Shown: in pieces, positions 1-64,000 of the stretch | Numbering within the stretch: the first letter of the stretch is position 1 | How the letters are laid out: every line of letters begins with the position of its first letter | Source: a virus | Strand: one strand, 5' to 3' | Virus record (IMG/VR): IMGVR_UViG_3300030406_002001 | Span: 1-64,000 of that record | DNA length: 64,000 nt | The notes under the pieces: model-generated | The model's input: only the letters and a program-made list of their open reading frames with translations | The model's database searches: none | Told to the model about the DNA's origin: nothing | Program-made: the position numbers and the translations under genes

Positions 1-536
1 TTTACCAAACCACCTGCACTTCCAAAAGACAAGTTACCACTACCATCTGTTATCAATGCTTTATTTGCACTCGGTGCTGTGCTTGGTAAGGTTAATGTAT
101 AGCTTTGTGATGCTGAGTGAGGTGGTCCTTTAATCTTTACTCCATGAGTATTTTGTTCGCAGTTTAATTGTATTGCACCAGAATCTGAACCTGCTCCTTT
201 TGATATAAGTGTAGGTGCAGTAGCTAACTTGTCATTCGTTACAGTATTATCACTTGGTGTTCCTATATTAAGAACATCACCTAATACCATAATAAAATTT
301 ATTACATCACCTGTTACCAAATTACTTGCAAAAGTAATTGTATGATTTGAAATTGTAAAAGAACTGCCGGGATTTTGAATTATACCATTAAGACTAACAA
401 GCATATGATTTGCACTTGCAGGACTAAAATTAACAGAGTCTTTCTGCATAGTATAGGCAGCTTGACCATTAACAACAGAAATGGTGTCTAGCTTTATAAA
501 GTTTCCTGTTATAGGTTGTTGTCCAATATAAGGCAT
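1..536 (-). CDS. Tail fibre/adhesin protein, C-terminus cut by window edge
   Basis: The gene begins at an ATG at 534-536 and is still open at base 1, so only about 178 N-terminal residues are visible. The protein starts MPYIGQQPITGNFIKLDTIS, a short leader shared with other fibre proteins here, followed by a beta-rich region rich in Ser, Thr and Asn and no membrane segment. The first 110 or so residues are almost identical to the gene at 34640-35701; nearer the window edge the two diverge. Its stop-proximal neighbour overlaps it in a TAATG arrangement, as in the second cassette. A receptor-binding or tail-tip role is inferred from position at the end of a late module and from this mosaic pattern. 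Confidence 0.75.
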   Translation of the reverse strand, partial: MPYIGQQPITGNFIKLDTISVVNGQAAYTMQKDSVNFSPASANHMLVSLNGIIQNPGSSFTISNHTITFASNLVTGDVINFIMVLGDVLNIGTPSDNTVTNDKLATAPTLISKGAGSDSGAIQLNCEQNTHGVKIKGPPHSASQSYTLTLPSTAPSANKALITDGSGNLSFGSAGGLV

Positions 537-1027
537 TAGTTTGCTATCTCCAACCAAATAACTGTACTTGGTGAACCTGCTTGACTTGCATTATTACTTC
601 TATTAATTCGTAATGTGCCAGATGAAACTTTACCTTGACATTTAACAGGTATTGCTGAACCATCAGTATTTGTAATACTTGTAAATATTGTTGAAGGCAT
701 ATATGATAGATTGTTCAATGCATCTATACTATAAAATATATGTGTAGCTATAGGAGTAGTGCCTGTTGTTGATAAAAAATCTGTACCATCAACAACCCAT
801 TTATAATAACAATATGCTGTATTTACACTATCAAAATTTGCAACACCAGATATAAGAACAATACTACTTGAACTTGATGGTGTAAAACTACCAAAATCTA
901 AATCGTCCGCATAGGAAGTTGCACTTGACCTTTCAGAGTTCGCTGTAATCTGTGTAATTTTATGGCTCAATAGTTTACCTCCAACACCTGTTGATAACGA
1001 ACTTGTTAATATTTTACTTAATGGCAT
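536..1027 (-). CDS. Small adhesin-cassette protein (163 aa)
   Basis: I recognise no named family. The sequence is Ser/Thr-rich with alternating hydrophobic residues, as expected for an all-beta virion protein, and has no signal peptide or membrane segment. It is closely similar along its whole length to the gene at 35701-36204, including MPLSKIL at the start and a WLE motif at the end. It overlaps the next fibre gene by one base (TAATG) and lies in the minus-strand tail fibre operon. A tail-fibre tip or accessory protein is likely, by context only. Confidence 0.7.
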   Translation of the reverse strand: MPLSKILTSSLSTGVGGKLLSHKITQITANSERSSATSYADDLDFGSFTPSSSSSIVLISGVANFDSVNTAYCYYKWVVDGTDFLSTTGTTPIATHIFYSIDALNNLSYMPSTIFTSITNTDGSAIPVKCQGKVSSGTLRINRSNNASQAGSPSTVIWLEIAN

Positions 1028-1030
1028 AAT

Positions 1031-1348
1031 CTATTCCTTTGGGTATTTCTTTTTAATTGCAGTAACATTTTCTTGCCACTTAGTTAATCCATTTTCTGTT
1101 ATATATTCAATTTGTTTTGCAAGGCTACCATATTCTGCCACTCTATTTTGTATTGCTGTTGCTTCTTTTACCAGTTTATCTGCATCAGAGTCTTTAGCTT
1201 TGAGTTGGTCATTTGTTGGTTTAGCTTTATCTTTTATATTCCATTCAGCAATATATGCACCTTTACCATCATCTCGTACAATTACATCTGTTGTAAAATC
1301 AACAGCTTTACCCATATATGTTTCTATTTGTTTTGTTAAACTTGCCAT
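1031..1348 (-). CDS. Putative tail-fibre chaperone-like protein (105 aa)
   Basis: A short, charged, mainly helical protein ending in a W..N..AIKKKYPKE tail. Its counterpart in the second cassette (36208-36483) ends KDKYPKE and carries a YPSIPDQLDDIYHNG motif typical of phage tail-fibre assembly/XkdW-like proteins. The two copies share the C-terminus and position but little of the N-terminus, as if a chaperone were matched to each adhesin. Function is inferred from context and the partner copy. Confidence 0.6.
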   Translation of the reverse strand: MASLTKQIETYMGKAVDFTTDVIVRDDGKGAYIAEWNIKDKAKPTNDQLKAKDSDADKLVKEATAIQNRVAEYGSLAKQIEYITENGLTKWQENVTAIKKKYPKE

Positions 1349-1350
1349 AT

Positions 1351-2196
1351 CTAATCGCCTATTTTAAATCCTGTAAACCAACTTCTGTGTTTTTTAGGTG
1401 TTGTTGTTTCATCTGACGCATAAATATATGGTGTACTTGATGTAATATTAACATAACAATAAACTTCAATATAATCATTAACTGCCAAATCAAGTACCAC
1501 AGTATTTAATACACCATCAAAATATCCCAAACCATCACCAGTACCAGAAGGTGCTTCATGTTTATTTGATACTCTTATATGCTCAGAACCATTTTTATAA
1601 AACGCAACTGATACATTATGTTGAAGATAATTGTTTGCCGCATTTTTAACCATACAATGAGCAGATAAAAAATATCTTCCTGCTTCTGCACAAGTAAACC
1701 TATAATTACTTGCTTTATCATAAACACTACTCGCATCAAACTCTTCTTCATCAAATTGTACTTTTACAAATGTTTGGTCAGTTAAGTTATGTTGTGTTTT
1801 TACATAAGCAAAAAAAGATGGGGAATTTGGTGTTGTTGATATAGTTGCAAAACTATTATCACCTCGTAAAAATGTACTACTACTTTTTGTACCTGTAGCT
1901 GACAACTGTGCCATTCCTACACTACCACTTGCAGGATTTATTGTTCCTACCGCTCTACCTATATAGACACAATACATATCATCTGTACCTGCTGTTGCTT
2001 CTGTTAATGTTAGAGCAGTACCACTAGCAGAATATGCTGTAGTAGGTTCTTGTCTTACATTGTTAATAAATAAAGCGATATCATTAGCATTAGTTACTGA
2101 TTGTGATAAAGTATAGTTTTGAGTTGCACTTACAGAAAAATCTTGTTTTACTAATGATTGAAATGATGTTGCAGGTTGTTGACCTATATATGGCAT
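1351..2196 (-). CDS. Tail fibre/adhesin with conserved N-terminus and variable C-terminus
   Basis: 281 aa. Residues 1 to about 120 (MPYIGQQPATSFQSLVKQDF onward, ending near FLRGDNSFA) are almost identical to the gene at 36483-37319, while the remaining 160 residues are unrelated. Here the C-terminal half has a TNF/C1q-like feel (YVKTQHN, FDEEEFD, AGRYFLSAHC), a trimeric receptor-binding fold used by phages; that assignment is tentative. The conserved N-terminus probably docks to the tail and the C-terminus binds the host. Confidence 0.75.
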   Translation of the reverse strand: MPYIGQQPATSFQSLVKQDFSVSATQNYTLSQSVTNANDIALFINNVRQEPTTAYSASGTALTLTEATAGTDDMYCVYIGRAVGTINPASGSVGMAQLSATGTKSSSTFLRGDNSFATISTTPNSPSFFAYVKTQHNLTDQTFVKVQFDEEEFDASSVYDKASNYRFTCAEAGRYFLSAHCMVKNAANNYLQHNVSVAFYKNGSEHIRVSNKHEAPSGTGDGLGYFDGVLNTVVLDLAVNDYIEVYCYVNITSSTPYIYASDETTTPKKHRSWFTGFKIGD

Positions 2197-2205
2197 TTAT
2201 ATCTC

Positions 2206-2532
2206 CTATGAACTAATTGCATCTACTGCACTTACCCAAACATCTAAACTACTTGCTGTATCACTTATTACTTTTAATGCATCTCCAGATTGTACTACAA
2301 ATTTTGCTCCACCATCTAATACCTGCAAAGCTGATCCAGCAGGTATAGACACATCTTTTACAAGACTAATATCATTTGATCCGTCATTAATGTAACAATG
2401 AACTGTTATTGCACTTGTATGAACATTTGCCAAACTAATGCCTACAATAGTATCAAAACTATTTGCTGTAAATATTGTAGTAGCACCTGTTCCTACTGCA
2501 TTACTTGTATATCTTCTAAAATCTTGTGCCAT
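2206..2532 (-). CDS. Small beta-rich tail protein (108 aa)
   Basis: 108 aa, beta-rich, with no membrane segment. It aligns in position and pattern with 37319-37663: both have a TTIFTA/DTIYTVPSNT-like start, a PAGSALQVLDGG or PANTTLEVFGGQ middle, and a C-terminus with short hydrophobic strands. Such proteins commonly sit beside T7-like fibre genes in marine podoviruses and may be a tail-tip adaptor. I do not know a specific function. Confidence 0.6.
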   Translation of the reverse strand: MAQDFRRYTSNAVGTGATTIFTANSFDTIVGISLANVHTSAITVHCYINDGSNDISLVKDVSIPAGSALQVLDGGAKFVVQSGDALKVISDTASSLDVWVSAVDAISS

Positions 2533-2552
2533 AATATATCCTTTCTTTTATA

Positions 2553-3644
2553 TCATAAGGCAATGGACATAGCAATACTAAACCCATTTGTTGCAAATGA
2601 TGAAGTATCTACTAATGTAATTTCTACAAATGAACTACCATTATAAACTCTTAATCTATTTGTACTTGTATTAAAATATAAATCACCTGTTGTTAAAGCA
2701 TCTCCATCATTGTCTACTGTAGGATCACTTGATTTAGCTCCTAAATATGTATCATCAAAATTATCAACACTTGCTGCTGCTGCTGCTGCCGAAGCTGCTG
2801 CTGCTGTAGCAGAATTAGATGCATTTGTTGCAGATGTAGATGCATTACTTGCTTGTGTACTTGCTGTACTTGCATGACCACTAGCTGTACTTGCACTACT
2901 AGCTGCTGCTGATGCACTTGTAGATGCTTCACCTGCTTTTGTCGTTGCAGTAGCTGCTGATGTTGTAGCACTAGCTGCATCTACTAATAAATCCCATTTT
3001 GCACTATCTGCATTACTTGTTAATGGTTGTGAGCCACTAGATGTATGTGCAGTATTTGCCATAAATATATTATTGGTAGATGTATCTTTTACAATATCCC
3101 TAACACCATATGCTCTACTAGCTGCCCAATCACCTTTATTAGAACCAATTTCATTTGTTACTGCTAGTTCTCCGGCACTATCAAACCCTAATACCTTACC
3201 ACCTCTATCTGTTACACTCTCTGTAAAATCTGTAGAAGTAAAAGTATTTGTTGGAGAGTATTTTATACATCTATTTATTTGTTCTTGTAATTCTTGTGCT
3301 ATAGATAAATTTTTATCAAATGCTCCTTCAACACTATCTGCTGTAAATGGATCATTTTCAACTAAATCTAATGTTTGTGTTTGTGTGGTATCTCTTCTAA
3401 GTACAACTGTTTCTGTACCTGTAGGTATATTACCAGATGTAAACACTACATTACCTCCACTAGCAGTACCTGCACCTGTTACAGTATAATGTGTAGTCAA
3501 TGATTTTTCAGTTTCCAAACCTGTTGATGATCTAATAATTACCTGTATGTCTGCATCTGCTGCTATCTTAAATGTATAAGCAAATGTATCTTGTGAACCA
3601 TCACCAGAATAACTGTTTTTTATTGTTGTAGTTGTTATAGTCAT
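2553..3644 (-). CDS. T7 gp17-like tail fibre protein
   Basis: 363 aa. The N-terminal 130 or so residues carry the pattern of the T7 gp17 N-terminal domain (YSGDGSQDTFAYTFKI, VLRRDT, AFDKNLSIAQELQEQINRCI), which attaches the fibre to the tail. Residues about 225-295 are a low-complexity Ala/Ser/Thr helix-forming spacer (repeats such as ASTSASAAASS), followed by a short GDLYFNTSTNRLRVYNGSSF beta module often seen at fibre ends. It follows the internal virion protein genes, the usual place for gp17. The module B counterpart is 37677-38510, related only in the N-terminal fold. Confidence 0.85.
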   Translation of the reverse strand: MTITTTTIKNSYSGDGSQDTFAYTFKIAADADIQVIIRSSTGLETEKSLTTHYTVTGAGTASGGNVVFTSGNIPTGTETVVLRRDTTQTQTLDLVENDPFTADSVEGAFDKNLSIAQELQEQINRCIKYSPTNTFTSTDFTESVTDRGGKVLGFDSAGELAVTNEIGSNKGDWAASRAYGVRDIVKDTSTNNIFMANTAHTSSGSQPLTSNADSAKWDLLVDAASATTSAATATTKAGEASTSASAAASSASTASGHASTASTQASNASTSATNASNSATAAAASAAAAAASVDNFDDTYLGAKSSDPTVDNDGDALTTGDLYFNTSTNRLRVYNGSSFVEITLVDTSSFATNGFSIAMSIAL

Positions 3645-3668
3645 TTTATATATCCTAACATAATTACA

Positions 3669-6600
3669 TTATTTTTTTAAGTCTTTAAAATTTTTTTCAT
3701 AATTTGCAACTAACTCGTTTACCTGCTTTGCATGATTTAATATTGCATTTAATGTTGTATCCAATAAATTATCTATTTGTTGTGGAGTAAAATCACTTTT
3801 ACCAACTTCTCTTGTTTGTAATAAAGTGTAAATATTATATTTTTCTTGCATTTTTTCTGTATGTTTATTCATTATTTGCACAAGTCCAACTTCAAAATCT
3901 CCTACTATTTCTCTAGCTTTTTGTATTTGACCTTTTTCTATTAATTCTGTAACTTGCCCTTGATATTTTCTAATTTTTTTATAGTTTTGCCAATACTTTG
4001 ATATTGGCTCTGCACTTAATTTAGTTCTTCTAAAAAAATAATTAGCTACAGGTGCTTTTGTTAGTTTATCAAATGTTTCATCAGACCAAGGTTTTATATA
4101 ATCTTTTGCATCTTTATCAAATTTTTTAATTATAGCATCTAATCCTGCAATAACATCTCTTCCTAATGTAGCTGTATAAGCATTTATATAATGATCTATT
4201 ATTACAGGACTGCCATAATTTCTTCCTTCTATTCCTATAAAATTACCTATTCCTCTAATACCATCACCTATTTTTTTTGCAACTTCACTCGTATATGGTG
4301 TTTCTTGAAATTCTGCTAATTTATTTTCATTACTTCTAGATACAATAGGTCTTTTTGTGTACATATTTCTATTAAAACCTTCTTCAAAATATGGCATAAA
4401 CATATCTGTAACAGGAATAAAATTACTAAAATAACTCCAAGCACCTTCAAACCATGTTTTTTCCATTTTATTAACATAATCTTTATCAGTTTTATAAGCA
4501 TAATTAAGCATTTTTTCTGGTAGTGTTGCAAATAACCATCCTAATTCCCAAGGTTTTCTAACTGTAAAATATTGTCCTTTTTCTTCATTTACTACAAAAA
4601 CCCAAAAATTTAATTTTTCCCAATCAGAAGTTCCATTTTTATATGTTTCACTATCTCTATTAGCATACCAATTAATTATTGTTGGTACTGTCATTCCAAA
4701 AAAACCTGTCATTGCAAACCTTGTTATTTGTTTAGGATTAGTTGCAGTTCGTGCTAATTTATATAAACCTTGAATACCTGCATTTAAAAAAGCATTAGTT
4801 CTTGATGCAGCTTCCATTCTCGCACCTCGTCTTGAAAAATCTATAATATCTCTACCTTCATAAGTTGATAATGTATCTATTTGTCTTTTTGTTAATCTTT
4901 GATTAACAGGTAGATTTTGATTATCTTTTAATAATTTATTTTTTAATTGTTTACTTGCAACAATTCTTGGAGCTTGTTCTGTTAAAACTGTTGGTCTTTG
5001 TGCTAATCTACCAACTCTTGCTCCTGCTCTTTTCATTACTTCAAATGGATATAATAAACTTGATATAGGACTTTTTGAATCAAGAGTATGTATATAATCT
5101 CTTTTTTCTATTTGTTCTCTCATTTTATTTGCACTAAATAATTGTCTATCAGCATCTACAAATGTAGATTGAGCTTGTCCAGATTCTACAAATTCTCTTT
5201 CTATTTTTTTATTTTTTACTTGCCATACAATACCTTTTAATCCATCTACTACAGGTATATAAGTAGTTTTACTAATAAATGGCATTGTTAATTCTTGTGC
5301 TAAAAAGTTTGCTAATGTAAATTTAGGATGAACAGTAATACCAAATCTTTTTACCTGTGTTACAATTTCTGCTGTTTTAAATACTGCACCATCTACATCT
5401 ATTAATCCATATAATTTGTTAAACTGTTTATCTCTTTTTATTGCTTGTACCAATACTTCTGATCCTAAATCCCATATCTCTCTTTTACCATTTCTCATAA
5501 TAGATATTTGTGTATTTGTTAAATCTTTTGGTTTTGCTCTAAATATAGATAAATTATTTATTTGATCATCTGATAAGTTTTTAAGTTGAGGAAATGCTGT
5601 TTCTATTTCTTTTCTTGTAGCTGTTGTTTCTTGTATAGCAGGTTTTACTTTTTCTATAAATTTAAAAGCATCTGGATTTTTACCTTTAGCTGACTCTATT
5701 GTTTTTATAAAATCAACCATTGCAACATTTCTTTCAGCTAACATTATCATTTGCATAGTGTTTTTCATTGTCATTTCAATAGGATCAATAACACTTACTT
5801 TTTCAAGATATTCTTTTTTAGTTGCATTGTATTGTTTTTGTAATTGATTTTTTACTACTTCATCTGTTTCTGTATTTATTTTTTCTTCTAAATCTCTAAC
5901 TTTTTTTTGTATTCTTTCCACACCTACTATTTGTTTGATAGGCATACCACCTTGTGATTTATTACCTTTAAATTTTGGATCAAACAATTTATAAAATGGT
6001 ACAAAATCTTTATTTGCACTTATAATACTTTCTTTTAGTTTTTTAGTAATTACTCCTGCATCTTCCATATAATCTAAAATTCTTTGAGTAAACTCATCAT
6101 ATTCTTTAGATATATTTTCATATTCATCACCATATTTTGTTACAATATTTCTTGCTCTTTCTATAGGCATACCTGTTACAATACCTCTACCCTCAAGTTC
6201 TATAACTCTTTTTGATATTTTATAAATATTAAACTCATCATATTTTGATCTACCATTTTTATACTCCAATGGTTTTAATATTTCATATAACGATTTACCT
6301 GTAATTTTATCTGCATCAAAAAAACTTTTTGTTCCACTACCATTAATTGCTGACATAGCTTTACCAACAACACCTGCTAAATTAGTTATCTGTTCATATA
6401 CAAAATTCTTTTCTGCACCTTCTTTTTCAGCTAATTTTTCTATTTTTTTTACAGGAAATATACTATCTATACGATCAAACATAAATTTATCTAATTTATT
6501 AAACACTCCATCTGCTTCTTTTTCTATTTTTACTTTTTCCGGTTTATAAAACTCAGACATTGCTTTCATATCTTCATCTTCATAATTTCTAGGAGGTACA

Positions 6601-7916
6601 ACTTCTGCATCATTACTACCTATTTTTTCTCCAAATTCTCTAAGTTCCTCTCTTATTTCATTTTGCCTTCTACTTACTCTAACTTGATTATCTGGCACAT
6701 CTGTTTCCCTTAAATTAATTTCTTCTATCTGATTATCTATATCTCTTGATCTGTTTTCTATGTCTCTAAAAGTTTCTATTGTATTAGCTCTAAAAGATTC
6801 TTCTTCTAATTCCTGTTTTTGTTTTTCTAAATCTTCTTTTTTTGGACCTTTACCATTTTCTATATCTTTTAAAACTTTAAATTCATCAACTAATTTTTTT
6901 ATTTTGGTTGTCGCATTTTCTGTAAGTGTTTTATTAAAAACATTTATATTAATACTTGCAGCTTCTTGACCACTAACAGGGTCTTTTAATACATCTTGAA
7001 CTACATCAGAAAGACTTTCTTTTGTATTAACCATTCTATTTACTGCCATTTGTGTAGCTTTAGCACCTATTCCTAATGTACCTACTAATAAAAGATTATC
7101 TTGTAATTGTTGTTTTGAAGGTAATGTCAATTTACCTTTTTCTACACTTTCAATAGCTGTTCCCATACCTGTCATACCTAAATATGTTCCTGCAAGTGTA
7201 GTCATAAAATTTTTGCTTAATCCAATTTTGTGTAAAGCAGCAGGTCCTGCTATAGTTCCTGCTAACATTGCACCACCTTTTAATCCTTCACCTACTCCAT
7301 GATCTACAAACAAATCCCACCATTGTTTAAATCCTGTAACTTTGCCAGATTTTAAAGATTGAAAATATGTTTCTTTTATTGAATCATTTACAAACCCACC
7401 TGCAAATGCAGCTTTTGTAAATTGTCTTGTTAATAAATATGGTGCAGCTCCAATCAATCCTGTTGGTGTATCTCCTACAATAGTACCTATAGACCTAACT
7501 AATCTTTCTATTGCACCATCATCTGTTAATTGATTGCCAAATGCTTTTCTCCAATCATATCCTTGCTCACCTTTTGTATGATATTGTAACATTAAATTAG
7601 TTGTACTTTGCCCAAAACCTTCTCTAAAATAATCATATATTTGACTTTCTTCACCTACTGCCCAAGTTTTTACTTTATTTGCTTTATTTCTAATTACATT
7701 AATTCTTTCTTTCCAATAATTTCTAATTGGATTCATAACATCATCTTCTTCTTTTAATTTTTGTGTTCTATAAATTCCTAATTCTTTAGCAATCTGGTCA
7801 TCATCAAAACCACCTTGCCTAAGAATATTTATTGATTTTCTTTTATGCTCGTTTATTTGTTCTTCAGATGCACCACCTTGTTTAAGTAAATTTATATGTT
7901 CTTCTATTGCTCCCAT
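3669..7916 (-). CDS. Large internal virion protein, T7 gp16-like position
   Basis: 1415 aa, by far the longest gene of late A. Position (last core gene before the fibre, after gp14- and gp15-like genes) and size match T7 gp16, the ejected internal core protein that spans the cell envelope during DNA entry. I do not see a lysozyme-type transglycosylase motif at the N-terminus, unlike T7. The middle (about residues 330-480) is highly charged and helical, probably coiled coil, and there are amphipathic hydrophobic stretches around 160-260. The counterpart at 38507-42319 is 1270 aa with little obvious sequence identity. Confidence 0.75.
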   Translation of the reverse strand: MGAIEEHINLLKQGGASEEQINEHKRKSINILRQGGFDDDQIAKELGIYRTQKLKEEDDVMNPIRNYWKERINVIRNKANKVKTWAVGEESQIYDYFREGFGQSTTNLMLQYHTKGEQGYDWRKAFGNQLTDDGAIERLVRSIGTIVGDTPTGLIGAAPYLLTRQFTKAAFAGGFVNDSIKETYFQSLKSGKVTGFKQWWDLFVDHGVGEGLKGGAMLAGTIAGPAALHKIGLSKNFMTTLAGTYLGMTGMGTAIESVEKGKLTLPSKQQLQDNLLLVGTLGIGAKATQMAVNRMVNTKESLSDVVQDVLKDPVSGQEAASININVFNKTLTENATTKIKKLVDEFKVLKDIENGKGPKKEDLEKQKQELEEESFRANTIETFRDIENRSRDIDNQIEEINLRETDVPDNQVRVSRRQNEIREELREFGEKIGSNDAEVVPPRNYEDEDMKAMSEFYKPEKVKIEKEADGVFNKLDKFMFDRIDSIFPVKKIEKLAEKEGAEKNFVYEQITNLAGVVGKAMSAINGSGTKSFFDADKITGKSLYEILKPLEYKNGRSKYDEFNIYKISKRVIELEGRGIVTGMPIERARNIVTKYGDEYENISKEYDEFTQRILDYMEDAGVITKKLKESIISANKDFVPFYKLFDPKFKGNKSQGGMPIKQIVGVERIQKKVRDLEEKINTETDEVVKNQLQKQYNATKKEYLEKVSVIDPIEMTMKNTMQMIMLAERNVAMVDFIKTIESAKGKNPDAFKFIEKVKPAIQETTATRKEIETAFPQLKNLSDDQINNLSIFRAKPKDLTNTQISIMRNGKREIWDLGSEVLVQAIKRDKQFNKLYGLIDVDGAVFKTAEIVTQVKRFGITVHPKFTLANFLAQELTMPFISKTTYIPVVDGLKGIVWQVKNKKIEREFVESGQAQSTFVDADRQLFSANKMREQIEKRDYIHTLDSKSPISSLLYPFEVMKRAGARVGRLAQRPTVLTEQAPRIVASKQLKNKLLKDNQNLPVNQRLTKRQIDTLSTYEGRDIIDFSRRGARMEAASRTNAFLNAGIQGLYKLARTATNPKQITRFAMTGFFGMTVPTIINWYANRDSETYKNGTSDWEKLNFWVFVVNEEKGQYFTVRKPWELGWLFATLPEKMLNYAYKTDKDYVNKMEKTWFEGAWSYFSNFIPVTDMFMPYFEEGFNRNMYTKRPIVSRSNENKLAEFQETPYTSEVAKKIGDGIRGIGNFIGIEGRNYGSPVIIDHYINAYTATLGRDVIAGLDAIIKKFDKDAKDYIKPWSDETFDKLTKAPVANYFFRRTKLSAEPISKYWQNYKKIRKYQGQVTELIEKGQIQKAREIVGDFEVGLVQIMNKHTEKMQEKYNIYTLLQTREVGKSDFTPQQIDNLLDTTLNAILNHAKQVNELVANYEKNFKDLKK

Positions 7917-7924
7917 ATTTTAAA

Positions 7925-9517
7925 TTACTTTCCTTGAAGTCTTCTTAATATAAAATCAGTAACTTTTTCACCTTCTTTAATTTGAGTTTCATCTGGCAAC
8001 TTTATTTGTCCTCCCTCAAAACCTTGTACTGCTTCTTTTAAAACCTCATCTGAAGGCAAAATAAAAGGTTCTACAAATTTTTGTAAAAATACAGGACTTT
8101 CAGTATTAACAAATACATCTTCAAGTGTATAATTTTGACCTGTCTTTGGATTTATTGTAGCTAATTTATCTCTTGCAATTCTTTTTAAATCTTGTTCTGA
8201 TTGATATAACCTTACTTGTGCTGCATCTCCAACTGCATATGTACCTCCTTTTATTTGTTCTTCAACACTTGTAAAAAACCTTTTAAATGCAGTTTGAAAT
8301 GCTTTTTCTTCTTTTCCTGCAAATTGTTGTATAATTGCTTTTTGCTCTAAATAAAATGGTCTTCTAATTTCTCTATCTCTATATCTTTCTGATAAACTTT
8401 TTGGTTTTTCTTCTCCTTTTACTGTAAAAGGTGTATCTGTGTCTTTTACAATACTTGTTGTATCAATTAATATTTCTATTTCTCTTTGTTTATTAAAATC
8501 TGGTTCACCTTCAATATCTTGTAATCTTGCCCTTTTATTTTGTATTTCTGCATCTACTTGATTTTTTGCTTGTGTTCCTCTTACTCTATCTCTAATATCT
8601 TTTAATTCTGTTACTGAAATATCATCTAAATCTTTTGTATCTATTTCATTAAAAACTTTTTCATTAAATAATTCATCTGACCTTTGTTTAAATTGCACTT
8701 CTTGTAATAAATTATCATTTATTTCACTCTCTAGTCTTTCGTATTGTTTTCTATCAATTTTTTCTCCACCAATATTATTTTTTTTTAATCTATCCATACT
8801 TGCTTGATAGTCAATAGTACCATCTGCTCGTCTAACTAAAATTATAGAATTATAAAACTCGTTAATAACTTCTTGTCTATCAGCTTCATAAGCAGCTAAT
8901 GACTTTCCTGCACTTATTGCTGATTGATTGTCTTTATAAAATTTACTATTCTCTCCTGTTATACTTTCTAATAAACCAAATATAGCTTTATCTTCATAGT
9001 TTTGCTTACCTACTTTTATCTGCATATTTTTTATCTCTAATTCTTTTTGTACTGTTGCTCTGTTAACAGTTTCAGCTAATATTTGATTACCTCTTAATTT
9101 GTTTACTTCACTCATAAAAGATAATTTTGCTTTTTCTTTGTAATACAATCCTTTTTTTGCTGCCATAGGATCATTTTTGTAATAATTTCCAAAATCTTTA
9201 TCTAAAAAAACTCCGAAATCTGATATTATTTTATCTGTTTCTTGCTGTGAATATACTGTATTTTGTTCTTTTAATTTTTGTAATTGCTCTTCTGCTTGTC
9301 CTAAAAAATATACTTCACTATTAGTAACCTTATTATTAATTCTTTCAGTTTCTAATTTTGTTTCTTGCTCAATAATGTTACCTAAAAAATCACTAGCAAT
9401 TTTACCTGCTTGTGCGAACTGCCTACCTCTAAATTCTTGTCCTCTAAGCAAATTTGTTCCACGTGAAACATTTTGAGCTTGTATTTGTCCTCTAACAGGT
9501 CTAATTCTTATTGCCAT
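7925..9517 (-). CDS. Internal virion protein, T7 gp15-like position
   Basis: 530 aa, strongly helical and charged, with long Glu/Lys/Gln-rich stretches and no membrane segment. It lies between a gp14-like and a gp16-like gene, so it is most likely the middle internal-core/ejection protein. The stop codon overlaps the neighbouring gene's start region by one base, indicating tight coupling. Function is from order and composition; sequence alone is not diagnostic. Confidence 0.7.
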   Translation of the reverse strand: MAIRIRPVRGQIQAQNVSRGTNLLRGQEFRGRQFAQAGKIASDFLGNIIEQETKLETERINNKVTNSEVYFLGQAEEQLQKLKEQNTVYSQQETDKIISDFGVFLDKDFGNYYKNDPMAAKKGLYYKEKAKLSFMSEVNKLRGNQILAETVNRATVQKELEIKNMQIKVGKQNYEDKAIFGLLESITGENSKFYKDNQSAISAGKSLAAYEADRQEVINEFYNSIILVRRADGTIDYQASMDRLKKNNIGGEKIDRKQYERLESEINDNLLQEVQFKQRSDELFNEKVFNEIDTKDLDDISVTELKDIRDRVRGTQAKNQVDAEIQNKRARLQDIEGEPDFNKQREIEILIDTTSIVKDTDTPFTVKGEEKPKSLSERYRDREIRRPFYLEQKAIIQQFAGKEEKAFQTAFKRFFTSVEEQIKGGTYAVGDAAQVRLYQSEQDLKRIARDKLATINPKTGQNYTLEDVFVNTESPVFLQKFVEPFILPSDEVLKEAVQGFEGGQIKLPDETQIKEGEKVTDFILRRLQGK

Positions 9518-10071
9518 TATCTTATACCTCTAGCTCTTAAAAATGCATTTCCAGATAATTGAGTCATTGGGTCTAACTGTCCTAATGTAGTTGTTGGACT
9601 TGATAAAAAACTGCCAGAAAATTGTCCTGAATAATATGCTGCTGTACCTAATTGAGCTACACCTTGTATCAAACTTGTTCTACGTTTAAAAGATTCTGCT
9701 GCTAATGCTCCGGCTAATTCTATATCATTCTCTAATAAACTTTGTTCTAATTCTTTTTCTGCCCAAAATCTAGCATCATCTGCTTCTTCAATAGTATTCT
9801 GCATAACTAATAATGGTGAACCTGTAAATCTTTTACCACTTGCACCGATTGCTGCTCTTTTTTCTGACAACATAGTTTTTTCTTGTCTATTAATTTTTAT
9901 TTGTTGTTGCTTTCTTTGCAATTCAATTCTTTGATCTTCGTATGCTTTTGCTGTTCTTAAATTTTTTGCTTGTATTCGTGAATTTCTTATAGAAGCATAA
10001 GTGCCTAATATAGTTTGTAAACCACTTGCTACAGCAAAAAAAGTTCCAAAAGGTAATCCTATTCCAAACAT
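9517..10071 (-). CDS. Internal virion protein, T7 gp14-like
   Basis: 184 aa. An N-terminal hydrophobic helix (GTFFAVASGLQTILGTYASI) is followed by a long Gln/Arg/Lys-rich helix (about residues 30-75) and Ala-rich helices. This hydrophobic-helix-plus-coiled-coil layout, seen again at 44707-45228, is typical of the small ejection protein of T7-like phages, which inserts in the outer membrane. It sits directly downstream of the gp12-like gene, as expected. Confidence 0.75.
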   Translation of the reverse strand: MFGIGLPFGTFFAVASGLQTILGTYASIRNSRIQAKNLRTAKAYEDQRIELQRKQQQIKINRQEKTMLSEKRAAIGASGKRFTGSPLLVMQNTIEEADDARFWAEKELEQSLLENDIELAGALAAESFKRRTSLIQGVAQLGTAAYYSGQFSGSFLSSPTTTLGQLDPMTQLSGNAFLRARGIR

Positions 10072-10074
10072 AAT

Positions 10075-12567
10075 TTAATCCACAGTTAAAAGGGTTCCTG
10101 TTATTCCTAATATTGTCATAGGTAAAGGTTGAGTTTGTTTGACAGTAATCTGCCCATCTCTATCCCATCCTAAATTTGTTACTCGTTTATCTCCTGTAAA
10201 CTCTGGTATATTCTGACCCATAGGTGTTGCAGATGATCTAAATGGTAATTGATCATCATTTATTGTTGCACCCACTGTATTCAAAAATCTTACCATAACC
10301 TCATTATATCTTTTTTTCCTACCTTGTGAAGTACCTGCTTGACCTCCAAACTCTGGTTTTAATGTTTTTAATGTACTTGTAAATCCTAGTCCTACATCTA
10401 TTGTTTTCGTAGATAATTCTGTTGGTATATCTACAGTTATTGCACCATTTGTTACTGTTTGTGGTGGATATACTGCATCTCCTATAACTATTTGTACCTT
10501 TTCTCCTTCAAGATGATCTAATGATGTAACACTTGTAGAAGATGAGTTTACTGTGCCTGTTAGATAACTATCCATATTTGCAGTAGAACTTAAATATTCT
10601 ACATATTGTACTGTCGAACCATTTATTAGTCGTTCAATAATTACCCATACTTGATCTTCACCACCTTCTGGAATACTTGCTACACTTTTTGCTTTTGAAT
10701 GTGTTTCACTTGTAACTGCTAGTCTTGTAGAATCTGTTGTTTCAACTGTTAAAAGACCTGTAGCTTGTGGACTTGTTTCTGTAATTGTTACAATGTTTGC
10801 AGCAGGGTTTGCTACTGTAAAATCTGCATGAGCATTTATTGCTGTAAATATATTATCTGCTGTTGTATTGTTATTTATATTTGGTCTAAATCCTAAAGAA
10901 CTTGAAGGACTACTACTCCCTGCTGTTTCTGATGTAAATGTTACTTTTGATCCGTCTGATTTTGTTAACACAATACGACTACCTACAGGTATATTTGCAT
11001 AGTCTGTAACTGTAACTGTTGCTGATCCTGTTTTACCACCAAATATATGTCTATGCCATGCTACTACATTTTCTTCTCTTTGATATGTCATGCCTAAAAA
11101 CACACCATCTTCTCGTATTGCCCAATAAACAGAATCTGGTTCTTGTGCAAAATCTACTTCTGTAATACCATTACCTGTAATATGTTCTGATAATATAGTC
11201 ATATCTGGTGCAGAATATGCATCATCTTCAAACTTATAATAAAATTCTCTAATTTTTTTTTGTTGTCTTTGAATAAATAAAATAACATTACCAATCTGTA
11301 TTGGTCTTGCTGGATATACACCATAAGTTGTTTGTTGTGCAATATTTACATTATCTGGTTTTAGTGGTTCTCCTGTTGGTCTACCTACTTTATATTCTGA
11401 CCCTGCTGTACCAACAATCAAATCTTTAGATGGTGCTAACCATCTGATTGTATTTACCTTATTTGCTGCAATAGTATATATAAATGCATCTGCTGCATCT
11501 GCATCTCCTTCATCAAAATTATCATATAATCCAGATTGTGAAGCCCATATTGTTTGTGGAAAGTTTGTACTTCCACCATATAAAAGTCTTTGCTCAAAAA
11601 AACTAACAGCTCTTGGAAATCCTGTTGTATTTGAATATGCACCTAGTTGCCATTCTTTTGTTGCACTTCCTGTTCCTACTGCTGTAAATATTTCATAAGT
11701 TACAACTGTTGCACTTGTAAATCCTGTTATTTTTCCATGACCACCTTTTACTTTTACCAATCTACCAACATCTGTACTTGCAAATAAATCTGCACTAGCT
11801 GTTAATGTCCTGCCTGTGCCTACTGTTGTTGCACTCGTTGTCAAAGTTGTAGAAGTTGTATTTTCATCTAAATATGGACCTTTTTCAAAATCAACATCTG
11901 AAATACTCCAATTAGTATGACCTGTTCTAGTCAATTTTGTTGGTTCATGTGATGGATGCACTAAATACATAACATCTGCTGATTGAGCAAATTGTATTTC
12001 AGATAACTGAGATGATGTGTATTCTGTTGTTATTTCATATACTTTGGCTGCTGTACCACCAGAAGTATAAGTTGTATAATTAGTTGAATTTACTCCAGAT
12101 AACTCAAATGTGTTGGTTGTTACATTTGCTATTGTATATCTTCTTGCATTGACTTCTGTCATACCACCCACATCATTTAACCATATATGATCTCCATTAG
12201 AATATCCATGTGATGATACTGTAACAACAGCCGGATTTGCCTTTGTTATTGCTGTTACTGTTTTTGTTGCTTCTGTTATTTGACCATTATCTTTATAAAA
12301 TCTTATATATAAATTACCAAACTCTAATATATACGATTGTTCTATATTAAACTCAAAAGGTATCAATCTAGTTGCATTAGCTGAATTTTTTACCTCACAC
12401 ACAAACCTAGAACCATATCTTCTTGTCGTACCACCCTGTGGAAATACTATCATATTCTCCATAGTTTCAACTGCATTGTTGTATTTTTTAAAATCTACTT
12501 GACCAAATAATTTAGGTGAAATTTCACCGGATGTAAAATTTGTTTGAAATGGATGAACTCTTGCCAT
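10075..12567 (-). CDS. Tail tubular protein B (T7 gp12-like nozzle)
   Basis: 830 aa. The start (HPFQTNFTSGEISPKLFGQV, then ENMIVFPQGGTTRRYGSRFV) is the hallmark of gp12-like tail nozzle/stabilisation proteins. The rest is beta-propeller-like, with motifs such as RAVSFFEQRLLYGGS and FIYTIAANKVNTIRWL that recur in the module B copy (45228-47861). It forms the tail tube end through which DNA is ejected. It abuts the gp11-like gene with an ATG/stop overlap. Confidence 0.9.
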   Translation of the reverse strand: MARVHPFQTNFTSGEISPKLFGQVDFKKYNNAVETMENMIVFPQGGTTRRYGSRFVCEVKNSANATRLIPFEFNIEQSYILEFGNLYIRFYKDNGQITEATKTVTAITKANPAVVTVSSHGYSNGDHIWLNDVGGMTEVNARRYTIANVTTNTFELSGVNSTNYTTYTSGGTAAKVYEITTEYTSSQLSEIQFAQSADVMYLVHPSHEPTKLTRTGHTNWSISDVDFEKGPYLDENTTSTTLTTSATTVGTGRTLTASADLFASTDVGRLVKVKGGHGKITGFTSATVVTYEIFTAVGTGSATKEWQLGAYSNTTGFPRAVSFFEQRLLYGGSTNFPQTIWASQSGLYDNFDEGDADAADAFIYTIAANKVNTIRWLAPSKDLIVGTAGSEYKVGRPTGEPLKPDNVNIAQQTTYGVYPARPIQIGNVILFIQRQQKKIREFYYKFEDDAYSAPDMTILSEHITGNGITEVDFAQEPDSVYWAIREDGVFLGMTYQREENVVAWHRHIFGGKTGSATVTVTDYANIPVGSRIVLTKSDGSKVTFTSETAGSSSPSSSLGFRPNINNNTTADNIFTAINAHADFTVANPAANIVTITETSPQATGLLTVETTDSTRLAVTSETHSKAKSVASIPEGGEDQVWVIIERLINGSTVQYVEYLSSTANMDSYLTGTVNSSSTSVTSLDHLEGEKVQIVIGDAVYPPQTVTNGAITVDIPTELSTKTIDVGLGFTSTLKTLKPEFGGQAGTSQGRKKRYNEVMVRFLNTVGATINDDQLPFRSSATPMGQNIPEFTGDKRVTNLGWDRDGQITVKQTQPLPMTILGITGTLLTVD

Positions 12568-13148
12568 TAAGGTGCTCTAAAATCAGTAAACACAGTTGAT
12601 ATAATACTATCAGTTGTTCCCTCTGTGCTATCAAGACTTCTTGCTTCTGATAACTTTCTTTCAAATAACCTTTGCATTTGTGCTTGTAATGTTGTGCTAT
12701 TTGTTACAGGATATGCTAAATCTACTGCAAGTTTTGCAGTAAGTGTATCAACAAACATAGAATCAAATAAACTTGGATCAGTAACTCTTGCAATATAAGT
12801 TATTTTTGCTTCCCCTTCATCTGTAAGTAATACCCTGCCTTGACCTGCTAAATTTTCTATTTTAAATTCAAAATCTTCAAACTCCATTTTTAATACTCGT
12901 AAACAAAATGGATCAGTTGGCAATGCAAATTGATTAGCATATTCAAATGCAGGTGCTGTTGATAACTTTGCTAAATTTGCTCTGTTAATAGCAAAATTCC
13001 AAGTATGTGATCTTAATACTGCATCTCTTGATGGTGCATAAAATGCATTACATAATCTTGCTCTTTCACTATCTTCTGTTAATGATGCGATAGGACTATC
13101 GCCCAACCTTCGTAGAGCATTTGAACATATTGATACTTCTGTTGCCAT
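12567..13148 (-). CDS. Tail tubular protein A (T7 gp11-like adaptor)
   Basis: 193 aa. The N-terminus (ICSNALRRLGDSPIASLTED, then APSRDAVLRSHTWNFAINRA) is the typical gp11-like adaptor/gatekeeper signature; the module B copy at 47863-48480 has the same layout. It would bridge portal and nozzle. It is the first gene after the internal terminator at 13163-13190 and overlaps the gp12-like gene by one base. Confidence 0.9.
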   Translation of the reverse strand: MATEVSICSNALRRLGDSPIASLTEDSERARLCNAFYAPSRDAVLRSHTWNFAINRANLAKLSTAPAFEYANQFALPTDPFCLRVLKMEFEDFEFKIENLAGQGRVLLTDEGEAKITYIARVTDPSLFDSMFVDTLTAKLAVDLAYPVTNSTTLQAQMQRLFERKLSEARSLDSTEGTTDSIISTVFTDFRAP

Positions 13149-13162
13149 AATACTCCTAATGT

Positions 13163-13190
13163 AACAAAAAGGGGGTCTTTTGCAACCCCC
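13163..13190 (-). terminator. Rho-independent terminator after decoration gene
   Basis: On the minus strand a GGGGGT/ACCCCC stem with an 8-nt loop is followed by TTTTTG. It falls between the decoration protein (13209-13754) and the tail genes. A terminator of the same type occupies the same place in module B (48485-48509), so partial termination probably sets a high capsid-to-tail ratio. Confidence 0.85.
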
Positions 13191-13208
13191 AAATTGTAGT
13201 CTATTGTT

Positions 13209-13754
13209 CTAATCAGTTATATAAGTAACTACCATAGTAATATCACCTGCTGCTGCTGTTGCTGCAACATTAGACATTGTTAGGGCAATTCTTAATGGAA
13301 CTCCGGGGTCTTCTGATAGACCACCATCTTCCCATGCATGATTAGCTATTGCATTGACATTCTTTGCTTCAAATGCAACTTCAACACCTGCTGTGTTTGC
13401 TGCTTGTAAAGTTGTTATAGCTGTTGCATAACAATCTTCATCAATAACTGCATCTGCTGCTGTTTCAGTACCACCAATAGTAAACTTACTAGCTCCATTA
13501 TACAGACCTACATTGGCTGCTAGTGTTGGTGATCCATTTGAATCAAGATCATCATTGTAAAGTTTTATTGACATGACTTTTGCATTTGATGGGATTTGTG
13601 CCATCATGATTACATCATCATTATCAATATCACCTGTACCTGCTGCAATAGTATCAGCAAATACTCTCATCTTGCCATGAACACTTCCGACTTCGGAAAT
13701 AACTCTAGGAGATGCATCTAGGTTTGTAATTTCTACAGATTTAGCTGTTGCCAT
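13209..13754 (-). CDS. Putative head decoration/capsid-associated protein
   Basis: 181 aa, acidic, Ala/Thr/Val-rich, beta-type, without membrane segments. It lies ten bases after the capsid gene and just before a terminator, as does the much shorter 48515-48763 gene in module B. Position next to the capsid suggests a head decoration or minor head protein. I do not recognise the family with certainty. Confidence 0.6.
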   Translation of the reverse strand: MATAKSVEITNLDASPRVISEVGSVHGKMRVFADTIAAGTGDIDNDDVIMMAQIPSNAKVMSIKLYNDDLDSNGSPTLAANVGLYNGASKFTIGGTETAADAVIDEDCYATAITTLQAANTAGVEVAFEAKNVNAIANHAWEDGGLSEDPGVPLRIALTMSNVAATAAAGDITMVVTYITD

Positions 13755-13764
13755 GATTTACCTC

Positions 13765-14628
13765 CTATGACTCTTGACAAGCAATTTCTACAACTTTTTC
13801 GTCTTCTACTCTCGTAGCTCCGATTGTCATTGATAAAAATACTTGTGTTGCATAGTTCTTGTCAGCTCTTTCAGAGATTCTTGTTTCAATATCTCTGCCA
13901 AGTGCAAGACCTATTGCAGATTGACAAAAACCAAGTACAGACCTGTTACCATCACTATCTGTGCTTAGTCGTTCACTTCTAATAAAGTTAAATCCTAAAA
14001 AAGTATCTAACTCACCTTGTACTAATGCTTTAACAGAATTAAAATCTGCTGAAGTAATAGTTGTGCTACCTAGTAAATCACTAAGTTGTTTTGCTGACAC
14101 CACCATGAATCTTGACTCATCTGGGTCAACATCAGCAGCATCTAATACTTCTTTTGCACTAATTAATTTTGCTAGAGTTAATCCAGCAGAAGCATGAACA
14201 ATTTTCTGTCCGGAAGGTAATGCCACAGTTGTACCACCAGATACACCACCAAAAGCATTTCCACTAGCAGCAGCAATAATTGCATCATCCATTGCTCTAC
14301 CCATTGCCCAAGCACCACTCATTGCATACTCAGATTGTGGGGAGATTAACATTCTAACTTTGTCCTCTTGGTCAATCAGATCAGCCCAATCATAATCATC
14401 CATAGTAACTTTCCTTCTTGAGTGAGGGGTATCAACTCTAGGTGTATCACTATGTCTGGATGTTCTTTTAAGAGCAGCAGTATCACCAATTCTTTCAAAA
14501 AAGTGCGATTTACCTGTTACAGTTTCTGTTCTTACTGCATCTCTTAATCTTGAACCTTTCTGTTGTGCCAAATGGAACACATTGCTTTTATATTGTTCTA
14601 CAAAAGCTGTAGTAATTTGAACACTCAT
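13765..14628 (-). CDS. Major capsid protein (module A)
   Basis: 287 aa. It begins MSVQITTAFVEQYKSNVFHL, close in pattern to the module B capsid (SITTAFIKQFESEVHMAYQ), and both share a TLAKL or TLAKAL segment near the middle, an RFMVVSAKQLSDLL or RYFVVSSAGWADLL motif, and a C-terminal SAIGLALG or SAVGLAMG stretch. This pattern is that of small HK97-fold capsid proteins of marine podoviruses. It follows the scaffold gene after a 140-base leader with its own promoter candidate. Confidence 0.85.
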   Translation of the reverse strand: MSVQITTAFVEQYKSNVFHLAQQKGSRLRDAVRTETVTGKSHFFERIGDTAALKRTSRHSDTPRVDTPHSRRKVTMDDYDWADLIDQEDKVRMLISPQSEYAMSGAWAMGRAMDDAIIAAASGNAFGGVSGGTTVALPSGQKIVHASAGLTLAKLISAKEVLDAADVDPDESRFMVVSAKQLSDLLGSTTITSADFNSVKALVQGELDTFLGFNFIRSERLSTDSDGNRSVLGFCQSAIGLALGRDIETRISERADKNYATQVFLSMTIGATRVEDEKVVEIACQES

Positions 14629-14768
14629 TACAGTTCTCCTTAATAAAATTAATATAATAATTTATGCAGTTTTTGTCCTAAAAAAGGGAAACCTCGTTTA
14701 TAGTCGTTAGACTTTATATACTGTTATCCGTAAGGGCAGTACACACAAAAATATTATATCATACTTTT
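14629..14768 (-). promoter_or_regulatory. Capsid gene leader with extended -10 promoter candidate
   Basis: This 140-base gap separates scaffold and capsid. Read on the minus strand it has TGATATAAT (14753-14761), an extended -10 box, with no good -35. A TACTG/CAGTA hairpin lies downstream and a ribosome-binding AAGGAG just before the capsid start. A separate capsid promoter would suit the high demand for coat protein. Confidence 0.55.
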
Positions 14769-15599
14769 TTAAGTATTACCATATACTTTTTCATGTAGTT
14801 GTCGCATTTTTTCTACAGCAGGTTGATGATCCTTATGTCTAGGGTTGTGATAAGGATGATCTGGATTATTAAAAGTATCTTGTATTTCTTGTTTTGCATC
14901 TAATGGTGATGATGCTAAAGTGTTATTTTGTGTATTTTGTGCCATATCTTCAGTAATATCTTTACCTAATCTAGCAAATAAACGGATAACAGCAGGATGA
15001 TTCCCTGCTTCTGTATTCATTAAATCTTTTATTTCATTATCACCATACACATCAATAGCTCTTTTTGCATTACGAATTTGGCTATCATAGTCATAACCCC
15101 ATTCTTTTTTAAGCATAGCTTCGGTTTCTTGTTTTTGCACATCTACTTGTGATGCATACATATCTCCTTGATTCTTTATAGATTCCATTTGATAATTAAC
15201 AAGACCTTCTACCTGTTGTTGGTTTAAACCCATTTGATGAGCTACATTCTTAAACTGACTTATCTGATCTTGGGTAAAATATGCAGAATAATCTTCTGGC
15301 ACATTTACTTCATATTTATCAGCAGCTTCTGGTCTACCTAGTTTATTGTAGACTTCCATTCTTTCTTCATCAGTTTTAGGTATAGGAATACGATTACCTA
15401 ATACTTTTTGCTGATGTACTACTGTTTTAGCTAATGACTCTACATCTTTAAAATTAGATAATGTAGGATCATTTTTTAAATCTTCTGGTAAGTTTGATCT
15501 CCAATCTTGATTATCACTTACAGTAGACCCTAAAACTGTATTATCTTCTACAGGTTGTTCTACAGGGTTACCTTCTGTTGTGGTCGTTTCTTCAATCAT
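14769..15599 (-). CDS. Scaffolding protein (T7 gp9-like)
   Basis: 276 aa, acidic, Gln/Glu-rich, helical. The order portal, Bbp19-like, scaffold, capsid and features such as WRSNLPEDLKNDPTLSNFKD and LGRPEAADKYEV identify it as a capsid-assembly scaffold protein of T7-like phages. The C-terminus is basic/histidine-rich (NPDHPYHNPRHKDHQPAVEK), as expected for the coat-binding end. Counterpart: 50180-50965. Confidence 0.85.
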   Translation of the reverse strand: MIEETTTTEGNPVEQPVEDNTVLGSTVSDNQDWRSNLPEDLKNDPTLSNFKDVESLAKTVVHQQKVLGNRIPIPKTDEERMEVYNKLGRPEAADKYEVNVPEDYSAYFTQDQISQFKNVAHQMGLNQQQVEGLVNYQMESIKNQGDMYASQVDVQKQETEAMLKKEWGYDYDSQIRNAKRAIDVYGDNEIKDLMNTEAGNHPAVIRLFARLGKDITEDMAQNTQNNTLASSPLDAKQEIQDTFNNPDHPYHNPRHKDHQPAVEKMRQLHEKVYGNT

Positions 15600-15792
15600 T
15601 TTTTTGCTCCTTTAATAGATTGATTATTCGTATTATAACAGCTCGTTGACCTTCCTTATATGCTGTTTCATAAGGACAACTATCAAACGAACTTCTATGA
15701 TAATAAGCAGACTTTAAATCTGCTAATACTTCCTTCCCTTCTCCAGAGTCAAAAGTAATTCTGTACATTTTTTGTAATTCTTTTAGTTCCAT
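15592..15792 (-). CDS. Bbp19-like small head protein
   Basis: 66 aa. The pattern YRITFDSGEGKEVLADLKSA, then YKEGQRAVIIRIINLLKE, matches small Bbp19-like proteins found between portal and scaffold in many podoviruses. It overlaps the scaffold by 8 bases and the portal by one. Role unknown; a related 95-aa protein is at 50955-51242. Confidence 0.7.
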   Translation of the reverse strand: MELKELQKMYRITFDSGEGKEVLADLKSAYYHRSSFDSCPYETAYKEGQRAVIIRIINLLKEQKND

Positions 15793-17456
15793 TATTCAAC
15801 TAGACCAAGTGCTCTTGCCGATTCTTCTACTTGCTCTGCACCTTGTTGTGCTTCTTGTGTACCTAACTCTTTAATAGCTTGGTTTTGTGTTAATGCTGTT
15901 TGTGCTTGTTGTTGTTGCATAGCCATTTCTTGTGCTTGTTGCTGTTGTTGTGCTCTCATTTCTCTCATCTCTGCAACTTCTTCTATACCTCTTAATACAG
16001 TTTTAGGAACACCAAGTAAGTTTGCTCTAGTTCTAATTGCAAGATCATGATTTATATTATCCATAATAGTTGGATCAATCTGACCTACTTGCATAGCTAA
16101 TGCATATAATCTATCAATAGCAATAGATTCTTCCATTCTTTGTGATCGTGCCAAAGGACCTACATATTCTACATCTACTGTTTGACCTTGTATTATTTCT
16201 GGTGCAGGTATTAATGCTTCTGCTCTTAGCATAATACCAAATACTCTTTCAATTAATGGATTTAAAAACTCACTTTGAAATCTTCCTAATGTTGGTCCTA
16301 ATAATCTTTGCATCAATTCATATCTAACTTGTACCTCTGTTGCTGTCATTTGAGGACCTTGTTGTAATTGTAGTTGATCAGAATAATATGCTTGTCGTAT
16401 TGCTGTTCTTAATTGATTTTCTTTCATATCTGTAATCTGCCAATTAGTACCAATAGGTAATGACCTTACAGACCCTTCATTCCTAACAACAGTTATACCG
16501 GCAGGTGTTGTTCTAACTCTACCAATAACACCATCATCTGTTACAAGCAATGGTGGATCAATAGCTTTTGCCCATGCTTTCAATCCTATCTCTACTGCTT
16601 TGTTTAATGTTTTAATATCTGGCAATGCATTATAGCTAGGTGATCTTCCATATATTTCACCTGTTGCTTTTGACCACCTTGGTACAAGATATGGGAACTC
16701 ATTGTACCCACCTTCTCTAACTGACATTTTATCTTCTACACATACATGACAACTATAAAAAGGTAATTTTGTTTTTACTTTACCCATAGACCTTTCATAG
16801 TCTTCAGTTGGCTCAACTGCATGAATAAATGTAAATTCTTTATCTGGTTTGTCTTTTGCTGCTTCTATAATTTTTTCACCAACATTATCTTCACCAAACT
16901 CTTGTAGTGCTTGTCGTGCTGTTAAATTATATTTACGATATACTGTGTCTATTCTGCCATCATTATTTTCTTTTATATAAAACTCTTTGATATGTAATGT
17001 ATTAAAATGTATACCACCTTCAGCAAAACCTTTTTTACTTTCTTCTACAAATAATGCACCTGTACCTATAGAACATAAATCAAGATATAACTCATGTACT
17101 TCTGTGTTAAAATTAGATTCATTAAATAGATCATACATTCTTTTTGCTGAGTTTTCTAACCACAACTGTACATCTCTGTTTTGATTTAGTTCAGCACTTC
17201 TTAATTTCAGATGAAACCATTGTAATGATGGTGATGTTAGTGTTCCATGTAAACTTGCAGCTAATAAATTATTTGCAGTTATAGCAGTAGAATCAAATAA
17301 TACTTCTGTTCTTTTCTCACCTTTTTCTCTTTTAGATACAACTTCTGCTTTTCGTGGCATTACATAATCAAGAATATCTTGCCAATGCTCTTCCCAAGTT
17401 CCTCTATGACTTTCTAGTTGTGCAAGTCTTTTTTTTATGTAATCAAAATTTGCCAT
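15792..17456 (-). CDS. Portal protein (T7 gp8-like head-tail connector)
   Basis: 554 aa. The sequence has gp8-like signatures: HWQDILDYVMPRK near the start, DSTAITANNLLAASLHGTLT, then GEIYGRSPSYNALPDIKTLN and TATEVQVRYELMQRLLGPTLG. The C-terminal 50 residues are a Gln/Ala-rich helix. It forms the dodecameric DNA channel. The module B portal (51274-52890) shares the same motifs at moderate similarity. Confidence 0.93.
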   Translation of the reverse strand: MANFDYIKKRLAQLESHRGTWEEHWQDILDYVMPRKAEVVSKREKGEKRTEVLFDSTAITANNLLAASLHGTLTSPSLQWFHLKLRSAELNQNRDVQLWLENSAKRMYDLFNESNFNTEVHELYLDLCSIGTGALFVEESKKGFAEGGIHFNTLHIKEFYIKENNDGRIDTVYRKYNLTARQALQEFGEDNVGEKIIEAAKDKPDKEFTFIHAVEPTEDYERSMGKVKTKLPFYSCHVCVEDKMSVREGGYNEFPYLVPRWSKATGEIYGRSPSYNALPDIKTLNKAVEIGLKAWAKAIDPPLLVTDDGVIGRVRTTPAGITVVRNEGSVRSLPIGTNWQITDMKENQLRTAIRQAYYSDQLQLQQGPQMTATEVQVRYELMQRLLGPTLGRFQSEFLNPLIERVFGIMLRAEALIPAPEIIQGQTVDVEYVGPLARSQRMEESIAIDRLYALAMQVGQIDPTIMDNINHDLAIRTRANLLGVPKTVLRGIEEVAEMREMRAQQQQQAQEMAMQQQQAQTALTQNQAIKELGTQEAQQGAEQVEESARALGLVE

Positions 17457-17689
17457 CAGGTCATTCTATTTGGTGGTTTTGTTCCACCCAATAATGTTTG
17501 TGCAGTTTGTGCTGGTTCTTTTACACCTTCTCCAGATGTAAGTAGTGTTCCATAAGAACCCTGTTTTCCAAGTGCTATCATTCTTTGTCTTTCAGCTTCT
17601 AATTTTGCTTCTGACTCTGCAACCTTATCGTCAATTTCTGGCATTGGTTGTGGTTGTGGCATACTTGGTGTTTTCATTCCTCCACCCAT
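17456..17689 (-). CDS. Small pre-portal protein with C-terminal TLLGG motif
   Basis: 77 aa, starting Gly/Pro/Met-rich (GGGMKTPSMPQPQPMP), then a charged helix, then GTLLTSGEGV and QTLLGGTK near the end. It overlaps the portal start by one base. The TLL-x(n)-TLLG end pattern is shared with 17691-17900, 18332-18529 and 52968-53225. Probably a minor head or packaging-associated protein; family unknown to me. Confidence 0.6.
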   Translation of the reverse strand: MGGGMKTPSMPQPQPMPEIDDKVAESEAKLEAERQRMIALGKQGSYGTLLTSGEGVKEPAQTAQTLLGGTKPPNRMT

Positions 17690-17690
17690 A

Positions 17691-17900
17691 TTATCCTCCT
17701 AATGTTGTTTTGGTGTTAGCATCTTGTTGTGATCCTAAGGTAGCTCTTACTCTTTCAGGTCTTTGAGTTCCTTTTTTCATAAAAGATTTAGGAGGTCTTT
17801 GTTGTTTTGGAACTTTTGGTGGTTTTACAATGCTTCTAGCAAACTTACCTCCCATTCTACTTGTTCCTTTTTTTCTTACCTTTTGTGGTGCACCACCCAT
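17691..17900 (-). CDS. Small basic pre-portal protein with TLGG C-terminus
   Basis: 69 aa, Lys/Arg/Pro-rich, ending RVRATLGSQQDANTKTTLGG. The two TLG units at the end match the motif of its neighbours. It is in the same minus-strand operon and has an AGGAG site upstream. No function assigned. Confidence 0.6.
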   Translation of the reverse strand: MGGAPQKVRKKGTSRMGGKFARSIVKPPKVPKQQRPPKSFMKKGTQRPERVRATLGSQQDANTKTTLGG

Positions 17901-17909
17901 TAGACTTTC

Positions 17910-18335
17910 CTATAAATATTTACATTCATTTCTAAGCAAACCATATAAAACTGCATCATAATATTTAAGACCATCTTTAATAACTTTTCTCACAATACCT
18001 TCTTGTTTAAATCCTGCTGATTCAATTAATTTTCTACATCTTGTGTTATCTGGTTTTGTCATTGCAGTTACTCTAACACACTTACAAGTATAAAAGCAAT
18101 ACTCAAATACTTGTTTTGCATAACTCCTTCTCATAGCTCTTGGATTATCAAGTGCTAAATGCATCCACATATTAAATCCGTCATAATGAGAAAATATAGT
18201 TCCTCCCACTATTTTGCCATCTTGATAATAACCAATATGTGAAAAATCAGTATCTACTCCTTGAATATTTGCTCGTGGTGTTACAAATTTCAGAACTTCT
18301 TGTGCAAGTGATTTATCAGTTTTTGCAACAATCAT
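17910..18335 (-). CDS. GNAT-fold protein, T7 gp13-like candidate
   Basis: 141 aa. The GNAT pattern is visible: a central strand region GYYQDGKIVGGTIF, a helix RRSYAKQVFEYCFYTCKC, then VTAMTKPDNTRCRKLIESAGFKQEGIVRK, which corresponds to the N-terminal-acetyltransferase motif (N..C/S.rl.e..GF..EG). In T7-like phages a degenerate GNAT-like protein (gp13) is needed for morphogenesis, and module B has one at 49638-50180. True acetyltransferase activity is possible but unproven. Confidence 0.7.
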   Translation of the reverse strand: MIVAKTDKSLAQEVLKFVTPRANIQGVDTDFSHIGYYQDGKIVGGTIFSHYDGFNMWMHLALDNPRAMRRSYAKQVFEYCFYTCKCVRVTAMTKPDNTRCRKLIESAGFKQEGIVRKVIKDGLKYYDAVLYGLLRNECKYL

Positions 18336-18529
18336 TGACCAAGAATAGTTCTTGCAGTTGTAGCTTCTTCGCCACCCCCAAGTGTAGTTCCTTGTCCATA
18401 ACCCATACCTCTTACTTTACCTCTTAACCTTCTTTCTCTAGCTTCCTTTTTTTTTGGTTCTTCAACCGGAGGAGGTGGTGGTGGCGGAGGTGGTGGAGGG
18501 GGTGCACTAGGTCTTGAAAAAAACCCCAT
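18332..18529 (-). CDS. Polyproline small protein with TLGG/TILG C-terminus
   Basis: 65 aa. A run of twelve prolines follows MGFFSRPSA, then a short charged helix and an end of GQGTTLGGGEEATTARTILG. It overlaps the GNAT gene by 4 bases. The proline run plus LG-type C-terminus is also found in module B at 52968-53225 in the matching place, so it is a real gene. Function unknown. Confidence 0.65.
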   Translation of the reverse strand: MGFFSRPSAPPPPPPPPPPPPVEEPKKKEARERRLRGKVRGMGYGQGTTLGGGEEATTARTILGQ

Positions 18530-18552
18530 AAGTAAATCCTTTCATATTAATA

Positions 18553-18846
18553 TTAAGCTCGTTTTATTTTACTTGTTTTTTTTCGTTTTACAAATGTTTT
18601 TACATTAGTGGGTTTACCACCCACACCTTGAGCTTTTGCTCTTTTTCGTGTTACTGCTGATCTAATTTGAGATTTACTCATTGATCTTGCTTTTGCAAGT
18701 GGTACACATTTAGGATATTTTCTTTTGCTTTTTGTTGCTGACTTACGACCACAGGGTTGAAACTTGCCTTTTTTCTTTGGTGCTCCAATATCAACCCATT
18801 TTTCTTTTTTAAACCATTTAGTCAACCCACCTTTTGGTTTTGCCAT
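18553..18846 (-). CDS. Lys-rich small late protein, DUF5872-like
   Basis: 97 aa, about a third Lys/Arg. The pattern KGGLTKWFKKEKWVDIGAPK, then CGRKSATKSKRKYPKCVPLA, is that of a small conserved protein family of marine phages and bacteria (DUF5872-like). The two cysteines could bind metal. Its start overlaps the stop of the next gene upstream in TAATG form. Role unknown; nucleic-acid contact is plausible from charge. Confidence 0.65.
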   Translation of the reverse strand: MAKPKGGLTKWFKKEKWVDIGAPKKKGKFQPCGRKSATKSKRKYPKCVPLAKARSMSKSQIRSAVTRKRAKAQGVGGKPTNVKTFVKRKKTSKIKRA

Positions 18847-19013
18847 TATCCTGTCCTATATCCTCCACCCCTTTTTTTATAAGTCTTTACTAACCATGCA
18901 TTAGCATAAGCTGAAGGATATACTTTAAATTTTCTTTTTGCTTCTGATTTTACTCTTGAATATAATGCAGAGTTTGTTGGTATTGCTCTTTTACTTTTTG
19001 TTTTTTTTGCCAT
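18846..19013 (-). CDS. Lys-rich small late protein (55 aa)
   Basis: The start codon is at 19011-19013 and the stop overlaps the next start at 18846. The protein reads MAKKTKSKRAIPTNSALYS, then a core with YPSAYANAWLVKTYKKRGGG. The YPSAYAN/YKKRGGGY pattern recurs in small basic proteins beside TerL in marine phages. No function known; basic charge suggests DNA or capsid-interior contact. Confidence 0.65.
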   Translation of the reverse strand: MAKKTKSKRAIPTNSALYSRVKSEAKRKFKVYPSAYANAWLVKTYKKRGGGYRTG

Positions 19014-19116
19014 TACTACCTTTCATCATTTTTTCAAGTTTTGCTGCTTGACCGGCATGAGCTTTTGATGCTTTTTTAAGTGCTGCTATAACACTTCGTA
19101 CTGTAGCTTTGTTCAT
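18991..19116 (-). CDS. Small basic protein (41 aa)
   Basis: Starts at 19114-19116 and overlaps the next gene by 23 bases in another frame. The protein begins MNKATVRSVIAALKKASKAH, an amphipathic helix, followed by a Lys-rich end. The compact coupling with its neighbours and the coherent helix support a real gene. Function unknown. Confidence 0.5.
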   Translation of the reverse strand: MNKATVRSVIAALKKASKAHAGQAAKLEKMMKGSNGKKNKK

Positions 19117-19256
19117 GCTTTTTTCTTTTTCATCTTAGACTTCATGATCTTTGCTTGAAGTTGTTTTGGTAATGTCTTTTGTTTTTTTGTAAGCATTTTT
19201 TTCTTTTTAGGTGGTCTTCCTCTAGTTGATCCGTAAGTTCCTTTACCCATTGGCAT
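19113..19256 (-). CDS. Very Lys-rich small protein (47 aa)
   Basis: ATG at 19254-19256 preceded by AAGGAG seven bases away, which favours this start over an internal ATG two codons later. It reads MPMGKGTYGSTRGRPPKKKK, then MLTKKQKTLPKQL and a Lys-only tail. The GRPPKKKK resembles an AT-hook core. It lies between TerL and the small basic genes. Function unknown. Confidence 0.5.
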   Translation of the reverse strand: MPMGKGTYGSTRGRPPKKKKMLTKKQKTLPKQLQAKIMKSKMKKKKA

Positions 19257-19268
19257 AATATATCTCCT

Positions 19269-20681
19269 TTAAAATAAGTTAAACTCAGAATCCGTTTGTA
19301 TCTGCATAGGTTCGGTATTCCTTGTTCTTGCCTTTCGTAATGACATTACTGCATATCGCAATGCAGATATTATATCATCATTCATAGGAATAATCTTACC
19401 ATTCTTCCTGTGATACAATCGTATCTCTTCTAGTATCTTACTTTGATTAGAAAATATTTTCAACCTCTTTGTTTGAAATCTTGTCAACATCTCCATTACA
19501 CCTGCTTCTACACTTATACCACCACTACCTTCTTTCATTCCATTTTGTGGTGGATTTGTAAAATGCTCTCGTAATAGATTTACACCCTCATCTCTATATT
19601 GCATAGCAAGACTTTTGCCACTACCCTTGTCTGCTTGTCTACCATCCATAGGATATATAACAGGTATCCATTTACCTCGTGCTTTTATTGCTGATGCATG
19701 GACAGGTACAGTTTCTTGTCGCATACTATATCCATCATACATATATACAATATCACTATCTCTATCCCAAGCTACCCATGCACAAGCTGTAGGATGATCC
19801 CACCCAAAATCTATGCCACATATCTTTGGATAGTAGTCTGGTATATCAAATGGTTCACACAATATATCTTCTTCGTTTATTGGAAATACTAATCCAGAAC
19901 CTAACTGTGGTATTCCTTTTTCTCGCATCTTTCTTTCGTGAGGTGGTAATGCTTGTAAAATTTGTTCTCTTACTTCTTTAGTCATGTGAGGTGCATCATC
20001 CCAAGTTGCTTGTATTAAGTCTTGACCCTTTTTTATATTATTTACAAACTGTGCAACTGTTTCTGTCATACCTTGCTCTGGTGTAAATGTCATATATACA
20101 ACACCACCCTTGTCAGCAGTTCTTGTTAATGCTTGAGAATATATTGCTTGAGGTGGTTCTTCATCTAACCAGATAACATCCAACGACTCTCCCATCCATT
20201 TTTCTTTTCCCATTTCATATGCCTTAAAACCTATACGAGAATATCCTCCACTCTTATGTCGGATAACTACACTATTCATTGCATTTGGCACTCCGGGTTT
20301 TCTTACTGTTTCTCCAATATGTTTTAGTGGAATACTACCCATACCTTTTGCACTCGGATCATCTGGTTGTCCTACTAATTCTTTTTGACATACATCTCGT
20401 GTTGTTTCATTAGATACACCACCTACCCAACATCTCACAGGTCTATCAAACTTTCTACCTTCCCACCAATCTGGATATAAACCTGTACAATGATATGCCA
20501 TCTCCATAGCACCACAAAAAGATTTACCTACCCTGTTACCTGCCATCAATAATCTTTGGGTAGCTTTACTATTATGAAATTTCTTTTGATAATCGTATGG
20601 CACATACTTTGCCATCTGATTAGTTTTTTTTCGAAATTCCAATTCTTTGGCTATCTCTAGTGCTCTGGCTAAATCATTCAT
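19269..20681 (-). CDS. terL: Terminase large subunit (module A)
   Basis: 470 aa. Walker A GNRVGKS at residues 48-54, Walker B/catalytic carboxylate VIWLDEE near 169-175, and a C-terminal RNase H-like nuclease beginning CGIDFGWDHPTA near 288-299 with catalytic Asp in DFGWD. This is the packaging ATPase-nuclease motor. It differs greatly from the module B TerL (53225-54730), whose P-loop is GPVGSGKS. It overlaps the resolvase-like gene by 8 bases. Confidence 0.95.
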   Translation of the reverse strand: MNDLARALEIAKELEFRKKTNQMAKYVPYDYQKKFHNSKATQRLLMAGNRVGKSFCGAMEMAYHCTGLYPDWWEGRKFDRPVRCWVGGVSNETTRDVCQKELVGQPDDPSAKGMGSIPLKHIGETVRKPGVPNAMNSVVIRHKSGGYSRIGFKAYEMGKEKWMGESLDVIWLDEEPPQAIYSQALTRTADKGGVVYMTFTPEQGMTETVAQFVNNIKKGQDLIQATWDDAPHMTKEVREQILQALPPHERKMREKGIPQLGSGLVFPINEEDILCEPFDIPDYYPKICGIDFGWDHPTACAWVAWDRDSDIVYMYDGYSMRQETVPVHASAIKARGKWIPVIYPMDGRQADKGSGKSLAMQYRDEGVNLLREHFTNPPQNGMKEGSGGISVEAGVMEMLTRFQTKRLKIFSNQSKILEEIRLYHRKNGKIIPMNDDIISALRYAVMSLRKARTRNTEPMQIQTDSEFNLF

Positions 20682-20970
20682 CTTTTAATTTATCAAGATC
20701 ATCGCTATGAACCATTATCCAAAACCCTGCCCTCCCCTTTTCACACAATGCTACAACAGGGGTCTTACCCTCTCTCTTTGCCATAACATTTGTGTCATCC
20801 CATAATGTTATTACAGTATGCTTCTTTCTGAGCTTACATTCAATGAATAATTTGGCGTGAATTACATCTGCCCTCGTAATCTTGCCATTACCACCACTCA
20901 AAGGTGTCCTCTGACCACCAAAATATGCAGCTACCTGTCGTTCTCTTTGCTTCCATGCCTTATCAGCCAT
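20674..20970 (-). CDS. Small PD-(D/E)XK nuclease, Holliday-resolvase-like
   Basis: 98 aa from ATG at 20970; an in-frame TTG at 20985 is an alternative start. The motif ADVIHAKLFIECKLRKKHT carries the D...E-C-K catalytic pattern of small VRR/resolvase-like nucleases often encoded beside TerL. It could trim branched DNA before packaging. Its stop overlaps the terminase start. Confidence 0.65.
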   Translation of the reverse strand: MADKAWKQRERQVAAYFGGQRTPLSGGNGKITRADVIHAKLFIECKLRKKHTVITLWDDTNVMAKREGKTPVVALCEKGRAGFWIMVHSDDLDKLKDE

Positions 20971-21222
20971 ACCCCTATATACCAAATAGTTAACCTATGT
21001 ACAAGTAGTTAACATAAGTTAATATCTAAATATACCCTTCGCTGTGTGGAATAATGCATATATATAGCAACATCTCGGCATTTTGGGGGGTTGGGGTCAT
21101 TTTTTTTGCCTGTAGCCCTTTGTTTCTGTGCATTGTAGCCATTTTTAATTAAATTTGGCTCTGTGTTGGTGTGTGTGGGTGCGGAACGATTCTCACAAGA
21201 TGTTTTGTACTGTATATATGGT
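20971..21222. promoter_or_regulatory. Non-coding region between TerS and resolvase with operator sites
   Basis: About 240 bases without a convincing gene. It holds a full palindromic site TTAACATAAGTTAA (21009-21022) and a partial one at 20988-21000, matching the early-A operator set, plus a G-run (GGGGGGTTGGGG) near 21085-21097. Location between terminase genes makes it a candidate for packaging initiation (cos/pac) as well as transcription control. A 38-codon minus ORF here lacks a ribosome site. Confidence 0.5.
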
Positions 21223-21645
21223 TTAATGACTAATGATATTCTTATTAATACCTAATTGATTTAATATAGTATTTAGTTGTAACTCTAGTTCTTGTTCACT
21301 TAGGTTTTCTATCTTGTTTATTACTTCTGATTTACTTGTGCCTGAATAATTGTTTCTATCTAGTAATTGACAACTTGCAGATAGTTGAACACTTTTTGGG
21401 GCTTTTTTATCGTTTACTAATTCAATCAATTTATTTATTGCGATACTTACCCCAGATTCTAGTTGTTGAAAGTTTCTTTGTTGTATCTGGTCTTTTATAT
21501 AATTCTTTCTTAATAACTGATATCCGTATTGACTTGGATACTTACATTCTGGATAAGCTTTACGAACTGCATCAGGTGTTTTTAACCCTTGTAAGATATA
21601 GTTTATGAAAAGCTCCTCGCTGTTTGTCAACCTTTTATTCTGCAT
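21223..21645 (-). CDS. terS: Putative terminase small subunit (module A)
   Basis: 140 aa. The N-terminus (LTNSEELFINYILQGLKTPDAVRKAYP) has the helix-turn-helix layout of small terminase subunits (EEKFIQ..L..G....AA..AG), followed by helices suitable for oligomerisation. It is the first gene of late A and lies near TerL. Assignment is from pattern and place. Confidence 0.7.
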   Translation of the reverse strand: MQNKRLTNSEELFINYILQGLKTPDAVRKAYPECKYPSQYGYQLLRKNYIKDQIQQRNFQQLESGVSIAINKLIELVNDKKAPKSVQLSASCQLLDRNNYSGTSKSEVINKIENLSEQELELQLNTILNQLGINKNIISH

Positions 21646-21667
21646 AGTTTTACCAATTTATTAATAA

Positions 21668-21676
21668 ATTATAGCA
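21668..21676 (-). promoter_or_regulatory. Extended -10 promoter for late module A
   Basis: On the minus strand TGCTATAAT gives an extended -10 box about 20 bases upstream of the terS start, with no strong -35. It faces the early promoter at 21694-21721, so the interval is a divergent control region. Confidence 0.55.
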
Positions 21677-21693
21677 TATAGTTGATTTAGTTG

Positions 21694-21734
21694 TTGACAA
21701 TTAACTAAAGTTTTATAATATTAACTTATGTTAA
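21694..21734 (+). promoter_or_regulatory. Early promoter with operator TTAACTTATGTTAA
   Basis: TTGACA (21694-21699) is followed by an AT-rich -10 (TATAAT 21714 or TAATAT 21716). A partial site TTAACTAAAGTT (21701) and a full palindromic site TTAACTTATGTTAA (21721-21734) overlap and follow it. It would drive the first early-A genes and could be repressed by the Cro-like protein at 29440-29637. Confidence 0.7.
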
Positions 21735-21788
21735 TACATTTATATAAACTTGTTGTATTTTTACAACACATTAGAAAAGGGGTTAAAA

Positions 21789-22028
21789 ATGTTTAAGCAT
21801 ATAAAAGAAAGAACTACTGATTATTATTTAACTGAAGAAAGATATAATCAAATAAAAACCAACTATCCTAAATGTAATCAATCAATTTCATATTCTGATA
21901 GACATTTATTTAAGGAAGATTTTTACCAAAAATACATTGATTTAGATTGTGTTGAAAAATCTAGAATAGGTTTTGAATTGTCTGCTCAATCTGAATGCAC
22001 ATACAACCAATTTAAAGGGGGTAAATAG
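21789..22028 (+). CDS. Early protein of unknown function (79 aa)
   Basis: Start chosen at ATG 21789 because AAAAGGGG lies just upstream; an earlier in-frame ATG at 21750 has no such site. The protein (MFKHIKERTTDYYLTEERYN) is small, charged and soluble, with two cysteines. First gene of early A. No family recognised. Confidence 0.6.
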   Translation: MFKHIKERTTDYYLTEERYNQIKTNYPKCNQSISYSDRHLFKEDFYQKYIDLDCVEKSRIGFELSAQSECTYNQFKGGK

Positions 22029-22213
22029 TGGATAAATTTTTTAAACCAACTGTATTGTTAGGCATAGGACTTTTTAGCTTTATTATGTGTTTGATTAGTG
22101 CAGTTTTATTTTTAATAACTGACTCACCAAATCTCATGCTTGAAGCATTTATAGGTTATGGGTTTTGTGGGGTTGCATTTTTAACAATGGGTATTTTAAA
22201 GGGGTTAGAATAA
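22028..22213 (+). CDS. Small two-helix membrane protein
   Basis: 61 aa from a GTG start preceded by AAAGGGGG. Two hydrophobic segments (about residues 8-31 and 37-58) make it an inner-membrane hairpin. It overlaps its neighbours by one base each side, so it is translated in a coupled chain. A host-takeover or superinfection role is possible but only a guess. Confidence 0.6.
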   Translation: MDKFFKPTVLLGIGLFSFIMCLISAVLFLITDSPNLMLEAFIGYGFCGVAFLTMGILKGLE

Positions 22214-22563
22214 TGATAAATAATTATTATAAATATGATGAAATCTATTCACATTTTGAAGATTTTATTAAAGAACAATTAGACTATGATAAAAATTATT
22301 TAAATGAAAATGATTTTTCAGACATACATCACCAAGCATTTAATCAAGATTATTATATTATAGGAAGATACCAAGCTGCAAAATGGTTATCTGATGAAGT
22401 ATTTAATATAATAGAAATGATAAAAGAATATGAAAACGACAATTTTGGAGAGGTTTACACAGATTTTTCAGAACCTGAAAAAGTTGTAAATATGTATACC
22501 TTTATAATTGGTTATGATGTCATGCATGATTATTTTAAAAACAATAAATTAGAGGTGGCATAA
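22213..22563 (+). CDS. Acidic early protein (116 aa)
   Basis: ATG at 22213 overlaps the upstream stop (TAATG) and is preceded by AAAGGGG. The protein is acidic and rich in Tyr, Asn and Asp (MINNYYKYDEIYSHFEDFIK), without membrane segments. DNA-mimic-like charge is notable but not evidence of function. Family unknown. Confidence 0.6.
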   Translation: MINNYYKYDEIYSHFEDFIKEQLDYDKNYLNENDFSDIHHQAFNQDYYIIGRYQAAKWLSDEVFNIIEMIKEYENDNFGEVYTDFSEPEKVVNMYTFIIGYDVMHDYFKNNKLEVA

Positions 22564-22754
22564 TGAATAAATTTACAAGAACTGTTTTAAATGGTATTGC
22601 CTACAAAGTAGAAAAAGGTGATTTATATTATCTTGACACTTTAAGCAATAAATATGAAATGGTAACTTATTTTGAAGATTTTAAAGAAGATGAGTTACAT
22701 TTTTTAAGAAAGACTTTACCAAAATTTAATGAATATTTTGGGGAATATCTTTAA
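22563..22754 (+). CDS. Small early protein (63 aa)
   Basis: Coupled to the previous gene (TAATG). The sequence FTRTVLNGIAYKVEKGDLYY, then an acidic end, suggests a small beta-alpha protein. It is the last gene before the terminator at 22773-22808. No family recognised. Confidence 0.55.
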   Translation: MNKFTRTVLNGIAYKVEKGDLYYLDTLSNKYEMVTYFEDFKEDELHFLRKTLPKFNEYFGEYL

Positions 22755-22772
22755 TATAAAAGATCCTTCCTT

Positions 22773-22808
22773 AACCCCTACTAATTATTTTAGTGGGGGT
22801 TTTTTTTG
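22773..22808 (+). terminator. Rho-independent terminator
   Basis: An AACCCC-x-ACTA/TAGTGGGGGTT stem with a short AT loop is followed by eight T residues. It ends the first early-A operon. Confidence 0.85.
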
Positions 22809-22826
22809 CATAAAATAAAAAAGCAT

Positions 22827-22866
22827 TTGACACATAAACAATGGTTAAGTAAAGTTAAGTTATTAT
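22827..22866 (+). promoter_or_regulatory. Second early promoter with operator-like site
   Basis: TTGACA at 22827-22832 is followed by TTAAGTAAAGTTAA (22845-22858), a variant of the early-A operator, and an AT-rich TATTAT. It precedes the gene at 22899 with an AAAAGGGG ribosome site between. Confidence 0.55.
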
Positions 22867-22898
22867 GAATAAAAACAAAGCAGAAAAAAGGGGTTTAT

Positions 22899-23120
22899 AT
22901 GCAAGTATTAAGAATAGATTATCAACATTATTTTCCTGAAGAAATTTTTGATTCATTGGAAGAATTACGATTATGGCTCTGTTCATATCATGACGCAGAT
23001 TGGAATGGTGTTGATGACAATGACAATGACATAGACATATTTACATTAACACTTGATGAAATTTGTGATTATGGTGAATGGGGTTATAAAATAATTAATA
23101 AAAACAAAGCAGAAAAATAA
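22899..23120 (+). CDS. Acidic early protein (73 aa)
   Basis: Starts at ATG 22899 after AAAAAGGGG. Very acidic, with DADWNGVDDNDNDIDIF in the centre, and likely a small alpha-beta fold. First gene of the second early-A operon. No known family. Confidence 0.6.
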   Translation: MQVLRIDYQHYFPEEIFDSLEELRLWLCSYHDADWNGVDDNDNDIDIFTLTLDEICDYGEWGYKIINKNKAEK

Positions 23121-23130
23121 GGGGTGCAAC

Positions 23131-23277
23131 ATGATAACATTAAAACAAATAAAAAAAATAGTAAAAGATATTAAAGCAGATGATGAATGGGTAAACGACA
23201 GCCATACCAAAGCAGAATATAATGGTATATGTGATGGATTAGATATGCTCGTTGAAGAATTAGAAAGAAATAAGTAA
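23131..23277 (+). CDS. Small helical early protein (48 aa)
   Basis: ATG at 23131 preceded by AAGGGGTG. Reads MITLKQIKKIVKDIKADDEW and ends LVEELERNK, a short helical protein. The stop overlaps the next start (TAATG at 23277). Function unknown. Confidence 0.55.
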   Translation: MITLKQIKKIVKDIKADDEWVNDSHTKAEYNGICDGLDMLVEELERNK

Positions 23278-23471
23278 TGCAACAAAAAGAAATAACAAAA
23301 GAACTTAGATATATTCTTAATGTTGTAGACAGTATGTTATACTGTGAAGATTGGCAAAAACTAGACACATATAAATGTAAAATAAAATTTCTAATTAAAC
23401 ATATAGCGAATGATGAAAGAAGGAAAACAATGAAACTGTATCACAAAAACAAAAGAAAGATAAGTAAATAA
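23277..23471 (+). CDS. Small basic early protein (64 aa)
   Basis: Coupled start in TAATG. The protein (MQQKEITKELRYILNVVDSM) is helical with a Lys/Arg-rich end. Lies in the chain of tiny early genes. Function unknown. Confidence 0.5.
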   Translation: MQQKEITKELRYILNVVDSMLYCEDWQKLDTYKCKIKFLIKHIANDERRKTMKLYHKNKRKISK

Positions 23472-23473
23472 CA

Positions 23474-23704
23474 ATGATAAACATAATTAAACGATTAGAT
23501 AAAATTATAGATGATTTAAACTGCATGGATATTGAGCATACTAAAAATGTGGATATATTTGAAATGACAAAAGAGTTATCAGAAATACAAAAAGAATTAA
23601 CAAAACCTATTGAAATATATAGAAACGATAGGTGGATTTATGATGTTCAACCTAATTTTAATTGGACAATTATAGATGCTGATAAACCTTGTGATACAGA
23701 ATGA
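23474..23704 (+). CDS. Small early protein (76 aa)
   Basis: Helical N-terminus (MINIIKRLDKIIDDLNCMDI) and a C-terminal YRNDRWIYDVQPNFNWTIID segment that looks like a short beta region. Its TGA overlaps the next ATG. Function unknown. Confidence 0.5.
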   Translation: MINIIKRLDKIIDDLNCMDIEHTKNVDIFEMTKELSEIQKELTKPIEIYRNDRWIYDVQPNFNWTIIDADKPCDTE

Positions 23705-23781
23705 ATATGATTAAAACACTAACATTATTTTTTGTAAGTGTATTATCAATACAAATATTATTGTCATGGTTGGTTTTATGA
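23701..23781 (+). CDS. Tiny single-span membrane peptide (26 aa)
   Basis: ATG at 23701 overlaps the previous stop (ATGA), and its own TGA overlaps the next ATG. Almost the whole peptide is one hydrophobic segment (KTLTLFFVSVLSIQILLSWL). Double coupling supports it as real, though it is very short. Function unknown. Confidence 0.45.
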   Translation: MNMIKTLTLFFVSVLSIQILLSWLVL

Positions 23782-23942
23782 ATGATGAATTAAAAAAACT
23801 TATAGAAGAATATAATCAAGCATTAGCAAACCAATCAGACAAATGCGAAATAACATTAGCATCTAAAATTACGAGTCTTGGCTATAGAATGGGTTATGAT
23901 ACATTAGAACAAATAATAGAAGATTATGATGAAGAAACTTGA
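23778..23942 (+). CDS. Small acidic early protein (54 aa)
   Basis: Coupled ATG at 23778. Acidic helical protein (MNDELKKLIEEYNQALANQS). It overlaps the next gene by 17 bases in another frame. Function unknown. Confidence 0.5.
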   Translation: MNDELKKLIEEYNQALANQSDKCEITLASKITSLGYRMGYDTLEQIIEDYDEET

Positions 23943-24069
23943 TGAAATAGAATTACAGTTAAGAAAAGTTGTTATGAGTTTGGAAAGCAAACATAAACCA
24001 ATAGTTATTAATGATCTATTACAAGATTTGCATGGTATATTAAATTATATAGAAAATGAAAAAGAATAA
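23926..24069 (+). CDS. Small helical early protein (47 aa)
   Basis: Two adjacent ATG codons (23926, 23929) could start it. Reads MMKKLDEIELQLRKVVMSLE, a probable coiled-coil helix. It overlaps genes on both sides. Function unknown. Confidence 0.45.
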   Translation: MMKKLDEIELQLRKVVMSLESKHKPIVINDLLQDLHGILNYIENEKE

Positions 24070-24205
24070 GTCTGACAATTTGTTATGTGTGCCGCTTACT
24101 TTTGTTATAACTGATAAAGGCACAAAAAGATATGATTATAATGCTATGATTAGTTATTTTTATAATCGTTTAACACTTCTGGGGTATAATGAAGAAAACA
24201 AATAA
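24056..24205 (+). CDS. Small early protein (49 aa)
   Basis: ATG at 24056 inside the end of the preceding gene. Reads MKKNKSDNLLCVPLTFVITD, a short alpha-beta protein. It overlaps the zinc-finger-like gene by 17 bases. Function unknown. Confidence 0.4.
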   Translation: MKKNKSDNLLCVPLTFVITDKGTKRYDYNAMISYFYNRLTLLGYNEENK

Positions 24206-24431
24206 GCAAAGAAGTTTACAATGCGATAGATGTAAAAATTATTTTGATGTAAACAAAAACAATATGTATGCAATAGGGATTAGACATGGCATTGTTTGTT
24301 TAGATTGTTGGAATAAAACTATGCAAGAAGTTACCGACCAACAAACAAAAACACAAAAAGGAACTGAAAGACAATTTAATCTGGGTGGCTATGATAATCA
24401 AATCTATAAGAGCAACACAGAGAAAGATTAA
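24189..24431 (+). CDS. Small zinc-finger-like protein
   Basis: 80 aa with a CDRCKNYF motif at residues 12-19 and HGIVCLDCW at about 34-42, a plausible four-cysteine zinc site, followed by a polar Gln/Thr-rich tail. A ribosome site (TGGGGT) precedes the ATG. Possibly a transcription or anti-host factor; not identifiable further. Confidence 0.6.
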   Translation: MKKTNKQRSLQCDRCKNYFDVNKNNMYAIGIRHGIVCLDCWNKTMQEVTDQQTKTQKGTERQFNLGGYDNQIYKSNTEKD

Positions 24432-24437
24432 ACACCC

Positions 24438-24740
24438 CTAACGACTCAAACTACCTAAAATATCTAACACTTCTTGTAGTAACTTCATTTGGCTACCAAA
24501 ACGATTTTCAAATTTTTTTGGTGAATAATGGTAACTTTCGTTAGAATTTCGGTGGTGATTAGGACATAAAGGTAAAACAAGGTAATGACTAGACCTTTTC
24601 CCCATACCTGTTTTATTTCTTATGTGATGAATTTCGGCTGGTGTATCATGAAAACCTAATTTTCTACAAACTATGCAGCCAATACTTGCAACTCTTTCCA
24701 TGTGTTTCTGTTCTTTAAGTGTTGGTTTTTTTTTAGGCAT
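24438..24740 (-). CDS. Ref-like HNH nuclease
   Basis: 100 aa. The pattern CIVCRKLGF...AEIHHIRNKTGMGKRSSHY...LPLCPNHHR contains two CxxC/CxxH zinc ligands and the His-rich HNH core. It matches the phage P1 Ref family (RecA-dependent nuclease used in recombination and repair). Last gene of the minus-strand replication block; its start overlaps the radical SAM gene stop. Confidence 0.8.
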   Translation of the reverse strand: MPKKKPTLKEQKHMERVASIGCIVCRKLGFHDTPAEIHHIRNKTGMGKRSSHYLVLPLCPNHHRNSNESYHYSPKKFENRFGSQMKLLQEVLDILGSLSR

Positions 24741-25728
24741 TAAAAATACTTAATTGATTTTCATTTTTTTCTACAATATTTCCTGACATATAATCTAAAT
24801 ATTCTTTCCAAGTTTTATGTCTATAATATTGCCTAACAACATATCTTTGAAATTGTTTTAAATCTTTTTTTTGTTGAAGTGGGTCATAGACCATTGGATA
24901 AGGTAGAACACCTATATCAACCATTTTATTAAAACGATACCAAATTCTTTCCCAAGTTTCTCTTTTATCATATCCAATTAACATATATGCCATTATGTGA
25001 TTAGGTTTAACACCATTTTTTATCAACAAGTCTACACCTTTAAAAAATCTTTTTTCATCTCCAATATTATCCCAAGCTGTATAAATTCTTTTTTGTTTAA
25101 AACTATCATCTCTATAATCTATAGTAACTAAATTTTCAGCTACAATTTCATCTATTAATCTAATGTTTATTCCTTGATTAAAGCATACTTTAAAACCACC
25201 CTGTTGAATTTCTTTAATTCTTAATTTCCATTGTTCTTCTGGTTGACCAAAAAAATCGTTATCTAATAAATGTATTTTTTTAGGATATTTACCTCCTCTC
25301 CAAATATCATATATAGAACTTACTGATTTATTTTTACCTTCTTTAGTTGGAACAACACAAAATTTGCACTTTAATCTACACCCTCTTTGAGTAAAACCTA
25401 AACTAAATTCATAATCTGGATAAAAACTGTAATCTAATTTATCATAATCACCTATATAATCTTCAATGACTAACTTCCAATTATCTGTGCCTGTACCACC
25501 AATAATTGCATCTGGATAATTTTTTTTTAATCTATTTATCCTGTTAATACTAAATTGAAATATTGATGAACCAAAAACATAATCATATTCCTTGTCAAAT
25601 AAATCTTTGTTAACTGACCTCGTAAAATCAACTTGATAACCTTTTTCTTTGTAATATGAGGACAATCTCATTAATGCAAGATTAGGTAATTTGCCATCTA
25701 TTTGCACTAATTTTACAGATTTACCCAT
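24733..25728 (-). CDS. Phage radical SAM protein with B12-binding-like N-terminus
   Basis: About 331 aa from ATG at 25728 (a GTG at 25743 is possible). Residues 2-20 (GKSVKLVQIDGKLPNLALMR) and SSIFQFSINRINRLKKNYPD look like a B12-binding-type domain; then FTQRGCRLKCKFCVVPTKEG gives the CxxxCxxC cluster that ligates a 4Fe-4S centre and starts the radical SAM barrel. A family with this start occurs in many phages, and its substrate is unknown to me. It sits with helicase and primase genes, suggesting a nucleic-acid-related or host-modifying role. Confidence 0.8.
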   Translation of the reverse strand: MGKSVKLVQIDGKLPNLALMRLSSYYKEKGYQVDFTRSVNKDLFDKEYDYVFGSSIFQFSINRINRLKKNYPDAIIGGTGTDNWKLVIEDYIGDYDKLDYSFYPDYEFSLGFTQRGCRLKCKFCVVPTKEGKNKSVSSIYDIWRGGKYPKKIHLLDNDFFGQPEEQWKLRIKEIQQGGFKVCFNQGINIRLIDEIVAENLVTIDYRDDSFKQKRIYTAWDNIGDEKRFFKGVDLLIKNGVKPNHIMAYMLIGYDKRETWERIWYRFNKMVDIGVLPYPMVYDPLQQKKDLKQFQRYVVRQYYRHKTWKEYLDYMSGNIVEKNENQLSIFNA

Positions 25729-26062
25729 ACTTTTTTCGTTCACTCATAGCCGATATTTGATTGGTTCTCCAAAACTCGAATCTAATTTCTACCATTTTTT
25801 TTGACCAAGCAAGTTTTGATTCTTGTTCTACTGCATTTTTTAAGTCTTGACACAGTTTAATATATTCTTCTTCTGCTCTTGATTCTAAATCAGCTTTTGC
25901 CACTGACATATTATTGGAAGAAGACAACTTATCTTTCATCATTTGAGCTAACCTTATTTTTCTATAGTGTTCAAGATAATTTAAATTAGCTTTTGCAATA
26001 GCATAGTCATTACCAATCTGTCTAATTTCCTCCATTCTTTTTTCTAATTCTTGTTCACTCAT
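25721..26062 (-). CDS. Coiled-coil protein in replication block (113 aa)
   Basis: Highly charged, helical almost throughout (MSEQELEKRMEEIRQIGNDY), with WSKKMVEIRFEFWRT near the end. Overlaps the genes on either side by a few bases. Such a protein often accompanies the radical SAM gene in phages, but I know no function. Confidence 0.6.
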   Translation of the reverse strand: MSEQELEKRMEEIRQIGNDYAIAKANLNYLEHYRKIRLAQMMKDKLSSSNNMSVAKADLESRAEEEYIKLCQDLKNAVEQESKLAWSKKMVEIRFEFWRTNQISAMSERKKYG

Positions 26063-26277
26063 TTTTTTTCTCCCATATATTTATTAACACTCCATGCTAA
26101 AGAATCTATTTGTTCCCATATAAATTTAGGTTCACAATATTCAAAAAACTCCCAAGCATTATCTGTAAGAAACTTATCAAGTTTTTCTTCTTCCCATTCT
26201 TCATAATCTGGTGGTAAGTGTTTACCTAAAAAATGACCACTTGCCCATATATAATCTTGTGTAGTAGGTTCACTCAT
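26059..26277 (-). CDS. Small acidic protein in replication block (72 aa)
   Basis: Acidic, Trp- and Glu-rich (QDYIWASGHFLGKHLPPDYE, then EEEKLDKFLTDN). Overlaps both the helicase and the coiled-coil gene by 4 bases (ATGA-type coupling). No family recognised. Confidence 0.55.
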   Translation of the reverse strand: MSEPTTQDYIWASGHFLGKHLPPDYEEWEEEKLDKFLTDNAWEFFEYCEPKFIWEQIDSLAWSVNKYMGEKK

Positions 26278-27755
26278 AATCTTATTCCTTTTGCTTTTTT
26301 TATTTGTAAATGCTTCAGAAAGTTAAAAACTTCTGGTGTTGGTGGTGTGGGCAAGACCATTTTAGAATGGGGAAAGTGTTTATATTTTTCTCTAAAAGTA
26401 TGACTTGCCCACCCCTCTTTATACCCTTTTTGTCTAGCAATAAACAATAGTTGGGCATAAAAACTTTTCTTATCTTCTGTTTTAATATTCTCTTTTGGTT
26501 TCTTAACTTCTTGTAATCTACCTTGCTTGATTAATAATTGCACTTCTTTCTTTGTTGGCACAAAATTACAGTTAGGACATTCTGGGTTTTCTTTTGTAGG
26601 TTTGTAAACAAAATCACATTTAATACAAGTAAAAGGTTGTTTGATTATTTCTTTTGGTTCTTTTAGTTTCTTCTTATCTTCTTTACTGTACTCTAGTTTC
26701 CATTCTCTTCTTTCATCTGGAAAACCATTTTCATAAACTGCACCGGCATGATCTATAATCATGGTATCTTTTTTATTTGTGTATGGTCTTAAACTCCTAC
26801 CAACCATTTGTAAATATAGACCTACACTTTTTGTTGGTCTGGCTAACACTACACAAGATATTTTTGGCATATCCCAACCCTCTGTGAGTATCTGACAATT
26901 ACATAACACTTTTATCTTATCATCTTGCATCATGTTTAGTTGTCTTTCTCTTTCTATGTCTGGCATTTCACTATCTATGTGTCCACTTGGTATGCCATTC
27001 TGATTAAATATTTTGCAAATATATTTACTGTGAGCAATACTACTAGCAAATACTACTGTTGGTCTGTCAAGTGCAAACTGAATCCAATGCTCTACTAAAT
27101 CACCAACTAATTTAACTTTGTTCATTCTCTTATCTAGTTCTTTTACATCATAATCACCTCTTACTGTCGCAACACCTTTTAAATCTGGTATTGTTGGTGC
27201 AAAAACTTTACATGGAACTAAAAAACCTTGTGTTGTTAGAGTTTTAATATCACTAACTTCAACCAATGTATCATATATATCCCCTAAACCACTTGAGTCA
27301 TTTCGCAGAGGGGTAGCAGTTAAACCTACAACATAAGCATCTGGATATTCTGCTAATAATTTTCTGAATGATTTGCTTGTTGACCTATGTGCTTCATCTA
27401 TAATTAATAAATCAGCTTTGGGTTTATAAAAATCATCATCATCTTTTCTTGATATAAATGTTTGAATACTTGCTATCTGTGTATCGTAATGCCATACACC
27501 TGTTATACCTGCCATAATTACACCTGCATTTATACCAAACTGATGTAGCTTTGTTGAACATTGTTTCACAAGTTCCCTCCTATGTGCAACAAACAAACTT
27601 GATTTGTTTTTTTGCTCTACCTTTTCTATCATCCTACTGGCAATAACTGTCTTACCAGAGCCAGTTGGTGCAACTAATAAAACTTTTTTGCACCCTCTAG
27701 CAAATTGTTCCTTTACATTTTGTATTGCAAACTCTTGATATTTACGAAGTTCCAT
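26274..27755 (-). CDS. SF2 DEAD/DEAH-box DNA helicase
   Basis: About 493 aa from the ATG at 27755 (MELRKYQ; an ATG at 27773 is also possible). Motif I APTGSGKT at residues 29-36, motif II DEAH near 120-123, motif III TAT, motif V LTEGWDMP and motif VI QMVGRSLRP are intact. A C-terminal zinc ribbon is visible (CIKC...CPNC). It belongs to the UvrB/RecG/SSL2-like phage helicases used in replication, next to an AEP primase. Confidence 0.9.
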   Translation of the reverse strand: MELRKYQEFAIQNVKEQFARGCKKVLLVAPTGSGKTVIASRMIEKVEQKNKSSLFVAHRRELVKQCSTKLHQFGINAGVIMAGITGVWHYDTQIASIQTFISRKDDDDFYKPKADLLIIDEAHRSTSKSFRKLLAEYPDAYVVGLTATPLRNDSSGLGDIYDTLVEVSDIKTLTTQGFLVPCKVFAPTIPDLKGVATVRGDYDVKELDKRMNKVKLVGDLVEHWIQFALDRPTVVFASSIAHSKYICKIFNQNGIPSGHIDSEMPDIERERQLNMMQDDKIKVLCNCQILTEGWDMPKISCVVLARPTKSVGLYLQMVGRSLRPYTNKKDTMIIDHAGAVYENGFPDERREWKLEYSKEDKKKLKEPKEIIKQPFTCIKCDFVYKPTKENPECPNCNFVPTKKEVQLLIKQGRLQEVKKPKENIKTEDKKSFYAQLLFIARQKGYKEGWASHTFREKYKHFPHSKMVLPTPPTPEVFNFLKHLQIKKAKGIRL

Positions 27756-28539
27756 ACCTATTCCATATATCATTTAATTGAAACATAACTTCACTATAAC
27801 TTTCTGGAGGGTTGCACTTGTTAGCAAATGTCAATACTTGATCTTTTGCATACTCATACGACTCACCTCTCATTCTCATAGCAACTAACATCTTAACAAG
27901 ATATTCATGCCTACCACCTAATCCTACACCTCTAACTTGAAAATCCTTGTTTCTTGTATAATTAGTAGGGTTGTATTTTATTATTTTTTTCTTTGGTCTT
28001 TGCAAAGCTAGTCCATCTCTAATATCTTTCATTGTATATGGTGTTGTAATGTTTTGCTTAACTATCTTAACAGGATATGGTTTTTTTTTATTGTGCCAAA
28101 AACCTGCAACCCTCATTATTCTTGGTAAATCTTTTACTGCCCTATCTGACCCAAACTTACTTGCTAATGCTTGTTGATATAATGTAAAGGTTTCTTTTGG
28201 CATATCATCTACCAACCAATAAACATGATATTTATTTGGACTTGTATTTATTATAAAATGTGGTGGTACATCAAACTTATCCGGCATGGGTGTACCATCA
28301 AAATCACAAAATACTGCTCTTACTTTTGTTATATGTTTTGTAGTCCTACCCTCTAAATTAGTTTGGTTTACTGTAAAATATACACCTGCACCTTTTTTGT
28401 TAAGTTCAGTAAGCTCATCTATATGCTGATCTATTGTGCCATGTAATTGTTTTATAATTCTTTTATTCTTTCCTTTATCACAAAAGGTCTGAAAACTATG
28501 CTCTTCTCCAAAAGGATATAAGAAATCTTTGTATTGCAC
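27742..28539 (-). CDS. RepB-like AEP DNA primase
   Basis: Start chosen at GTG 28539 because GGGAG lies eight bases upstream; in-frame TTG/GTG codons up to 28557 are possible. About 265 aa. Key motifs are AVFCDFDGTPMP (metal-binding DxD), TSPNKYHVYWLVDD (the sxH motif) and LPRIMRVAGFWHNKK, those of archaeo-eukaryotic primases of the RepB type. It overlaps the helicase start, implying joint function. Confidence 0.8.
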   Translation of the reverse strand: MQYKDFLYPFGEEHSFQTFCDKGKNKRIIKQLHGTIDQHIDELTELNKKGAGVYFTVNQTNLEGRTTKHITKVRAVFCDFDGTPMPDKFDVPPHFIINTSPNKYHVYWLVDDMPKETFTLYQQALASKFGSDRAVKDLPRIMRVAGFWHNKKKPYPVKIVKQNITTPYTMKDIRDGLALQRPKKKIIKYNPTNYTRNKDFQVRGVGLGGRHEYLVKMLVAMRMRGESYEYAKDQVLTFANKCNPPESYSEVMFQLNDIWNRYGTS

Positions 28540-28597
28540 TATCTTTGCTCCCACCAAAAAATGAACAATCCTAACAAAATGTATATTAATACTAAAA

Positions 28598-28975
28598 TCA
28601 TTTTATATTCTTCCACCTTATTCTTGCACCCAACTTTCCTGCTTTACTTCTTTTTATTCTATTTAGTTCTTGTTCTTTTCTTTCTTCCTCTGCTTGGATA
28701 CATTGTAAATATATTTTACCATTCTTTTCAACTTGCTTAAATAAATGTATTATGTTTGGAATCATGGTCTTTAGTTTATCAATCCTACAATTACACATTC
28801 TGCTTAACACCTCTACATCATATTCTATCTCAAAACCTTGCCAACAATGGCAATACAGTAATATATATGCACCTTGCTCTTCTAATGATAATCTTAATCT
28901 GTCCGGATTTGTTAGCCAATCACTAGCATAAAACTGAAAAGCAGGTGATTGTTCATGACTTCTTGATTTTCGCAT
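28598..28975 (-). CDS. YdaU/DUF1376-like replication protein
   Basis: 125 aa. PAFQFYASDWLTNPDRLRLS, then EEQGAYILLYCHCWQ, is the DUF1376/YdaU N-terminal winged-helix signature seen in phage replication initiators. It is short and lacks a C-terminal DnaC-binding region. First gene of the minus-strand replication block. Confidence 0.8.
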   Translation of the reverse strand: MRKSRSHEQSPAFQFYASDWLTNPDRLRLSLEEQGAYILLYCHCWQGFEIEYDVEVLSRMCNCRIDKLKTMIPNIIHLFKQVEKNGKIYLQCIQAEEERKEQELNRIKRSKAGKLGARIRWKNIK

Positions 28976-28982
28976 AGTTGTT

Positions 28983-29011
28983 AATGTAAGTTAACTGCAA
29001 CATATTGTCAA
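28983..29011 (-). promoter_or_regulatory. Promoter of replication block with overlapping operator
   Basis: On the minus strand TTGACA (29006-29011), a 17-base spacer and TACATT (28983-28988). The palindromic site TTAACTTACATTAA (28981-28994) covers the -10 box, ideal for repression. Confidence 0.8.
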
Positions 29012-29193
29012 CTTTTTTTTAAAATTAGGTGTAAGTGTTGTTATATCTTGTGTAGAAGTTGAAGGTGAAGATGAAGATGAAGGTGAAGATGAAGGGCTAT
29101 AATTTGCCATTGGCAAAAAATAGCAATCCTATAACAATGCTATGGCAATGCTATGCTCTAAAACCCTTACTCACATTGACTTACAAATAATTG
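29012..29193. other. Non-coding spacer with GAAGRTG repeats
   Basis: No convincing gene. It holds a purine-rich run of GAAGGTGAAGATG units (about 29056-29095), a near-perfect palindrome TTTGCCATTGGCAAA (29103-29117) and tandem CAATGCTATG copies (about 29131-29152). These could be protein-binding or origin sequences, given the replication genes alongside. Confidence 0.4.
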
Positions 29194-29222
29194 TTGACTT
29201 AGGTTAAATGATGTGATATAAT
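29194..29222 (+). promoter_or_regulatory. Promoter with operator at -35
   Basis: TTGACT (29194-29199), a 17-base spacer and TATAAT (29217-29222). The operator-like TTGACTTAGGTTAA (29194-29207) covers the -35. It drives the small gene at 29247. Confidence 0.8.
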
Positions 29223-29246
29223 ATTATAGTAAAGGGGGTGATATTT

Positions 29247-29411
29247 TTGACACAAATGAATACAAAAAAATATGCTAGTGAATGGTTAAATAATTTTTGT
29301 CATAGATTAATAAAAGACATTAAAAGTTCAAAATCATTTAGTGCTAATTACAAAAAGAATATGAATGAAGAAATGAACAATATTCAATATCTTTTAAAAG
29401 TTGGAAAATAA
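29247..29411 (+). CDS. Small basic protein (54 aa)
   Basis: A TTG at 29247 lies six bases after AAAGGGGGTG and is preferred over ATG 29256, which is too far from it. From the ATG it reads MNTKKYASEWLNNFCHRLIK. It has its own promoter and terminator, so it is probably a regulatory or early-acting peptide facing the Cro-like gene. Family unknown. Confidence 0.6.
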   Translation: MTQMNTKKYASEWLNNFCHRLIKDIKSSKSFSANYKKNMNEEMNNIQYLLKVGK

Positions 29412-29414
29412 ATT

Positions 29415-29441
29415 AAAGGGGGAGTTCACAGCTCCCCTTTT
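29415..29441. terminator. Bidirectional terminator
   Basis: An AAAGGGGGAG / CTCCCCTTTT hairpin with a 7-nt loop, with A/T runs on both sides. It separates the convergent genes at 29247-29411 and 29440-29637. Confidence 0.8.
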
Positions 29442-29637
29442 AAAATTTTAAATCTGGTCTAATATAATCTACTGTATAATCACCAAAATTAGCAATTTGA
29501 AATGCTCTTAACTGTGGGATCACTTCCCATTTAGATACGGCAGGGTGTGAAATTTTCAGCAACCTAGATAAATTCTTACCACCACCATATTTAGTGATGA
29601 CTTCTTGTTTTCTTTCTATGGCTAATTCATAACTCAT
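29440..29637 (-). CDS. Cro/YdaS-like repressor
   Basis: 65 aa. KQEVITKYGGGKNLSRLLKISHPAVSKWEVIP contains a clear helix-turn-helix of the Cro/YdaS type (G-xxx-LSRLL-KIS-HPAVSKWE). It lies between palindromic sites at 29659 and 29697 in a divergent promoter region, as in lambdoid cro control. It is the best candidate for the protein binding the TTAACTTANNTTAA sites. No separate CI-like repressor was seen. Confidence 0.85.
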   Translation of the reverse strand: MSYELAIERKQEVITKYGGGKNLSRLLKISHPAVSKWEVIPQLRAFQIANFGDYTVDYIRPDLKF

Positions 29638-29646
29638 AATACATAT

Positions 29647-29711
29647 ATTATAATTTTATTAACTTTTGTCAATATATTGTTGACATATTATTAGAGTTAA
29701 CTTATATTAAT
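29647..29711. promoter_or_regulatory. Divergent promoters of cro-like and SSB-like genes
   Basis: Plus strand: TTGACA (29680-29685), 17-base spacer, TATATT (29703-29708), with operator TTAACTTATATTAA (29697-29710) over the -10. Minus strand: TTGACA (29667-29672) and a TATAAT at 29647-29652 with a short spacer, overlapped by TTAACTTTTGTCAA (29659-29672). Both transcription units can be shut by one DNA-binding protein. Confidence 0.8.
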
Positions 29712-29738
29712 TAGATAATTATAACAAAAGGGAAAACA

Positions 29739-30335
29739 ATGAGTTTAATAATAAAAGATGATAGCCAACAATCTAAGTACCCCCAACTATCAATAGGGGT
29801 TCATAATGCTAGATGTATTAGAGTTATAGATTTAGGCACACAGAGAAATGAATATAAGGGGGAAGTGTCTTGGAAAAGAAAAGTTATGATAACTTGGGAA
29901 GTCCACAACAAAGATTCTGAAGAACCTTTTGAGATTAGTAAATTTTATAATCACAGTATGTATGAGAAGGCAAATCTTTCCATAGATTTAGTTTCTTGGA
30001 GAGGTAGACCTTTTACAGAAAGAGAAAAAAAGGGTTTTGATATAGGCAATCTTGTTGGCAAAGTATGTCAATTAAATGTTATAGAGGGTAATAATGGTAA
30101 ACCAAAAATTCAAACTGTACTACCAACTAAAGATGAAGTAGGTATTCAATATAACAAATCATTGGTTTTTAGTATTGAAGACTATCAAAAAGGTGAGCTT
30201 AAAATCTTCAATCAATTAAGAGAAGGTATAAGAAATATGATATTAGAGTCAAAAGAACTTGAAGGACAATCTCAAGAAGATGTAAAAGAACATGGAGAAA
30301 GTGATATAGAGCCAGATGATGCAGTACCATTTTAA
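29739..30335 (+). CDS. Phage SSB-like DNA-binding protein
   Basis: 198 aa. An OB-fold-like core (ARCIRVIDLGTQRNEYKG, WKRKVMITWEVHN, ISKFYNHSMYEKANLSID) ends in an acidic tail DIEPDDAVPF, like the SSB C-terminal tip that recruits partner proteins. This DUF669-type phage ssDNA-binding family fits its place beside the recombination nuclease. Confidence 0.7.
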   Translation: MSLIIKDDSQQSKYPQLSIGVHNARCIRVIDLGTQRNEYKGEVSWKRKVMITWEVHNKDSEEPFEISKFYNHSMYEKANLSIDLVSWRGRPFTEREKKGFDIGNLVGKVCQLNVIEGNNGKPKIQTVLPTKDEVGIQYNKSLVFSIEDYQKGELKIFNQLREGIRNMILESKELEGQSQEDVKEHGESDIEPDDAVPF

Positions 30336-30342
30336 TAGTAAT

Positions 30343-30480
30343 ATGATAGAATATTATAACAAAGAGGGGTATATAGTTAGTTCTTCCGGAAAACTTATTT
30401 TAGATCATAAAGGCAATAAAATATTTGTTCCAAAAGAATACAGAGATAAATCTAATATGTGGCAAGAATGGAGTAAATAA
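30343..30480 (+). CDS. Small early protein (45 aa)
   Basis: ATG at 30343; reads MIEYYNKEGYIVSSSGKLIL and ends NMWQEWSK. Short alpha-beta protein in the operon from 29739. The following gene begins directly after its stop. Unknown function. Confidence 0.5.
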   Translation: MIEYYNKEGYIVSSSGKLILDHKGNKIFVPKEYRDKSNMWQEWSK

Positions 30481-30684
30481 ATGGAAACATTAATAATAGG
30501 ATTGGCAATTAATTTATACACATGGAGTAATGCAGATTTCTTTGTGCATAGAAAAAATAATGAAAGACAATATAAATGTGTATGGGTTGATAAAGGTTGG
30601 TCAAAAGCTGACAAAAATAATCCATCAATTACTATACTTGGGTACAGTAAGTACAAGCACCATTGCACATCAAAAGAAAAATAA
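30481..30684 (+). CDS. Small basic early protein (67 aa)
   Basis: METLIIGLAINLYTWSNADF, then a charged Lys/Trp-rich middle and a His/Cys end (KHHCTSKEK). The start directly abuts the upstream stop, and its own stop overlaps the next ATG (TAATG). Unknown function. Confidence 0.55.
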   Translation: METLIIGLAINLYTWSNADFFVHRKNNERQYKCVWVDKGWSKADKNNPSITILGYSKYKHHCTSKEK

Positions 30685-30899
30685 TGTTCAAGATATTTAT
30701 TATTACACTTTGGTTGGAATATGATGGAAAACTATTCATGAAGTATGCTTTGCCCTTACAAACAAAATGTAATTTTATAACTTGGTGGAATATTCAAGAA
30801 CAATTTTCCAAAACCCCCTATCATGCAGTTGCTATGAAATGCACAAGAATAAAAGACTTTAGAATAGATAAAAGGATATACAATAGTGAAACTTACTAA
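30684..30899 (+). CDS. Small early protein (71 aa)
   Basis: Start taken at ATG 30684 in the TAATG overlap. Reads MFKIFIITLWLEYDGKLFMK; the N-terminus is hydrophobic, the rest basic and aromatic. It overlaps the nuclease gene by 14 bases. Unknown function. Confidence 0.55.
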   Translation: MFKIFIITLWLEYDGKLFMKYALPLQTKCNFITWWNIQEQFSKTPYHAVAMKCTRIKDFRIDKRIYNSETY

Positions 30900-31773
30900 T
30901 AAAATGAACCTTCCCCTAGCTATCAAGAGAGCAGTAGAAAACGATCCTTATGACCCCTCTGGATCAGATATATCTACTACTCGCTTGATAGCACCCCCTT
31001 TAATTAGATACCTAGAAATCAAGCATCAAGATGAAATAGAAGAAGATGTTGCAGATAGAATATGGGCATTACTTGGTTCATCAGTACATCATGTAATTGA
31101 AAGAGCAAAGATAGAAAACGATTTAGCAGAAATACGATTGTTCTACAAAGATGATGATATAACGAATGGTTGGACATTATCTGGACAATTTGATTACATA
31201 ACAAGTGAAGGAGATTTAATTGATTTTAAAACTACTTCTGCTTGGTCAGCACTAGATGCTTTGCAAAATGGCAAAGATGAGTGGGAGGAACAACTAAATA
31301 TATTATATTTTTTAGCAAAGAACAATCCGGATAAAGTTAATGTAAAGATAAACAAATTATATATTATAGCTATATTAAGAGATTGGTCTAAGATACAAGC
31401 AAGAAAATCTGATAACTACCCACAAGCACAAGTAGTTCAAATACCTATTAGGTTGTGGTCAAATGAAGAACAAGAACATTTTATTAAAGAAAGAATAAGA
31501 TTACATCAAAAAGCTGATGCAGAAGAGCCAGATATATGTTCTCCTAAAGAAAGATGGAGAAAAGAAGATAGCTTTGCAGTTATGAAAGATGGTAGAAAGT
31601 CTGCACTAAGGGTATTACCAACTTTAAATGCTGCCAAAGAATATTTAAAAGAAAAAAATATGCAAGAGGGTAAGGGTTGTTTAATAGTACATAGAGCAGG
31701 TGAAGATGTTAGATGTGCTAAGTATTGTAGAGTCAATAAATGGTGTAAACACTTTAATGACACTATATTTTAG
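30886..31773 (+). CDS. Cas4/RecB-like PD-(D/E)XK exonuclease
   Basis: 295 aa from a GTG. LSGQFDYITSEGDLIDFKTTSAW carries the D...D-x-K catalytic motif of RecB-type nucleases, followed by EEQLNILYFLAKN. Near the C-terminus CAKYCRVNKWC supplies three cysteines and an earlier ICSPKERW a fourth, a likely Fe-S site as in Cas4/AddB. Probably a recombination exonuclease working with the SSB-like protein at 29739. Confidence 0.85.
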   Translation: MKLTNKMNLPLAIKRAVENDPYDPSGSDISTTRLIAPPLIRYLEIKHQDEIEEDVADRIWALLGSSVHHVIERAKIENDLAEIRLFYKDDDITNGWTLSGQFDYITSEGDLIDFKTTSAWSALDALQNGKDEWEEQLNILYFLAKNNPDKVNVKINKLYIIAILRDWSKIQARKSDNYPQAQVVQIPIRLWSNEEQEHFIKERIRLHQKADAEEPDICSPKERWRKEDSFAVMKDGRKSALRVLPTLNAAKEYLKEKNMQEGKGCLIVHRAGEDVRCAKYCRVNKWCKHFNDTIF

Positions 31774-31787
31774 TTAACTTAAATACA
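31774..31787 (+). promoter_or_regulatory. Operator-like half site before lysis genes
   Basis: TTAACTTAAATACA directly after the nuclease stop keeps the left half of the early operator. A CATAAT follows at 31792. It could control the lysis genes but is weaker than other sites. Confidence 0.4.
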
Positions 31788-31823
31788 CTTGCATAATCCA
31801 GAAATACCCCTAACATTGTCGTT

Positions 31824-31919
31824 ATGTGGGATAAAATTAAAAAAGTTACAAAGACTTGGACTATCTATAATTGGGTAGAAATTAGTTTACTACTACTAAT
31901 CTTGTGGAATGTTTGGTAG
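31824..31919 (+). CDS. Tiny membrane peptide before holin (31 aa)
   Basis: MWDKIKKVTKTWTIYNWVEI followed by LLLLILWNVW: a basic amphipathic start and a single membrane segment. Its stop is directly followed by the holin start, so it is probably a lysis-cassette component (pinholin, antiholin or spanin-like). No Shine-Dalgarno is obvious. Confidence 0.45.
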   Translation: MWDKIKKVTKTWTIYNWVEISLLLLILWNVW

Positions 31920-32321
31920 ATGTTACCTATTGGTTCAATAGTAAGTGTAGCAGGAAAAATTATCGATCAGTTTGTTGAGGACAAAGACCTTAAAACAAAG
32001 ATCAATGGTGAGCTAAAAAAACAAATCAATGAGCTTGATAAAAAACAAGCTGAAATCAACTTAGAACAAGCTAAACACCCAAGTCTTTTTGTTGCAGGAG
32101 CTAGACCTTGCATCATGTGGATATGTGCATTAGGTATCTTCACTAACTTTTTCTTTATGCCTATTGCTGAATGGATAGCAATTATGGTTGATCCTACTAT
32201 AAAACTCCCAGACCTAAACACAGGGGAGCTTATGACTCTAACTTTATCTTTATTGGGACTTGGTGGACTTCGTAGCTATGAAAAGTCAAAAGGTATAGCT
32301 AGAGATAACATGAAAAAATAA
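31920..32321 (+). CDS. Holin of the GTA 3TM type
   Basis: 133 aa. After a charged coiled helix (about residues 20-50), GARPCIMWICALGIFTNFFF and further hydrophobic segments to about 85, then LMTLTLSLLGLGGLRSYEKS near 103-122, form the GTA_holin_3TM pattern. It would permeabilise the inner membrane for endolysin release. Its stop overlaps the endolysin start (TAATG). Confidence 0.8.
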   Translation: MLPIGSIVSVAGKIIDQFVEDKDLKTKINGELKKQINELDKKQAEINLEQAKHPSLFVAGARPCIMWICALGIFTNFFFMPIAEWIAIMVDPTIKLPDLNTGELMTLTLSLLGLGGLRSYEKSKGIARDNMKK

Positions 32322-32758
32322 TGTTTGACAATTTAGAAGATTTAAAAGACCGGATCAAAACCCATGAAGGGTACTGTGATACAGTTTATAAAGATACACT
32401 TGGTAAAAGAACCATAGGATATGGACACCTCTGCACAGATGATGAAGAATGGGAAGATGGCAAAGCATACAGTATGAGCTATCTTAACGATATATTCGAA
32501 ATAGATTTTAATGAAGCAGTAAACCAAGCAGAAAAATTAATTGGAGATACTATCATTAAAAACAAAGCAGCAGAAATTATAGTTGAAATGGTTTTCCAAT
32601 TAGGTATGGGTGGTGTAAGTAAATTTAAAAAAATGTGGGCAGCATTGCAAAATCAAGATTATGAGGAAGCATCTGTGCAAATGTTAGATTCTAAATGGGC
32701 AAAACAAACACCAAATAGAGCACAAGATTTAGCTGCTATAATGAAAAGTGTTAGTTAA
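32321..32758 (+). CDS. Endolysin, GH24 T4-type lysozyme
   Basis: 145 aa. HEGYCDTVYKDTLGKRTIGY has the catalytic triad spacing of T4 lysozyme: E16, D25, T31, followed by YGH. C-terminal NRAQDLAAIM and the VFQLGMGGVSKFKKM helix fit the family. It has no signal peptide and so depends on the holin. It ends convergently against 32751-33215, overlapping by 8 bases. Confidence 0.92.
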   Translation: MFDNLEDLKDRIKTHEGYCDTVYKDTLGKRTIGYGHLCTDDEEWEDGKAYSMSYLNDIFEIDFNEAVNQAEKLIGDTIIKNKAAEIIVEMVFQLGMGGVSKFKKMWAALQNQDYEEASVQMLDSKWAKQTPNRAQDLAAIMKSVS

Positions 32759-33215
32759 ATAAATAAGTAAATTCCCAAAATAAAAACCCAACTGCACTAC
32801 CAACTACTGCAATAATAATTAACATATCTCTTCTTCTTTTTTTTTCTTGTATTTGTCGTTTAATTGCATCTTTGTGTTCTTTTCTTTGTCTTGCTATTTC
32901 TTTTTGTAATGCTTCCCATTGTGTTAATCCATCTGGTGCATATAATAAAAATATTTCTCTTAATTGATTTCTCATTTTTTCTATTTCCATTTTTCTTAAA
33001 TGAGCTGCAATAGCATTTTGTTCTATACTACTAAACTTACCAAACATACTTTTACCTTTATTGCTAGAATGTGTATCTATATGTGATTCTGCTTCTGCCC
33101 ATTTCATAATAGGACTAGCTAATTCTGTTAAATCTTTACCTACTTTTACACCTTGTTGTATTAAAGATATTGCAGATTTAGTAGCTGCAAATGCTGTAAT
33201 TGGATCGATTAACAT
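32751..33215 (-). CDS. C-terminally membrane-anchored protein near fibres (154 aa)
   Basis: A helical, charged protein (QWEALQKEIARQRKEHKDAI) with one C-terminal membrane segment LIIIAVVGSAVGFLFWEFTY. Proteins of this build lie by the tail fibre/lysis genes of many marine podoviruses; an i-spanin or virion role is possible. It is the last gene of the minus-strand module, meeting the endolysin tail to tail. Confidence 0.6.
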   Translation of the reverse strand: MLIDPITAFAATKSAISLIQQGVKVGKDLTELASPIMKWAEAESHIDTHSSNKGKSMFGKFSSIEQNAIAAHLRKMEIEKMRNQLREIFLLYAPDGLTQWEALQKEIARQRKEHKDAIKRQIQEKKRRRDMLIIIAVVGSAVGFLFWEFTYLFN

Positions 33216-33221
33216 TACCCC

Positions 33222-33494
33222 TCACTTTTTCTTTTTATGCCTTGCTGCAAATTTTCTTGCTGCTTCCACACTTCCAAACCCCCATTTTTTAAGTGCTAAT
33301 GCTTTTCTTGTTGGTCTACCTTTCTTATCTTTCATAGGACCTTTCATCCCTGCAAACCGAGCAGCAAAACTAACTCGTCTTGGATTAGTTCCTTTTTTTA
33401 CAGGAGGTTTTAAATTAGCACCTTCTTTTCTTTTAAAGTATTTTCTACCTGCTGCTGTCAATCCTCCTGTTTTACTTTTATGTATTTTTTTCAT
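33222..33494 (-). CDS. DUF6321-like basic protein (90 aa)
   Basis: The pattern GGLTAAGRKYFKRKEGANLK, PPVKKGTNPRRVSFAARF, GPMKDKKGRPTRKALALKKW is a small conserved phage family (DUF6321-like). A second, clearly related copy lies at 57320-57622 next to terminase genes of module B. Unknown role; strongly basic. Confidence 0.75.
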   Translation of the reverse strand: MKKIHKSKTGGLTAAGRKYFKRKEGANLKPPVKKGTNPRRVSFAARFAGMKGPMKDKKGRPTRKALALKKWGFGSVEAARKFAARHKKKK

Positions 33495-33495
33495 A

Positions 33496-33696
33496 TTATA
33501 TATCTAATATTTTAAAAAACAATGTTATCAATACTCCCATAATAGACAAAGTTGATCCCATTATTAATATCTCAAGTCTTTTAACTCGATAATCTAGTTT
33601 ATCTAATAATGTTTGAACCATAGTCCTATACATAGCACACTCTTTTTCATGTGCTTTCATTTCTGATTTCAAACTGCTGTATGATTGTCTAGCCAT
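33496..33696 (-). CDS. Small tail-anchored membrane protein (66 aa)
   Basis: A charged coiled N-terminus (LKSEMKAHEKECAMYRTMVQ) with one C-terminal membrane segment LIMGSTLSIMGVLITLFFKI. The coiled-coil-plus-TM build resembles spanin or holin-like accessory proteins, but no signature proves it. Abuts the chaperone-like gene. Confidence 0.55.
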   Translation of the reverse strand: MARQSYSSLKSEMKAHEKECAMYRTMVQTLLDKLDYRVKRLEILIMGSTLSIMGVLITLFFKILDI

Positions 33697-33992
33697 TATT
33701 TAGGTTTCTCTGGCATAGTAACAGCTTTAGCTTTATCTACTGTGTCTACATCTTTAGTTATATCTCTTAACTTTTGTCTATATGTTTTCCAAGCATCTGA
33801 CATAGTTAAATCAGACATACCCATCCAATCACATTCAGCAAGAAGGTTAGTTCTTTCTTCACGAATACTAACCATAAGTCTGTCATACTCACCATCAGCC
33901 CATTCTTTATCTCTTGCTTCCAGTTCTTTAATTTCATCGGCAGTAAGTTTTACCTCAACACCATTGACCATTTTAGTTTTATAAATAGACAT
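33696..33992 (-). CDS. Phage tail assembly chaperone (Phage_tail_APC-like)
   Basis: 98 aa. REERTNLLAECDWMGMSDLT, then DAWKTYRQKLRDITK and a Pro-containing end, matches the Phage_tail_APC pattern (R..RN.LL.ecDW...D..l.....W..YRq.LRdi). Likely helps fold or attach fibres encoded just upstream of it in the operon. Confidence 0.75.
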   Translation of the reverse strand: MSIYKTKMVNGVEVKLTADEIKELEARDKEWADGEYDRLMVSIREERTNLLAECDWMGMSDLTMSDAWKTYRQKLRDITKDVDTVDKAKAVTMPEKPK

Positions 33993-34004
33993 ATTACCTC
34001 CTTT

Positions 34005-34640
34005 CTATTTTACAATTCCATAAACTGTTACTGTTCCAAATGATTCATATTTTGTTGTTGTATGATTTAGTGAACTACCACTTCCACCATTACCTATTCC
34101 TAACATAAATGAAATAGTATCGTAAGATGTATTTGCAGTAGCAAGGTTCATACCTATTTCATAATAATCTGTATTTGTAGTTCCATGTAATAATGAATTA
34201 AATATTACACACATTGGGTCTGTACTTACTTGTGGATTTAAAACATCACAATACCCAGAAACATACATATCCTCATTTGCTTGAAAATTTTGAGCAAGTG
34301 TTCCTATATCATATCCATCACCATATAATACAGCGTGTTGATTTGCATCTGCTTGTGTGTAATGTAATGTATGTTTAATAGTTGTTGAACCTGTTGTACC
34401 TACACTACCACTACTTCCAAATCTAAATAATAATGCACCATTTCCAGCATTAGATGTGCTAAGCTTTTCTCTTATATTATAATAAATTCTGTAATTTGTA
34501 TAAGTAGAAGTAAAAACATTTGCAAAAACAAATCCTTCTGTTGCTTCTGAACCACTTGCTATTGTTGTTGATGATATTTTTACTAAACCACCTGTACTTA
34601 CATCAGCGAGTGTTCTTGCATTTGCTCTAATTATTGCCAT
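34005..34640 (-). CDS. Adhesin-like protein (211 aa)
   Basis: MAIIRANARTLADVSTGGLV, then a beta-rich Thr/Asn/Ser protein with a FGTVTVYGIVK end that also terminates the gene at 34640-35701 (AVLYGVLK). That shared end points to a common C-terminal fold in both. Probably a tail-tip adhesin. Its start overlaps the next gene's stop by one base. Confidence 0.65.
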   Translation of the reverse strand: MAIIRANARTLADVSTGGLVKISSTTIASGSEATEGFVFANVFTSTYTNYRIYYNIREKLSTSNAGNGALLFRFGSSGSVGTTGSTTIKHTLHYTQADANQHAVLYGDGYDIGTLAQNFQANEDMYVSGYCDVLNPQVSTDPMCVIFNSLLHGTTNTDYYEIGMNLATANTSYDTISFMLGIGNGGSGSSLNHTTTKYESFGTVTVYGIVK

Positions 34641-35701
34641 TATTTTAAAACTCCATATAAAACAGCATTACCTGCACTCATATTAGAACTTGCATGATAA
34701 TATTTAATTGCATCTATTCCTGTTGTTGTTCCTAAACCTATTACACCATGTGCAACTACCACAGATGATGCATTATTCCATCCTGTTTGTAAATATTCAA
34801 TAGCAACTCGTGAACCATTACTAACATTTCTTGGGTCATGAATTATTATATTACCTCTATATCCATGTGATTCACCAAAACTACCTAAAAGTTTACCATA
34901 ACTACCATTTGATACACCATAAGTATTTACATTATTATTTGGTCTACCAGTAACTGCACACCAATAATATGCTGTATTATAATAACTGCTTTGATTAACA
35001 CCTTTTATTTCGCATCTTATTTCACCAGTACCTGTTGCATGAGAGTGTGATATAATAAGTGTTTGATACGTTGCACCATAAGCATATAATCCTGTAAATT
35101 CAATAAAGCTTTGATTAGTTGAATCTGTAACCTCTGCAAGTTTAACTAAACCACCTGCACTAGCAAATTCCATTTGTCCTACTGCTGTAGCACCACTACC
35201 TGTTATACTTTTTACTTTAAGAAACTTATCTGCTGTAGGTGAATTGTCTGGTAACTTTAATGTCCAACTTTGTCCTGCTGAGTGGTCTGGACTCTTTAAC
35301 TTTACTCCATGACTGTTTACCTCACAATTTAATTGTATTGCTCCCCCTTCACCACCTGCTCCTTTTGATATAAGTGTAGGTGCAGTAGCTAACTTATCAT
35401 TCGTTACAGTATTATCACTTGGTGTTCCTATATTAAGAACATCACCTAATACTATAATAAAATTTATTACATCACCTGTAACCAAATTACTTGCAAAAGT
35501 AATTGTATGATTTGAAATTGTAAAAGAACTGCCGGGATTTTGAATTATACCATTAAGACTAACAAGCATGTGATTTGCACTTGCAGGACTAAAATTTGCA
35601 GAGTCTTTTTGCATAGTATATGATGCTTGACCATTAACAACAGATATGGTGTCTAGCTTTATAAAGTTTCCTGTTATAGGTTGATTTCCAATATAGGGCA
35701 T
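34640..35701 (-). CDS. Tail fibre/adhesin, partner of the gene at 1-536
   Basis: 353 aa from ATG 35701, chosen because it starts MPYIGNQPITGNFIKLDTIS like its relatives; an earlier in-frame GTG has no support. The first 110 residues are nearly identical to the gene at 1-536, then differ. The C-terminal 170 residues are a beta-rich putative receptor-binding domain (GLYAYGATYQTLIISHSHAT). Confidence 0.75.
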   Translation of the reverse strand: MPYIGNQPITGNFIKLDTISVVNGQASYTMQKDSANFSPASANHMLVSLNGIIQNPGSSFTISNHTITFASNLVTGDVINFIIVLGDVLNIGTPSDNTVTNDKLATAPTLISKGAGGEGGAIQLNCEVNSHGVKLKSPDHSAGQSWTLKLPDNSPTADKFLKVKSITGSGATAVGQMEFASAGGLVKLAEVTDSTNQSFIEFTGLYAYGATYQTLIISHSHATGTGEIRCEIKGVNQSSYYNTAYYWCAVTGRPNNNVNTYGVSNGSYGKLLGSFGESHGYRGNIIIHDPRNVSNGSRVAIEYLQTGWNNASSVVVAHGVIGLGTTTGIDAIKYYHASSNMSAGNAVLYGVLK

Positions 35702-36204
35702 TAGTTTGCTACCTCCAACCAAATAACTGTACTAGGTGAACCTGAGTAATTATTATTATTACTTCTATTAATTCGTAATATTGTATTGTTGCCTCCAGTT
35801 GAAACTTTACCTTGACATTTAACTGGTATTGCTGAACCATCAGTATTTGTAATACTTGTAAATATTGTTGAAGGCATATATGCATTATTATTTAATGATG
35901 TACTATTGTAAAAAACATGAGTTGCTACTGGTGTAGTTGATGTTGTTGATAAAAAATCAGAACCATCTATTACCCATTTATAAAATAAATATGTATTAGT
36001 TCCACCATCAAAATTTGCAACACCAGATATAAGAACAATACTATTTGAACTTGATGGTGTAAAACTACCAAAATCTAAATCATCTGCATAGGAAGTTGCA
36101 CTTGCCCTTTCAGAGTTTTCTGTTATTTGTGTAATTTTATGACTCAATAGTTTTCCTCCAACACCTGTTGATAATGAACTTGCTAATATTTTACTTAATG
36201 GCAT
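35701..36204 (-). CDS. Small adhesin-cassette protein, copy of 536-1027
   Basis: 167 aa, very like 536-1027 over its whole length, with small insertions near the end (STGGNNTILRINRSNNNNYS). Overlaps the next gene in TAATG form. All-beta, no membrane segment; tail-tip role inferred. Confidence 0.7.
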   Translation of the reverse strand: MPLSKILASSLSTGVGGKLLSHKITQITENSERASATSYADDLDFGSFTPSSSNSIVLISGVANFDGGTNTYLFYKWVIDGSDFLSTTSTTPVATHVFYNSTSLNNNAYMPSTIFTSITNTDGSAIPVKCQGKVSTGGNNTILRINRSNNNNYSGSPSTVIWLEVAN

Positions 36205-36207
36205 AAT

Positions 36208-36483
36208 CTATTCCTTTGGGTATTTGTCCTTAACTGTTTTTATTGTTTTTTTCCAACCATCTATTCCATTATGATATATATCATCTAATTGGTCTGGTAT
36301 AGATGGATATTCTAATTCCCTTTTATATTGATACTCATTAGGGTCTTTCCAAGCATTAACCTTTGTCCAATCTATAGTAACTAATTTACCATCTTTGTCT
36401 TTTGCAACTATTGTTTTTTCTGTATTGCCATCAATAGAAATTACTGAATTGTGTATTGCTCGTATAGCTTTATGATAATCCAT
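36208..36483 (-). CDS. Tail-fibre assembly chaperone-like protein (91 aa)
   Basis: The end YPSIPDQLDDIYHNGIDGWK, then TVKDKYPKE, is the XkdW-like/tail-fibre assembly motif common beside phage adhesins. The N-terminus differs from its partner at 1031-1348. Its start overlaps the preceding adhesin stop. Confidence 0.7.
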   Translation of the reverse strand: MDYHKAIRAIHNSVISIDGNTEKTIVAKDKDGKLVTIDWTKVNAWKDPNEYQYKRELEYPSIPDQLDDIYHNGIDGWKKTIKTVKDKYPKE

Positions 36484-37319
36484 TATGCAGATACCTCTTG
36501 TGCTGTTAAAGAACTTGTGCCGCCGACTATTAGAGCATCATTTTGATTGCCATTAGGTCTATTAAGATTAAATGTTTCCCCACCTCGTACATATACTTGT
36601 AGTTTATATGTTATAGCATTTGTGGTTGAAGGTGTATCTAAAAGTTCAAATCCAGAAGTATATATTTTATATTGTCCATTAGCTGAATGGGGTGTATTAA
36701 ATCCAAAAGAAGCTTTTACTTGACTACTCAAAGATACTGCTGTTGATTGCCCTATATGTGTTGAATCTCTCAGAACGTTTATTCCACCATACATATTAGC
36801 CGTTCCACCATGTTGCATTACAACACGAATAAGTATTTTATTACTACTAGATGCTGGTGTAATAGAAAGTGTCATTCCAGTAATATCAACAAATGAACCA
36901 CTTGTAGTAGAAAAAGTATCAGTTTTAAATGCTTGTACTACTTGTAATATTTTACCTCCACCAGCTTCTGCAAAACTATTATCACCTCTTAAAAATGTTG
37001 TACTGTTTTTTGTACCTGTTGCTGACAACTGTGCTATTCCAACACTACCACTTGCAGGATTAATTGTACCTACGGCTCTTCCTATATATACACAGTACAT
37101 ATCATCTGTACCTGCTGTCGCCTCTGTGAGCGTCAAACTTGTACCAGAAGCCGAATATGCTGTGGTAGGTTCTTGTCTTACATTATTAATAAATAAAGCA
37201 ATATCATTAGCATTAGTTACAGATTGAGATAACGTATAACTTGTTGTAGCACTTACAGAAAAATCTTGTTTAACAAGTGATTGTGATGATGTTGTAGGTG
37301 CAGAACCAAGATAAGGCAT
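36483..37319 (-). CDS. Tail fibre/adhesin, partner of 1351-2196
   Basis: 278 aa. Residues 1 to about 118 match 1351-2196 almost exactly (KQDFSVSATTSYTLSQSVTN, DDMYCVYIGRAVG), while the C-terminal domain is different (AFKTDTFSTTSGSFVDITGM, a beta-sandwich-type domain). A conserved base with exchangeable tip. Confidence 0.75.
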   Translation of the reverse strand: MPYLGSAPTTSSQSLVKQDFSVSATTSYTLSQSVTNANDIALFINNVRQEPTTAYSASGTSLTLTEATAGTDDMYCVYIGRAVGTINPASGSVGIAQLSATGTKNSTTFLRGDNSFAEAGGGKILQVVQAFKTDTFSTTSGSFVDITGMTLSITPASSSNKILIRVVMQHGGTANMYGGINVLRDSTHIGQSTAVSLSSQVKASFGFNTPHSANGQYKIYTSGFELLDTPSTTNAITYKLQVYVRGGETFNLNRPNGNQNDALIVGGTSSLTAQEVSA

Positions 37320-37663
37320 TAGGTTATCTCCATAATTGACAATGCAACATCTAATGCCGTTGCGGCACTTGCTTGTGCTTTAATAACATCAGTAGTTTGC
37401 ACGACAACTTTTTGTCCTCCAAACACCTCAAGTGTAGTATTAGCAGGGATATCTACTCCTTTTAGTAAAAAAACATCTGCATTTGTTTCTGTATCATTTG
37501 TATTACTTACTAATTGTACATCTGCAGTTATTGCACTTGACGTTTTATTACTTAATGCCATACCTAAAACAACAGTACTTGTGTTTGAAGGCACAGTATA
37601 TATTGTATCTAACGAACTATTACTTACACTTGCTTTTGTTTTTACTTTAAATGTATTTGCCAT
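37319..37663 (-). CDS. Small beta-rich tail protein (114 aa)
   Basis: Partner of 2206-2532: SNSSLDTIYTVPSNTSTVVL, then GVDIPANTTLEVFGGQKVVV, and a short hydrophobic C-terminus. Soluble beta protein, probably a tail-tip adaptor. Overlaps the adhesin start by one base. Confidence 0.6.
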   Translation of the reverse strand: MANTFKVKTKASVSNSSLDTIYTVPSNTSTVVLGMALSNKTSSAITADVQLVSNTNDTETNADVFLLKGVDIPANTTLEVFGGQKVVVQTTDVIKAQASAATALDVALSIMEIT

Positions 37664-37676
37664 AATGTTTCCTATA

Positions 37677-38510
37677 CTATCCTAAAGCAATAGCTAATGC
37701 AACAGGGTCGGGTGCAGTATTAGTAATTGTTACTGTATCTGTTGCACTTACTGCTACTTGCATATTTGTTCCTGCAGTAAATGTTAATGTATTTCCATCT
37801 GTTATAGTTTGTGTGTTTGACCCATCAGAAATAGTAAAAGTATCAAAACTACCACTACCTGCCGGACCTGTTGCTCCTGTTGCACCTTGTGGTATACCAA
37901 GTGATAAAACACCTGTTGCTGAATTATATGATGCTGTAGCTGAAGCACCTGCAGATAATGTACTAACTGTAACACCACCTCCTAATGGTTGTGAACTTAC
38001 AGCAACATTGCCGTCTGTATCAAACGATAATATTTTATTTGCTCTAGTTGCTTTTACAGGTAAAAAAGTTGAAACAGCAACAGTATCATAATCATATAAT
38101 TTTATACTTCTACTACTTTGTTGGTCTACATCTGCAATCATAGATGCAAATTTATCTTGTTGTGTGTTAAGCGCAGTAACATCAAATGTTCCATTTACAG
38201 GAAAATCACTTGTTCTTTCAATTGGTGTTTCTCTAATTATTACAACTATATCACCTGCTGTAAGTCCTGCACCAAATGAAACTGTACCACCGTCACCAAA
38301 CTCATAAGCACTATCTGTTGTACTTGATGTGCCTGTTACTTTGTATGTAGTATTTGTAGAAGCACTACTATTAAATGTCATTAGTGCTGTATTTTTATAT
38401 ACTTTTAAATCTGTAATATTAAAAAATTCAAAAGGTACAGTAAACGCAGTTTGATTACTTGAAGCTGTATAGCTTACTCGAGGTGTATTATTTGCACTAA
38501 GTATTGTCAT
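37677..38510 (-). CDS. T7 gp17-like tail fibre with collagen-like motif
   Basis: 277 aa. The N-terminal domain (RVSYTASSNQTAFTVPFEFF, VIIRETPIERTSDFPVNGTF, LNTQQDKFASMIADV) is of the T7 gp17 attachment type. After residue 200 comes a short collagen-like GATGATGPAG and a beta-rich end. It differs from the module A fibre (2553-3644) apart from fold. Follows the gp16-like gene. Confidence 0.85.
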   Translation of the reverse strand: MTILSANNTPRVSYTASSNQTAFTVPFEFFNITDLKVYKNTALMTFNSSASTNTTYKVTGTSSTTDSAYEFGDGGTVSFGAGLTAGDIVVIIRETPIERTSDFPVNGTFDVTALNTQQDKFASMIADVDQQSSRSIKLYDYDTVAVSTFLPVKATRANKILSFDTDGNVAVSSQPLGGGVTVSTLSAGASATASYNSATGVLSLGIPQGATGATGPAGSGSFDTFTISDGSNTQTITDGNTLTFTAGTNMQVAVSATDTVTITNTAPDPVALAIALG

Positions 38511-41500
38511 TCTTTTATTGTTTCTCTTACTATATCTCTATATGTTTGGTCCCAAAGCCATAGACTATTAAGTGGCACCATTCTTTGTATCATATCAACT
38601 CTTTCATTATAAGTAAGATTACCACTTCCAAAAGCATAAATCAAATCTGCAAATAATCCCGGCCCTGCACCTATAACTTCACCAACTGCGTCCATTTCAT
38701 TTGCTCTACCAAATCTACCTTCTAAACCTAGTGCGGCTCGTGCTCCTACCATATGTCCTGTTGTGCCCTCACTTATAGTTTCCATCATAAAATTCATATC
38801 TCCAAATAATGCTAATACACCCGATAATTCGACACCTCTTAAGATTTTTTCTTCTGTTTCTTTTTGTGCATAATATCTTGGATTTTTCAAATAATCACCT
38901 AACATACCCATAGATATTAATGCTGTTATACCACCCACTCTATTTACTTCTCTGTTTTGTGCAAGAGAAATTAAAACTTTTCTATTTGCCGCTATACCCC
39001 AACTAAAAAATTGAAATGGTAATCCAAGCCAAGCATTACTAAATTTACCACCTAATTCTGTTTTTTGAAAACCCATTGTTCTAAACACAGGATTATCAAA
39101 CCATTGCGCTAATTCTTCATTATTTAATCGTATAACTCCTGTCATCATATTATACTGGTCTGTTGATGTAGGTGTTACAATTGTTCTTTGTGTATCACTC
39201 CATATAGCATATCCTAGTTTTCTTCTAGCATCCGCTCCACCACGTAACCCATCCCATTCCATAGCATTAGCTACTAAAGCTGAATCTCTTTTTTGTATAG
39301 GCATATTGGCGATAACATCTGCTGTTCGTTTATCTATACCATAACTAAGTAATCTTTCTTGCCCAAAATTATCAAGTTGCCCTTTATTCCATTTTATTGA
39401 ATCTTCTAAAAATCTGTGCATAGCTACTAAACCTTGCATACGTTTCATATGATGTGTCCAAGGTGCTAAACCATTTATCATATAGAATGGTGCTTGTGCT
39501 CTTTCAAAAGGTTGATTGACATATTTATCAAACTTACCACCTAATCTGCCACCTAGTGATTCACCTACATCACCAAATATTCTACGTGGTGCTGTATCTA
39601 ATGTCATTTCTACAATAGGCGATAAATAATCTAATTCACGAACTTGTCTGCGATATAAGTCTAGACTTTGTAACCAAGGTCGTATTGCATATTTGTATGT
39701 ATCAGAAAACCCATTGACTAATATTGGTCTTGCTAAATCTGGTAAGGCACTAAATATTACTCTACCCATATAAGCTAAACTTGCCCAGTTTCTTAACAGT
39801 TTAGTTGTACGTTGACTAAACCCTGCAGGATTTTGTGTATTTAATATACCCAGTATTTTATCTTTTTCATCTCTCAAATTATTAATAATCTGATTGCGTT
39901 TTGTTGAATCAATATTTTTTTCTAATAGTTTTATTTCTAAATTGTCTAAAAAATTTACCATATGCGTATCACCAAACTCTCTTGTTATTTCTACAGCGGC
40001 ACCCATCCTACGAGAATATCCTCTTAAAATAAAATCTACGTCTGTTTCAATAAAATCTTCAACTAATTCATTAGGTATATCAAATTCTCTTTGTAATAAA
40101 TTACGTGTACCTACTTTGTATCTACCATCAGCATCTTTTGCATATCCCGCAACTCCTTCAATATCTTGAGCATCAACTTCAATATCCATAATATTATTAT
40201 ATATTTCATCTACTCTATTATTTAATTCTCTAGTTGTTAAAGCGTTACTTCTAGGCTGTGATTGTATATATTTTCTTAAAACACCTTTAAAAGCATCAAC
40301 ATTTTCTAATATTGCATCTCTGCGCCATATTCTTGGTAAATAATTTGGGTCATCTATGCTCTTTTTAGGTAAATCTTCTATATTTTGCCTACGTTTTGCC
40401 TCATTTTCTAGTTTTTGTGCTATTTGTTGTAATCTTTTCTTAGATTCTAAACGTAGAAATGGTTTTTTTTTGTGTTGTTCTAATAATTTACGTGCAAGTT
40501 CTGCGTTTCCTGCTTTCGCCAAGCTAAAATTATTTAAACTGCCTTGGCCTTGATACATATCTAATCGTTCTATTTCTTTGTTGTAATATTTAAAGTAGTT
40601 ACGCAATGTTTTTAATGAATTTTTAACTGTATTACGTACACTTGTTATTTGTATATTATCAACTAAGTCTGGATTTATTAAATATCGACCTAAATCTTCT
40701 GTATATTGTTTTTTTGATATTTTTATACTGTCTTGTCCAATAGTACTTGCATCTTCTAATTGTTGTGTAGCTTTAGAAACTAAACTATCTAATGCTAAAG
40801 AACCTCTAGCTATTTTTTGACGTATAATTCCAGAATTTTCATCAATACCAACAATTTTATTAAAATCGGCATCTATAGATTTAAGTGTTGCTATAAGTTT
40901 TGCATTGTGTGTAGTAGATAACTTCATAATAATGCTTGGGTTTGAAGCAATACCTTGGTCTACAGCTTTTGTAACTGTACCAAAATCACCAAAAGCTAGT
41001 GCCGCCCTTTGTACAATACTTGTTATTTCTTTATTTTTTGACCCAATGTTTCTACGTGTAAAATTTAACAAAGAGCCAACATTTGTTATACCTTCTACTG
41101 CTTGAAAAAAACGATTTGTTTTTGTTTCAAAAGACACATCACTCTCTTGTGCAATATCTTTGATTACTTCTTCGTTAATACGATTTTCATATGTAGCAAT
41201 AGATTCATCCTTTTTTTTCTTTGGTAAAACTTTGGCTTTCATTATTTCTTTACGTATTATAAACTTTACATACTCATCACTATTTGGAATAAGATTAGGG
41301 TTTAATGGTTTGGCACCACGTATTGGTGGTTGTAGCCATCTTCCGTCCATATATTGTTTTTTTGCTCTTACAATATCTATTTCTAATTCATCTGTTTTTG
41401 GATTGTATTTAGCAAGTTTTCTACGTGTTTTAGCTTGATACCCATCAGGTACATCAGTTTGCTCTATTGTTTGTTGTTGAATAATCTGACTATTTTTAAC

Positions 41501-42319
41501 TTTAGGATTAACTGTATTGATTTCCCTTATAACAATCGCAGGAGCATTTTTTCGATAATCTATATTTTTTAATGACCAATTAATAGATTCAAAATCTACT
41601 AATCCTTTTTGTTTATGAAATGCTCTGTTATACGCATCTATATTTTGTTTTGGTGTTTTATTATTAAGTGCTTTACGTGCAACAGGTCCTGATAACTTAC
41701 CAACCATTCCCCCAATAAGACCACCAGTTATTAACCCCATACCAACAACAGTTGCAGATTCATCAATTGTAGCTGTAGGGTCTAATGATAAGCGTATTGG
41801 TTCTGTAGCACCTACTAATGCACCCGTAGCTAATCCTGCCCTAGTTGCTCCTTTAACAAATCCAACACCTGTAGCTAAAGGAATAGGAACCCATATAAGT
41901 GGGTCAAGTAAACCTGCGGCAAACGCAGGTGTAATTCTATCCCCATCAGCTAATCTTTGTCGTCTTGTTTCATTGCGTAAAATTTGTGCACGTAATGCCA
42001 TATCATGTTCTTTGTTATATACTTCACCAAATTTATCAGCATAAGGTATAAATCTATCAAAATTATTATCAAATGGATTATATGTTGGGTCTATAGGTGC
42101 GTGGTCCCAACCATTATCATATTTATATCTATCGGCTATCTGTCCAATCCAAGACAGCATAAAATTATCTTTTATATCACTAAAATAACTTGGTCGTTGC
42201 TTATATTCTTTTGGTGCAATTGCTCTAAGATAAGATGTATTAGTAGCGTGAGTTTGTCTAATTTGTTCTTTTTGTTCTTTATTTAAATCAACATCACGAA
42301 TTATTTTGTTAATTTTCAT
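38507..42319 (-). CDS. Large internal virion protein, T7 gp16-like position
   Basis: 1270 aa. Second-to-last position before the fibre and size match T7 gp16. It has Gly/Ala-rich hydrophobic stretches near residues 130-220 (FAAGLLDPLIWVPIPLATGV) that could insert in membranes, then long charged helices. No lysozyme motif is visible. Its codons use more CGT arginine than late A, where AGA dominates. Confidence 0.75.
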   Translation of the reverse strand: MKINKIIRDVDLNKEQKEQIRQTHATNTSYLRAIAPKEYKQRPSYFSDIKDNFMLSWIGQIADRYKYDNGWDHAPIDPTYNPFDNNFDRFIPYADKFGEVYNKEHDMALRAQILRNETRRQRLADGDRITPAFAAGLLDPLIWVPIPLATGVGFVKGATRAGLATGALVGATEPIRLSLDPTATIDESATVVGMGLITGGLIGGMVGKLSGPVARKALNNKTPKQNIDAYNRAFHKQKGLVDFESINWSLKNIDYRKNAPAIVIREINTVNPKVKNSQIIQQQTIEQTDVPDGYQAKTRRKLAKYNPKTDELEIDIVRAKKQYMDGRWLQPPIRGAKPLNPNLIPNSDEYVKFIIRKEIMKAKVLPKKKKDESIATYENRINEEVIKDIAQESDVSFETKTNRFFQAVEGITNVGSLLNFTRRNIGSKNKEITSIVQRAALAFGDFGTVTKAVDQGIASNPSIIMKLSTTHNAKLIATLKSIDADFNKIVGIDENSGIIRQKIARGSLALDSLVSKATQQLEDASTIGQDSIKISKKQYTEDLGRYLINPDLVDNIQITSVRNTVKNSLKTLRNYFKYYNKEIERLDMYQGQGSLNNFSLAKAGNAELARKLLEQHKKKPFLRLESKKRLQQIAQKLENEAKRRQNIEDLPKKSIDDPNYLPRIWRRDAILENVDAFKGVLRKYIQSQPRSNALTTRELNNRVDEIYNNIMDIEVDAQDIEGVAGYAKDADGRYKVGTRNLLQREFDIPNELVEDFIETDVDFILRGYSRRMGAAVEITREFGDTHMVNFLDNLEIKLLEKNIDSTKRNQIINNLRDEKDKILGILNTQNPAGFSQRTTKLLRNWASLAYMGRVIFSALPDLARPILVNGFSDTYKYAIRPWLQSLDLYRRQVRELDYLSPIVEMTLDTAPRRIFGDVGESLGGRLGGKFDKYVNQPFERAQAPFYMINGLAPWTHHMKRMQGLVAMHRFLEDSIKWNKGQLDNFGQERLLSYGIDKRTADVIANMPIQKRDSALVANAMEWDGLRGGADARRKLGYAIWSDTQRTIVTPTSTDQYNMMTGVIRLNNEELAQWFDNPVFRTMGFQKTELGGKFSNAWLGLPFQFFSWGIAANRKVLISLAQNREVNRVGGITALISMGMLGDYLKNPRYYAQKETEEKILRGVELSGVLALFGDMNFMMETISEGTTGHMVGARAALGLEGRFGRANEMDAVGEVIGAGPGLFADLIYAFGSGNLTYNERVDMIQRMVPLNSLWLWDQTYRDIVRETIKE

Positions 42320-44714
42320 TTATCAACCTTTGTGTTTCTTTTTTTCTACGCCTTAACTCTTCAAAGTATTTATCTTCATCTATCTGTTTTGCTAACCTTT
42401 CAATCTTTTCTTTATGATTTTTAAGATTAGATTTTTTTTGCATATGTTCTTTACTTATTTCATATTTTAAATTTTCTTTTAACATTTCATGTTGCTGACC
42501 ATATCTTTTGTATAAACCGTTTAGTGTATCATAAATTTCTTTAGGCTTAAATATAAGCATCTCACCTGCTAAATTATTAAATATTTCTATTCTGCCTCCT
42601 TTATCATATCCTAATAAATATGTTGGAAATTGTACTAATGTCATATTAGCACCTAATTTTTCTCTTGGAATTAATACAATACCATTTTTTTTATTATCAA
42701 AATTTATTTTCATATTTTTGCTAGCTATAAATTTTTTATAATCATCAAACTCTTGTGGTGCTTGTTCTTTAAGTAACTTTAATATATCCGGTTGTAAATA
42801 TTCTGTGTTTTTACTACCATCTTCATTTGTTAATCCATATGATATTTCGGGTGGAAATATAGCATAAACATCTTCTGTTGCATCAAAAAACGCATCTGTT
42901 GTCATAACACTTTCAGAATATCCCATTGTAGTTGTGCCATAGGCTCCATTCATAAGATGTGCTAATCGTTCTGCTGTATAAGATGCTACATACTCCGATG
43001 TAATTTTTTCTTCTTGTGGATTATTTTTAATTCTTAAATCATCTGTTACTATTTGTTCGATTAAATCAAAAAAATAAGCATCATGTATAGCATCACCAGA
43101 AATATCTGTTAAATATGCTGTTATACCTTTTTGTATTTCTTCTTCAATTTCTTTTACACTTTGGTCAGATTTTACACCTAATTCACTAATTGGTGTAGCT
43201 TTTCTTCTATCATAGGCAAGAAAATGCTCTTCTGATACTTGTCCTGTAATATAGCTTCTATTTACTATAAATCTTAATTTTTCTTTTTCCGTGTCATTTA
43301 AATCTAAATCAAACATAGTTGCGGCACGTGCAATACTTGGAAACGTGTATTTTCCATTATTTTTATATGACATTTGTGTTTCAAACATACCTGTAACTAT
43401 TGTTTCTATAACTGGTATAACTCTGGGATTACCAAATTCTAAATCATCTTTAAATTGTTTTTTCATTCGTGGTGTAACTGTGCCAAATCTTTTTAAAAAT
43501 TTTACAGTATCTTGTGCAATATCATATTGAAATCCTTCTGGAAATAATCGATTTCTTAATTCTTGATTATCATCAAACTCTCGCAAATCTGTGCTATCTA
43601 AAAACGAACTTTTATTAAGACTATAATTATCTTCATGTTCTAAAAAACTATACAATGTTGTTTGTTCAGTAGTTTCACTTGCTAAATATGTTATGCGTTT
43701 ATTTATTGTACTTTCTAATTCACCTCTATCAGACGCATCTAATCCACCCAAACTATCAAAGAAACCTTGTTTAGTAATAGATATTTTATTACCATCTCCT
43801 GCTACTAACTCTACTTTTGGATTACCAACACCAATTAATAGTTTTTTTATTTCATTTAAATTATTTAGTAGAATCATATTACCTTGTGCTGTATTTTCTG
43901 TATCATTTGGAGATGACAAATAATCAGAGAATGTTCTATAAAATTTTCCATGTTTTATTGCAGACTCTATAACATCTTGTCCTTTGATTGCAATATCATC
44001 ACTTACAAGAGAATATGTTTCTATTACATCACGTAACATATTAATTTTTTCATCCATGTTGTTGTATAAACCATTAATCCCATAATCTTGTATTTCTGTA
44101 AATAATTCATCTATCTGTTTATTACCCTCATATGTTTTTTTCTTATCAATAAAATTATTATAGTTAGCGGCAACAGTTCTTTCATTTTGTGTTTGTAGGT
44201 TTTGTAAATCTGGTTCAAGAACTTTTGTAAACTTGCTTGGTAAATTTTTAACAAGTTCATCAAGCATAACACTACTACGACCTATATATTGTTGTGGATT
44301 TTGATTTTTACGTAAAACATCTGCTTGTATTCGACTTGTAATTTCTCTAGCATCTGCCATAACATTATTTTGTAATTCCATAAATACTGTTTTGTCATAT
44401 GCTTCTTGATTTCTATTAAATAAAAATAAAGGTTCTTTTATTTTGTTATATGTTTTTTGAACGTATTTATTACCATCTTCATCTGTTATTTCTTTTTCAT
44501 CTACATCAAACTCTAATTGTTCACTTAATCTTTTTTGTTTAGCTGACTCAACAGACATAGCACCTTTCATAAGTGAATCAGAAAGATTGTCTAGTGTTTT
44601 ACTCCATTGTGCTTGTGTTTCTTTAGATTTAGCTATTGCAGTATTATATCCAAAACCACTTGTTACCTGTATTTGGTTTGCATAATCTACATAGTCTTTT
44701 GCTTTTTTAACCAT
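42309..44714 (-). CDS. Internal virion protein, T7 gp15-like position
   Basis: About 801 aa from ATG 44714 (MVKKAKDYVDYANQIQVTSG); a TTG one codon earlier is possible. Mostly helical and charged, no membrane segments, with a Lys/Glu-rich C-terminus. Between gp14- and gp16-like genes, and longer than the module A equivalent (530 aa). Confidence 0.7.
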   Translation of the reverse strand: MVKKAKDYVDYANQIQVTSGFGYNTAIAKSKETQAQWSKTLDNLSDSLMKGAMSVESAKQKRLSEQLEFDVDEKEITDEDGNKYVQKTYNKIKEPLFLFNRNQEAYDKTVFMELQNNVMADAREITSRIQADVLRKNQNPQQYIGRSSVMLDELVKNLPSKFTKVLEPDLQNLQTQNERTVAANYNNFIDKKKTYEGNKQIDELFTEIQDYGINGLYNNMDEKINMLRDVIETYSLVSDDIAIKGQDVIESAIKHGKFYRTFSDYLSSPNDTENTAQGNMILLNNLNEIKKLLIGVGNPKVELVAGDGNKISITKQGFFDSLGGLDASDRGELESTINKRITYLASETTEQTTLYSFLEHEDNYSLNKSSFLDSTDLREFDDNQELRNRLFPEGFQYDIAQDTVKFLKRFGTVTPRMKKQFKDDLEFGNPRVIPVIETIVTGMFETQMSYKNNGKYTFPSIARAATMFDLDLNDTEKEKLRFIVNRSYITGQVSEEHFLAYDRRKATPISELGVKSDQSVKEIEEEIQKGITAYLTDISGDAIHDAYFFDLIEQIVTDDLRIKNNPQEEKITSEYVASYTAERLAHLMNGAYGTTTMGYSESVMTTDAFFDATEDVYAIFPPEISYGLTNEDGSKNTEYLQPDILKLLKEQAPQEFDDYKKFIASKNMKINFDNKKNGIVLIPREKLGANMTLVQFPTYLLGYDKGGRIEIFNNLAGEMLIFKPKEIYDTLNGLYKRYGQQHEMLKENLKYEISKEHMQKKSNLKNHKEKIERLAKQIDEDKYFEELRRRKKETQRLINEN

Positions 44715-45228
44715 CAAAAACCTTATTCCAATTTATATCTGCACTTGCAAATGAACCAAAAGCATTAGCTACAGAATTTGTTGTTACTGCACTACGAGAA
44801 CTTTTATATGCTTGACGACTGGCATCTTGTGCAATTCTAGTTTGTTGCACACCATATAAAGCATTTAATTGTCGTTCTGTTCCCATAAGTCGTATATTTC
44901 GAATATCTCTTTTTTTTGCTTTTTTATTGGCGGCAAAAAATGCACCATAACTAGGACTATCTAAGTCTATATCTGTTCCAGAGAATGTACTTCTATTTTG
45001 CTCATATTCTTCTGCGGCAATTCTTTTTCTTTCTGTTATTCTTTGACGCATAGCAAGTGCTTCACCCTCTGCTATCTGTTCTTGTTGACGCTGTTGTATA
45101 GCAAGTTTTTGTTGCTCCATCTGTTGTTGATAAGCCATAGCTTTTTTTTGCTGTTGAGCTTGATACAATGATGTTGCTGTTGAACCAATTGCTAATGCTA
45201 TTGTTACTCCTAAAGTTGCATCACACAT
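44707..45228 (-). CDS. Internal virion protein, T7 gp14-like
   Basis: 173 aa. N-terminal hydrophobic helix (GVTIALAIGSTATSLYQ), then a Gln-rich coiled coil (about residues 25-60), as in 9517-10071. Overlaps the gp15-like gene by 8 bases and the gp12-like gene by one. Ejection protein by order and layout. Confidence 0.75.
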   Translation of the reverse strand: MCDATLGVTIALAIGSTATSLYQAQQQKKAMAYQQQMEQQKLAIQQRQQEQIAEGEALAMRQRITERKRIAAEEYEQNRSTFSGTDIDLDSPSYGAFFAANKKAKKRDIRNIRLMGTERQLNALYGVQQTRIAQDASRQAYKSSRSAVTTNSVANAFGSFASADINWNKVFDG

Positions 45229-47861
45229 TAAAAATATACCTCTGAAGTTATTGACACTATTCTAAATGGAACAGGTATTGATTGTCTTATTTGTATATTA
45301 GGTTCTGTACTATATCCAAGTGCATATATTTCTTTTTTTCCTGTAAAACTAACTAAACTACTACTTGTAGATATACCATTATTTAACAAGACATCATTTC
45401 CATTAAGTTGTAAATTATATGTTTTATTTAATTCTAACACAGTTTTACCTATTTTTTTTGGCATCCCATATACAGAACCAAGTCCTCTTACTGCTTGTGT
45501 ACTTTCTATAGGTAATGTATCTATTTCTACAGTATAATTCAATCCAATATCACAAGCACTTGCAGGTTGGTCAAACTGTACAATACCAGAAGAATTAACA
45601 ACACCACTTCCAAAATAATTTATATCACCATCTTCTGAAGAACCAGATGTTGCGTGAACTGTTTTACCAATCAAATTTGGATTACTATTTAATCCACTCC
45701 ATGTTTTACTTGTAACAAATACAAGAGTCACATTATCACTCTGACTTGCATTTGCATCTAATGTAAGTATGTATTCATTTGTATTACCTGTAGGATTAAC
45801 ACTTTGTATAGTATAAACTGTAGCTGTTCCTGTAAATGTAAAGGTTTCTCCTGCACTTGGCTTTGTTGTGCAGTCATCAATAGTTACTTGTTTAGAATTT
45901 GATATAGTTCCATTTACCTTTGGTGTGCCATATGGAATATAACTTGCTGATAATGTTTTTGTAACAGAAGCATCAGTTGGTACTGCAAATACAGAGTTTG
46001 CAAACTGTTCTAAATAATAAACAGTACTGCCATTTATTGTTCTTTTTACTGCAACATAATAAAAATCTGTTGTAGCTGTTGCCGACTCAAATAAACCATC
46101 GGTTGTATAAAGAACCCATCCTGCTATTTTTTCTTGTTTATGCGCAGAAAAAATTGCTAACGTACCATCATCATTTACAAACAACATAAATTGTTCTGTT
46201 CGAGTACCAGACTTACGTATTATTGCATTATCTTGTGGATTTGATAATGCTTGTGGTGATAAAAACGTCAGAACTAGAGGCTGATATTCCTCTGCCGCAG
46301 TATTAAAAAAATATTCTCTTGCTGTTTTTCCATTTGGTTGAACAAATATTGCCGCACCATCAAACATTTTTGGCATACACGTTTGTGTTACACCTAAATT
46401 ACTTTGTCTTTTTATTTGCAAATCTGTTGGTGTAAGTGGTTTACCTACCTGTGGCTTTAAAAAAAATTCACCTGTGCTTGTAAATATTTCTAAATTTTTC
46501 CCAGAAACTAAATGACGAACATCATTTATTTGGTCAGACGAAATAGAAATTTGTATAGAATCTGTATCTTCTGCTTCACCTACATCAAAATTAAAAAAAT
46601 CTGCTGTCCTTGAACCTGCAATAAAATCTGGTAATGCTGTGCCTCCTGCAAAAAATAATCTCTGCTGATGAAATCTACCAGTTTTTGGAAATCCATTTGT
46701 TGCAGAGTATACTTGCTCATCCCAACTTCGTGTTGGTGGGTGTCCAACAATTGTAACGCTAACACCACCTCCATCTTGAGAGTCTTGTGCTGTATCACTA
46801 CTACCTGCTGTAAACTCATAGTGATTATCATCAACAACTGTTATAGTTCTTTCTCCATTAAGATTTGTTTGAGCCAGACCATTACCATCATCATTAAAAA
46901 TATCTTCTGCACCCTCAATAGTTATACTTGCACCTGTAGTAAAACCATGTGCTATGTGTGTTACTTTTACTACTCCAGAACCTTCCTTTGTTGCAAAAGG
47001 GTCATCATCTAACTCAATACTTACGTCTTTCTGAAGTGTTCCTAATACTGTTGTTTCATTTGTATATTCAGATATAAGTATTTCAGAACCATGATATCGG
47101 ATACGTGTACCAACATAATTTGATGCAAAGTAATTTACACTTGTTGTTGCTATAACAAAAGAATCTACTGTGCCTGTCCCACTTGATGATGTGCCATCAC
47201 CTGTTGCTGTAAATTGAACACCTACTGTATTTGCTGATGCACCAAGTGCTGTAAAATCTGTCGTACCTACAGTTTTTATTTTATATGTTGTGCCTGTAAC
47301 TATGTTTTCTGCTGTTATATCTACAGCACTTTTTGCTGTTGAATCTATATCTAATGTAATTTCATCATCTGCAAATTTAAAATATGGTTGAAATCTTTGT
47401 TCACCATTAACAGAATCTTTAAATTCAAAATCTGTTCTTGTAAATGTCGTTGCACCTGTTCTTTTTAAAACTTGTTGTACAAATGCCTCATGACATACAA
47501 TCATTGTATCAGCTTGTTGTGTAATTGTTAACTCAAACAAGTGTGAAGTTTGCCACGGACAACCTGTTATAGTTTGTAATAATGTACCATTTGTTGAATA
47601 AATTTTTAAAACTGTATTTTGAAAAGCAAATATATATTCTTGTGATTCATTAAATATAAATGCTTCTAATCTTGATTGTGCTCCTAAGTCTGCTCTAAAT
47701 AATGTTCCTGCTCTTCTTTCAATCGGGCCTTGATTAAGTGGGAATACATTTCTTGCTTTTTTTAAACCTTGTACAAATGAACCTAAATCTGTTCTTGCAA
47801 TAACAGTTTCATCTAATTCACCTCTTTGAAATCCGTTTTGATGTACTCTTGTAACTGGCAT
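45228..47861 (-). CDS. Tail tubular protein B (T7 gp12-like nozzle)
   Basis: 877 aa. RVHQNGFQRGELDETVIART, then KKARNVFPLNQGPIERRAGT, and later GFPKTGRFHQQRLFFAGG are the nozzle-protein signatures shared with 10075-12567. An insertion around residues 180-240 contains a Thr/Gly-rich beta module (TTYKIKTVGTTDFTALGASA) common in phage tail proteins. Confidence 0.9.
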   Translation of the reverse strand: MPVTRVHQNGFQRGELDETVIARTDLGSFVQGLKKARNVFPLNQGPIERRAGTLFRADLGAQSRLEAFIFNESQEYIFAFQNTVLKIYSTNGTLLQTITGCPWQTSHLFELTITQQADTMIVCHEAFVQQVLKRTGATTFTRTDFEFKDSVNGEQRFQPYFKFADDEITLDIDSTAKSAVDITAENIVTGTTYKIKTVGTTDFTALGASANTVGVQFTATGDGTSSSGTGTVDSFVIATTSVNYFASNYVGTRIRYHGSEILISEYTNETTVLGTLQKDVSIELDDDPFATKEGSGVVKVTHIAHGFTTGASITIEGAEDIFNDDGNGLAQTNLNGERTITVVDDNHYEFTAGSSDTAQDSQDGGGVSVTIVGHPPTRSWDEQVYSATNGFPKTGRFHQQRLFFAGGTALPDFIAGSRTADFFNFDVGEAEDTDSIQISISSDQINDVRHLVSGKNLEIFTSTGEFFLKPQVGKPLTPTDLQIKRQSNLGVTQTCMPKMFDGAAIFVQPNGKTAREYFFNTAAEEYQPLVLTFLSPQALSNPQDNAIIRKSGTRTEQFMLFVNDDGTLAIFSAHKQEKIAGWVLYTTDGLFESATATTDFYYVAVKRTINGSTVYYLEQFANSVFAVPTDASVTKTLSASYIPYGTPKVNGTISNSKQVTIDDCTTKPSAGETFTFTGTATVYTIQSVNPTGNTNEYILTLDANASQSDNVTLVFVTSKTWSGLNSNPNLIGKTVHATSGSSEDGDINYFGSGVVNSSGIVQFDQPASACDIGLNYTVEIDTLPIESTQAVRGLGSVYGMPKKIGKTVLELNKTYNLQLNGNDVLLNNGISTSSSLVSFTGKKEIYALGYSTEPNIQIRQSIPVPFRIVSITSEVYF

Positions 47862-47862
47862 A

Positions 47863-48480
47863 TTATGACGAAGATGGAACTACAGCTGTAATGCCATTCA
47901 ACGCTCCTCTTTGTCTTACTTCTATTAACAAACTACTTCTTAGTTTTCTTGTTGTTTGGGTTTGTGATTCTGTTGCTCGTGCAACCTGTAATTGTAGTAA
48001 TGCTCTTTTTTGATATAAAACAGACAGATTGTCATTTCTTGCTATAGCACCTGCAAATAATGATGCTAATTCAAACTTAAGTATTTCAGTAAAATATGGT
48101 GGCATATCATTTTCATGTGGTCTAAATGTATAATCACATACTACTGTATCTGCTGTAGATGTATTTGTAAAAATAAAATCACCATATCTATCAAATACAA
48201 TAACATTATCGCTTACTGTACACGTATGTATAAGTATTGCATCTGCAGGTATTGCATATGAAGATTCAAATCTATCTAACGGGTCTACTGTACTTTTAGA
48301 TAATACTGCTTGTTTACTTGCAAATCTCCATCTTGCTCGAGTTAAATGTCCTTTAAGTGTTGATTCATAAAGCTGATTTGCTACTTGACTTTCAGTTGTA
48401 TTGTCAGTAAATGACGCAATTGTATTTGCTCCAACTAAAATTAGTGCTTGATTACATATGTCTATATTTGTTACTGCCAT
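47863..48480 (-). CDS. Tail tubular protein A (T7 gp11-like adaptor)
   Basis: 205 aa. ICNQALILVGANTIASFTDN, then YESTLKGHLTRARWRFASKQ, and RPHENDMPPYFTEILKFELA identify the gp11-like adaptor. First gene after the internal terminator, like its partner at 12567-13148. Confidence 0.9.
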   Translation of the reverse strand: MAVTNIDICNQALILVGANTIASFTDNTTESQVANQLYESTLKGHLTRARWRFASKQAVLSKSTVDPLDRFESSYAIPADAILIHTCTVSDNVIVFDRYGDFIFTNTSTADTVVCDYTFRPHENDMPPYFTEILKFELASLFAGAIARNDNLSVLYQKRALLQLQVARATESQTQTTRKLRSSLLIEVRQRGALNGITAVVPSSS

Positions 48481-48484
48481 ATTA

Positions 48485-48509
48485 AAATAAAGGGGGTGTT
48501 ACCACCCCC
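48485..48509 (-). terminator. Terminator after decoration gene (module B)
   Basis: Minus-strand GGGGGTG / CACCCCC hairpin with a 3-4-nt loop, followed by TTTATTTT. Same place and stem type as 13163-13190 in module A. Confidence 0.85.
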
Positions 48510-48514
48510 AATAC

Positions 48515-48763
48515 TTATGTTCCGTTGGTTGTTGTTACGGTTGTAGCTCTACTTGCAGAAGTTACAACTAACATATCAACTGTTCTTGTACCTCCTGTAG
48601 CACCAACTACTAAAATAATATCATTTTGCATTAAGCCATTCGTCATATCATTAAAGTAGCCAGAACCTGCTATTGTACCAACAGCCTCAGTAGAATGGTA
48701 TAACCAAAGATTTTGGTCACCTGCTCCACTGATTTTCTTAAAATTAGCTTTAATTAATGCCAT
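48515..48763 (-). CDS. Putative small head decoration protein (82 aa)
   Basis: Beta-rich (KISGAGDQNLWLYHSTEAVG, NDIILVVGATGGTRTVDMLV), no membrane segment. Lies between the capsid gene and the terminator, hence probably a capsid-associated protein. Much shorter than the protein in this position in module A. Confidence 0.55.
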   Translation of the reverse strand: MALIKANFKKISGAGDQNLWLYHSTEAVGTIAGSGYFNDMTNGLMQNDIILVVGATGGTRTVDMLVVTSASRATTVTTTNGT

Positions 48764-48772
48764 CAGTATCTC

Positions 48773-49597
48773 CTATTCTTGTATTATACATTGAATCATA
48801 CCTTCACCATCAATCTCAACTGCACCCATACTCATGTAAGATGTAATTAAGTTTGAAACTTTTTCCGGTATGTAGTTAACTTCAGTTCTAATATCAGAAC
48901 CCATAGCAAGACCAACTGCTGATTTATGATAGGCATGACAATCTCTGTTACTTCCAGAAAGTGTCAATCCAGAATGTGTAAACCACATAAAGCCTAACCA
49001 TCTCTTTGCAGTAAGACCACCTGCATAAGGTAAATCATTCTCGCCTACATATTCTGCTCTTGAGAACTGGTCTATTGTTAGTAAGTCTGCCCAACCTGCA
49101 GATGATACAACAAAATATCTTTGTCCATCATCTGGAATATCTCCTGCACCAAATGCTTCATAAACAGTTAATGCTTTAGCCAAAGTAAGACCCTGACTAT
49201 TATGTGCTACATTATTACTGTTTGTACCTGCATCTAATATATCGATAATTAGTTGGTCAGTTTTTCTACCTAGTGCAGAAGCCGCACTTTGAGAAAGAAC
49301 TTGTCTTTCATCAATGTTTGTTTTCAACTCATCTAGTCTATCGACATAATCTGCCGCATAGAAATCTGATAGAGATACTTCTACATTATTGTGAGTAATT
49401 TCCATAGTTGGAACATTAGCGTGTCTACTTTTTTCAGTAGCAGAGCCTTTACCCACTTTTTGGAATCTCGCTTGAGAACCCTTAACATTATTAAGCGTTC
49501 TGACAGTATTCTTTAATTTTGAGCCCATACGCTGATAAGCCATGTGGACTTCACTCTCAAATTGCTTAATAAATGCAGTTGTAATGGAAGTTGCCAT
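48773..49597 (-). CDS. Major capsid protein (module B)
   Basis: 274 aa. SITTAFIKQFESEVHMAYQR, then RYFVVSSAGWADLLTIDQF and KSAVGLAMGSDIRTEV mirror the module A capsid at recognisable but moderate similarity. HK97-type fold is inferred. It follows the gp13-like gene with only 40 bases between, without the long leader seen in module A. Confidence 0.85.
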   Translation of the reverse strand: MATSITTAFIKQFESEVHMAYQRMGSKLKNTVRTLNNVKGSQARFQKVGKGSATEKSRHANVPTMEITHNNVEVSLSDFYAADYVDRLDELKTNIDERQVLSQSAASALGRKTDQLIIDILDAGTNSNNVAHNSQGLTLAKALTVYEAFGAGDIPDDGQRYFVVSSAGWADLLTIDQFSRAEYVGENDLPYAGGLTAKRWLGFMWFTHSGLTLSGSNRDCHAYHKSAVGLAMGSDIRTEVNYIPEKVSNLITSYMSMGAVEIDGEGMIQCIIQE

Positions 49598-49637
49598 TAT
49601 ATACTCCTTTATTAGTTACTATTAAACAAATTTCAAG

Positions 49638-50180
49638 TTATCCATTTTTATTCTTTTGGGTTGCCCAATAACGTGGGCCCAAATGTTTAAGAATGGGCTT
49701 TACTCCTCTAAAAACCTTTATATTAGGTTTTTTATAAAAGTATAACATTTTTTGACCTTTGACAAGTACTGGTGTGTTTTTAAATGTAAATCCTAAAAAT
49801 TTTAACCATCTTATTGTTTTTGTTTGTTCAAAAGAACAGGTGTTAAACAAATATGTAAAGTGCTCTTCAACATATCTAACAAAGATAATATTACCTTTAC
49901 AAAATTTTACAAAGTTAGTAAAAGGCTCTTCTGTTGATAAGAACCAAATTTTTCCTGTTGTTTGATGTTTGTAGATTGGGCACACTCCCCACATAGCAAT
50001 AACTTGATGTTTATTATTAAATAATGAAAAAGTAATTGTATTTTTTTTATAATTTCGAAATGGATATAGTAATGCTCTTAACGGGTCATAACCCAAAGAT
50101 GCTATTTCATATTTATCAAGTTGCTTTAGTTTTGGTGCTAACTCATAGCAATCGTCTGGAATTGCTATATCCATATACAT
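49638..50180 (-). CDS. T7 gp13-like internal/assembly protein (GNAT-fold candidate)
   Basis: 180 aa. YELAPKLKQLDKYEIASLGY, then FSLFNNKHQVIAMWGVCPIY, IWFLSTEEPF and TKTIRWLKFLGFTFKN match the DUF2833/T7 gp13-type pattern, a degenerate GNAT fold. In module A the GNAT-like gene (17910) lies before the portal instead. Overlaps the scaffold stop by one base. Confidence 0.7.
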   Translation of the reverse strand: MYMDIAIPDDCYELAPKLKQLDKYEIASLGYDPLRALLYPFRNYKKNTITFSLFNNKHQVIAMWGVCPIYKHQTTGKIWFLSTEEPFTNFVKFCKGNIIFVRYVEEHFTYLFNTCSFEQTKTIRWLKFLGFTFKNTPVLVKGQKMLYFYKKPNIKVFRGVKPILKHLGPRYWATQKNKNG

Positions 50181-50965
50181 TATCTGTATAGTCTATTAAA
50201 CGCATCATCAACTTTTTTTACATAACTGTCATCTCTATGTCGTGAATCATAGTATCGTGGGTCTTTCATCATACTCCTTACTTCATTAAGTGTTAGTTGA
50301 TTAACAGGTCTAGCAGAAGGCTGTTTACCACTTATATTATTTTTTGTTAATTCAATAATACTTTCTAATACCTCTATGCCTTGTGCAGTTCGTGTAAGTG
50401 TTGAATTATCGATTAGGTCTGCTTGTTCTGGTGAAAGATTTGTATCTAAAAAATTATAAACAGCATCCAAACGTGCATCAACATTTTCACCAAGTGCTTC
50501 TATTTCTTTTTCTTCATCTGGTTGACTACTTTGTATCATGTCAACATATTTATTTATACCTTCTTGAAACATATCATTATCATAGGCATTTTCATCACAA
50601 TGATTTTGCCACCATTCCATCATAGGATTTGATAATACCATTTCTTCAGTTATAGTTTCTGGTAAAGCAGGTAACGTATATTCTTCTGGTTTTTCAGACA
50701 TTGCTTCTTCTGATAACTCATTAATTAACTCTTCTCTAAATTCTTCTTTTTTTCCTCCAACAAATTTTTCTAGTTCTGTATACCCTTTTTCTAACTCCTC
50801 ATGTGTATTAAACTTTCCTAATATTTTTGGTGTAGCTATTTCTTCTGTAGGTTCTGCAGTAGTTTCATTTGTTTCACGTGGAACATTCTCATTTACTAGC
50901 TGTGTTTGTTCCTGCGTTTCTTCAACTATTTGTTGTTCTTCCGCTTGATTTTCATCATTTGACAT
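50180..50965 (-). CDS. Scaffolding protein (module B)
   Basis: 261 aa, very acidic with Glu/Gln-rich N-terminus and a basic C-terminal end (DPRYYDSRHRDDSYVKKVDD) like the scaffold of module A. Between Bbp19-like and gp13-like genes. Assembles the procapsid and is removed later. Confidence 0.8.
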   Translation of the reverse strand: MSNDENQAEEQQIVEETQEQTQLVNENVPRETNETTAEPTEEIATPKILGKFNTHEELEKGYTELEKFVGGKKEEFREELINELSEEAMSEKPEEYTLPALPETITEEMVLSNPMMEWWQNHCDENAYDNDMFQEGINKYVDMIQSSQPDEEKEIEALGENVDARLDAVYNFLDTNLSPEQADLIDNSTLTRTAQGIEVLESIIELTKNNISGKQPSARPVNQLTLNEVRSMMKDPRYYDSRHRDDSYVKKVDDAFNRLYR

Positions 50966-51242
50966 TTAGTTTCTCCTGTACAATGTTTTGGCTTTTACCT
51001 TTATTAATTCTACGTTGTATCAATCCAACCATATATCTTTGACCCTCTAGATGACGTAATGTTGCATCTGATACTTCGCTACCTGCAACAGCTTCTATAG
51101 TAATAGATTTAAGATAATTCATTAATTTTTGTCCATTTTTTGTATTTAGAACATTTAAAAACAAACTATTTAATTCTGTTTCTTGTTCTGCAGGTCTGGT
51201 ATAATTATCTAATCCAACAAGATTATTAGAAGCGGATTTCAT
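50955..51242 (-). CDS. Bbp19-like small head protein
   Basis: 95 aa. FLNVLNTKNGQKLMNYLKSI, then LRHLEGQRYMVGLIQRRIN fits the Bbp19-like pattern and the location between portal and scaffold. Overlaps the scaffold by 11 bases. Role unknown. Confidence 0.7.
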   Translation of the reverse strand: MKSASNNLVGLDNYTRPAEQETELNSLFLNVLNTKNGQKLMNYLKSITIEAVAGSEVSDATLRHLEGQRYMVGLIQRRINKGKSQNIVQEKLNVK

Positions 51243-51273
51243 AGTTTATAAATACACAAACATAGTCGTAATG

Positions 51274-52890
51274 TCAACCAGTTATACTCCGTGCACCTTT
51301 AGTAACCTCTTCTGGTGAAAAATTTCTACCTTCTTGTTGTGCTCTTTGATTTACTAATTCTTGAATTTGTTGTGATGCTTCTGCCATTTCTTCTGGACTT
51401 CTTATTAGTTCTTCTGGAATACCTAGTTTTTTCGCTATAAACTTCGCCGCTTCATCTTGTTTTATTAAAATGTTTAATAACTGTGGCCCTACTCTTGCTT
51501 GTATTAACCCTAAGAATCTATCTAATGTTGCAACGTCTTGTTGTTGTTGTGCTTGTGCTAGTGGTGATGATGAACGAATTTTTATTTCTCTCCCATTAAC
51601 TACAGGAATTGTAATGCGTCCTTGCTTTTTTAAAATATATATTACTCTTTGAAGAACAGGTGTCACTAATTCTGCTTGTAATCTACCAAACGCCGCACCT
51701 ATTTGTCTTGATAAATCAGCCATACGTTCTGCAACTTCTGTTGCTGACATAGGTGTTTTTTCATTTGGATTACCTAACATATCATTGTACAGTGCTTTTT
51801 TTATATTAGTTCGCATATCTCTTAATACTAAATCAGATACTTGAAAATTACCTGCAGGTCTAACTGGTGTTAATCCTGTACTGCCTTGTGCTTTTGGTAT
51901 AATAGTTCCGGGAATAAGTTGTATATTATCAACATTTATAACACCATCATCTTCTACTTGATACATACCAGAGATAGCCATTTGAGCATTTTCTAAAATT
52001 AATTCTATAACTAGATTTGCAGTTTTAATTGCGGGTAGTGCCATTTGTATTGGGCCTCGTCCATAAACTTCACCTGCTACTTTTGACCATCTATATACAA
52101 CATAGGGATTTGACCCTGTGCCTTTAAATGTTTTATCTAATAATTTTTCTTCATACATTTCTGCAATTACACAAAATATATGTTCTTCTTCTTTTGTGTT
52201 TTCATAATTTCTATATACAACTTCTATAATAGAACAATCTTTATCTGGGTCTTTTTCCATATCTTTCATCATCTTGTCAGATATTTTTGCTTCGGGATAA
52301 GCAATTTGTAATTGTGAAAACTTAATTAATCGTTTTCTAAATACATGGTCTACTTGGTCATCATGTCCGCTATCTAATAAAATTTGTGGTAATGGTATAG
52401 ATTTAAAACGTATAGGATGAACAGCATCTCCTTCTTCAATTAAAAGACAACCTGTACCAACAGCACAATCTAAAAATGTTTCATGTACTTCTTGAGAAAA
52501 ATTTGAGTTTTGTAAGACCTCAAATACATATTCTGTAACTGTATCAAGATTTTGATTAACACCTTTTTGTTGGTCTTTAGGTATTTCTGAACCTGCAATT
52601 AAATCTGCCCAACGGGCAAAGTTTGGTACAATACCTGCTTGGATACGTGATGCAAATTCTTGAACGCCAACTACTGCTGTTTCATCAAATATTCTATCAT
52701 TACGACTTCTACCTATTGTTTCACTATAGAAACTTTCTCTTTGTGGCAAACAATACTCATAACAATCTTCAAATGTCGGATTCCATTGGTCTTTAATGGC
52801 AACGGCTTTTCTATAACGTGCCATCAATTTACGTACAGGATTTGTTTCTCCTATATTTTCTACTGCCATTGGTTTATAATCTATTACCAT
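51274..52890 (-). CDS. Portal protein (T7 gp8-like)
   Basis: 538 aa. CYEYCLPQRESFYSETIGRS, GEVYGRGPIQMALPAIKTAN and PMSATEVAERMADLSRQIGA are the connector signatures shared with 15792-17456. The C-terminus is Gln-rich. Forms the DNA channel and tail attachment site. Confidence 0.93.
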   Translation of the reverse strand: MVIDYKPMAVENIGETNPVRKLMARYRKAVAIKDQWNPTFEDCYEYCLPQRESFYSETIGRSRNDRIFDETAVVGVQEFASRIQAGIVPNFARWADLIAGSEIPKDQQKGVNQNLDTVTEYVFEVLQNSNFSQEVHETFLDCAVGTGCLLIEEGDAVHPIRFKSIPLPQILLDSGHDDQVDHVFRKRLIKFSQLQIAYPEAKISDKMMKDMEKDPDKDCSIIEVVYRNYENTKEEEHIFCVIAEMYEEKLLDKTFKGTGSNPYVVYRWSKVAGEVYGRGPIQMALPAIKTANLVIELILENAQMAISGMYQVEDDGVINVDNIQLIPGTIIPKAQGSTGLTPVRPAGNFQVSDLVLRDMRTNIKKALYNDMLGNPNEKTPMSATEVAERMADLSRQIGAAFGRLQAELVTPVLQRVIYILKKQGRITIPVVNGREIKIRSSSPLAQAQQQQDVATLDRFLGLIQARVGPQLLNILIKQDEAAKFIAKKLGIPEELIRSPEEMAEASQQIQELVNQRAQQEGRNFSPEEVTKGARSITG

Positions 52891-52967
52891 TTATTTCCTA
52901 CTCATTCTTCATATTCCAAAAAAAAACACATAAGCCAAAAAATAGATATAACAATGTTACTAACAAG

Positions 52968-53225
52968 CTATACGCCAAGTGTATCCCTTGATTGCAAATC
53001 TGCAGTAACCAAGAATCCTTGACCTCCACGTCGACCTGTCAGTAATGACCTTCTGCCACGTTGCCCTGCCACTTGTGCCACTCTATCTTGGAACTGTTCG
53101 TCCTTTAACTTACGTCTTTCAGCGAGTTCTTCTCTACGTGCCTGTGCTCTCTGACGGCGCAATGACTCATCAGGTGGCGGCGGTGGTGGTGGTGGTGGTG
53201 GTCTTGAGCCTCCTCCTACACACAT
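52968..53225 (-). CDS. Polyproline small protein with SLLTG/TLG C-terminus
   Basis: 85 aa. A run of ten prolines near the start (GGGSRPPPPPPP), an Arg-rich helix, then GRRSLLTGRRGGQGFL and DTLGV at the end. It corresponds to 18332-18529 of module A in position and in the proline-run plus terminal TLG layout. Starts 1 base from the TerL stop. Confidence 0.65.
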   Translation of the reverse strand: MCVGGGSRPPPPPPPPPPDESLRRQRAQARREELAERRKLKDEQFQDRVAQVAGQRGRRSLLTGRRGGQGFLVTADLQSRDTLGV

Positions 53226-54730
53226 TATCTTCTCCTTTCGTATATGCTTTTAGGTTTTAAATTAAAAACATTAAAATTTCTTTTTGCTATTATAGGTTTA
53301 CTAGATTTATTACCCATTGTCAAAGTTCTTCCTTCGCCTGCTCCAAGTAATAAATATTGAAGTGCATCATGAATATGTGAAAATCTATTTTTATTTGGCT
53401 TTTCATCATAACGTTCTCCACTTACTTGGAGTCTACGATAATGATAACCACCTGTAAATCCTTTAATAAGATTTGTACAACTTTTATCTACAAGTAAACC
53501 ACTTTCACCATCAACCATTCTATTAAGTGTAGCATTTACAGATTCTAAACGTAAACTTACATCATTGCTAGGTGCGGGTCTTGCCATAATGCCTAGTCCT
53601 TTTAATATTTGAAATGGTGTATTTTCATCTGTTTGAACCCTATGGTCACCTGCAGGGTCACCAAATATTTGAAATGGGCGTGGTAAATACTTTGTCATAC
53701 TCATTTTCATAAGTTCTGCAAAACGAACAATACCCATATCTTCTGCAACAAGTTCTTCGCATACAACCCACCGATTTCTAATTTTTTGTGCAAAGACACA
53801 GGCAGGAGTTAATCCAAAGTCAATCCCAATATAAATAGGTAATTGTGGTGCAAGGGCTAGTTCTCCTTTAGCTACATGAACATCAGTTCTAAATGATTCA
53901 TATACAGGTTTACCATCTTCTATTTGTCCTAATTTATTTAAAACATATACATCAATCCAAGATTTGGTCTTACCACGTATAATATTTTGGTAATAATTTT
54001 TTGTAAGATTTTTACTATTTTCTTGTTTTGGATTTTCTTTATAACTTTCTATTTCTTTTTCATTATTACGTTGTTCTAATAACGCAGGTGGTTGATTCCA
54101 AAACTTCCAATTATCTGGAGTTATTAACATTTTTGCTTCTTGTTTACTTATATAATCTGGAATAATTGATTCACCAGACATGATACTCCACCAGTGGTCT
54201 GTATCTGGAGGGTTGGTATCGCAAATAACACCATACCATGTTGGGCCACCATCACGCATAGATGGAAAACGACCAACACGCATAGAACAAGCATCAACAA
54301 TTGACTTAGGAATCTCTCTAGCTTCATTTATCCAAACTCCTGTTAGTTCTAAAGATAATAACTTTTTAACATCTTCTGGTCTATCTAAAGCTAAAAATAT
54401 AACTTCAAGGTCTATATCACCTTTTTGTATCTTATGTGTATAAGGCACACTCCATGTAAATGTACCCCAATCTTCTTCGGGAAACCAATCTAACCATGTT
54501 TTTATAGTTGTTGTTTTAAGTTGTGGGTTTGTATTTCTTATGACTGCCCATCTAGATTTACGTATACCATCTTCTGATTTTGCTTGAGTTATTGCTGTTT
54601 TAATTATTTCTATACAACAGGCAACAGATTTACCCGAGCCAACAGGCCCACGTATACCTCTAAAAAAACTTTTATTTTTAAGAAACTCTTTAAGAGTATC
54701 ACCATCTGGCTTATAGTTTAGTGATGCCAT
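53225..54730 (-). CDS. terL: Terminase large subunit (module B)
   Basis: 501 aa. P-loop GPVGSGKS at residues 28-35, VWINEARE as Walker B, and a nuclease domain starting PIYIGIDFGLTPACVF with later FGDPAGD. Different from the module A TerL in P-loop type, length and most sequence, so the two modules likely package by different rules. Overlaps the upstream gene by 20 bases. Confidence 0.95.
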   Translation of the reverse strand: MASLNYKPDGDTLKEFLKNKSFFRGIRGPVGSGKSVACCIEIIKTAITQAKSEDGIRKSRWAVIRNTNPQLKTTTIKTWLDWFPEEDWGTFTWSVPYTHKIQKGDIDLEVIFLALDRPEDVKKLLSLELTGVWINEAREIPKSIVDACSMRVGRFPSMRDGGPTWYGVICDTNPPDTDHWWSIMSGESIIPDYISKQEAKMLITPDNWKFWNQPPALLEQRNNEKEIESYKENPKQENSKNLTKNYYQNIIRGKTKSWIDVYVLNKLGQIEDGKPVYESFRTDVHVAKGELALAPQLPIYIGIDFGLTPACVFAQKIRNRWVVCEELVAEDMGIVRFAELMKMSMTKYLPRPFQIFGDPAGDHRVQTDENTPFQILKGLGIMARPAPSNDVSLRLESVNATLNRMVDGESGLLVDKSCTNLIKGFTGGYHYRRLQVSGERYDEKPNKNRFSHIHDALQYLLLGAGEGRTLTMGNKSSKPIIAKRNFNVFNLKPKSIYERRR

Positions 54731-54905
54731 AATCTACAGCTAGTTTAATTAATTTTTCTCTAGCGTTTTCAGATAATGATTCTATTATTCTGTCCGCTTC
54801 ATGATTGGTAACAAATTCTTTTGGGTAGTGTTTCATATGTTGTGATTTCACCACAGTACGTAATGTGTCTATTTCTTTAATAGATAATCGTGTAAATAGC
54901 GTCAT
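54711..54905 (-). CDS. Small late protein before TerL (64 aa)
   Basis: MTLFTRLSIKEIDTLRTVVK, then a helical charged C-terminus (SENAREKLIKLAVDYGITKL). Overlaps TerL by 20 bases and the next gene by 4. Soluble helical protein, unknown role. Confidence 0.6.
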   Translation of the reverse strand: MTLFTRLSIKEIDTLRTVVKSQHMKHYPKEFVTNHEADRIIESLSENAREKLIKLAVDYGITKL

Positions 54906-55303
54906 ACTCTTCTATATTTTCTAACTTTTCTTGCTATTGCTCTTGGTTGTTTACTAAACTGTTTACCACTAGCTTTATCTTTTCTTTTCTTTGCAGTTGT
55001 ACGAGCATATTCTGCTGATGATAAACTTTTAATTGCTTTTGATGGAAGATAGCGTTCACCTGTTTCAGAAGATTTTTTACCGGACTTTGTTCTCCATTTT
55101 TGTTTTGACCACTTTGCAAGTGAGGTTTTTGATTTACCACCACCACTATAACCACCACCTGCTTTTTTATAGGCTTTGACGGCGGCTTGGGCTTTTCTAC
55201 CTGACCATTGACCTGCACCTGTGCCATGACTTGCTTGTGCTTTTATACGTGCAACAATTCTTTTCCAAAGACTTGGTTTAGTTTTTTTTGCTGTCTTGCT
55301 CAT
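54902..55303 (-). CDS. Basic late protein, DUF5872-like (133 aa)
   Basis: Very Lys/Arg/Ser-rich. WKRIVARIKAQASHGTGAGQ, AVKAYKKAGGGYSGG and SLAKWSKQKWRTKSGKKSSE, then ERYLPSKAIKSLSSAEYAR resemble the DUF5872-type family seen beside terminase genes in marine phages. Likely nucleic-acid-binding or capsid-internal; unproven. Confidence 0.65.
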   Translation of the reverse strand: MSKTAKKTKPSLWKRIVARIKAQASHGTGAGQWSGRKAQAAVKAYKKAGGGYSGGGKSKTSLAKWSKQKWRTKSGKKSSETGERYLPSKAIKSLSSAEYARTTAKKRKDKASGKQFSKQPRAIARKVRKYRRV

Positions 55304-55521
55304 TTTTTTGCTCTATTAAATGCTATTGATGTAATTCGTATATTAGCTAAACTATTATTTCTTGGATTACCATCTCTATGGTCTATATCTTTTTTGTCAT
55401 TTTTACTTACTCTTTTTAATCGTATAAGTAATCTACGCATTTTGTTGCGGTGTGCTCTATCTTTTTTTTGTGACGAAGATGATTGGAATTTAGCATATTC
55501 GTCCTTATAATCTCTATGCAT
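55300..55521 (-). CDS. Small HNH-like protein (73 aa)
   Basis: DKKDIDHRDGNPRNNSLANI with an arginine-rich N-terminus is the core of small HNH-type proteins (DxDHxxGNPxNNSxxNL) often encoded beside TerL. It lacks CxxC zinc knuckles. A packaging-linked nicking role is possible. Overlaps the next gene by 4 bases. Confidence 0.7.
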   Translation of the reverse strand: MHRDYKDEYAKFQSSSSQKKDRAHRNKMRRLLIRLKRVSKNDKKDIDHRDGNPRNNSLANIRITSIAFNRAKK

Positions 55522-55522
55522 T

Positions 55523-55681
55523 TTATTGAGTGTAAACTATTTTTTTTGCCATTTCTTCAGCAACTTCTTTGCTATGTCCACGTATCATTTTAATTTGTAC
55601 ATAATCAGCAAACTGTTTGGCTCTATGATTTTTAAGTTCTTTTTTTTCATTAGCAAGTATTTTATCTGCTATTGCTTCCAT
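55523..55681 (-). CDS. Small helical late protein (52 aa)
   Basis: ATG at 55679-55681, stop at 55523. Reads MEAIADKILANEKKELKNHR, then QFADYVQIKMIRGHSKEVAE; charged helices. It fills the gap between the 435-aa basic protein and the HNH-like gene. Unknown function. Confidence 0.55.
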   Translation of the reverse strand: MEAIADKILANEKKELKNHRAKQFADYVQIKMIRGHSKEVAEEMAKKIVYTQ

Positions 55682-55685
55682 TTTT

Positions 55686-56993
55686 TTACTTTTTTTTGTC
55701 ATATTTATCTAATATTTTTTTTAGTTGTTGTCCATATACTCTAACAAGTCCCTGACTTGCTGTGTTTGATATTATTTTATTTTCTGTTTGTTTTATAATG
55801 TCTTCTCTTAATTTATTTGCTTTTGCCCTATCTGCATTAGTTAAATTAATTTTACCTTTTGAGCCAATAAGACTTCTAAACTTTTCTGTTATTGCTGTAC
55901 GTAATTGTTTTGCATCTACTTCTCCTTTAACAGCCTTATCATATGTTTTATCTTTTTCTGTTTTAGGATTTTTAGAATCAACAAATTTATTTAATCTTTT
56001 TTGTGCTTGTTCTCTTTTTACTCGTCTACTGCTTTTTTGTGGTGGTTGTGACCTTGCTCCTGTTTTTAATTTTGTTGGTTGTATTTTTTTACCAACTTTC
56101 TCAACTGTTTCTCCAACTTTTCTTCGAACAACAAGTTCACCTCTTTTAAACATATCAACAGCTTTACCCAATCGTTTTTTTACTGCACCACTTTCTAATC
56201 TAGTTTTACGTAATTTTTTACCTAATACTTTACGTTTACCTTCTGATTCTGCTAATTTCTCTGCATCTGTTTTAGATTGTGTTTTTTTAGTAGTTGTTTT
56301 TTTAGTAGTTGTTTTTTCTGTGGTTTTAGCTTTTGGTCTACCACGTGCATCTCGTGGTTGTTTCTTTGCCAAGTCTGCCTGTGGAAATCTTTTCTTGTAT
56401 GCTTTAGTAAATCGTGCAAGTCCTTTTTTAAATGCCGATTTGCCTTTTTTCATAAGTGCTTTACCTACAGGTGTTTTTGCAAAAAGTTGTGCTCCTCTAC
56501 CTAATCCACGAATAAATACTGGAGTTAAAGCTAAACCTGCTACAGTTCCAACTGTTTTTAATACTTTTTTATTACGTGCATCACGTCTTGCTTTTTCTTC
56601 TGCTGTTAATGGTTTTCTGTCTGCTCTACGTCTAAGTCTTTGTTTTTTGTTGCCTTGTTGACGGACAGGTTCTGCTTTTTGTTTTGACTCTTCTGCTTTC
56701 TCTCTATTTAATCTATTTATTAATTCAGTATCATCAACTCCTGTTTGTTTTTTTTCAACTACCTTTTTTTCTTTTACAGGTGATATATTTTCTTTTTGAA
56801 CAGGTATTGGCTTTGGAACTGTTGTTGATTCACCATAACCTTGTGCTTTAGTTCCTGTGCCTTGTTCTTGTCTTTCATTATCAGATTCACCACGACGTGT
56901 AGCAAACTCACCCATTCTAGCAATAGCTGTATAGTTTGTAGGATTTAAACGTAGAAGACGTCTACGTTTTCTTTCTCTTTCTGCTTTATCCAC
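55686..56993 (-). CDS. Large highly basic protein (435 aa)
   Basis: Starts with GTG at 56993. Lys/Arg/Thr/Ala-rich over its length, with histone-tail-like tracts (KAKTTEKTTTKKTTTKKTQS) and one short hydrophobic stretch (GTVAGLALTPVFIRGLG, about residues 140-158). No enzyme motif. Its place among terminase-side late genes suggests a virion protein that binds DNA or perhaps a membrane. I do not recognise the family. Confidence 0.6.
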   Translation of the reverse strand: MDKAERERKRRRLLRLNPTNYTAIARMGEFATRRGESDNERQEQGTGTKAQGYGESTTVPKPIPVQKENISPVKEKKVVEKKQTGVDDTELINRLNREKAEESKQKAEPVRQQGNKKQRLRRRADRKPLTAEEKARRDARNKKVLKTVGTVAGLALTPVFIRGLGRGAQLFAKTPVGKALMKKGKSAFKKGLARFTKAYKKRFPQADLAKKQPRDARGRPKAKTTEKTTTKKTTTKKTQSKTDAEKLAESEGKRKVLGKKLRKTRLESGAVKKRLGKAVDMFKRGELVVRRKVGETVEKVGKKIQPTKLKTGARSQPPQKSSRRVKREQAQKRLNKFVDSKNPKTEKDKTYDKAVKGEVDAKQLRTAITEKFRSLIGSKGKINLTNADRAKANKLREDIIKQTENKIISNTASQGLVRVYGQQLKKILDKYDKKK

Positions 56994-57090
56994 TTTTCTT
57001 CCTTTTTAATTTTTTAAAATCAGCACCTGTAATTTTATTACGTGGTTTTGCAACACGGGCAATTTTTTTTTGTTTAGGACTTAATCGCAT
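56986..57090 (-). CDS. Tiny basic late protein (34 aa)
   Basis: ATG at 57088-57090; reads MRLSPKQKKIARVAKPRNKI, then TGADFKKLK. The LSPKQKKIA...NKITGADF pattern is common in small marine-phage late proteins. Overlaps the genes on both sides. Unknown role. Confidence 0.5.
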   Translation of the reverse strand: MRLSPKQKKIARVAKPRNKITGADFKKLKRKKSG

Positions 57091-57268
57091 TTTTACCTTT
57101 CATTTTCATAATTTTTCTTTTAACACTAGCAGGTAAATCTTTAAAGTGAAATAATTTTTCACTTGTTTTATTATGTGTCTTACCTGTATGTGTTTCTCCA
57201 TTAGGCATTTTATGAGTACCCCCCTTATGGACAGACCCATCTTTTTTATAGTGAGGTACTCCTTTCAT
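57074..57268 (-). CDS. Small Lys/His-rich late protein (64 aa)
   Basis: MKGVPHYKKDGSVHKGGTHK, then MPNGETHTGKTHNKTS and a basic end. The repeated THxG/KTH pattern is typical of short DNA- or virion-interior proteins of marine phages. Overlaps neighbouring tiny genes. Function unknown. Confidence 0.6.
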   Translation of the reverse strand: MKGVPHYKKDGSVHKGGTHKMPNGETHTGKTHNKTSEKLFHFKDLPASVKRKIMKMKGKNAIKS

Positions 57269-57318
57269 TAGTACCCTTTTTTCTTTTTTTTCTTCATTGG
57301 CATTTTTTTTCCGGGCAT
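57268..57318 (-). CDS. Tiny Lys-rich ORF (16 aa)
   Basis: MPGKKMPMKKKKKKGY, with a good ribosome site (AAAGGAAAG) upstream and a TAATG link to the next gene. Very short, but the spacing and signal fit a coupled peptide. May be a leader for translational coupling. Confidence 0.35.
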   Translation of the reverse strand: MPGKKMPMKKKKKKGY

Positions 57319-57319
57319 T

Positions 57320-57622
57320 TTACTTTCCTTTCTTTTTTTTATTTTTTAATCGTATGGACATACGCTTTGCTTTGGCTCTTGCATCTGCCTTGCTCGACGC
57401 ACCCCATGCACGTAATGATAACAAAAGTCGTGTTGGTTTTCCATCTTTATATTCTGGACCGGGCATATTACCCATTCTTGCTAGAAAAGATGCACGTCTT
57501 GGATTATCTCCACGTTTGACAGGAGGACGTAATGTACCTCCTTTATAAGATGCACGACCTTTGGCATTTAATCCTCCCTTAGGATTCTTACCTGCCTTTC
57601 TTTGCCATGCGGGTGTTTTCAT
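57320..57622 (-). CDS. DUF6321-like basic protein (100 aa)
   Basis: GGLNAKGRASYKGGTLRPPV, NPRRASFLARMGNMPGPEYK and GKPTRLLLSLRAWGASSKAD match the family at 33222-33494. Arg codons are CGT here but mostly AGA in the other copy, so they are diverged copies and not a recent duplication. Role unknown. Confidence 0.75.
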   Translation of the reverse strand: MKTPAWQRKAGKNPKGGLNAKGRASYKGGTLRPPVKRGDNPRRASFLARMGNMPGPEYKDGKPTRLLLSLRAWGASSKADARAKAKRMSIRLKNKKKKGK

Positions 57623-57912
57623 TTACTTTTTAATTTTTTAGCTTTTTTCTTAGCTAATCTTTTTTTTCTAGCTGTTTCTATTTTATTTTCTGCTTTATCT
57701 TTTTCTAAAAGACGACGTACCGGAGTTATAAATCTATCTCTTGAGCGTTTTGGCTTTGATGCTCTTTCTCCAGATGTTTCTGGATTAATAGTTACCATAT
57801 ATCCACCAAGTGTTTTATGTTGTTTTGCACCCGTAAAAGGATTTACATTCTTTGATGTAACCATACTACCAAATTTTCTAACAGACTTTTTCTGAAACTT
57901 TTTATTTGTCAT
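57619..57912 (-). CDS. Basic late protein (97 aa)
   Basis: MTNKKFQKKSVRKFGSMVTS, then NPFTGAKQHKTLGGYMVTIN and a Lys-rich tail. Overlaps the DUF6321-like gene by 4 bases. Soluble and strongly basic, without membrane segments. Unknown role. Confidence 0.6.
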   Translation of the reverse strand: MTNKKFQKKSVRKFGSMVTSKNVNPFTGAKQHKTLGGYMVTINPETSGERASKPKRSRDRFITPVRRLLEKDKAENKIETARKKRLAKKKAKKLKSK

Positions 57913-58053
57913 AACCGAACCTTAACAGAAAAAAAAATAAAAAGCAACGAACCTTGAACAACTTTAACGAGAGGATGGTACTTCTACTATGGTGGCGTCA
58001 GCTGTTTTTCTAACCTACCCTATGATTTATACTTGCGTTGCGGTGTAAAAATC

Positions 58054-58416
58054 TTACGTCAGGTCTATATTGATAGAGAAATCACCTTTAACTAGGTGCT
58101 GATGCTTGTCAGGTGCTTTAAATCCTGCCCTGTCAAGTATATCTTTACTGGCTTCCAACTGTACGTACTCTGATTTAGCATCAGTACAGAGTCTAAGTAA
58201 CGTGCTACTTGCCTTCGTCGCACTCAGTCCTAACGTTCTTTGTATCTCTTGATTCATATATTGCTGTACCTTTGGAGTTCGTAGCATCTTACTTGCACTA
58301 ACACGGGCACTAGTGCCCTTGTATCCTGCGACTTTGGACGCCTTGGTTATCGTACAACCTGTGGCTACGAGTGTATCCACTAACAATTTCGCCTTTGCTG
58401 ATATTTCGTTGCTCAT
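58054..58416 (-). CDS. terS: Putative terminase small subunit (module B)
   Basis: 120 aa. KAKLLVDTLVATGCTITKAS, then KVAGYKGTSARVSASKMLRT forms a helix-turn-helix of small terminase type (AAxxAGY..), followed by KVQQYMNQEI and helices. First gene of late B with a strong promoter upstream. Within the gene a perfect 14-bp palindrome GGGCACTAGTGCCC occurs at 58305-58318. Confidence 0.75.
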   Translation of the reverse strand: MSNEISAKAKLLVDTLVATGCTITKASKVAGYKGTSARVSASKMLRTPKVQQYMNQEIQRTLGLSATKASSTLLRLCTDAKSEYVQLEASKDILDRAGFKAPDKHQHLVKGDFSINIDLT

Positions 58417-58430
58417 AACTACTAACTCTT

Positions 58431-58459
58431 CTTATACTTGTTAATCTTTCATTTGTCAA
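58431..58459 (-). promoter_or_regulatory. Late B promoter upstream of terS
   Basis: On the minus strand TTGACA (58454-58459), a 17-base spacer and TATAAG (58431-58436), a near-consensus sigma70-type promoter 15 bases before the terS start. No phage RNA polymerase is seen in the window, so host polymerase use is likely. Confidence 0.85.
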
Positions 58460-58513
58460 CATACCATGTATCATTGAGATACTACACCTATGAAAAGATA
58501 TGCTGAGCATACC

Positions 58514-58542
58514 AGAACGGCTAAGAAGCCGTTCTTTCTTTT
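58514..58542 (+). terminator. Terminator-like hairpin facing early B
   Basis: AGAACGGCT / AGCCGTTCT, a perfect 9-bp stem (58514-58522 with 58527-58535) with an AAGA loop, followed by TTCTTTT on the plus strand. No plus gene precedes it closely, so it may insulate or end a short transcript. Confidence 0.7.
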
Positions 58543-58571
58543 CAAAGCTTCCGTATCTCTTTTATAATAAT

Positions 58572-58633
58572 CATACTTGCCACATTGCAAGTATGCAAAA
58601 ATGTCACCTTACTTTGTGGTATTACAAAGTAAG
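58572..58633. repeat. Two tandem perfect hairpins
   Basis: CATACTTGC / GCAAGTATG (58572-58580 with 58587-58595, 6-nt loop) and CTTACTTTGT / ACAAAGTAAG (58608-58617 with 58624-58633, 6-nt loop). Related ATCATACTTTGCC follows at about 58648-58660. Iteron-like arrangement in the control region between the late and early B modules. A TATAAT at 58641-58646 lies just after. Confidence 0.75.
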
Positions 58634-58657
58634 CAAAAAATATAATATCATACTTTG

Positions 58658-58831
58658 CCTTTTACCACGTCCCGATAATTATAGTACAAGAAAAAAGACA
58701 GCACGGTGGGTCCCGGCACTTCGTGCCACCCTTCCGGCGTACGCTTTTGTCTTGTACTAAATTTCGGCTCAGGTTGGGTGCCCGCAATCAAGATTGCGAC
58801 CCTGCCCTGCGGTAAACTACGTGGTAAAAGG
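58658..58831 (+). ncRNA. Candidate structured RNA with three-way junction
   Basis: A perfect 13-bp closing stem pairs 58658-58670 with 58819-58831 (CCTTTTACCACGT / ACGTGGTAAAAGG). Inside, a 9-bp stem TAGTACAAG / CTTGTACTA (58682-58690 with 58751-58759) carries a hairpin GGGT-ccc-GGCAC-ttc-GTGCC-ACCC (58708-58731). A second arm at 58776-58802 has the same layout, GGGT-gcc-CGCAAT-caag-ATTGCG-ACCC, flanked by CAGG/CCTG. GC content is far above the surroundings. A TATAAT at 58641-58646 would start a plus transcript about at the closing stem. Strand and function are inferred; a 5' leader element or DNA structure (origin) is also possible. Confidence 0.6.
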
Positions 58832-58835
58832 AAGA

Positions 58836-58868
58836 GTGATATTTGTATATTATGTATACAGGTATCAC
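58836..58868 (+). promoter_or_regulatory. Inverted-repeat control site before early B
   Basis: GTGATA (58836-58841) and TATCAC (58863-58868) flank an inner GTATA/TATAC repeat and a TATTAT box, 35 bases before the first early-B gene. A likely operator-promoter. AAAAGGA follows as ribosome site. Confidence 0.5.
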
Positions 58869-58902
58869 GTAATATTAACTCATAATAAAAAGGATAAACA
58901 TT

Positions 58903-59421
58903 ATGAAACAACCAAAAAATAAAACAATTGGTAGTGTTGCAAAAATAGTAAACACTATTGTAACTGAGTTAGACCGAACATATACTGCAGGTCTACTCAA
59001 TCAGTATGACGACCCATCTGCGACCTTAGTTGGTTCAATGATTGAGTCTTGTCAGTACCTAATAACTAATGATAAAGCAAAAAATACAACTCTATACATC
59101 TCAAACGAAGCAGATGAAAAATACAATCTGTATCTAAGAGAGCTTGAGGATAAAAAAGAACAACATAATGACCCTAAATTCGCAGGGCCTAAACGTTTTG
59201 ATAACCTTGCTCTTGAAGAAGCAGTTGACTTAGTTGAAGGTAACGGAGGCGACGCTATTGATAGAAAAGTTATCGCTAACTCAAACCTTGAAGCCATCAA
59301 AATGCTACAATCAGACTTGTTTGATTGTTACAAAGCAATGTTTGACAGAGAGTACGTACTTGTTGATGAAAGAAAATCATCAACAGTAACTAAGCGTCCA
59401 TCACGTAAGATGATTGCTTAA
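58903..59421 (+). CDS. First early-B protein, unknown (172 aa)
   Basis: Soluble, helical, mildly acidic (MKQPKNKTIGSVAKIVNTIV, then ELDRTYTAGLLNQYDDPSAT) with a basic C-terminal end (VTKRPSRKMIA). It is expressed alone between a control region and a strong terminator, suggesting an abundant early protein. No family recognised. Confidence 0.75.
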   Translation: MKQPKNKTIGSVAKIVNTIVTELDRTYTAGLLNQYDDPSATLVGSMIESCQYLITNDKAKNTTLYISNEADEKYNLYLRELEDKKEQHNDPKFAGPKRFDNLALEEAVDLVEGNGGDAIDRKVIANSNLEAIKMLQSDLFDCYKAMFDREYVLVDERKSSTVTKRPSRKMIA

Positions 59422-59429
59422 CTAAACTA

Positions 59430-59466
59430 AACCCAAGTGTTACCTTCCTGACACTTGGGTTTTTTT
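59430..59466 (+). terminator. Strong Rho-independent terminator
   Basis: AACCCAAGTGT / ACACTTGGGTT, an 11-bp perfect stem with a 10-nt loop followed by TTTTT. Ends the 58903 transcript. Confidence 0.93.
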
Positions 59467-59478
59467 ATGATTACGGAA

Positions 59479-59508
59479 CACCCCCTTGTGCTTCGCACGG
59501 CGGGGGTG
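59479..59508. repeat. GC-rich hairpin
   Basis: CACCCCC / GGGGGTG (59479-59485 with 59502-59508) enclosing GTGC-ttc-GCAC with an asymmetric tt/ggc internal loop. No T-run follows. The TTC triloop and stacked layout resemble arms of the 58658-58831 element. Confidence 0.65.
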
Positions 59509-59559
59509 CCACCTTCGTATCATTTCACTATCATCAGTACAAAATAAAATCAGTACGAC

Positions 59560-59588
59560 TTGCAATGCAAATGTCAGTACTATATAAT
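59560..59588 (+). promoter_or_regulatory. Early B promoter
   Basis: TTGCAA (59560-59565), 17-base spacer, TATAAT (59583-59588). Three TCAGTAC words at 59534, 59550 and 59574 lie around it. A leader ATAACAATGAAAGGA precedes the next gene and is nearly repeated before 62524. Confidence 0.8.
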
Positions 59589-59608
59589 AACAATGAAAGG
59601 ATAATGTT

Positions 59609-59950
59609 ATGTCAAAATATCTAAATGAAGATTCTCGTAAACATCATTACGAAAGTACAATCGAGTCAACTCACCTCAAGCATATCAATTATATCAATAC
59701 AATGAGGCAGTATGCAAATGAATATCAAGCAACAGTACAAGAAAAAAGTGTTGATATACCTGCACCTATGTTAGAAAAAGCCATGCATAGCTACAAAAAA
59801 ATATTTGATATTACACACGCTATGCTAATAGCAATTGAAAACAATATGTATGATAAAACAGTTTGGGAACAAGGTATGCTAAGTGTAAACCAATACGTAG
59901 ACAGTATGGAAACAATTGCAAACTATGGAGGTACAAATGGCAAAAATTAG
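59609..59950 (+). CDS. Early-B protein, unknown (113 aa)
   Basis: Helical, polar protein (MSKYLNEDSRKHHYESTIES, then KAMHSYKKIFDITHAMLIAI). ATG preceded by GAAAGGA. Overlaps the next gene by 14 bases. No family recognised. Confidence 0.65.
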   Translation: MSKYLNEDSRKHHYESTIESTHLKHINYINTMRQYANEYQATVQEKSVDIPAPMLEKAMHSYKKIFDITHAMLIAIENNMYDKTVWEQGMLSVNQYVDSMETIANYGGTNGKN

Positions 59951-60155
59951 ACCAACACGCAGAACAACACTAAAACTAAAAAGAACACTAGCAAGATATC
60001 AAGAAGAATATTACATCAATGACCAAGCTATACTTGCAGGTCAATGTGATGATGAAGAGCGGCAAAAATTTTTAGACAAAGAAATCAAAGCTATATGTAA
60101 TTTACTAAACTATGATTTTGTACAAACAATGGAGCAATACTATGAAAACAAATGA
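59937..60155 (+). CDS. Small basic early-B protein (72 aa)
   Basis: Start at ATG 59937 because GGAGG lies just upstream. Reads MAKIRPTRRTTLKLKRTLAR, basic start and acidic end, with a helical middle. Coupled with the genes on either side. Unknown role. Confidence 0.6.
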   Translation: MAKIRPTRRTTLKLKRTLARYQEEYYINDQAILAGQCDDEERQKFLDKEIKAICNLLNYDFVQTMEQYYENK

Positions 60156-60303
60156 ACGTAAAGAACTGCGCACACAAATACAAAATGTAATCACAGCAAT
60201 GGAAAAAGATATGCAAGTACAGAACATCTACACAAAACATGTCTTATACAAATACGTTGCTTCATTACAAACTATTGACAATTATCTAGAGAATTCAACG
60301 TAG
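60142..60303 (+). CDS. Small early-B protein (53 aa)
   Basis: Start at ATG 60142 (GGAGC upstream). MKTNERKELRTQIQNVITAM, helical and charged. Last gene before the structured leader at 60304. Unknown role. Confidence 0.55.
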   Translation: MKTNERKELRTQIQNVITAMEKDMQVQNIYTKHVLYKYVASLQTIDNYLENST

Positions 60304-60501
60304 CTTCAATGTGCATTTAGTGTACGTAGATGCAACTGCGAATAGGTTTTGTCCTTTGTACCTACCTGACTCCACGGCTAACAAACAAGGACATTTAAAC
60401 TGTAGCTACATCAATGTAGAGGAGGGCTGTAAAAAGCGTACCATTTAATGTACAAAGATGTAGCTTACAGCTATATCAACTAAACTAACAAGGAGATAAA
60501 T
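60304..60501 (+). promoter_or_regulatory. Structured leader upstream of DUF932 gene
   Basis: About 200 non-coding bases. Contains TGTCCTT / AAGGACA (60350-60356 with 60387-60393), CTACAT-ca-ATGTAG (60406-60419), GCTGTAA / TTACAGC (60426-60432 with 60465-60471), and two copies of a 19-base block CATTTARTGTACNNAGATG (60314-60332, 60442-60460). AAGGAG precedes the ATG. A cis-regulatory RNA or protein-binding leader is likely. Confidence 0.55.
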
Positions 60502-61380
60502 ATGTTAGACATTGTAAACAAAAATGACTATGACTTTCCTGTAGAAATGGTAGAACTCGAAGCCATCAATACAGAAGGACAAGTTGGCAAAGATAACTAC
60601 AAAGTACCTAAAGACTTGGCACGTGCTTGTGTACGTACTGATACCGGACAGGTACTAGGTATTCACGGCAGTAAATACAAACCAATCAATCACAATACTG
60701 TTGTCAATACAATTGAATCAAGTGTGGATAAAATGTTAGCAACATTGAACAAGTCAATTGATTCAGAAGATATTGATTACAAGGTAAATGTATATGACAA
60801 CGGCGCAAAAATGCGAGGGTCATATACATTCAAGAACCTTGTAATACAACCAAAACTAGATGATATTGTAGCATTTCGTATCAACTTTTTCAATAGCTAT
60901 GACCAATCTTGGGCATTTCAATCTATTGCAGATGGCCTTCGACTTTGGTGCCTCAATGGGTGCACAACACCTGCAACAGCTACAAAAGTTAGATACAAAC
61001 ATACAACCAAAGTATCTATTGATTGTGTCAAACAAAAAATGATTGATGGTTTCAATTATTTCAATGACCAAGAAGGTACATTCAAAATGTATGCACTTAC
61101 AGATGTACAAGACCATGCAGTTGAATCATTTTTCAAACAAACATTATGTAAAACATTTACACGTAGCACATCTTCATTGCCGTGGAATATGTTTCAGTTT
61201 GAAGAACTTATGCGTCAGTACGACAAAGAAAAGTCTACACTTGGTAGAAACTTATGGGCTGTATACAATACTATGACCCATTGGGCTACCCATGTAGGTA
61301 ATCACAAAACACAAAAACGCAGAGAAGATGAAGTAGCTAAAGCACTTTCATCACATCAATCAATCTTTACAGGAGTCTAA
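60502..61380 (+). CDS. DUF932 family protein
   Basis: 292 aa. VPKDLARACVRTDTGQVLGI, HGSKYKPINHNTVVNTIESS, then GAKMRGSYTFKNLVIQPK, ADGLRLWCLNGCTTPATATK and WNMFQFEELMRQY are typical of DUF932 (phage/plasmid LGT_TIGR03299-like). Function is not established; it is often near recombination and replication genes, as here. Translation may be controlled by the leader before it. Confidence 0.85.
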   Translation: MLDIVNKNDYDFPVEMVELEAINTEGQVGKDNYKVPKDLARACVRTDTGQVLGIHGSKYKPINHNTVVNTIESSVDKMLATLNKSIDSEDIDYKVNVYDNGAKMRGSYTFKNLVIQPKLDDIVAFRINFFNSYDQSWAFQSIADGLRLWCLNGCTTPATATKVRYKHTTKVSIDCVKQKMIDGFNYFNDQEGTFKMYALTDVQDHAVESFFKQTLCKTFTRSTSSLPWNMFQFEELMRQYDKEKSTLGRNLWAVYNTMTHWATHVGNHKTQKRREDEVAKALSSHQSIFTGV

Positions 61381-61381
61381 T

Positions 61382-61612
61382 ATGAGTCAAATACAACAAG
61401 TTTTAGAACATCTTAAGCTACACAGAAGTATTACACCAATCGAAGCACTAAATATGTATGCTTCTTTTAGATTAAGTGCTATAATTTTTGAGCTACGAAA
61501 AGAACATTATATCAATACAGTACTTGTAGATGATGTAAACAAATTTGGCAAACCAGTACAATATGCCAAATATATGTATGTCGGCGCAATAGAAAGTGAG
61601 GGGAAGAAATGA
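61382..61612 (+). CDS. HTH_39-like winged-helix protein
   Basis: 76 aa. VLEHLKLHRSITPIEALNMY, then RLSAIIFELRKEHYINTVLV is the HTH_39 type pattern (ITP.EAL..Y...RL...I..LRK.). Found with early phage DNA-metabolism genes; likely DNA-binding. Its stop overlaps the next ATG (ATGA). Confidence 0.75.
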   Translation: MSQIQQVLEHLKLHRSITPIEALNMYASFRLSAIIFELRKEHYINTVLVDDVNKFGKPVQYAKYMYVGAIESEGKK

Positions 61613-62103
61613 ACTACAAACAGCTAGTTCAAGAACTAGCACAGGTACGAAAAGACTTACGGCTTTGTAGCCGTGCTCTATCCGATAGGATAGGCGTGGC
61701 GGAATCGTCCGTAAGTCTTTGGGAGTGTGGCAAAAAAGTGCCTAATGCACAACTGCTTATGGATTGGTGTACTGCACTAGGTACAACACTTACTATGCTT
61801 CACGGCAAGACAACCATTTCAATTGAATATCAACCTTGCCAATACACACAAGATTGGATAACCAAAACTTACGGAGAGCACTATGACTATAACCAAGAAC
61901 GAGAAATCTTTATTGACTATTACAAATCAACTGGAGCAATTAAAAGCGATTGGCACGCTTCCTTCAGAAACTGGCTCAGACGAGCACACAAGTTTGCCAA
62001 TGCACGAAAAAATACGGAAAGCAACTTGGTCGTCAGTTCCGAGGGCGTTCAAGAAAGACGTCAACGAATCTCTAATGTTACTAACATACGACTTAAGACA
62101 TAA
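61609..62103 (+). CDS. XRE HTH protein with DnaT-like C-terminus
   Basis: 164 aa. Residues about 8-60 form an XRE-type helix-turn-helix (LSDRIGVAESSVSLWECGKK, then VPNAQLLMDWCTALGTTLTM). Residues about 100-135 (FIDYYKSTGAIKSDWHASFR, then NWLRRAHKFA) resemble the DnaT/replication-initiator C-terminal motif (F.dYW...G...DW..tfrnWirra). The fusion suggests a DNA-binding replication factor. The last 74 codons overlap the following gene in another frame. Confidence 0.7.
   Translation: MNYKQLVQELAQVRKDLRLCSRALSDRIGVAESSVSLWECGKKVPNAQLLMDWCTALGTTLTMLHGKTTISIEYQPCQYTQDWITKTYGEHYDYNQEREIFIDYYKSTGAIKSDWHASFRNWLRRAHKFANARKNTESNLVVSSEGVQERRQRISNVTNIRLKT
61623..61720. repeat. Nested perfect hairpins inside the HTH gene
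   Basis: GCTAGTTC / GAACTAGC (61623-61630 with 61633-61640), then a 12-bp stem AAAGACTTACGG / CCGTAAGTCTTT (61651-61662 with 61709-61720) enclosing CGGCT-TTGT-AGCCG, CTATCC-GATA-GGATAG (61678-61693) and CGGA-ATCG-TCCG (61700-61711). A cloverleaf-like fold overlies the coding sequence for the HTH. Confidence 0.7.
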
Positions 62104-62500
62104 ACAAAGAACAGATGCTATCAGTAATGCGGCCTCATTTTATTTAGATGATGTCTTACACAAAATCAAAGCATGGTACAAGGTAATGCAACCTGCTTCA
62201 ACTAAAACAGTTGGTATGGTGCTAGAAACTATTGCATCAACATTCAGTTGCAATGTACCTAATGAACTTGGACTAAGTGTTTATATAAAAATACTAAGTC
62301 GTTTCCCAGAATTTGTACTGACATATAATACAGAAAAAATTATTGCCAGTGCAAAATGGCGAAGGCTTCCATTACCTAAAGAATTTCTTGATGTAATGGA
62401 GCCAGATTTTGAACGCCACAAGCTGTGGCTACAAAACTTTCACCAAACCTATTTGTCGTTTGCACAATGGCGACAAAAACGGTATAATACTACAATATAA
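61883..62500 (+). CDS. Early-B protein overlapping the HTH gene (205 aa)
   Basis: ATG 61883 with GGAGAG seven bases upstream; the first 221 bases overlap 61609-62103 out of frame. It is helical (MTITKNEKSLLTITNQLEQL; LSVYIKILSRFPEFVLTYNT; IIASAKWRRLPLPKEFLDVM). Similar late segments (KWRRLPxPKxF) occur in phage replisome-associated proteins, but I cannot name the family. Internal ATG codons (about 62000 and 62075) would reduce the overlap. Confidence 0.6.
   Translation: MTITKNEKSLLTITNQLEQLKAIGTLPSETGSDEHTSLPMHEKIRKATWSSVPRAFKKDVNESLMLLTYDLRHKQRTDAISNAASFYLDDVLHKIKAWYKVMQPASTKTVGMVLETIASTFSCNVPNELGLSVYIKILSRFPEFVLTYNTEKIIASAKWRRLPLPKEFLDVMEPDFERHKLWLQNFHQTYLSFAQWRQKRYNTTI
62460..62488 (+). 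promoter_or_regulatory. Promoter for recombination genes
   Basis: TTGCAC (62460-62465), 17-base spacer, TATAAT (62483-62488), inside the end of the previous gene. The leader ATATAATAACAATAAAAGGA resembles that at 59582. Confidence 0.75.
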
Positions 62501-62523
62501 TAACAATAAAAGGAGTTAATCTC

Positions 62524-63324
62524 ATGCATAAAAGAAAACACACTATTGGTGGTAGTGATGCCACTAGAATTATGAAAGGCGATTGGTACAATCTATACAA
62601 TGAAATCAAAGGTTTTCAAAAACCAGAGGATTTGGAATGGAAAGTATCAGTATGTATTGGTCAAGCCACCGAAGCACTTAATCGTAAATTTTTTGAACAT
62701 GAAAGTGGTATGCAAGTATCTACATATCGTTGGTCTGATGCACAGTTTCCAGACAGAGTAGATTGGCGTCATGCAAGTTATGATGGCATTTGCCTAACCT
62801 CTACACAAAATTGGGTGCCACTTGAATGTAAACATACTTACCATACTAATAATATACAAAAAGTTGTTGAAACATACTATGCACAACTACATCATTATAT
62901 GCTTGTGTCTGGTATTGACTTTATTTATTTATCTGTATTCTTTGGTAACTTTGAATATCAATATTGCAAAGTCAGTAAAGATAAAAAATATATGAATGAA
63001 CTTATCAAACGAACTGATAAGTTCAAACAAATGTTAGATACAGATACTATCCCATCACGTGACTTAGAAGAACACAAACATATCAAATCAATTGTACTAG
63101 ATGACATGATTTCAATTGACTATGACAAAAAGAAAAACAATCAGTTTATGTCACTAGCTACAGAATGGTGTTCAACAAAAGATACACATGATTTACATAA
63201 AGAATTAGGTAAACAATTAAAAGATATAATACCTAGTAATTGTAGGTTTGCCTCTGGTTCGGGCCTCCAAATAGCCCGAAACAAGGCAAACCATTTGTCA
63301 ATTCGTAAAATGAAAGGAGCATAA
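62524..63324 (+). CDS. YqaJ-type viral exonuclease
   Basis: 266 aa. TIGGSDATRIMKGDWYNLYN is the YqaJ N-terminal signature, and WRHASYDGICLTSTQNWVPL-ECKHTYH supplies the D...ExK-like catalytic motif; VVETYYAQLHHYMLVSGIDF follows as in the family. It is a lambda-exonuclease-like 5'-3' exonuclease paired with the annealing protein next door. Confidence 0.88.
   Translation: MHKRKHTIGGSDATRIMKGDWYNLYNEIKGFQKPEDLEWKVSVCIGQATEALNRKFFEHESGMQVSTYRWSDAQFPDRVDWRHASYDGICLTSTQNWVPLECKHTYHTNNIQKVVETYYAQLHHYMLVSGIDFIYLSVFFGNFEYQYCKVSKDKKYMNELIKRTDKFKQMLDTDTIPSRDLEEHKHIKSIVLDDMISIDYDKKKNNQFMSLATEWCSTKDTHDLHKELGKQLKDIIPSNCRFASGSGLQIARNKANHLSIRKMKGA
63245..63292. repeat. Nested hairpin in exonuclease gene
   Basis: GGTTTGCC / GGCAAACC (63245-63252 with 63285-63292) enclosing TTCGGGC / GCCCGAA (63258-63264 with 63274-63280). 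GC-rich against an AT-rich background, near the 3' end of the coding region. Confidence 0.65.
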
Positions 63325-63825
63325 ATGACAAATACAATCAAAACTAATATGGATATTTGGAAAACTTTAGGTAGAACTAACCCCAAATATACCAAACCAT
63401 TTCAAAAGTTTGGTGGTAAAACACTTACAACTATTGACCCAATGTATCAGATTATGATGATGACCGACTTGTTTGGCCCGGTAGGTCAAGGTTGGTCATA
63501 TGACGTAAACTATACCTACACAGACAAATGTGTGTTTGCAGAAGTATCTATCAGATATTCTGTAGCCACAAAACTTGATAAACAATGGTACAAATATGGC
63601 CCAGTATCTTCTGTACAAGCCTTGTATAAAAAGAATGGTGGGCTTGATGATGAAGCACCAAAGAAAGCAATGACAGATGCTATGACAAAAGCATTTAGTC
63701 ACCTTGGAATGTCAGCTGATGTCTTTCTTGGGTTATTTGATAGCAGTAAATACATTGAAAAAACAAGAGAACACTTTGCAGTAATTGATGCAGAAAGGAG
63801 AGTATCTAATGGCAAGTCTGAATGA
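63325..63825 (+). CDS. Rad52/Sak-like single-strand annealing protein
   Basis: 166 aa. MYQIMMMTDLFGPVGQGWSY, then RYSVATKLDKQWYKYGPVSS, DDEAPKKAMTDAMTKAFSHL and GMSADVFLGLFDSSKY match phage single-strand annealing proteins of the Rad52/Sak (and ERF-like) group. It follows the exonuclease directly, forming a recombination pair. Overlaps the SSB start. Confidence 0.8.
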   Translation: MTNTIKTNMDIWKTLGRTNPKYTKPFQKFGGKTLTTIDPMYQIMMMTDLFGPVGQGWSYDVNYTYTDKCVFAEVSIRYSVATKLDKQWYKYGPVSSVQALYKKNGGLDDEAPKKAMTDAMTKAFSHLGMSADVFLGLFDSSKYIEKTREHFAVIDAERRVSNGKSE

Positions 63826-64000
63826 AGTACAACTTATCGGTAATACAGGTATTGACCCCGATATAAAACAAACATCTAATGGTGGCAAGTATGCAATCTT
63901 TACTTTTGCAACTACAGATAAAAGAAAAGATGCACCAGATACAACACAATGGCATAAAGTTGTGTGTTGGGATGAACGATTAGCTGATACAATTGAACGC
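63809..64000 (+). CDS. ssb: Single-stranded DNA-binding protein, partial
   Basis: 64 residues visible before the window ends. MASLNEVQLIGNTGIDPDIK, then GGKYAIFTFATTDKRKD and TTQWHKVVCWDERLADTIE are the bacterial SSB OB-fold signatures. AAAGGAG upstream. Third member of the recombination set. Confidence 0.92.
   Translation, partial: MASLNEVQLIGNTGIDPDIKQTSNGGKYAIFTFATTDKRKDAPDTTQWHKVVCWDERLADTIER

Follow-up and report, generated by a model that had tools for sequence, protein, structure and literature searches.

A double set of podovirus genes in one viral record probably reflects two pelagiphage genomes fused at shared tail-fibre DNA

Does the IMG/VR record IMGVR_UViG_3300030406_002001 derive from one virus or from two? 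Taken at face value, it describes a phage with two full sets of structural genes. The window, i.e., the whole stretch of 64,000 nucleotides analysed here, contains two podovirus late modules (A and B), and the full record of 67,849 bp extends 3,849 bases beyond it, with both record ends inside one and the same fibre gene. We consider it very likely that this metagenome contig is a chimera of two separate ocean pelagiphage genomes (A, ca. 35.1 kb, and B, 33.1 kb) joined via a shared fibre piece; it probably does not stem from a single virus with two gene sets.

Two late gene sets in one record

Family scans covered 50 of the 110 open reading frames (ORFs) against PHROGs, a phage-only library, and 10 ORFs against Pfam. 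The two halves and their late genes are as follows.

1-34620, genome A, near complete
34621-64000 in the window, continuing to 67849 outside it, genome B
21223-21645, minus strand, TerS-like, A (phrog_51)
58054-58416, minus strand, TerS-like, B (phrog_2538, phrog_51)
19269-20681, minus strand, TerL, A (phrog_2)
53225-54730, minus strand, TerL, B (phrog_2)
15792-17456, minus strand, portal (head-tail adaptor), A (phrog_332)
51274-52890, minus strand, portal (head-tail adaptor), B (phrog_332)
14769-15599, minus strand, scaffold candidate, A (protease and unknown families)
50180-50965, minus strand, scaffold candidate, B (by position alone, no family match)
13765-14628, minus strand, major capsid protein, A (phrog_3437)
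48773-49597, minus strand, major capsid protein, B (phrog_3437, PF19821)
12567-13148, minus strand, gp11-like tail protein, A (phrog_394)
47863-48480, minus strand, gp11-like tail protein, B (phrog_394)
10075-12567, minus strand, gp12-like tail protein, A (phrog_376)
45228-47861, minus strand, gp12-like tail protein, B (phrog_376)

The T7 names gp11-like and gp12-like are those we take to correspond to phrog_394 and phrog_376. This arrangement bears out the preliminary description, which had reported two late sets on one strand with only distantly related copies: amino acid identity between A and B is 29% for the portal, 31% for the capsid and 24% for gp12, the two TerLs gave no match to each other at E 0.01, and DNA similarity between the halves is mainly confined to the fibre locus. 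Other assignments made there stood in part. A scaffold gene had been proposed for each set; the candidate of B is placed by its position, and that of A corresponds to a gene annotated as capsid assembly protein in the Baldr relative. The gp14-16-type labels found no support in the PHROGs scan of three long ORFs, of which 7925-9517 (A) and 42309-44717 (B) had no family match and 3669-7916 (A) matched only families of unknown function; a shorter ORF of B (49638-50180) matches an internal virion protein family. Of the plus-strand early modules said to follow the two sets, that of A is interrupted at 24.4-29 kb by a minus-strand block with helicase, primase and radical SAM genes. Recombination-type genes occur in both halves: A has an exonuclease gene and one resembling a Holliday junction resolvase, and B has RecE-like, SSB and RusA-like genes and a further exonuclease.

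Relatives of the two halves

Half A, of ca. 35 kb like its relative G001, is related to the HTVC010P-type pelagiphages, a group which we take to comprise HTVC010P, HTVC028P, Skadi and EXVC032P Baldr, and its capsid and core genes are homologous to those of the isolates. The A capsid is 56-78% identical to 22 Pelagibacter phage records among the matches listed (HTVC010P, 58%), and 21 A genes have matches in Baldr with the order largely kept; none of the HTVC010P-type isolates among the matches listed is near-identical to A. Judging from these relatives, A would infect SAR11. A metagenomic relative, G001 (34,605 bp), closes on itself, its first 98 bases recurring at its end, and is collinear with A at 95-98% over the five longest matches (e.g., 97.8% over 10054-20686, 97.9% over 26274-29153, 96.5% over 32307-34006 and 97.4% over 1907-3661); the stretches separating these match less well or not at all. 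The radical SAM gene is an insertion in A, absent from G001 and from three other relatives (G002, G004 and G006).

Half B is a pelagiphage that we label Hodr-like, as its nearest isolate by portal is EXVC031P Hodr (77.6% identity over 93% of the query). In a comparison made with Hodr alone, TerL is 80% and the capsid 83% identical, and 25 B genes find matches over the whole Hodr genome, a circle of 34,238 bp as against 33,141 bp for B. The two differ in the fibre cassette and in the long proteins 38507-42319 (38%) and 42309-44717 (23%). Among the papers listed by a literature search, none named EXVC031P or EXVC032P.

The fibre locus and the switch between genomes

At the DNA level, the two halves reach 85-92% identity in parts of the fibre locus, a feature that does not appear in the preliminary description. 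The elements that matter at the switch are listed below.

34621-34708, copy 1 of an 88-bp exact repeat (R)
67762-67849, copy 2 of R, at the very end of the record, outside the window
34621-35141, shared fibre segment, C-terminal half of the fibre gene plus gene boundary, probable passage of the assembly from A to B
34640-35722, minus strand, fibre gene g061 at the join (phrog_18673, tail fiber), C-terminal half B-type by contig L214
3-557, minus strand, fibre gene g001, 5' part, truncated by the record start, 81% amino acid identity to g061

Since the last 88 bases equal 34,621-34,708, B (34621-67761) would close as a circle of 33,141 bp. Exact sharing within the record extends over these 88 bp, and the remainder of the segment 34621-35141 is presumed to be shared as well. 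No exact overlap was seen at the record start; base 1 aligns to 35142 in the same fibre gene, and joining base 1 to 35141 keeps the frame and yields a 345-aa fibre ORF (a one-in-three chance by luck), so that A together with the shared segment would form a circle of ca. 35.1 kb. The preliminary description had proposed asking whether either half closes as a circle: B would do so via R, as a close relative of B does in contig L214, and A does so in its 34,605-bp relative. Elsewhere in the fibre locus, another exact run of similar length (89 bp) links 316-404 with 35481-35569. The length of R equals none of the end overlaps in our panel of relatives (77, 98, 99, 123 and 157 bp), and a match to an assembler k-mer is therefore not used as evidence here.

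L214 is an independent contig of 4,844 bp from a close relative of B, and it also contains R exactly; a 33-base pattern from R matched L214 alone in IMG/VR, in a searched set that may omit the window's own record. It runs from B 37840-36187 (98.4%) through the fibre gene to B 67277-66216 (95.6%), thus showing the closure of B, and contains no A core gene. L214 is identical to 34621-34900 and 94-100% identical per 50-base interval onward to the join with base 1, which it crosses (94% in the interval spanning 35141 and base 1). The N-terminal half of its fibre is 96% like record bases 1-545 though its flanks are B, and therefore the fibre pieces are not firmly assignable to A or B. An A-flanked contig, L220, reaches bases 1-703 and has a different C-terminal fibre half. 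Few relatives were found for the genes g060 (4 loci) and g110 (3 loci), and a piecewise assignment of the locus from relatives failed, the pieces being mosaic. Fibre-locus DNA common to lineages A and B also occurs in further genomes, some of which are closed; this comparison set aside G022, G025 and G026, which are fused or of another type. The sharing of fibre-locus DNA between these two distant lineages looks real, and it fits the fibre variability of HTVC010P relatives reported in PMC3909814.

Origin of the record

PMC5610896 and PMC10563150 document chimeric contigs that form when viruses sharing similar regions co-exist. By one criterion in the former, such a contig resembles several genomes, none of them covering 95% or more of its length; here, with relatives standing in for the actual parents, G001 matches A, and G013, G014 and Hodr match B. 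The switch falls in sequence common to both parents, seen as the two copies of R, one at the join and one ending the record, and probably part of a longer segment, and each parent exists alone as judged from relatives, G001 being closed and L214 showing the closure of B. We postulate that A and B occurred in one sample with an almost identical tail-fibre piece in common (34,621 to ca. 35,141), and that the assembler may have travelled round A, through the shared piece and into B, then once round B, halting on meeting that piece again. Such a halt would explain why the last 88 bases repeat 34,621-34,708, and such a path why base 1 begins where the shared piece ends. The preliminary description had regarded a join of two genomes as the simplest reading and pointed to 32.5-38.5 kb, an interval that includes the switch in the fibre segment from 34,621. 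Among the TerL loci kept (80 for A and 80 for B), 11 sample ids are common to both lists (72 A ids and 77 B ids).

Against the chimera we count that exact sharing spans 88 bp alone and an 89-bp run exists elsewhere in the locus, that R matches no panel overlap in length and the record start has no exact overlap, the mixed fibre of L214 and the deviating one of L220, and the panel records that lack end overlaps. The same assembly graph would also be given by a real 68-kb circle (A-R-B-R). In that event co-infection would have let the circles of A and B recombine via the shared fibre segment, and the resulting single molecule would be either an intermediate in concatemer formation or a double phage that persists. 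The fibre-locus DNA common to both lineages, the recombination-type genes in A and B, and the isolates nearest to A and B, whose contig names suggest the same culture experiment, speak for such a cointegrate, as does G026, a contig containing both junctions of a structure of this kind. We nevertheless regard it as improbable. In a portal test with 23 hand-picked relatives, 17 had a match and all 17 carried a single portal, as against two in the studied record. Each phage has close relatives that form a circle by themselves. Nine of the 20 IMG/VR panel records (three A-type and six B-type, 32.5-37.4 kb) had end overlaps of 77-157 bp and the other 11 had none. Closed relatives and circular isolates span 32.5-39.5 kb, so that a molecule of 68 kb would probably be too large for the capsid, and the longest contig among the TerL loci kept has 37,445 bp. 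Moreover, the second junction, from B back to A, is absent from the record.

Two related phage genomes head to tail on one contig could also suggest prophages integrated in tandem. The join, however, falls within a phage fibre gene, which also contains the two ends of the record; no tyrosine integrase (PF00589) or resolvase (PF00239) matched in the record, in agreement with the integrase-free description given beforehand (controls were positive in 14/14 and 10/14 genomes, respectively), and no tRNA was found in the window. We reject this reading as extremely unlikely. Equally negligible is a single genome assembled twice, which would account for a length about twice that of one genome and is refuted by sequence: A and B have amino acid identities of only 31% in the capsid and 29% in the portal, with DNA similarity mainly limited to the fibre locus.

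Consequences for virus catalogues

The chimeric contig favoured here resembles the virome chimeras of PMC5610896 in having two genome types and a switch in a similar region, and differs from them in that both genomes are nearly whole, hence the appearance of a double phage. With the concatemer contigs of the CheckV paper (PMC8116208) it shares a roughly twofold expected length, but those repeat one genome, whereas the present record combines two unlike ones. It would therefore escape a test based on repeated k-mers, and a check for repeated genomes would probably miss the fusion. The record more likely shows a trap in virus catalogues, in which an assembler can fuse whole genomes at tail-fibre DNA shared by ocean phages of different lineages; counts of portal or TerL genes would reveal it.

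Three longer contigs with related fibres were recovered (48,806, 43,542 and 42,167 bp). Neither the A nor the B portal matched in the first two; the third, G026, has one portal match and is made up of a third phage type (94% to G025) and a B-type genome, whose long matches to G014 are at 92-93%. Each of the two intervals in which G026 switches between them contains one and the same 75-bp exact repeat, located in the fibre region. It appears to be a fusion similar to the studied record, which we count in favour of the chimera. Were the cointegrate true after all, G026 would offer another instance, formed with a different partner, and the fibre locus would be a hot spot at which entire phage genomes fuse.

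Two late gene sets in one record

The 67,849-bp record, whose bases 1-64,000 form the window, carries two podovirus late sets on its minus strand, each with TerS-like, TerL, portal, capsid, gp11-like and gp12-like genes, as the preliminary description had read from the sequence. Its view that the copies of half A (1-34620) and half B (34621 to 67849) are only distantly alike, the TerLs hardly at all, also holds, with amino-acid identities of 29% (portal), 31% (capsid) and 24% (gp12) and no match between the two TerLs at E 0.01. The reported lack of an integrase is borne out: neither the tyrosine integrase model PF00589 nor the resolvase model PF00239 matched the record (controls positive in 14/14 and 10/14 genomes, respectively), and no tRNA was found within the window.

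The capsid of A retrieved Pelagibacter phages, i.e., EXVC032P Baldr at 78% and the other 21 Pelagibacter records listed at 56-63% (HTVC010P itself, 58%); the group name used for this half is "HTVC010P-type". For the portal of B, the closest hit was Pelagibacter phage EXVC031P Hodr, at 77.6% identity and 93% query coverage. Both isolate records are marked circular (Baldr 39,463 bp, Hodr 34,238 bp). In GenBank OQ414635 and OQ414636 (Hodr and Baldr) the locus tags bear each other's names, and the contig names (C6N2_1062_C8_A and _B) suggest that both came from one culture experiment.

Among 23 relatives hand-picked from fetched loci, 17 had a portal match, once per genome, against two in this record; the remaining six, chosen for related fibres, had none. 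The longest contig among the TerL loci compared (the best 80 of 527 matches for A and the best 80 of at least 600 for B, where the record itself may be absent) measured 37,445 bp, and 11 sample ids were common to the two lists of 80. End overlaps of 77-157 bp were seen in nine of the 20 IMG/VR panel records, 32,491-37,445 bp long, both A-type (G001, G008, G015) and B-type (G013, G014, G018, G019, G023, G024); those of G001 and G008 leave out the last one or two bases, and that of G015 consists of two exact runs separated by one base. The other 11 records had no end overlap.

The join lies in shared fibre DNA

At the DNA level A and B are nearly unrelated, the exception being mainly the fibre locus.

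Stretches of the fibre locus alike in A and B (DNA identity of the four pairs, 85-92%)
61-1059 with 35226-36236
1846-2197 with 36969-37320
33628-34038 with 66823-67236
34566-34708 with 67707-67849

Two further pairs, weaker at 72% and 67%, begin at 30,677 and 32,813. The final 88 bases of the record are an exact copy of 34621-34708, where A passes into B, and its opening bases sit in the same fibre gene, aligned opposite 35142; both record ends and the join thus fall within one gene. Exact runs of such length are not confined to the record ends, as an 89-bp run (316-404 with 35481-35569) demonstrates.

Whether either half closes had been posed as a check. B does: overlapped by the 88-bp repeat, 34621-67761 forms a circle of 33,141 bp, and the same closure occurs in an independent contig of 4,844 bp (L214, IMGVR_UViG_3300030389_000847), which runs through window 37840-36187 (98.4%), then a fibre gene, then 67277-66216 (95.6%). 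Record bases 34621-34900 are identical in L214, the only IMG/VR match to a 33-base pattern from the repeat (the record itself may be absent there).

For A, closure is seen in a relative, G001 (IMGVR_UViG_3300038530_000456, 34,605 bp), whose first 98 bases are repeated at its end and which is collinear with A. Their five longest matches (10054-20686, 26274-29153, 29441-31924, 1907-3661 and 32307-34006) reach 95.4-97.9%; most of the remaining matches lie at 82-94%, with short pieces anywhere between 79 and 98%. In the long virion genes (3669-10071) divergence has brought amino-acid identity down to 28-43%. Placing record base 1 directly after 35141 yields a single in-frame fibre ORF of 345 aa (a one-in-three outcome by luck), and L214 crosses this join, with 94% identity in the 50-base window spanning it; together these predict that A itself would close as a circle of 35,141 bp.

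This prediction carries two cautions, one from L214 and one from L220; the fibre pieces form a mosaic, and which half each belongs to is ambiguous. L214 is B-flanked, yet the N-terminal half of its fibre is 96% like record bases 1-545. Its fibre gene (2221-3296), joining B's C-terminal half to this N-terminal half resembling the record's A end, either reflects intragenic mosaicism or is a mis-join of its own. An A-flanked contig, L220, aligns with record bases 1-703 and 32307-34038, but its fibre gene carries a different C-terminal half.

Sharing of fibre-locus DNA between the A-type and B-type lineages looks real. Across 19 panel genomes (8 A-type, 11 B-type, isolates included, this record excluded), 12 A-to-B segments with an identity of 80% or more and a length of 120 bp or more occurred in 5/88 genome pairs, held by two A-type and four B-type genomes, and all 12 lie in or adjoin the fibre locus, judged by the genes matched. 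Earlier work described fibre genes of HTVC010P relatives as variable islands (PMC3909814) and also reported module transfer between pelagiphage families (PMC9599517).

Chimeric contig or cointegrate

The preliminary description preferred a join of two genomes, and the exact repeat common to join and record end, together with relatives of A and of B that each close alone, strengthens that choice. We consider that both phages were probably present in one sample, sharing a fibre piece that would span 34,621 to about 35,141, at which the assembler may have crossed from A into B, circled B and stopped. The double late module is real in the record and, most likely, present in no virion; a true cointegrate of A and B, which would put both sets in one genome, is left with a very slim chance.

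A second fused record, G026 (IMGVR_UViG_3300032087_002049, 42,167 bp; L306-L308), opens with 2,424 bases that match a third phage type (G025) at 94% identity, then runs on as a B-type genome (long matches of 92-93% to G014, one shorter stretch at 84%) and returns to G025-type sequence from 37,599 (94.6%). Both switch intervals, located in the fibre region, share an exact 75-bp repeat (2376-2450 and 36232-36306). If the assembly graph looped at a fibre segment common to the joined genomes, both fused records would be accounted for; the true insertion of one phage's circle into another's would leave an identical picture. PMC10563150 names repeat regions as one cause of chimeric phage contigs. 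The CheckV paper lists 290 IMG/VR contigs more than twice the expected length, which it describes as one genome repeated and as probable artefacts (PMC8116208); the present record is of another kind.

Gene-content differences from relatives

24733-25743, radical SAM gene of half A (PF04055 barely above cut-off; phrog_9298)
57619-57905, stretch of about 286 bp
55686-56993, 435-aa ORF without a match in PHROGs and Pfam

The radical SAM gene is a clean insertion between 24735 and 25720 relative to G001, G002, G004 and G006, which are without it. The 286-bp stretch is missing from three B contigs (G009, G010, G011); the DNA of the 435-aa ORF is unmatched in G010 and G011 and found in G009.

Follow-up and report, generated by a model that had tools for sequence, protein, structure and literature searches.

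Two podovirus gene sets in one metagenomic virus record, most likely joined during assembly at a shared adhesin cassette

The IMG/VR record IMGVR_UViG_3300030406_002001 is a linear sequence of 67,849 bp; the stretch of 64,000 nucleotides analysed here, referred to as the window, covers its positions 1–64,000. Portals, major head proteins, tail tube proteins, and terminases are each encoded twice in the record, which therefore holds two full podovirus gene sets, here called units A and B. A cassette of host-recognition genes spans ~33.63–37.32 kb in the middle of the record, and related genes lie at its left end. The features discussed below are as follows (record coordinates).

1–35,141: unit A, 35,141 bp, related to the isolate Baldr.
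34,621–67,761: unit B, 33,141 bp, related to the isolate Hodr.
34,621–35,141: block S, the tip half of the 360-aa adhesin, taken to be common to the A and B loops and the place of the switch.
1–535, minus strand: A's long-anchor adhesin, corresponding to 34640–35722, cut at the GGLVK hinge by the contig start.
536–1027, minus strand: A's 163-aa cassette protein, 80% amino acid identity to 35701–36204.
1031–1348, minus strand: A's 105-aa XkdW-family protein (PF09636, E 1.9e-11, above the cut-off).
1351–2196, minus strand: A's 281-aa adhesin; 117-aa anchor shared with 36483–37319 at 90.6%, C1q-like tip.
2206–2532, minus strand: 108-aa gene of the A backbone, outside the exchanged part; 100% in G001, 87% in G003, 34–36% in B records.
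32307–34006: A-side genes for lysozyme and for proteins of 154 aa, 90 aa (DUF6321-like), 66 aa, and 98 aa; 97% to G001, unbroken.
33696–33992, minus strand: 98-aa Phage_tail_APC protein, whose gene is the first one in the exchanged cassette on the A side.
34005–34640, minus strand: 211-aa short-anchor adhesin (MAIIRAN...GGLVK), last gene before the switch from A to B.
34640–35722, minus strand: 360-aa long-anchor adhesin, hinge GGLVK at residues 190–194.
35701–36204, minus strand: B's 167-aa cassette protein.
36208–36483, minus strand: B's 91-aa protein, diverged counterpart of the 105-aa XkdW-family protein (C-terminal 37 aa at 41%).
36483–37319, minus strand: B's 278-aa adhesin, whose start codon marks the end of the shared block.
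37319–37663, minus strand: 114-aa gene of the B backbone, outside the exchanged part; 89–96% in G005, G006, and G013, 35–36% in A records.

The cassette combines adhesin or tail fibre genes with chaperone-like genes (tail fibre families, XkdW, Phage_tail_APC, C1q). Tail fibre families are matched by the 360-aa and 278-aa adhesins; the 211-aa and 167-aa proteins matched none of these families and count as adhesins from their position and architecture. The C1q match of the 281-aa adhesin tip reached 24.1 bits (cut-off 23.7). From its family membership, the 105-aa protein probably serves as a fibre assembly chaperone; B's 91-aa protein gave no Pfam match of its own. The 98-aa protein is 95% identical in amino acids to B's copy at 66891–67187, outside the window, and the 211-aa adhesin would belong to A. 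As the 108-aa and 114-aa genes each follow their own backbone, the edge of sharing on the structural side is the start codon of the 278-aa and 281-aa adhesins. Beside the cassette, the 66-aa protein at 33496–33696 has a likely single membrane span and 48% identity to B's 64-aa protein at 66697–66891; by appearance it is possibly holin-like. Small basic proteins of one family, phrog_4689, labelled DUF6321 in the earlier note, are encoded in both units (33222–33494 and 57320–57622); in the A-like contigs L005, L025, and L029 the relative is found next to the large terminase gene instead.

The genes at 1–2532 and 34640–37663 had been described in the earlier note as a near-identical cassette repeated at about 35.1–35.2 kb. 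Their matching order was confirmed, and self-comparison recovered the long repeat blocks where they had been placed: 61–1059 against 35226–36236 (87.5% nucleotide identity over 1013 columns, spacing 35,165) and 1846–2197 against 36969–37320 (84.9% over 352 columns, spacing 35,123), both with E < 1e-100. The cassettes are alike, but "near-identical" is too strong, identity being 85–87% in the two blocks and 97–98% only in short stretches of the sliding comparison (~235–435); the observation is real and was overstated. Between ~1,120–1,850 and 36,300–36,930 no real identity was found (42–53%, sliding comparison); this part contains the adhesin tip and the greater part of the chaperone-like gene, which are dissimilar. 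A third partial copy comprises 66823–67236 against 33628–34038 (85.1%), outside the window, and 67707–67849 against 34566–34708 (92.3%), where the match is exact over the final 88 bases, up to the end of the contig; it does not appear in the earlier note because it lies outside the window or the span treated there.

Strong divergence of the adjoining structural genes, also claimed earlier, was borne out: where they align by blastp (a B partner was found for 5 of 12 A structural queries), the structural proteins of A and B are 23–31% identical in amino acids. The nearest named relatives are the Pelagibacter phages EXVC032P Baldr for A and EXVC031P Hodr for B, each a single circular genome. The A portal is 80% identical to that of Baldr (next best 45%), the B portal 78% to that of Hodr (next best 39%). 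The GenBank locus tags of these isolates are swapped, the Baldr record having EXVC031PHodr tags and the Hodr record EXVC032PBaldr tags (L321/L322, OQ414636/OQ414635). Each unit is complete by itself in independent records, A in G001 and G002 and B in G005 and G006, with terminal repeats of 77–123 bp in these four; the G001 genome is 34,605 bp long, and its terminal repeat 98 bp. A portal-family search of 15 records gave a match in 12, and two portals only in IMGVR_UViG_3300030406_002001. By backbone marker, 97 contigs with cassette genes were divided into A (11), B (25), neither (61), and both (0), several of these labels resting on a single weak marker. Two co-occurring pelagiphages are the best explanation of A and B; the isolates Baldr and Hodr point to SAR11 as the probable host. 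The B-like records G007 (54.8 kb; L323–L325) and G013 (42.2 kb; L326–L328) were considered as further two-genome records and rejected, having one portal apiece. They contain self-repeats of 1.1–1.7 kb at 74–75% identity, possibly partial joins of a like kind.

The contig traverses block S in full once, and its last 88 bases are the first 88 bases of S, re-entered exactly at 34,621; the record length closes accordingly (35,141 + 33,141 - 521 + 88 = 67,849). The B-type contig L180 matches the record exactly over 369 bases that start at 34,621 too, and carries both B flanks (66216–67277 at 95.6%, 36187–37840 at 98.4%). When position 35,141 is joined to position 1, the reading frame continues through 347 codons with the sole stop terminal, four neighbouring offsets giving 13–22 stops, and the join completes the GGLVK hinge. 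Both contig ends thus abut one shared segment, S, in which the switch lies as well. Two points count against a join made at S by assembly: the 12 bases that open the record differ slightly from the sequence next to S in L180, and the record lacks a copy of S belonging to A. A rule based on k-mer length that would yield exactly 88 bases was considered and dropped: the assembly had run through another exact repeat of the contig, 89 bp long, and for this reason no k value is claimed.

The earlier note had proposed, largely rightly, a switch inside the cassette and A as the owner of the small genes at 32.75–34.0 kb. The switch is placed at S, 34,621–35,141; G001 carries 32307–34006 unbroken at 97%, then a cassette, then 1907–3661 at 97%, so that the small genes, including the DUF6321-like one, are A's, and from 36187 onward the sequence is B's by the 98.4% match to L180. 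The codon-usage profile suggested in support held in part: log-likelihoods favour A for three of the four small genes (+6.6, +4.6, +3.8) and not for the 98-aa gene (-1.8). Codon usage is weak alone, two A training genes being B-like by >4 units and 31920–32321, in A, scoring -8.4. It was rejected as proof of module membership because the training genes misassign too often, and A's ownership of the small genes rests for the same reason on synteny with G001.

Very probably, then, the record consists of two phage genomes that an assembler joined at S, within a cassette exchangeable between phages. A and B would carry versions of one host-recognition cassette and share S exactly or nearly so, A having the same sequence there, and the assembly graph would form two loops meeting at S. 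The assembler would leave the end of S on loop A, round A, cross S into loop B, round B, and halt 88 bases into S again. This reading is favoured because the units occur singly elsewhere, the contig ends abut S, and the frame closes from 35,141 to 1. The earlier note had left the switch to recombination or an assembler; its location stands, and software rather than phage recombination is here considered to have made the join.

A single recombination at S between real genomes in a co-infected cell would give the identical sequence if a joint concatemer or a two-genome phage had been sequenced; the cassettes, with exact stretches up to 89 bp, are plausible for homologous recombination, and Baldr and Hodr are both recorded from host HTCC1062. 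We nevertheless regard such a natural cointegrate as unlikely: both backbones were found together in 0 of the 97 cassette contigs and two portals in 1 of the 15 records, namely the present one, and every relative is a single genome of ~33–37 kb. A 68-kb genome would not be expected to fit a capsid built for ~33–37 kb. A single phage whose genome had truly duplicated its adhesin cassette would also place two cassettes in one contig, but is scarcely credible, as the main structural genes are present twice as well, in unrelated versions, and each structural set occurs singly in other genomes (contradicted by G001, G005, and G006). The repeat looks like no true duplication, yet adhesin genes do appear to be shared by viruses that are only distantly related. 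That the cassettes owe their likeness to old common descent or strong conservation, with no exchange between lineages, is very improbable. In its favour, many contigs have conserved anchors, and of the four gene trees, which rest on small sets, two need only two changes between A and B; against this stand the contrast of 80–95% in conserved cassette proteins with 23–31% in structural proteins, the four and five changes needed in the trees of the 98-aa protein and the 360-aa anchor with five A rows each, and G001, which lies within A and has a different cassette despite flanks 97–98% identical. The reading of an assembly join at an exchangeable cassette is kept in what follows.

Exchange of the cassette between lineages is seen in the proteins and in the trees. 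Conserved cassette proteins of A and B are 80–95% identical in amino acids, and the four cassette-gene trees call for 4, 5, 2, and 2 switches between A and B, a single one being enough without exchange; the tree sets are small (A + B rows: 5 + 14, 5 + 15, 3 + 12, 3 + 4), with rows below 55% identity or 85% coverage left out, contigs with a single weak marker labelled "other", and L180 assigned to B by hand from nucleotide matches. The cassette is present on further backbones as well: in G018 the 167-aa cassette protein is 98% identical, and no other backbone protein of A or B matched well there. Among isolates, a search of 50,697 phage records with DNA of the middle cassette gave 15 matches, of which 11 are named as Pelagibacter phages. 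On sequence comparison, the cassette is a real, exchangeable set of putative adhesins with chaperone-like genes, held by phages with 23–31% structural identity. In G001 (L167), 12061–15983 has the 167-aa-type gene directly beside the 98-aa gene, a cassette order unlike that of the window, and adhesin genes are therefore shuffled in order as well as in tips. Elsewhere in A, the internal virion protein block at 3662–10053 has no nucleotide match to G001, both flanks being 97–98% identical, and its proteins are 27–49% identical in G001, G002, and G003; this block appears to be another module that was replaced, one for DNA entry. No contig matched the patterns used to search for relatives of A's internal virion protein (3669–7916).

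Several known systems resemble this one. In the available part of PMC10579305, Alteromonas phages A5, V22, and P24 of one host genus share tail fibre and cognate chaperone genes across unrelated backbones, which is the point of likeness; the proteins of that module are 35–67% similar and the chaperone has DUF4376, whereas the present cassette reaches 80–95% in its conserved parts and has several adhesins with XkdW and Phage_tail_APC proteins. Metaviromic islands of marine phages, including HTVC010P-related pelagiphages, are variable and contain tail fibre, C1q-domain, and XkdW genes, as does the cassette; as far as the available part of that article goes, they are under-recruiting regions within lineages, in contrast to one cassette kept at 85–87% in two deeply diverged lineages (PMC3909814). 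Among isolates, Pelagibacter phages HTVC019P and HTVC035P match the middle cassette at 70% in DNA over 18–21% of its length, and their tail fibre and small genes follow one another in a similar order and at similar sizes; their backbones are other ones, and the cassette aligns only in part. Baldr and Hodr carry other adhesins, no cassette protein being present at 50% or more in either. Repeats are stated to give chimeric contigs in viral metagenome assembly (PMC10563150), and chimeric assembly has been measured (PMC4247695), similar genomes being a further source of such contigs; in the available parts of both, the published chimeras are general statements and simulations, whereas here the joint can be read from a single record.

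The sequence GGLVK or GGLIK is present in the 360-aa, 211-aa, and B's 192-aa adhesins, following a long anchor of ~190 residues or a short anchor of ~17 residues. Alignments of 58 distinct relatives of the 360-aa adhesin end at residues 190–229 in 31 and reach 350–360 in 13. Among 15 short-anchor and 7 long-anchor complete ORFs with the hinge, tips are at least 40% identical in 12 of 105 cross-anchor pairs (a count without the unrelated 137-aa protein, L058) and 82–98% identical in four. In these four, DNA identity is 23–40% over the 30 bases before the hinge and 90–100% over the 30 bases from the hinge, the background of 2,000 random pairs having a mean of 28% and a highest value of 57%; later DNA blocks are mostly at 90% or above in three of the pairs and at 53–93% in the fourth. 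Given this step in identity, the tips sit on unrelated anchors, and the hinge codons are the joint. Tips may have moved by homologous recombination at the hinge or otherwise; between genes and lineages they would move presumably by homologous recombination in co-infected SAR11 cells. We consider it a tentative proposal, with somewhat less than an even chance of being right, that SAR11 podovirus lineages, several of them deeply diverged, share a pool of tip domains mounted interchangeably at the conserved GGLVK, DNA homology at the hinge acting as a universal joint that reshapes host recognition within the cassette and between lineages. The GGLVK hinge was not found in print, a literature search for the motif yielding none about phages among the titles listed; nor was anything specific on exchange of this module between pelagiphage groups found in literature searched at title level and in the available part of PMC9599517.

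Most probably the finding amounts to assemblies joined at a module that both phages carry, and it is ordinary in kind because module sharing, variable islands, and repeat-driven chimeric contigs have already been published. Before this two-genome record enters taxonomy or size statistics, or is tallied as a phage of 68 kb, its two parts should be separated, and the case shows how a shared host-recognition module can join the assemblies of unrelated phages. To our knowledge, the receptors of SAR11 phages are largely unknown; base-level joints for adhesin exchange among likely SAR11 phages are now given. Module sharing is known, and it is the hinge-centred exchange, new as far as we found, that is the part worth following.

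Follow-up and report, generated by a model that had tools for sequence, protein, structure and literature searches.

A three-way hairpin element with exchangeable arms beside terS in a probable Hodr-like ocean phage

An elaborate three-way fold at the point where the late and early genes of a phage diverge raises the question of whether the folded molecule is RNA or DNA, and on which strand it is read. We analysed such a fold in a 64,000-bp stretch of DNA (the window), which comes from a virus contig of 67,849 bp and is related in its second half to Pelagibacter phage EXVC031P Hodr. The element is placed between the terminase small subunit gene terS on the minus strand and a divergent small gene, ORF1, on the plus strand (Table 1), which agrees with the late/early control region named in an earlier reading made from the letters alone (the sequence-only reading). 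That reading had regarded the element as a candidate structured RNA, with a TATAAT box placed to start a transcript at its 5' end.

We found that the closing stem pairs over 13 bp without mismatch, exactly where it had been described, and that the 64-kb window contains no other perfect 13-bp stem with a span of 180 or less; shuffles of the spacer produced one in 2 of 2000 cases. The two arms likewise follow the described order of GGGT, three-base bulge, stem, loop, stem and ACCC. Arm 1 has GGGT at 58708-58711, the bulge CCC at 58712-58714, the stem GGCAC/GTGCC and ACCC at 58728-58731, and arm 2 has GGGT at 58776-58779, the bulge GCC at 58780-58782, the stem CGCAATC/GATTGCG and ACCC at 58799-58802. 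The description as GC-rich in AT-rich DNA was also correct (GC 0.52 in the element vs 0.32 in the whole window). RNA folding gave a z-score of -6.7 on each strand (about -75 kcal/mol) and DNA folding gave -8.8 on the minus and -8.5 on the plus strand, with the same three-way shape on both. ARAGORN gave no match in the element, and the Rfam scan that had been proposed for it gave none at the gathering threshold or at E<=1, nor at E<=0.5 in 12 relatives, consistent with the earlier view that this is neither a tRNA nor a nameable riboswitch. All these support that the early/late control region contains a genuine structured element of three-way shape, one that belongs to no known RNA family.

Table 1 Features of the terS-ORF1 region in window coordinates.
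Feature	Position	Strand	Basis or remark
terS, terminase small subunit gene, first late gene	58054..58416	-	PHROG 2538, 4.6e-12
terS promoter, TTGACA-N17-TATAAG, near-consensus	58431..58459	-	Many relatives have a comparable TTGACA promoter close to terS
Second, smaller three-way hairpin, upstream	58476..58559	none assigned	Kept with altered arms in L004, missing in L003
Inverted repeat CATACTTGC-N6-GCAAGTATG	58572..58595	none assigned	Identical across three relatives
Inverted repeat CTTACTTTGT-N6-ACAAAGTAAG	58608..58633	none assigned	Sequence, comparison with relatives
TATAAT of the sequence-only reading	58641..58646	+	Without usable -35
Three-way hairpin element	58658..58831	none assigned	Fold z -6.7 (RNA), -8.5 to -8.8 (DNA)
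Closing stem, left strand, CCTTTTACCACGT	58658..58670	none assigned	13-bp perfect; C-G to G-C double change in L004
Arm 1	58672..58767	none assigned	CCGA..TCGG base; GGGT/ACCC near tip; minus-strand C(GAA)G triloop
Arm 2	58770..58809	none assigned	CAGG/CCTG, GGGT/ACCC, CGCAATC/GATTGCG; C-G to G-C in L004
Closing stem, right strand, ACGTGGTAAAAGG	58819..58831	none assigned	As for left strand
Hairpin GTGATA..TATCAC, between element and ORF1	58836..58868	none assigned	Sequence
ORF1, small early helical protein, family not recognised	58903..59421	+	Homology and fold searches
Intrinsic terminator 3' of ORF1	59429..59469	+	In most relatives, ORF1 is followed by a terminator-like hairpin

The stretch from 58441 to 59580 contains several of the window's strongest fold signals, including the segment 58441-58620, which covers the second three-way hairpin (z -6.2). 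The strongest of all (z -8.1, 59401-59580) comprises the ORF1 terminator followed by a bulged hairpin whose tip is GTGCTTCGCAC, with a TTGCAA-N17-TATAAT promoter directly after it, and the second strongest (z -7.0, 62281-62460) lies inside an ORF adjoining the HTH/replication-initiation gene. Because the terS promoter sits at the terS edge of the spacer, the element is upstream of this promoter and outside the transcript predicted to start there. The half-sites ATACTTG/CATACTTTGCC are repeated across 58431-58660, two of them as inverted repeats spaced by 6 bp and one at the terS -10, an arrangement that would possibly constitute an operator array. Searches of the ORF1 protein by family, Pfam, PHROG and fold were all without match. 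At the level of the whole window, positions 1-33800 and 33800-64000 are apparently two different phage genomes joined head to tail; the halves have 85-87% DNA likeness over about 2 kb only (61-2197 vs 35226-37320), most of their other matching proteins are 23-49% identical, and the contig may be an assembly chimera. Matches to genome contigs pointed to no clear host.

Relatives were gathered as phage contigs by terS-based searches, and their spacers were dereplicated to 72. At least one long stem was present in 60 of the 72 terS-ORF1 spacers, and across 45 spacers we counted 98 long stems vs 4 in shuffles. Hodr-like phages were recurrent across the marine contigs searched, and the phages carrying the hairpin region in their divergent terS/ORF1 spacer are most likely Hodr-like ocean podophages. 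In the close relatives L003 and L004, the flanks and the closing stem are kept and arm 1 is unrelated yet folded, without the GGGT..ACCC architecture. The repeated arms, which had been taken to argue against chance, are real in the window and part of a significant fold, but they are not conserved, and doubled GGGT..ACCC arms were rejected as a signature. Compensatory changes in homologues, on which the sequence-only reading had let its structure depend, were found: one pair of the closing stem and one of arm 2 are doubly changed in L004, and the recombinant L003 has a G:G mismatch at the closing pair.

Comparisons of the apical parts extend this to the wider group. Three apical arm types recur, each within differing outer stems. 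Five pairs of the type II apical helix are doubly changed and the adjoining unpaired stretch is constant, and in the A5 apical helix both sides are changed at 5 of 10 pairs, the structure with this helix having a covariation score of 0.229 vs 0.069 when shuffled and at most 0.063 when slid. A pattern search with the type III (class III) apical motif, AAATCGGTTCCCCC..CCCCCCAATTT, reached the very distant phages L188 and L202, where the motif adjoins terS and is included in long hairpins (z -5.9 and -8.7); it stays with terS also in genomes with another divergent gene. A pattern search with the closing stem had only the two known relatives as real matches, a distant DNA search of the spacer against phage and plasmid records gave none, and the corresponding spacer of Vibrio phage VA-RY-3, a TerL relative, is unstructured (z -0.25). 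Short possible leader ORFs ending near or overlapping the ORF1 start could be read by eye in the spacers of L020, L008, L013 and L026. The double changes, the arm swaps and the apical motif beside terS in distant phages show that selection or active maintenance acts on the structure.

Covariation alone is no proof of RNA, and the strand tests point away from the obvious reading. On the plus strand the stems contained 73 A:C and 36 G:T pairs, the reverse of the excess of G.U over A.C expected of a plus-strand structured RNA or riboswitch, with A:C in excess in 17 clusters and G:T in 7 (Wilcoxon p 0.027), while G:T and A:C were balanced in the shuffled control. The asymmetry appears only with well-supported stems, and under a loose stem definition it was not significant (108 G:T vs 128 A:C); since loose stems blur the difference, we regard the polarity signal as moderate. 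In 23 of 28 clusters (p 0.004), the loops within the stems were rich in pyrimidines on the plus strand and in purines on the minus strand. The excess of A:C on plus means that the minus strand is the one tolerating G.U or G.T, and pair asymmetry and loop composition together indicate the minus, terS-sense strand. Compensatory changes are present in the helices of the plus-strand reading as well. A C-to-T mutation bias of the minus strand is disfavoured as the cause of the polarity, because the plus-strand loops contain more T than A.

The tips of the hairpins bear on the choice between RNA and DNA. C(GNA)G triloops occurred 10 times on the minus strand vs 0.9 expected, the counts being small, and GNRA loops 9 times vs 6.0 expected, which is near background; UNCG loops were absent from the minus strand of the relatives' stems, and the terminator hairpins of the same phages had GNRA in 5 of 29. 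The heptamer GCTTCGC was found on the plus strand in 10 clusters and GCGAAGC in 1. Stable GNA-type tips are, in these few cases, enriched on the minus strand, which is the template strand of ORF1. In DNA, C(GNA)G tips are of exceptional stability, d(GCGAAGC) being the example cited in PMC10527192. The enrichment of DNA-type triloops and not of RNA tetraloops favours DNA over RNA, although on small numbers, and together with the A:C excess and the pyrimidine-rich loops it speaks against the plus-strand RNA originally proposed.

Could the region nevertheless be a plus-strand 5' leader of ORF1, such as a switch or thermosensor hiding the ORF1 ribosome site? ORF1 is a lone gene, followed in most relatives by a terminator of its own, TATAAT boxes are present in the window, and the ORF1 Shine-Dalgarno is located within the closing stem in some groups of relatives, with P(unpaired) below 0.1 in 14/44 relatives vs 0/44 controls, which such a leader would explain. 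However, in both of the nearest relatives it is exposed (0.92, 0.96), and hiding of the Shine-Dalgarno was rejected as a general function because the trait is polymorphic among relatives. The TATAAT box is indeed there, but its role as the start of the element is weakened by the lack of a usable -35 and by the sequence TTTAAT in L004, and a plus transcript from it finds no backing in the sigma-70 matrix scores of 44 relatives, which are at chance level on this strand (6.77 vs 7.02 in shuffles); the same matrix recovers the terS promoter with a score of 8.9. With the pair and loop asymmetries also running against it, we consider this leader unlikely. A structured noncoding RNA or late leader on the minus strand, read through the element towards terS, also fits the G.U tolerance and purine-rich loops of that strand; its 5' and 3' ends would pair as the closing stem, and the minus strand folds slightly better on average (34/53 spacers). 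It is rather unlikely all the same, as matrix scores upstream of the structure show no excess on this strand (6.55 vs 6.47 in shuffles), terS is served by a promoter of its own that lies downstream of the structure, and the RNA tetraloops are absent (UNCG) or only slightly in excess (GNRA).

Two further explanations were weighed. The region may be a recombination-prone palindrome cluster, tidied by template-switch correction and with little function of its own. Template switching can yield compensatory changes in a single step, close relatives swap arms, and L003 is a recombinant with its closing pair broken. Such a cluster is improbable in view of the unpaired apical motifs, which are conserved while the flanking stems covary and which recur at the same place in distant phages. 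If the adjoining terminase recognised the region as a packaging site (pac or cos), this would fit its invariable place beside terS and a class III motif that tracks terS despite a differing divergent gene. Such a site is highly improbable: the near-complete contigs L013, L016, L062, L070 and L074 cross the spacer unbroken and end elsewhere, so a fixed genome end at the spacer, as a cos site has, was not observed, and the arm sequences are not conserved as expected for a terminase site.

The reading that we prefer, tentatively and with rather less than even confidence, is that the element represents one form of a fast-exchanging hairpin region found family-wide in the terS/ORF1 spacer, folded on the minus strand and likelier DNA than RNA. 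Our best guess from the sequence patterns is a strand-polar hairpin control site, more probably a DNA site for replication or promoter control than an RNA. The structure itself, its constant position, the compensatory changes, the exchange of arms and the strand polarity are observed, and from them we infer DNA rather than RNA and a role in replication or regulation; a replication start and promoter control are each compatible with a folded DNA site. The spacer would be negatively supercoiled by gyrase and outgoing transcription, or single-stranded in replication, and its inverted repeats would then extrude. The C(GNA)G-type tips and the conserved purine-rich apical loops, a pattern observed in the spacers, would hold the minus-strand fold upon extrusion, and a phage or host factor binding it could start replication or switch transcription. 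A candidate binder is the phage HTH+DnaT-type initiator together with SSB. The Hodr genome encodes an HTH+DnaT protein, SSB, RusA and YqaJ; DnaT is a domain match in Hodr that Pfam did not recover in the window protein, and this counterpart has an HTH and weak replication-initiation matches. DnaA boxes were found in only 5 spacers. The early genes of Hodr include an ArdC-type anti-restriction protein (L002 13573-14457), and the window phage has a PHROG_1221 protein, with no function assigned, near the corresponding place. It is a bolder and somewhat unlikely proposal that these sites form an undescribed class of strand-polar DNA hairpins with exchangeable recognition arms, which start replication or early transcription in a widespread ocean-phage group. 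A folded site with cassette-like arm swaps offers an experimental handle on the replication start and the early/late switch of Hodr-like phages.

Large ornate folds, some of them phage-borne and of unknown function, are familiar from GOLLD, ROOL and other large RNAs; unlike these, the element has no Rfam match, and the strand and loop evidence disfavours a plus-strand RNA. The early promoters of phage N4 resemble it in that their early control region has strand-specific hairpins whose three-base tips are very stable; these DNA hairpins of the template strand, whose loop contains a sheared G:A pair, are extruded at physiological levels of supercoiling and used together with SSB (PMC4496689). 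However, a giant virion RNA polymerase reads the N4 hairpins, which are short, whereas the present elements measure 150-250 nt and have exchangeable arms, and no domain of a virion RNA polymerase was found in the three largest late-gene products checked. A further analogy is with the Frpo/ssi single-stranded DNA promoters of conjugative plasmids, long hairpins in front of early genes from which anti-defence and SSB genes are expressed (PMC11541004); the presence of ArdC and SSB among the early genes of Hodr adds to it. Frpo differs in having -35/-10 boxes in its fold, none being above chance here, and the phage genome, unlike the Frpo/ssi setting, is double-stranded. On the late proteins and promoter scores examined, the element belongs to neither the N4 type nor the Frpo type, and the two serve as its nearest working analogies.
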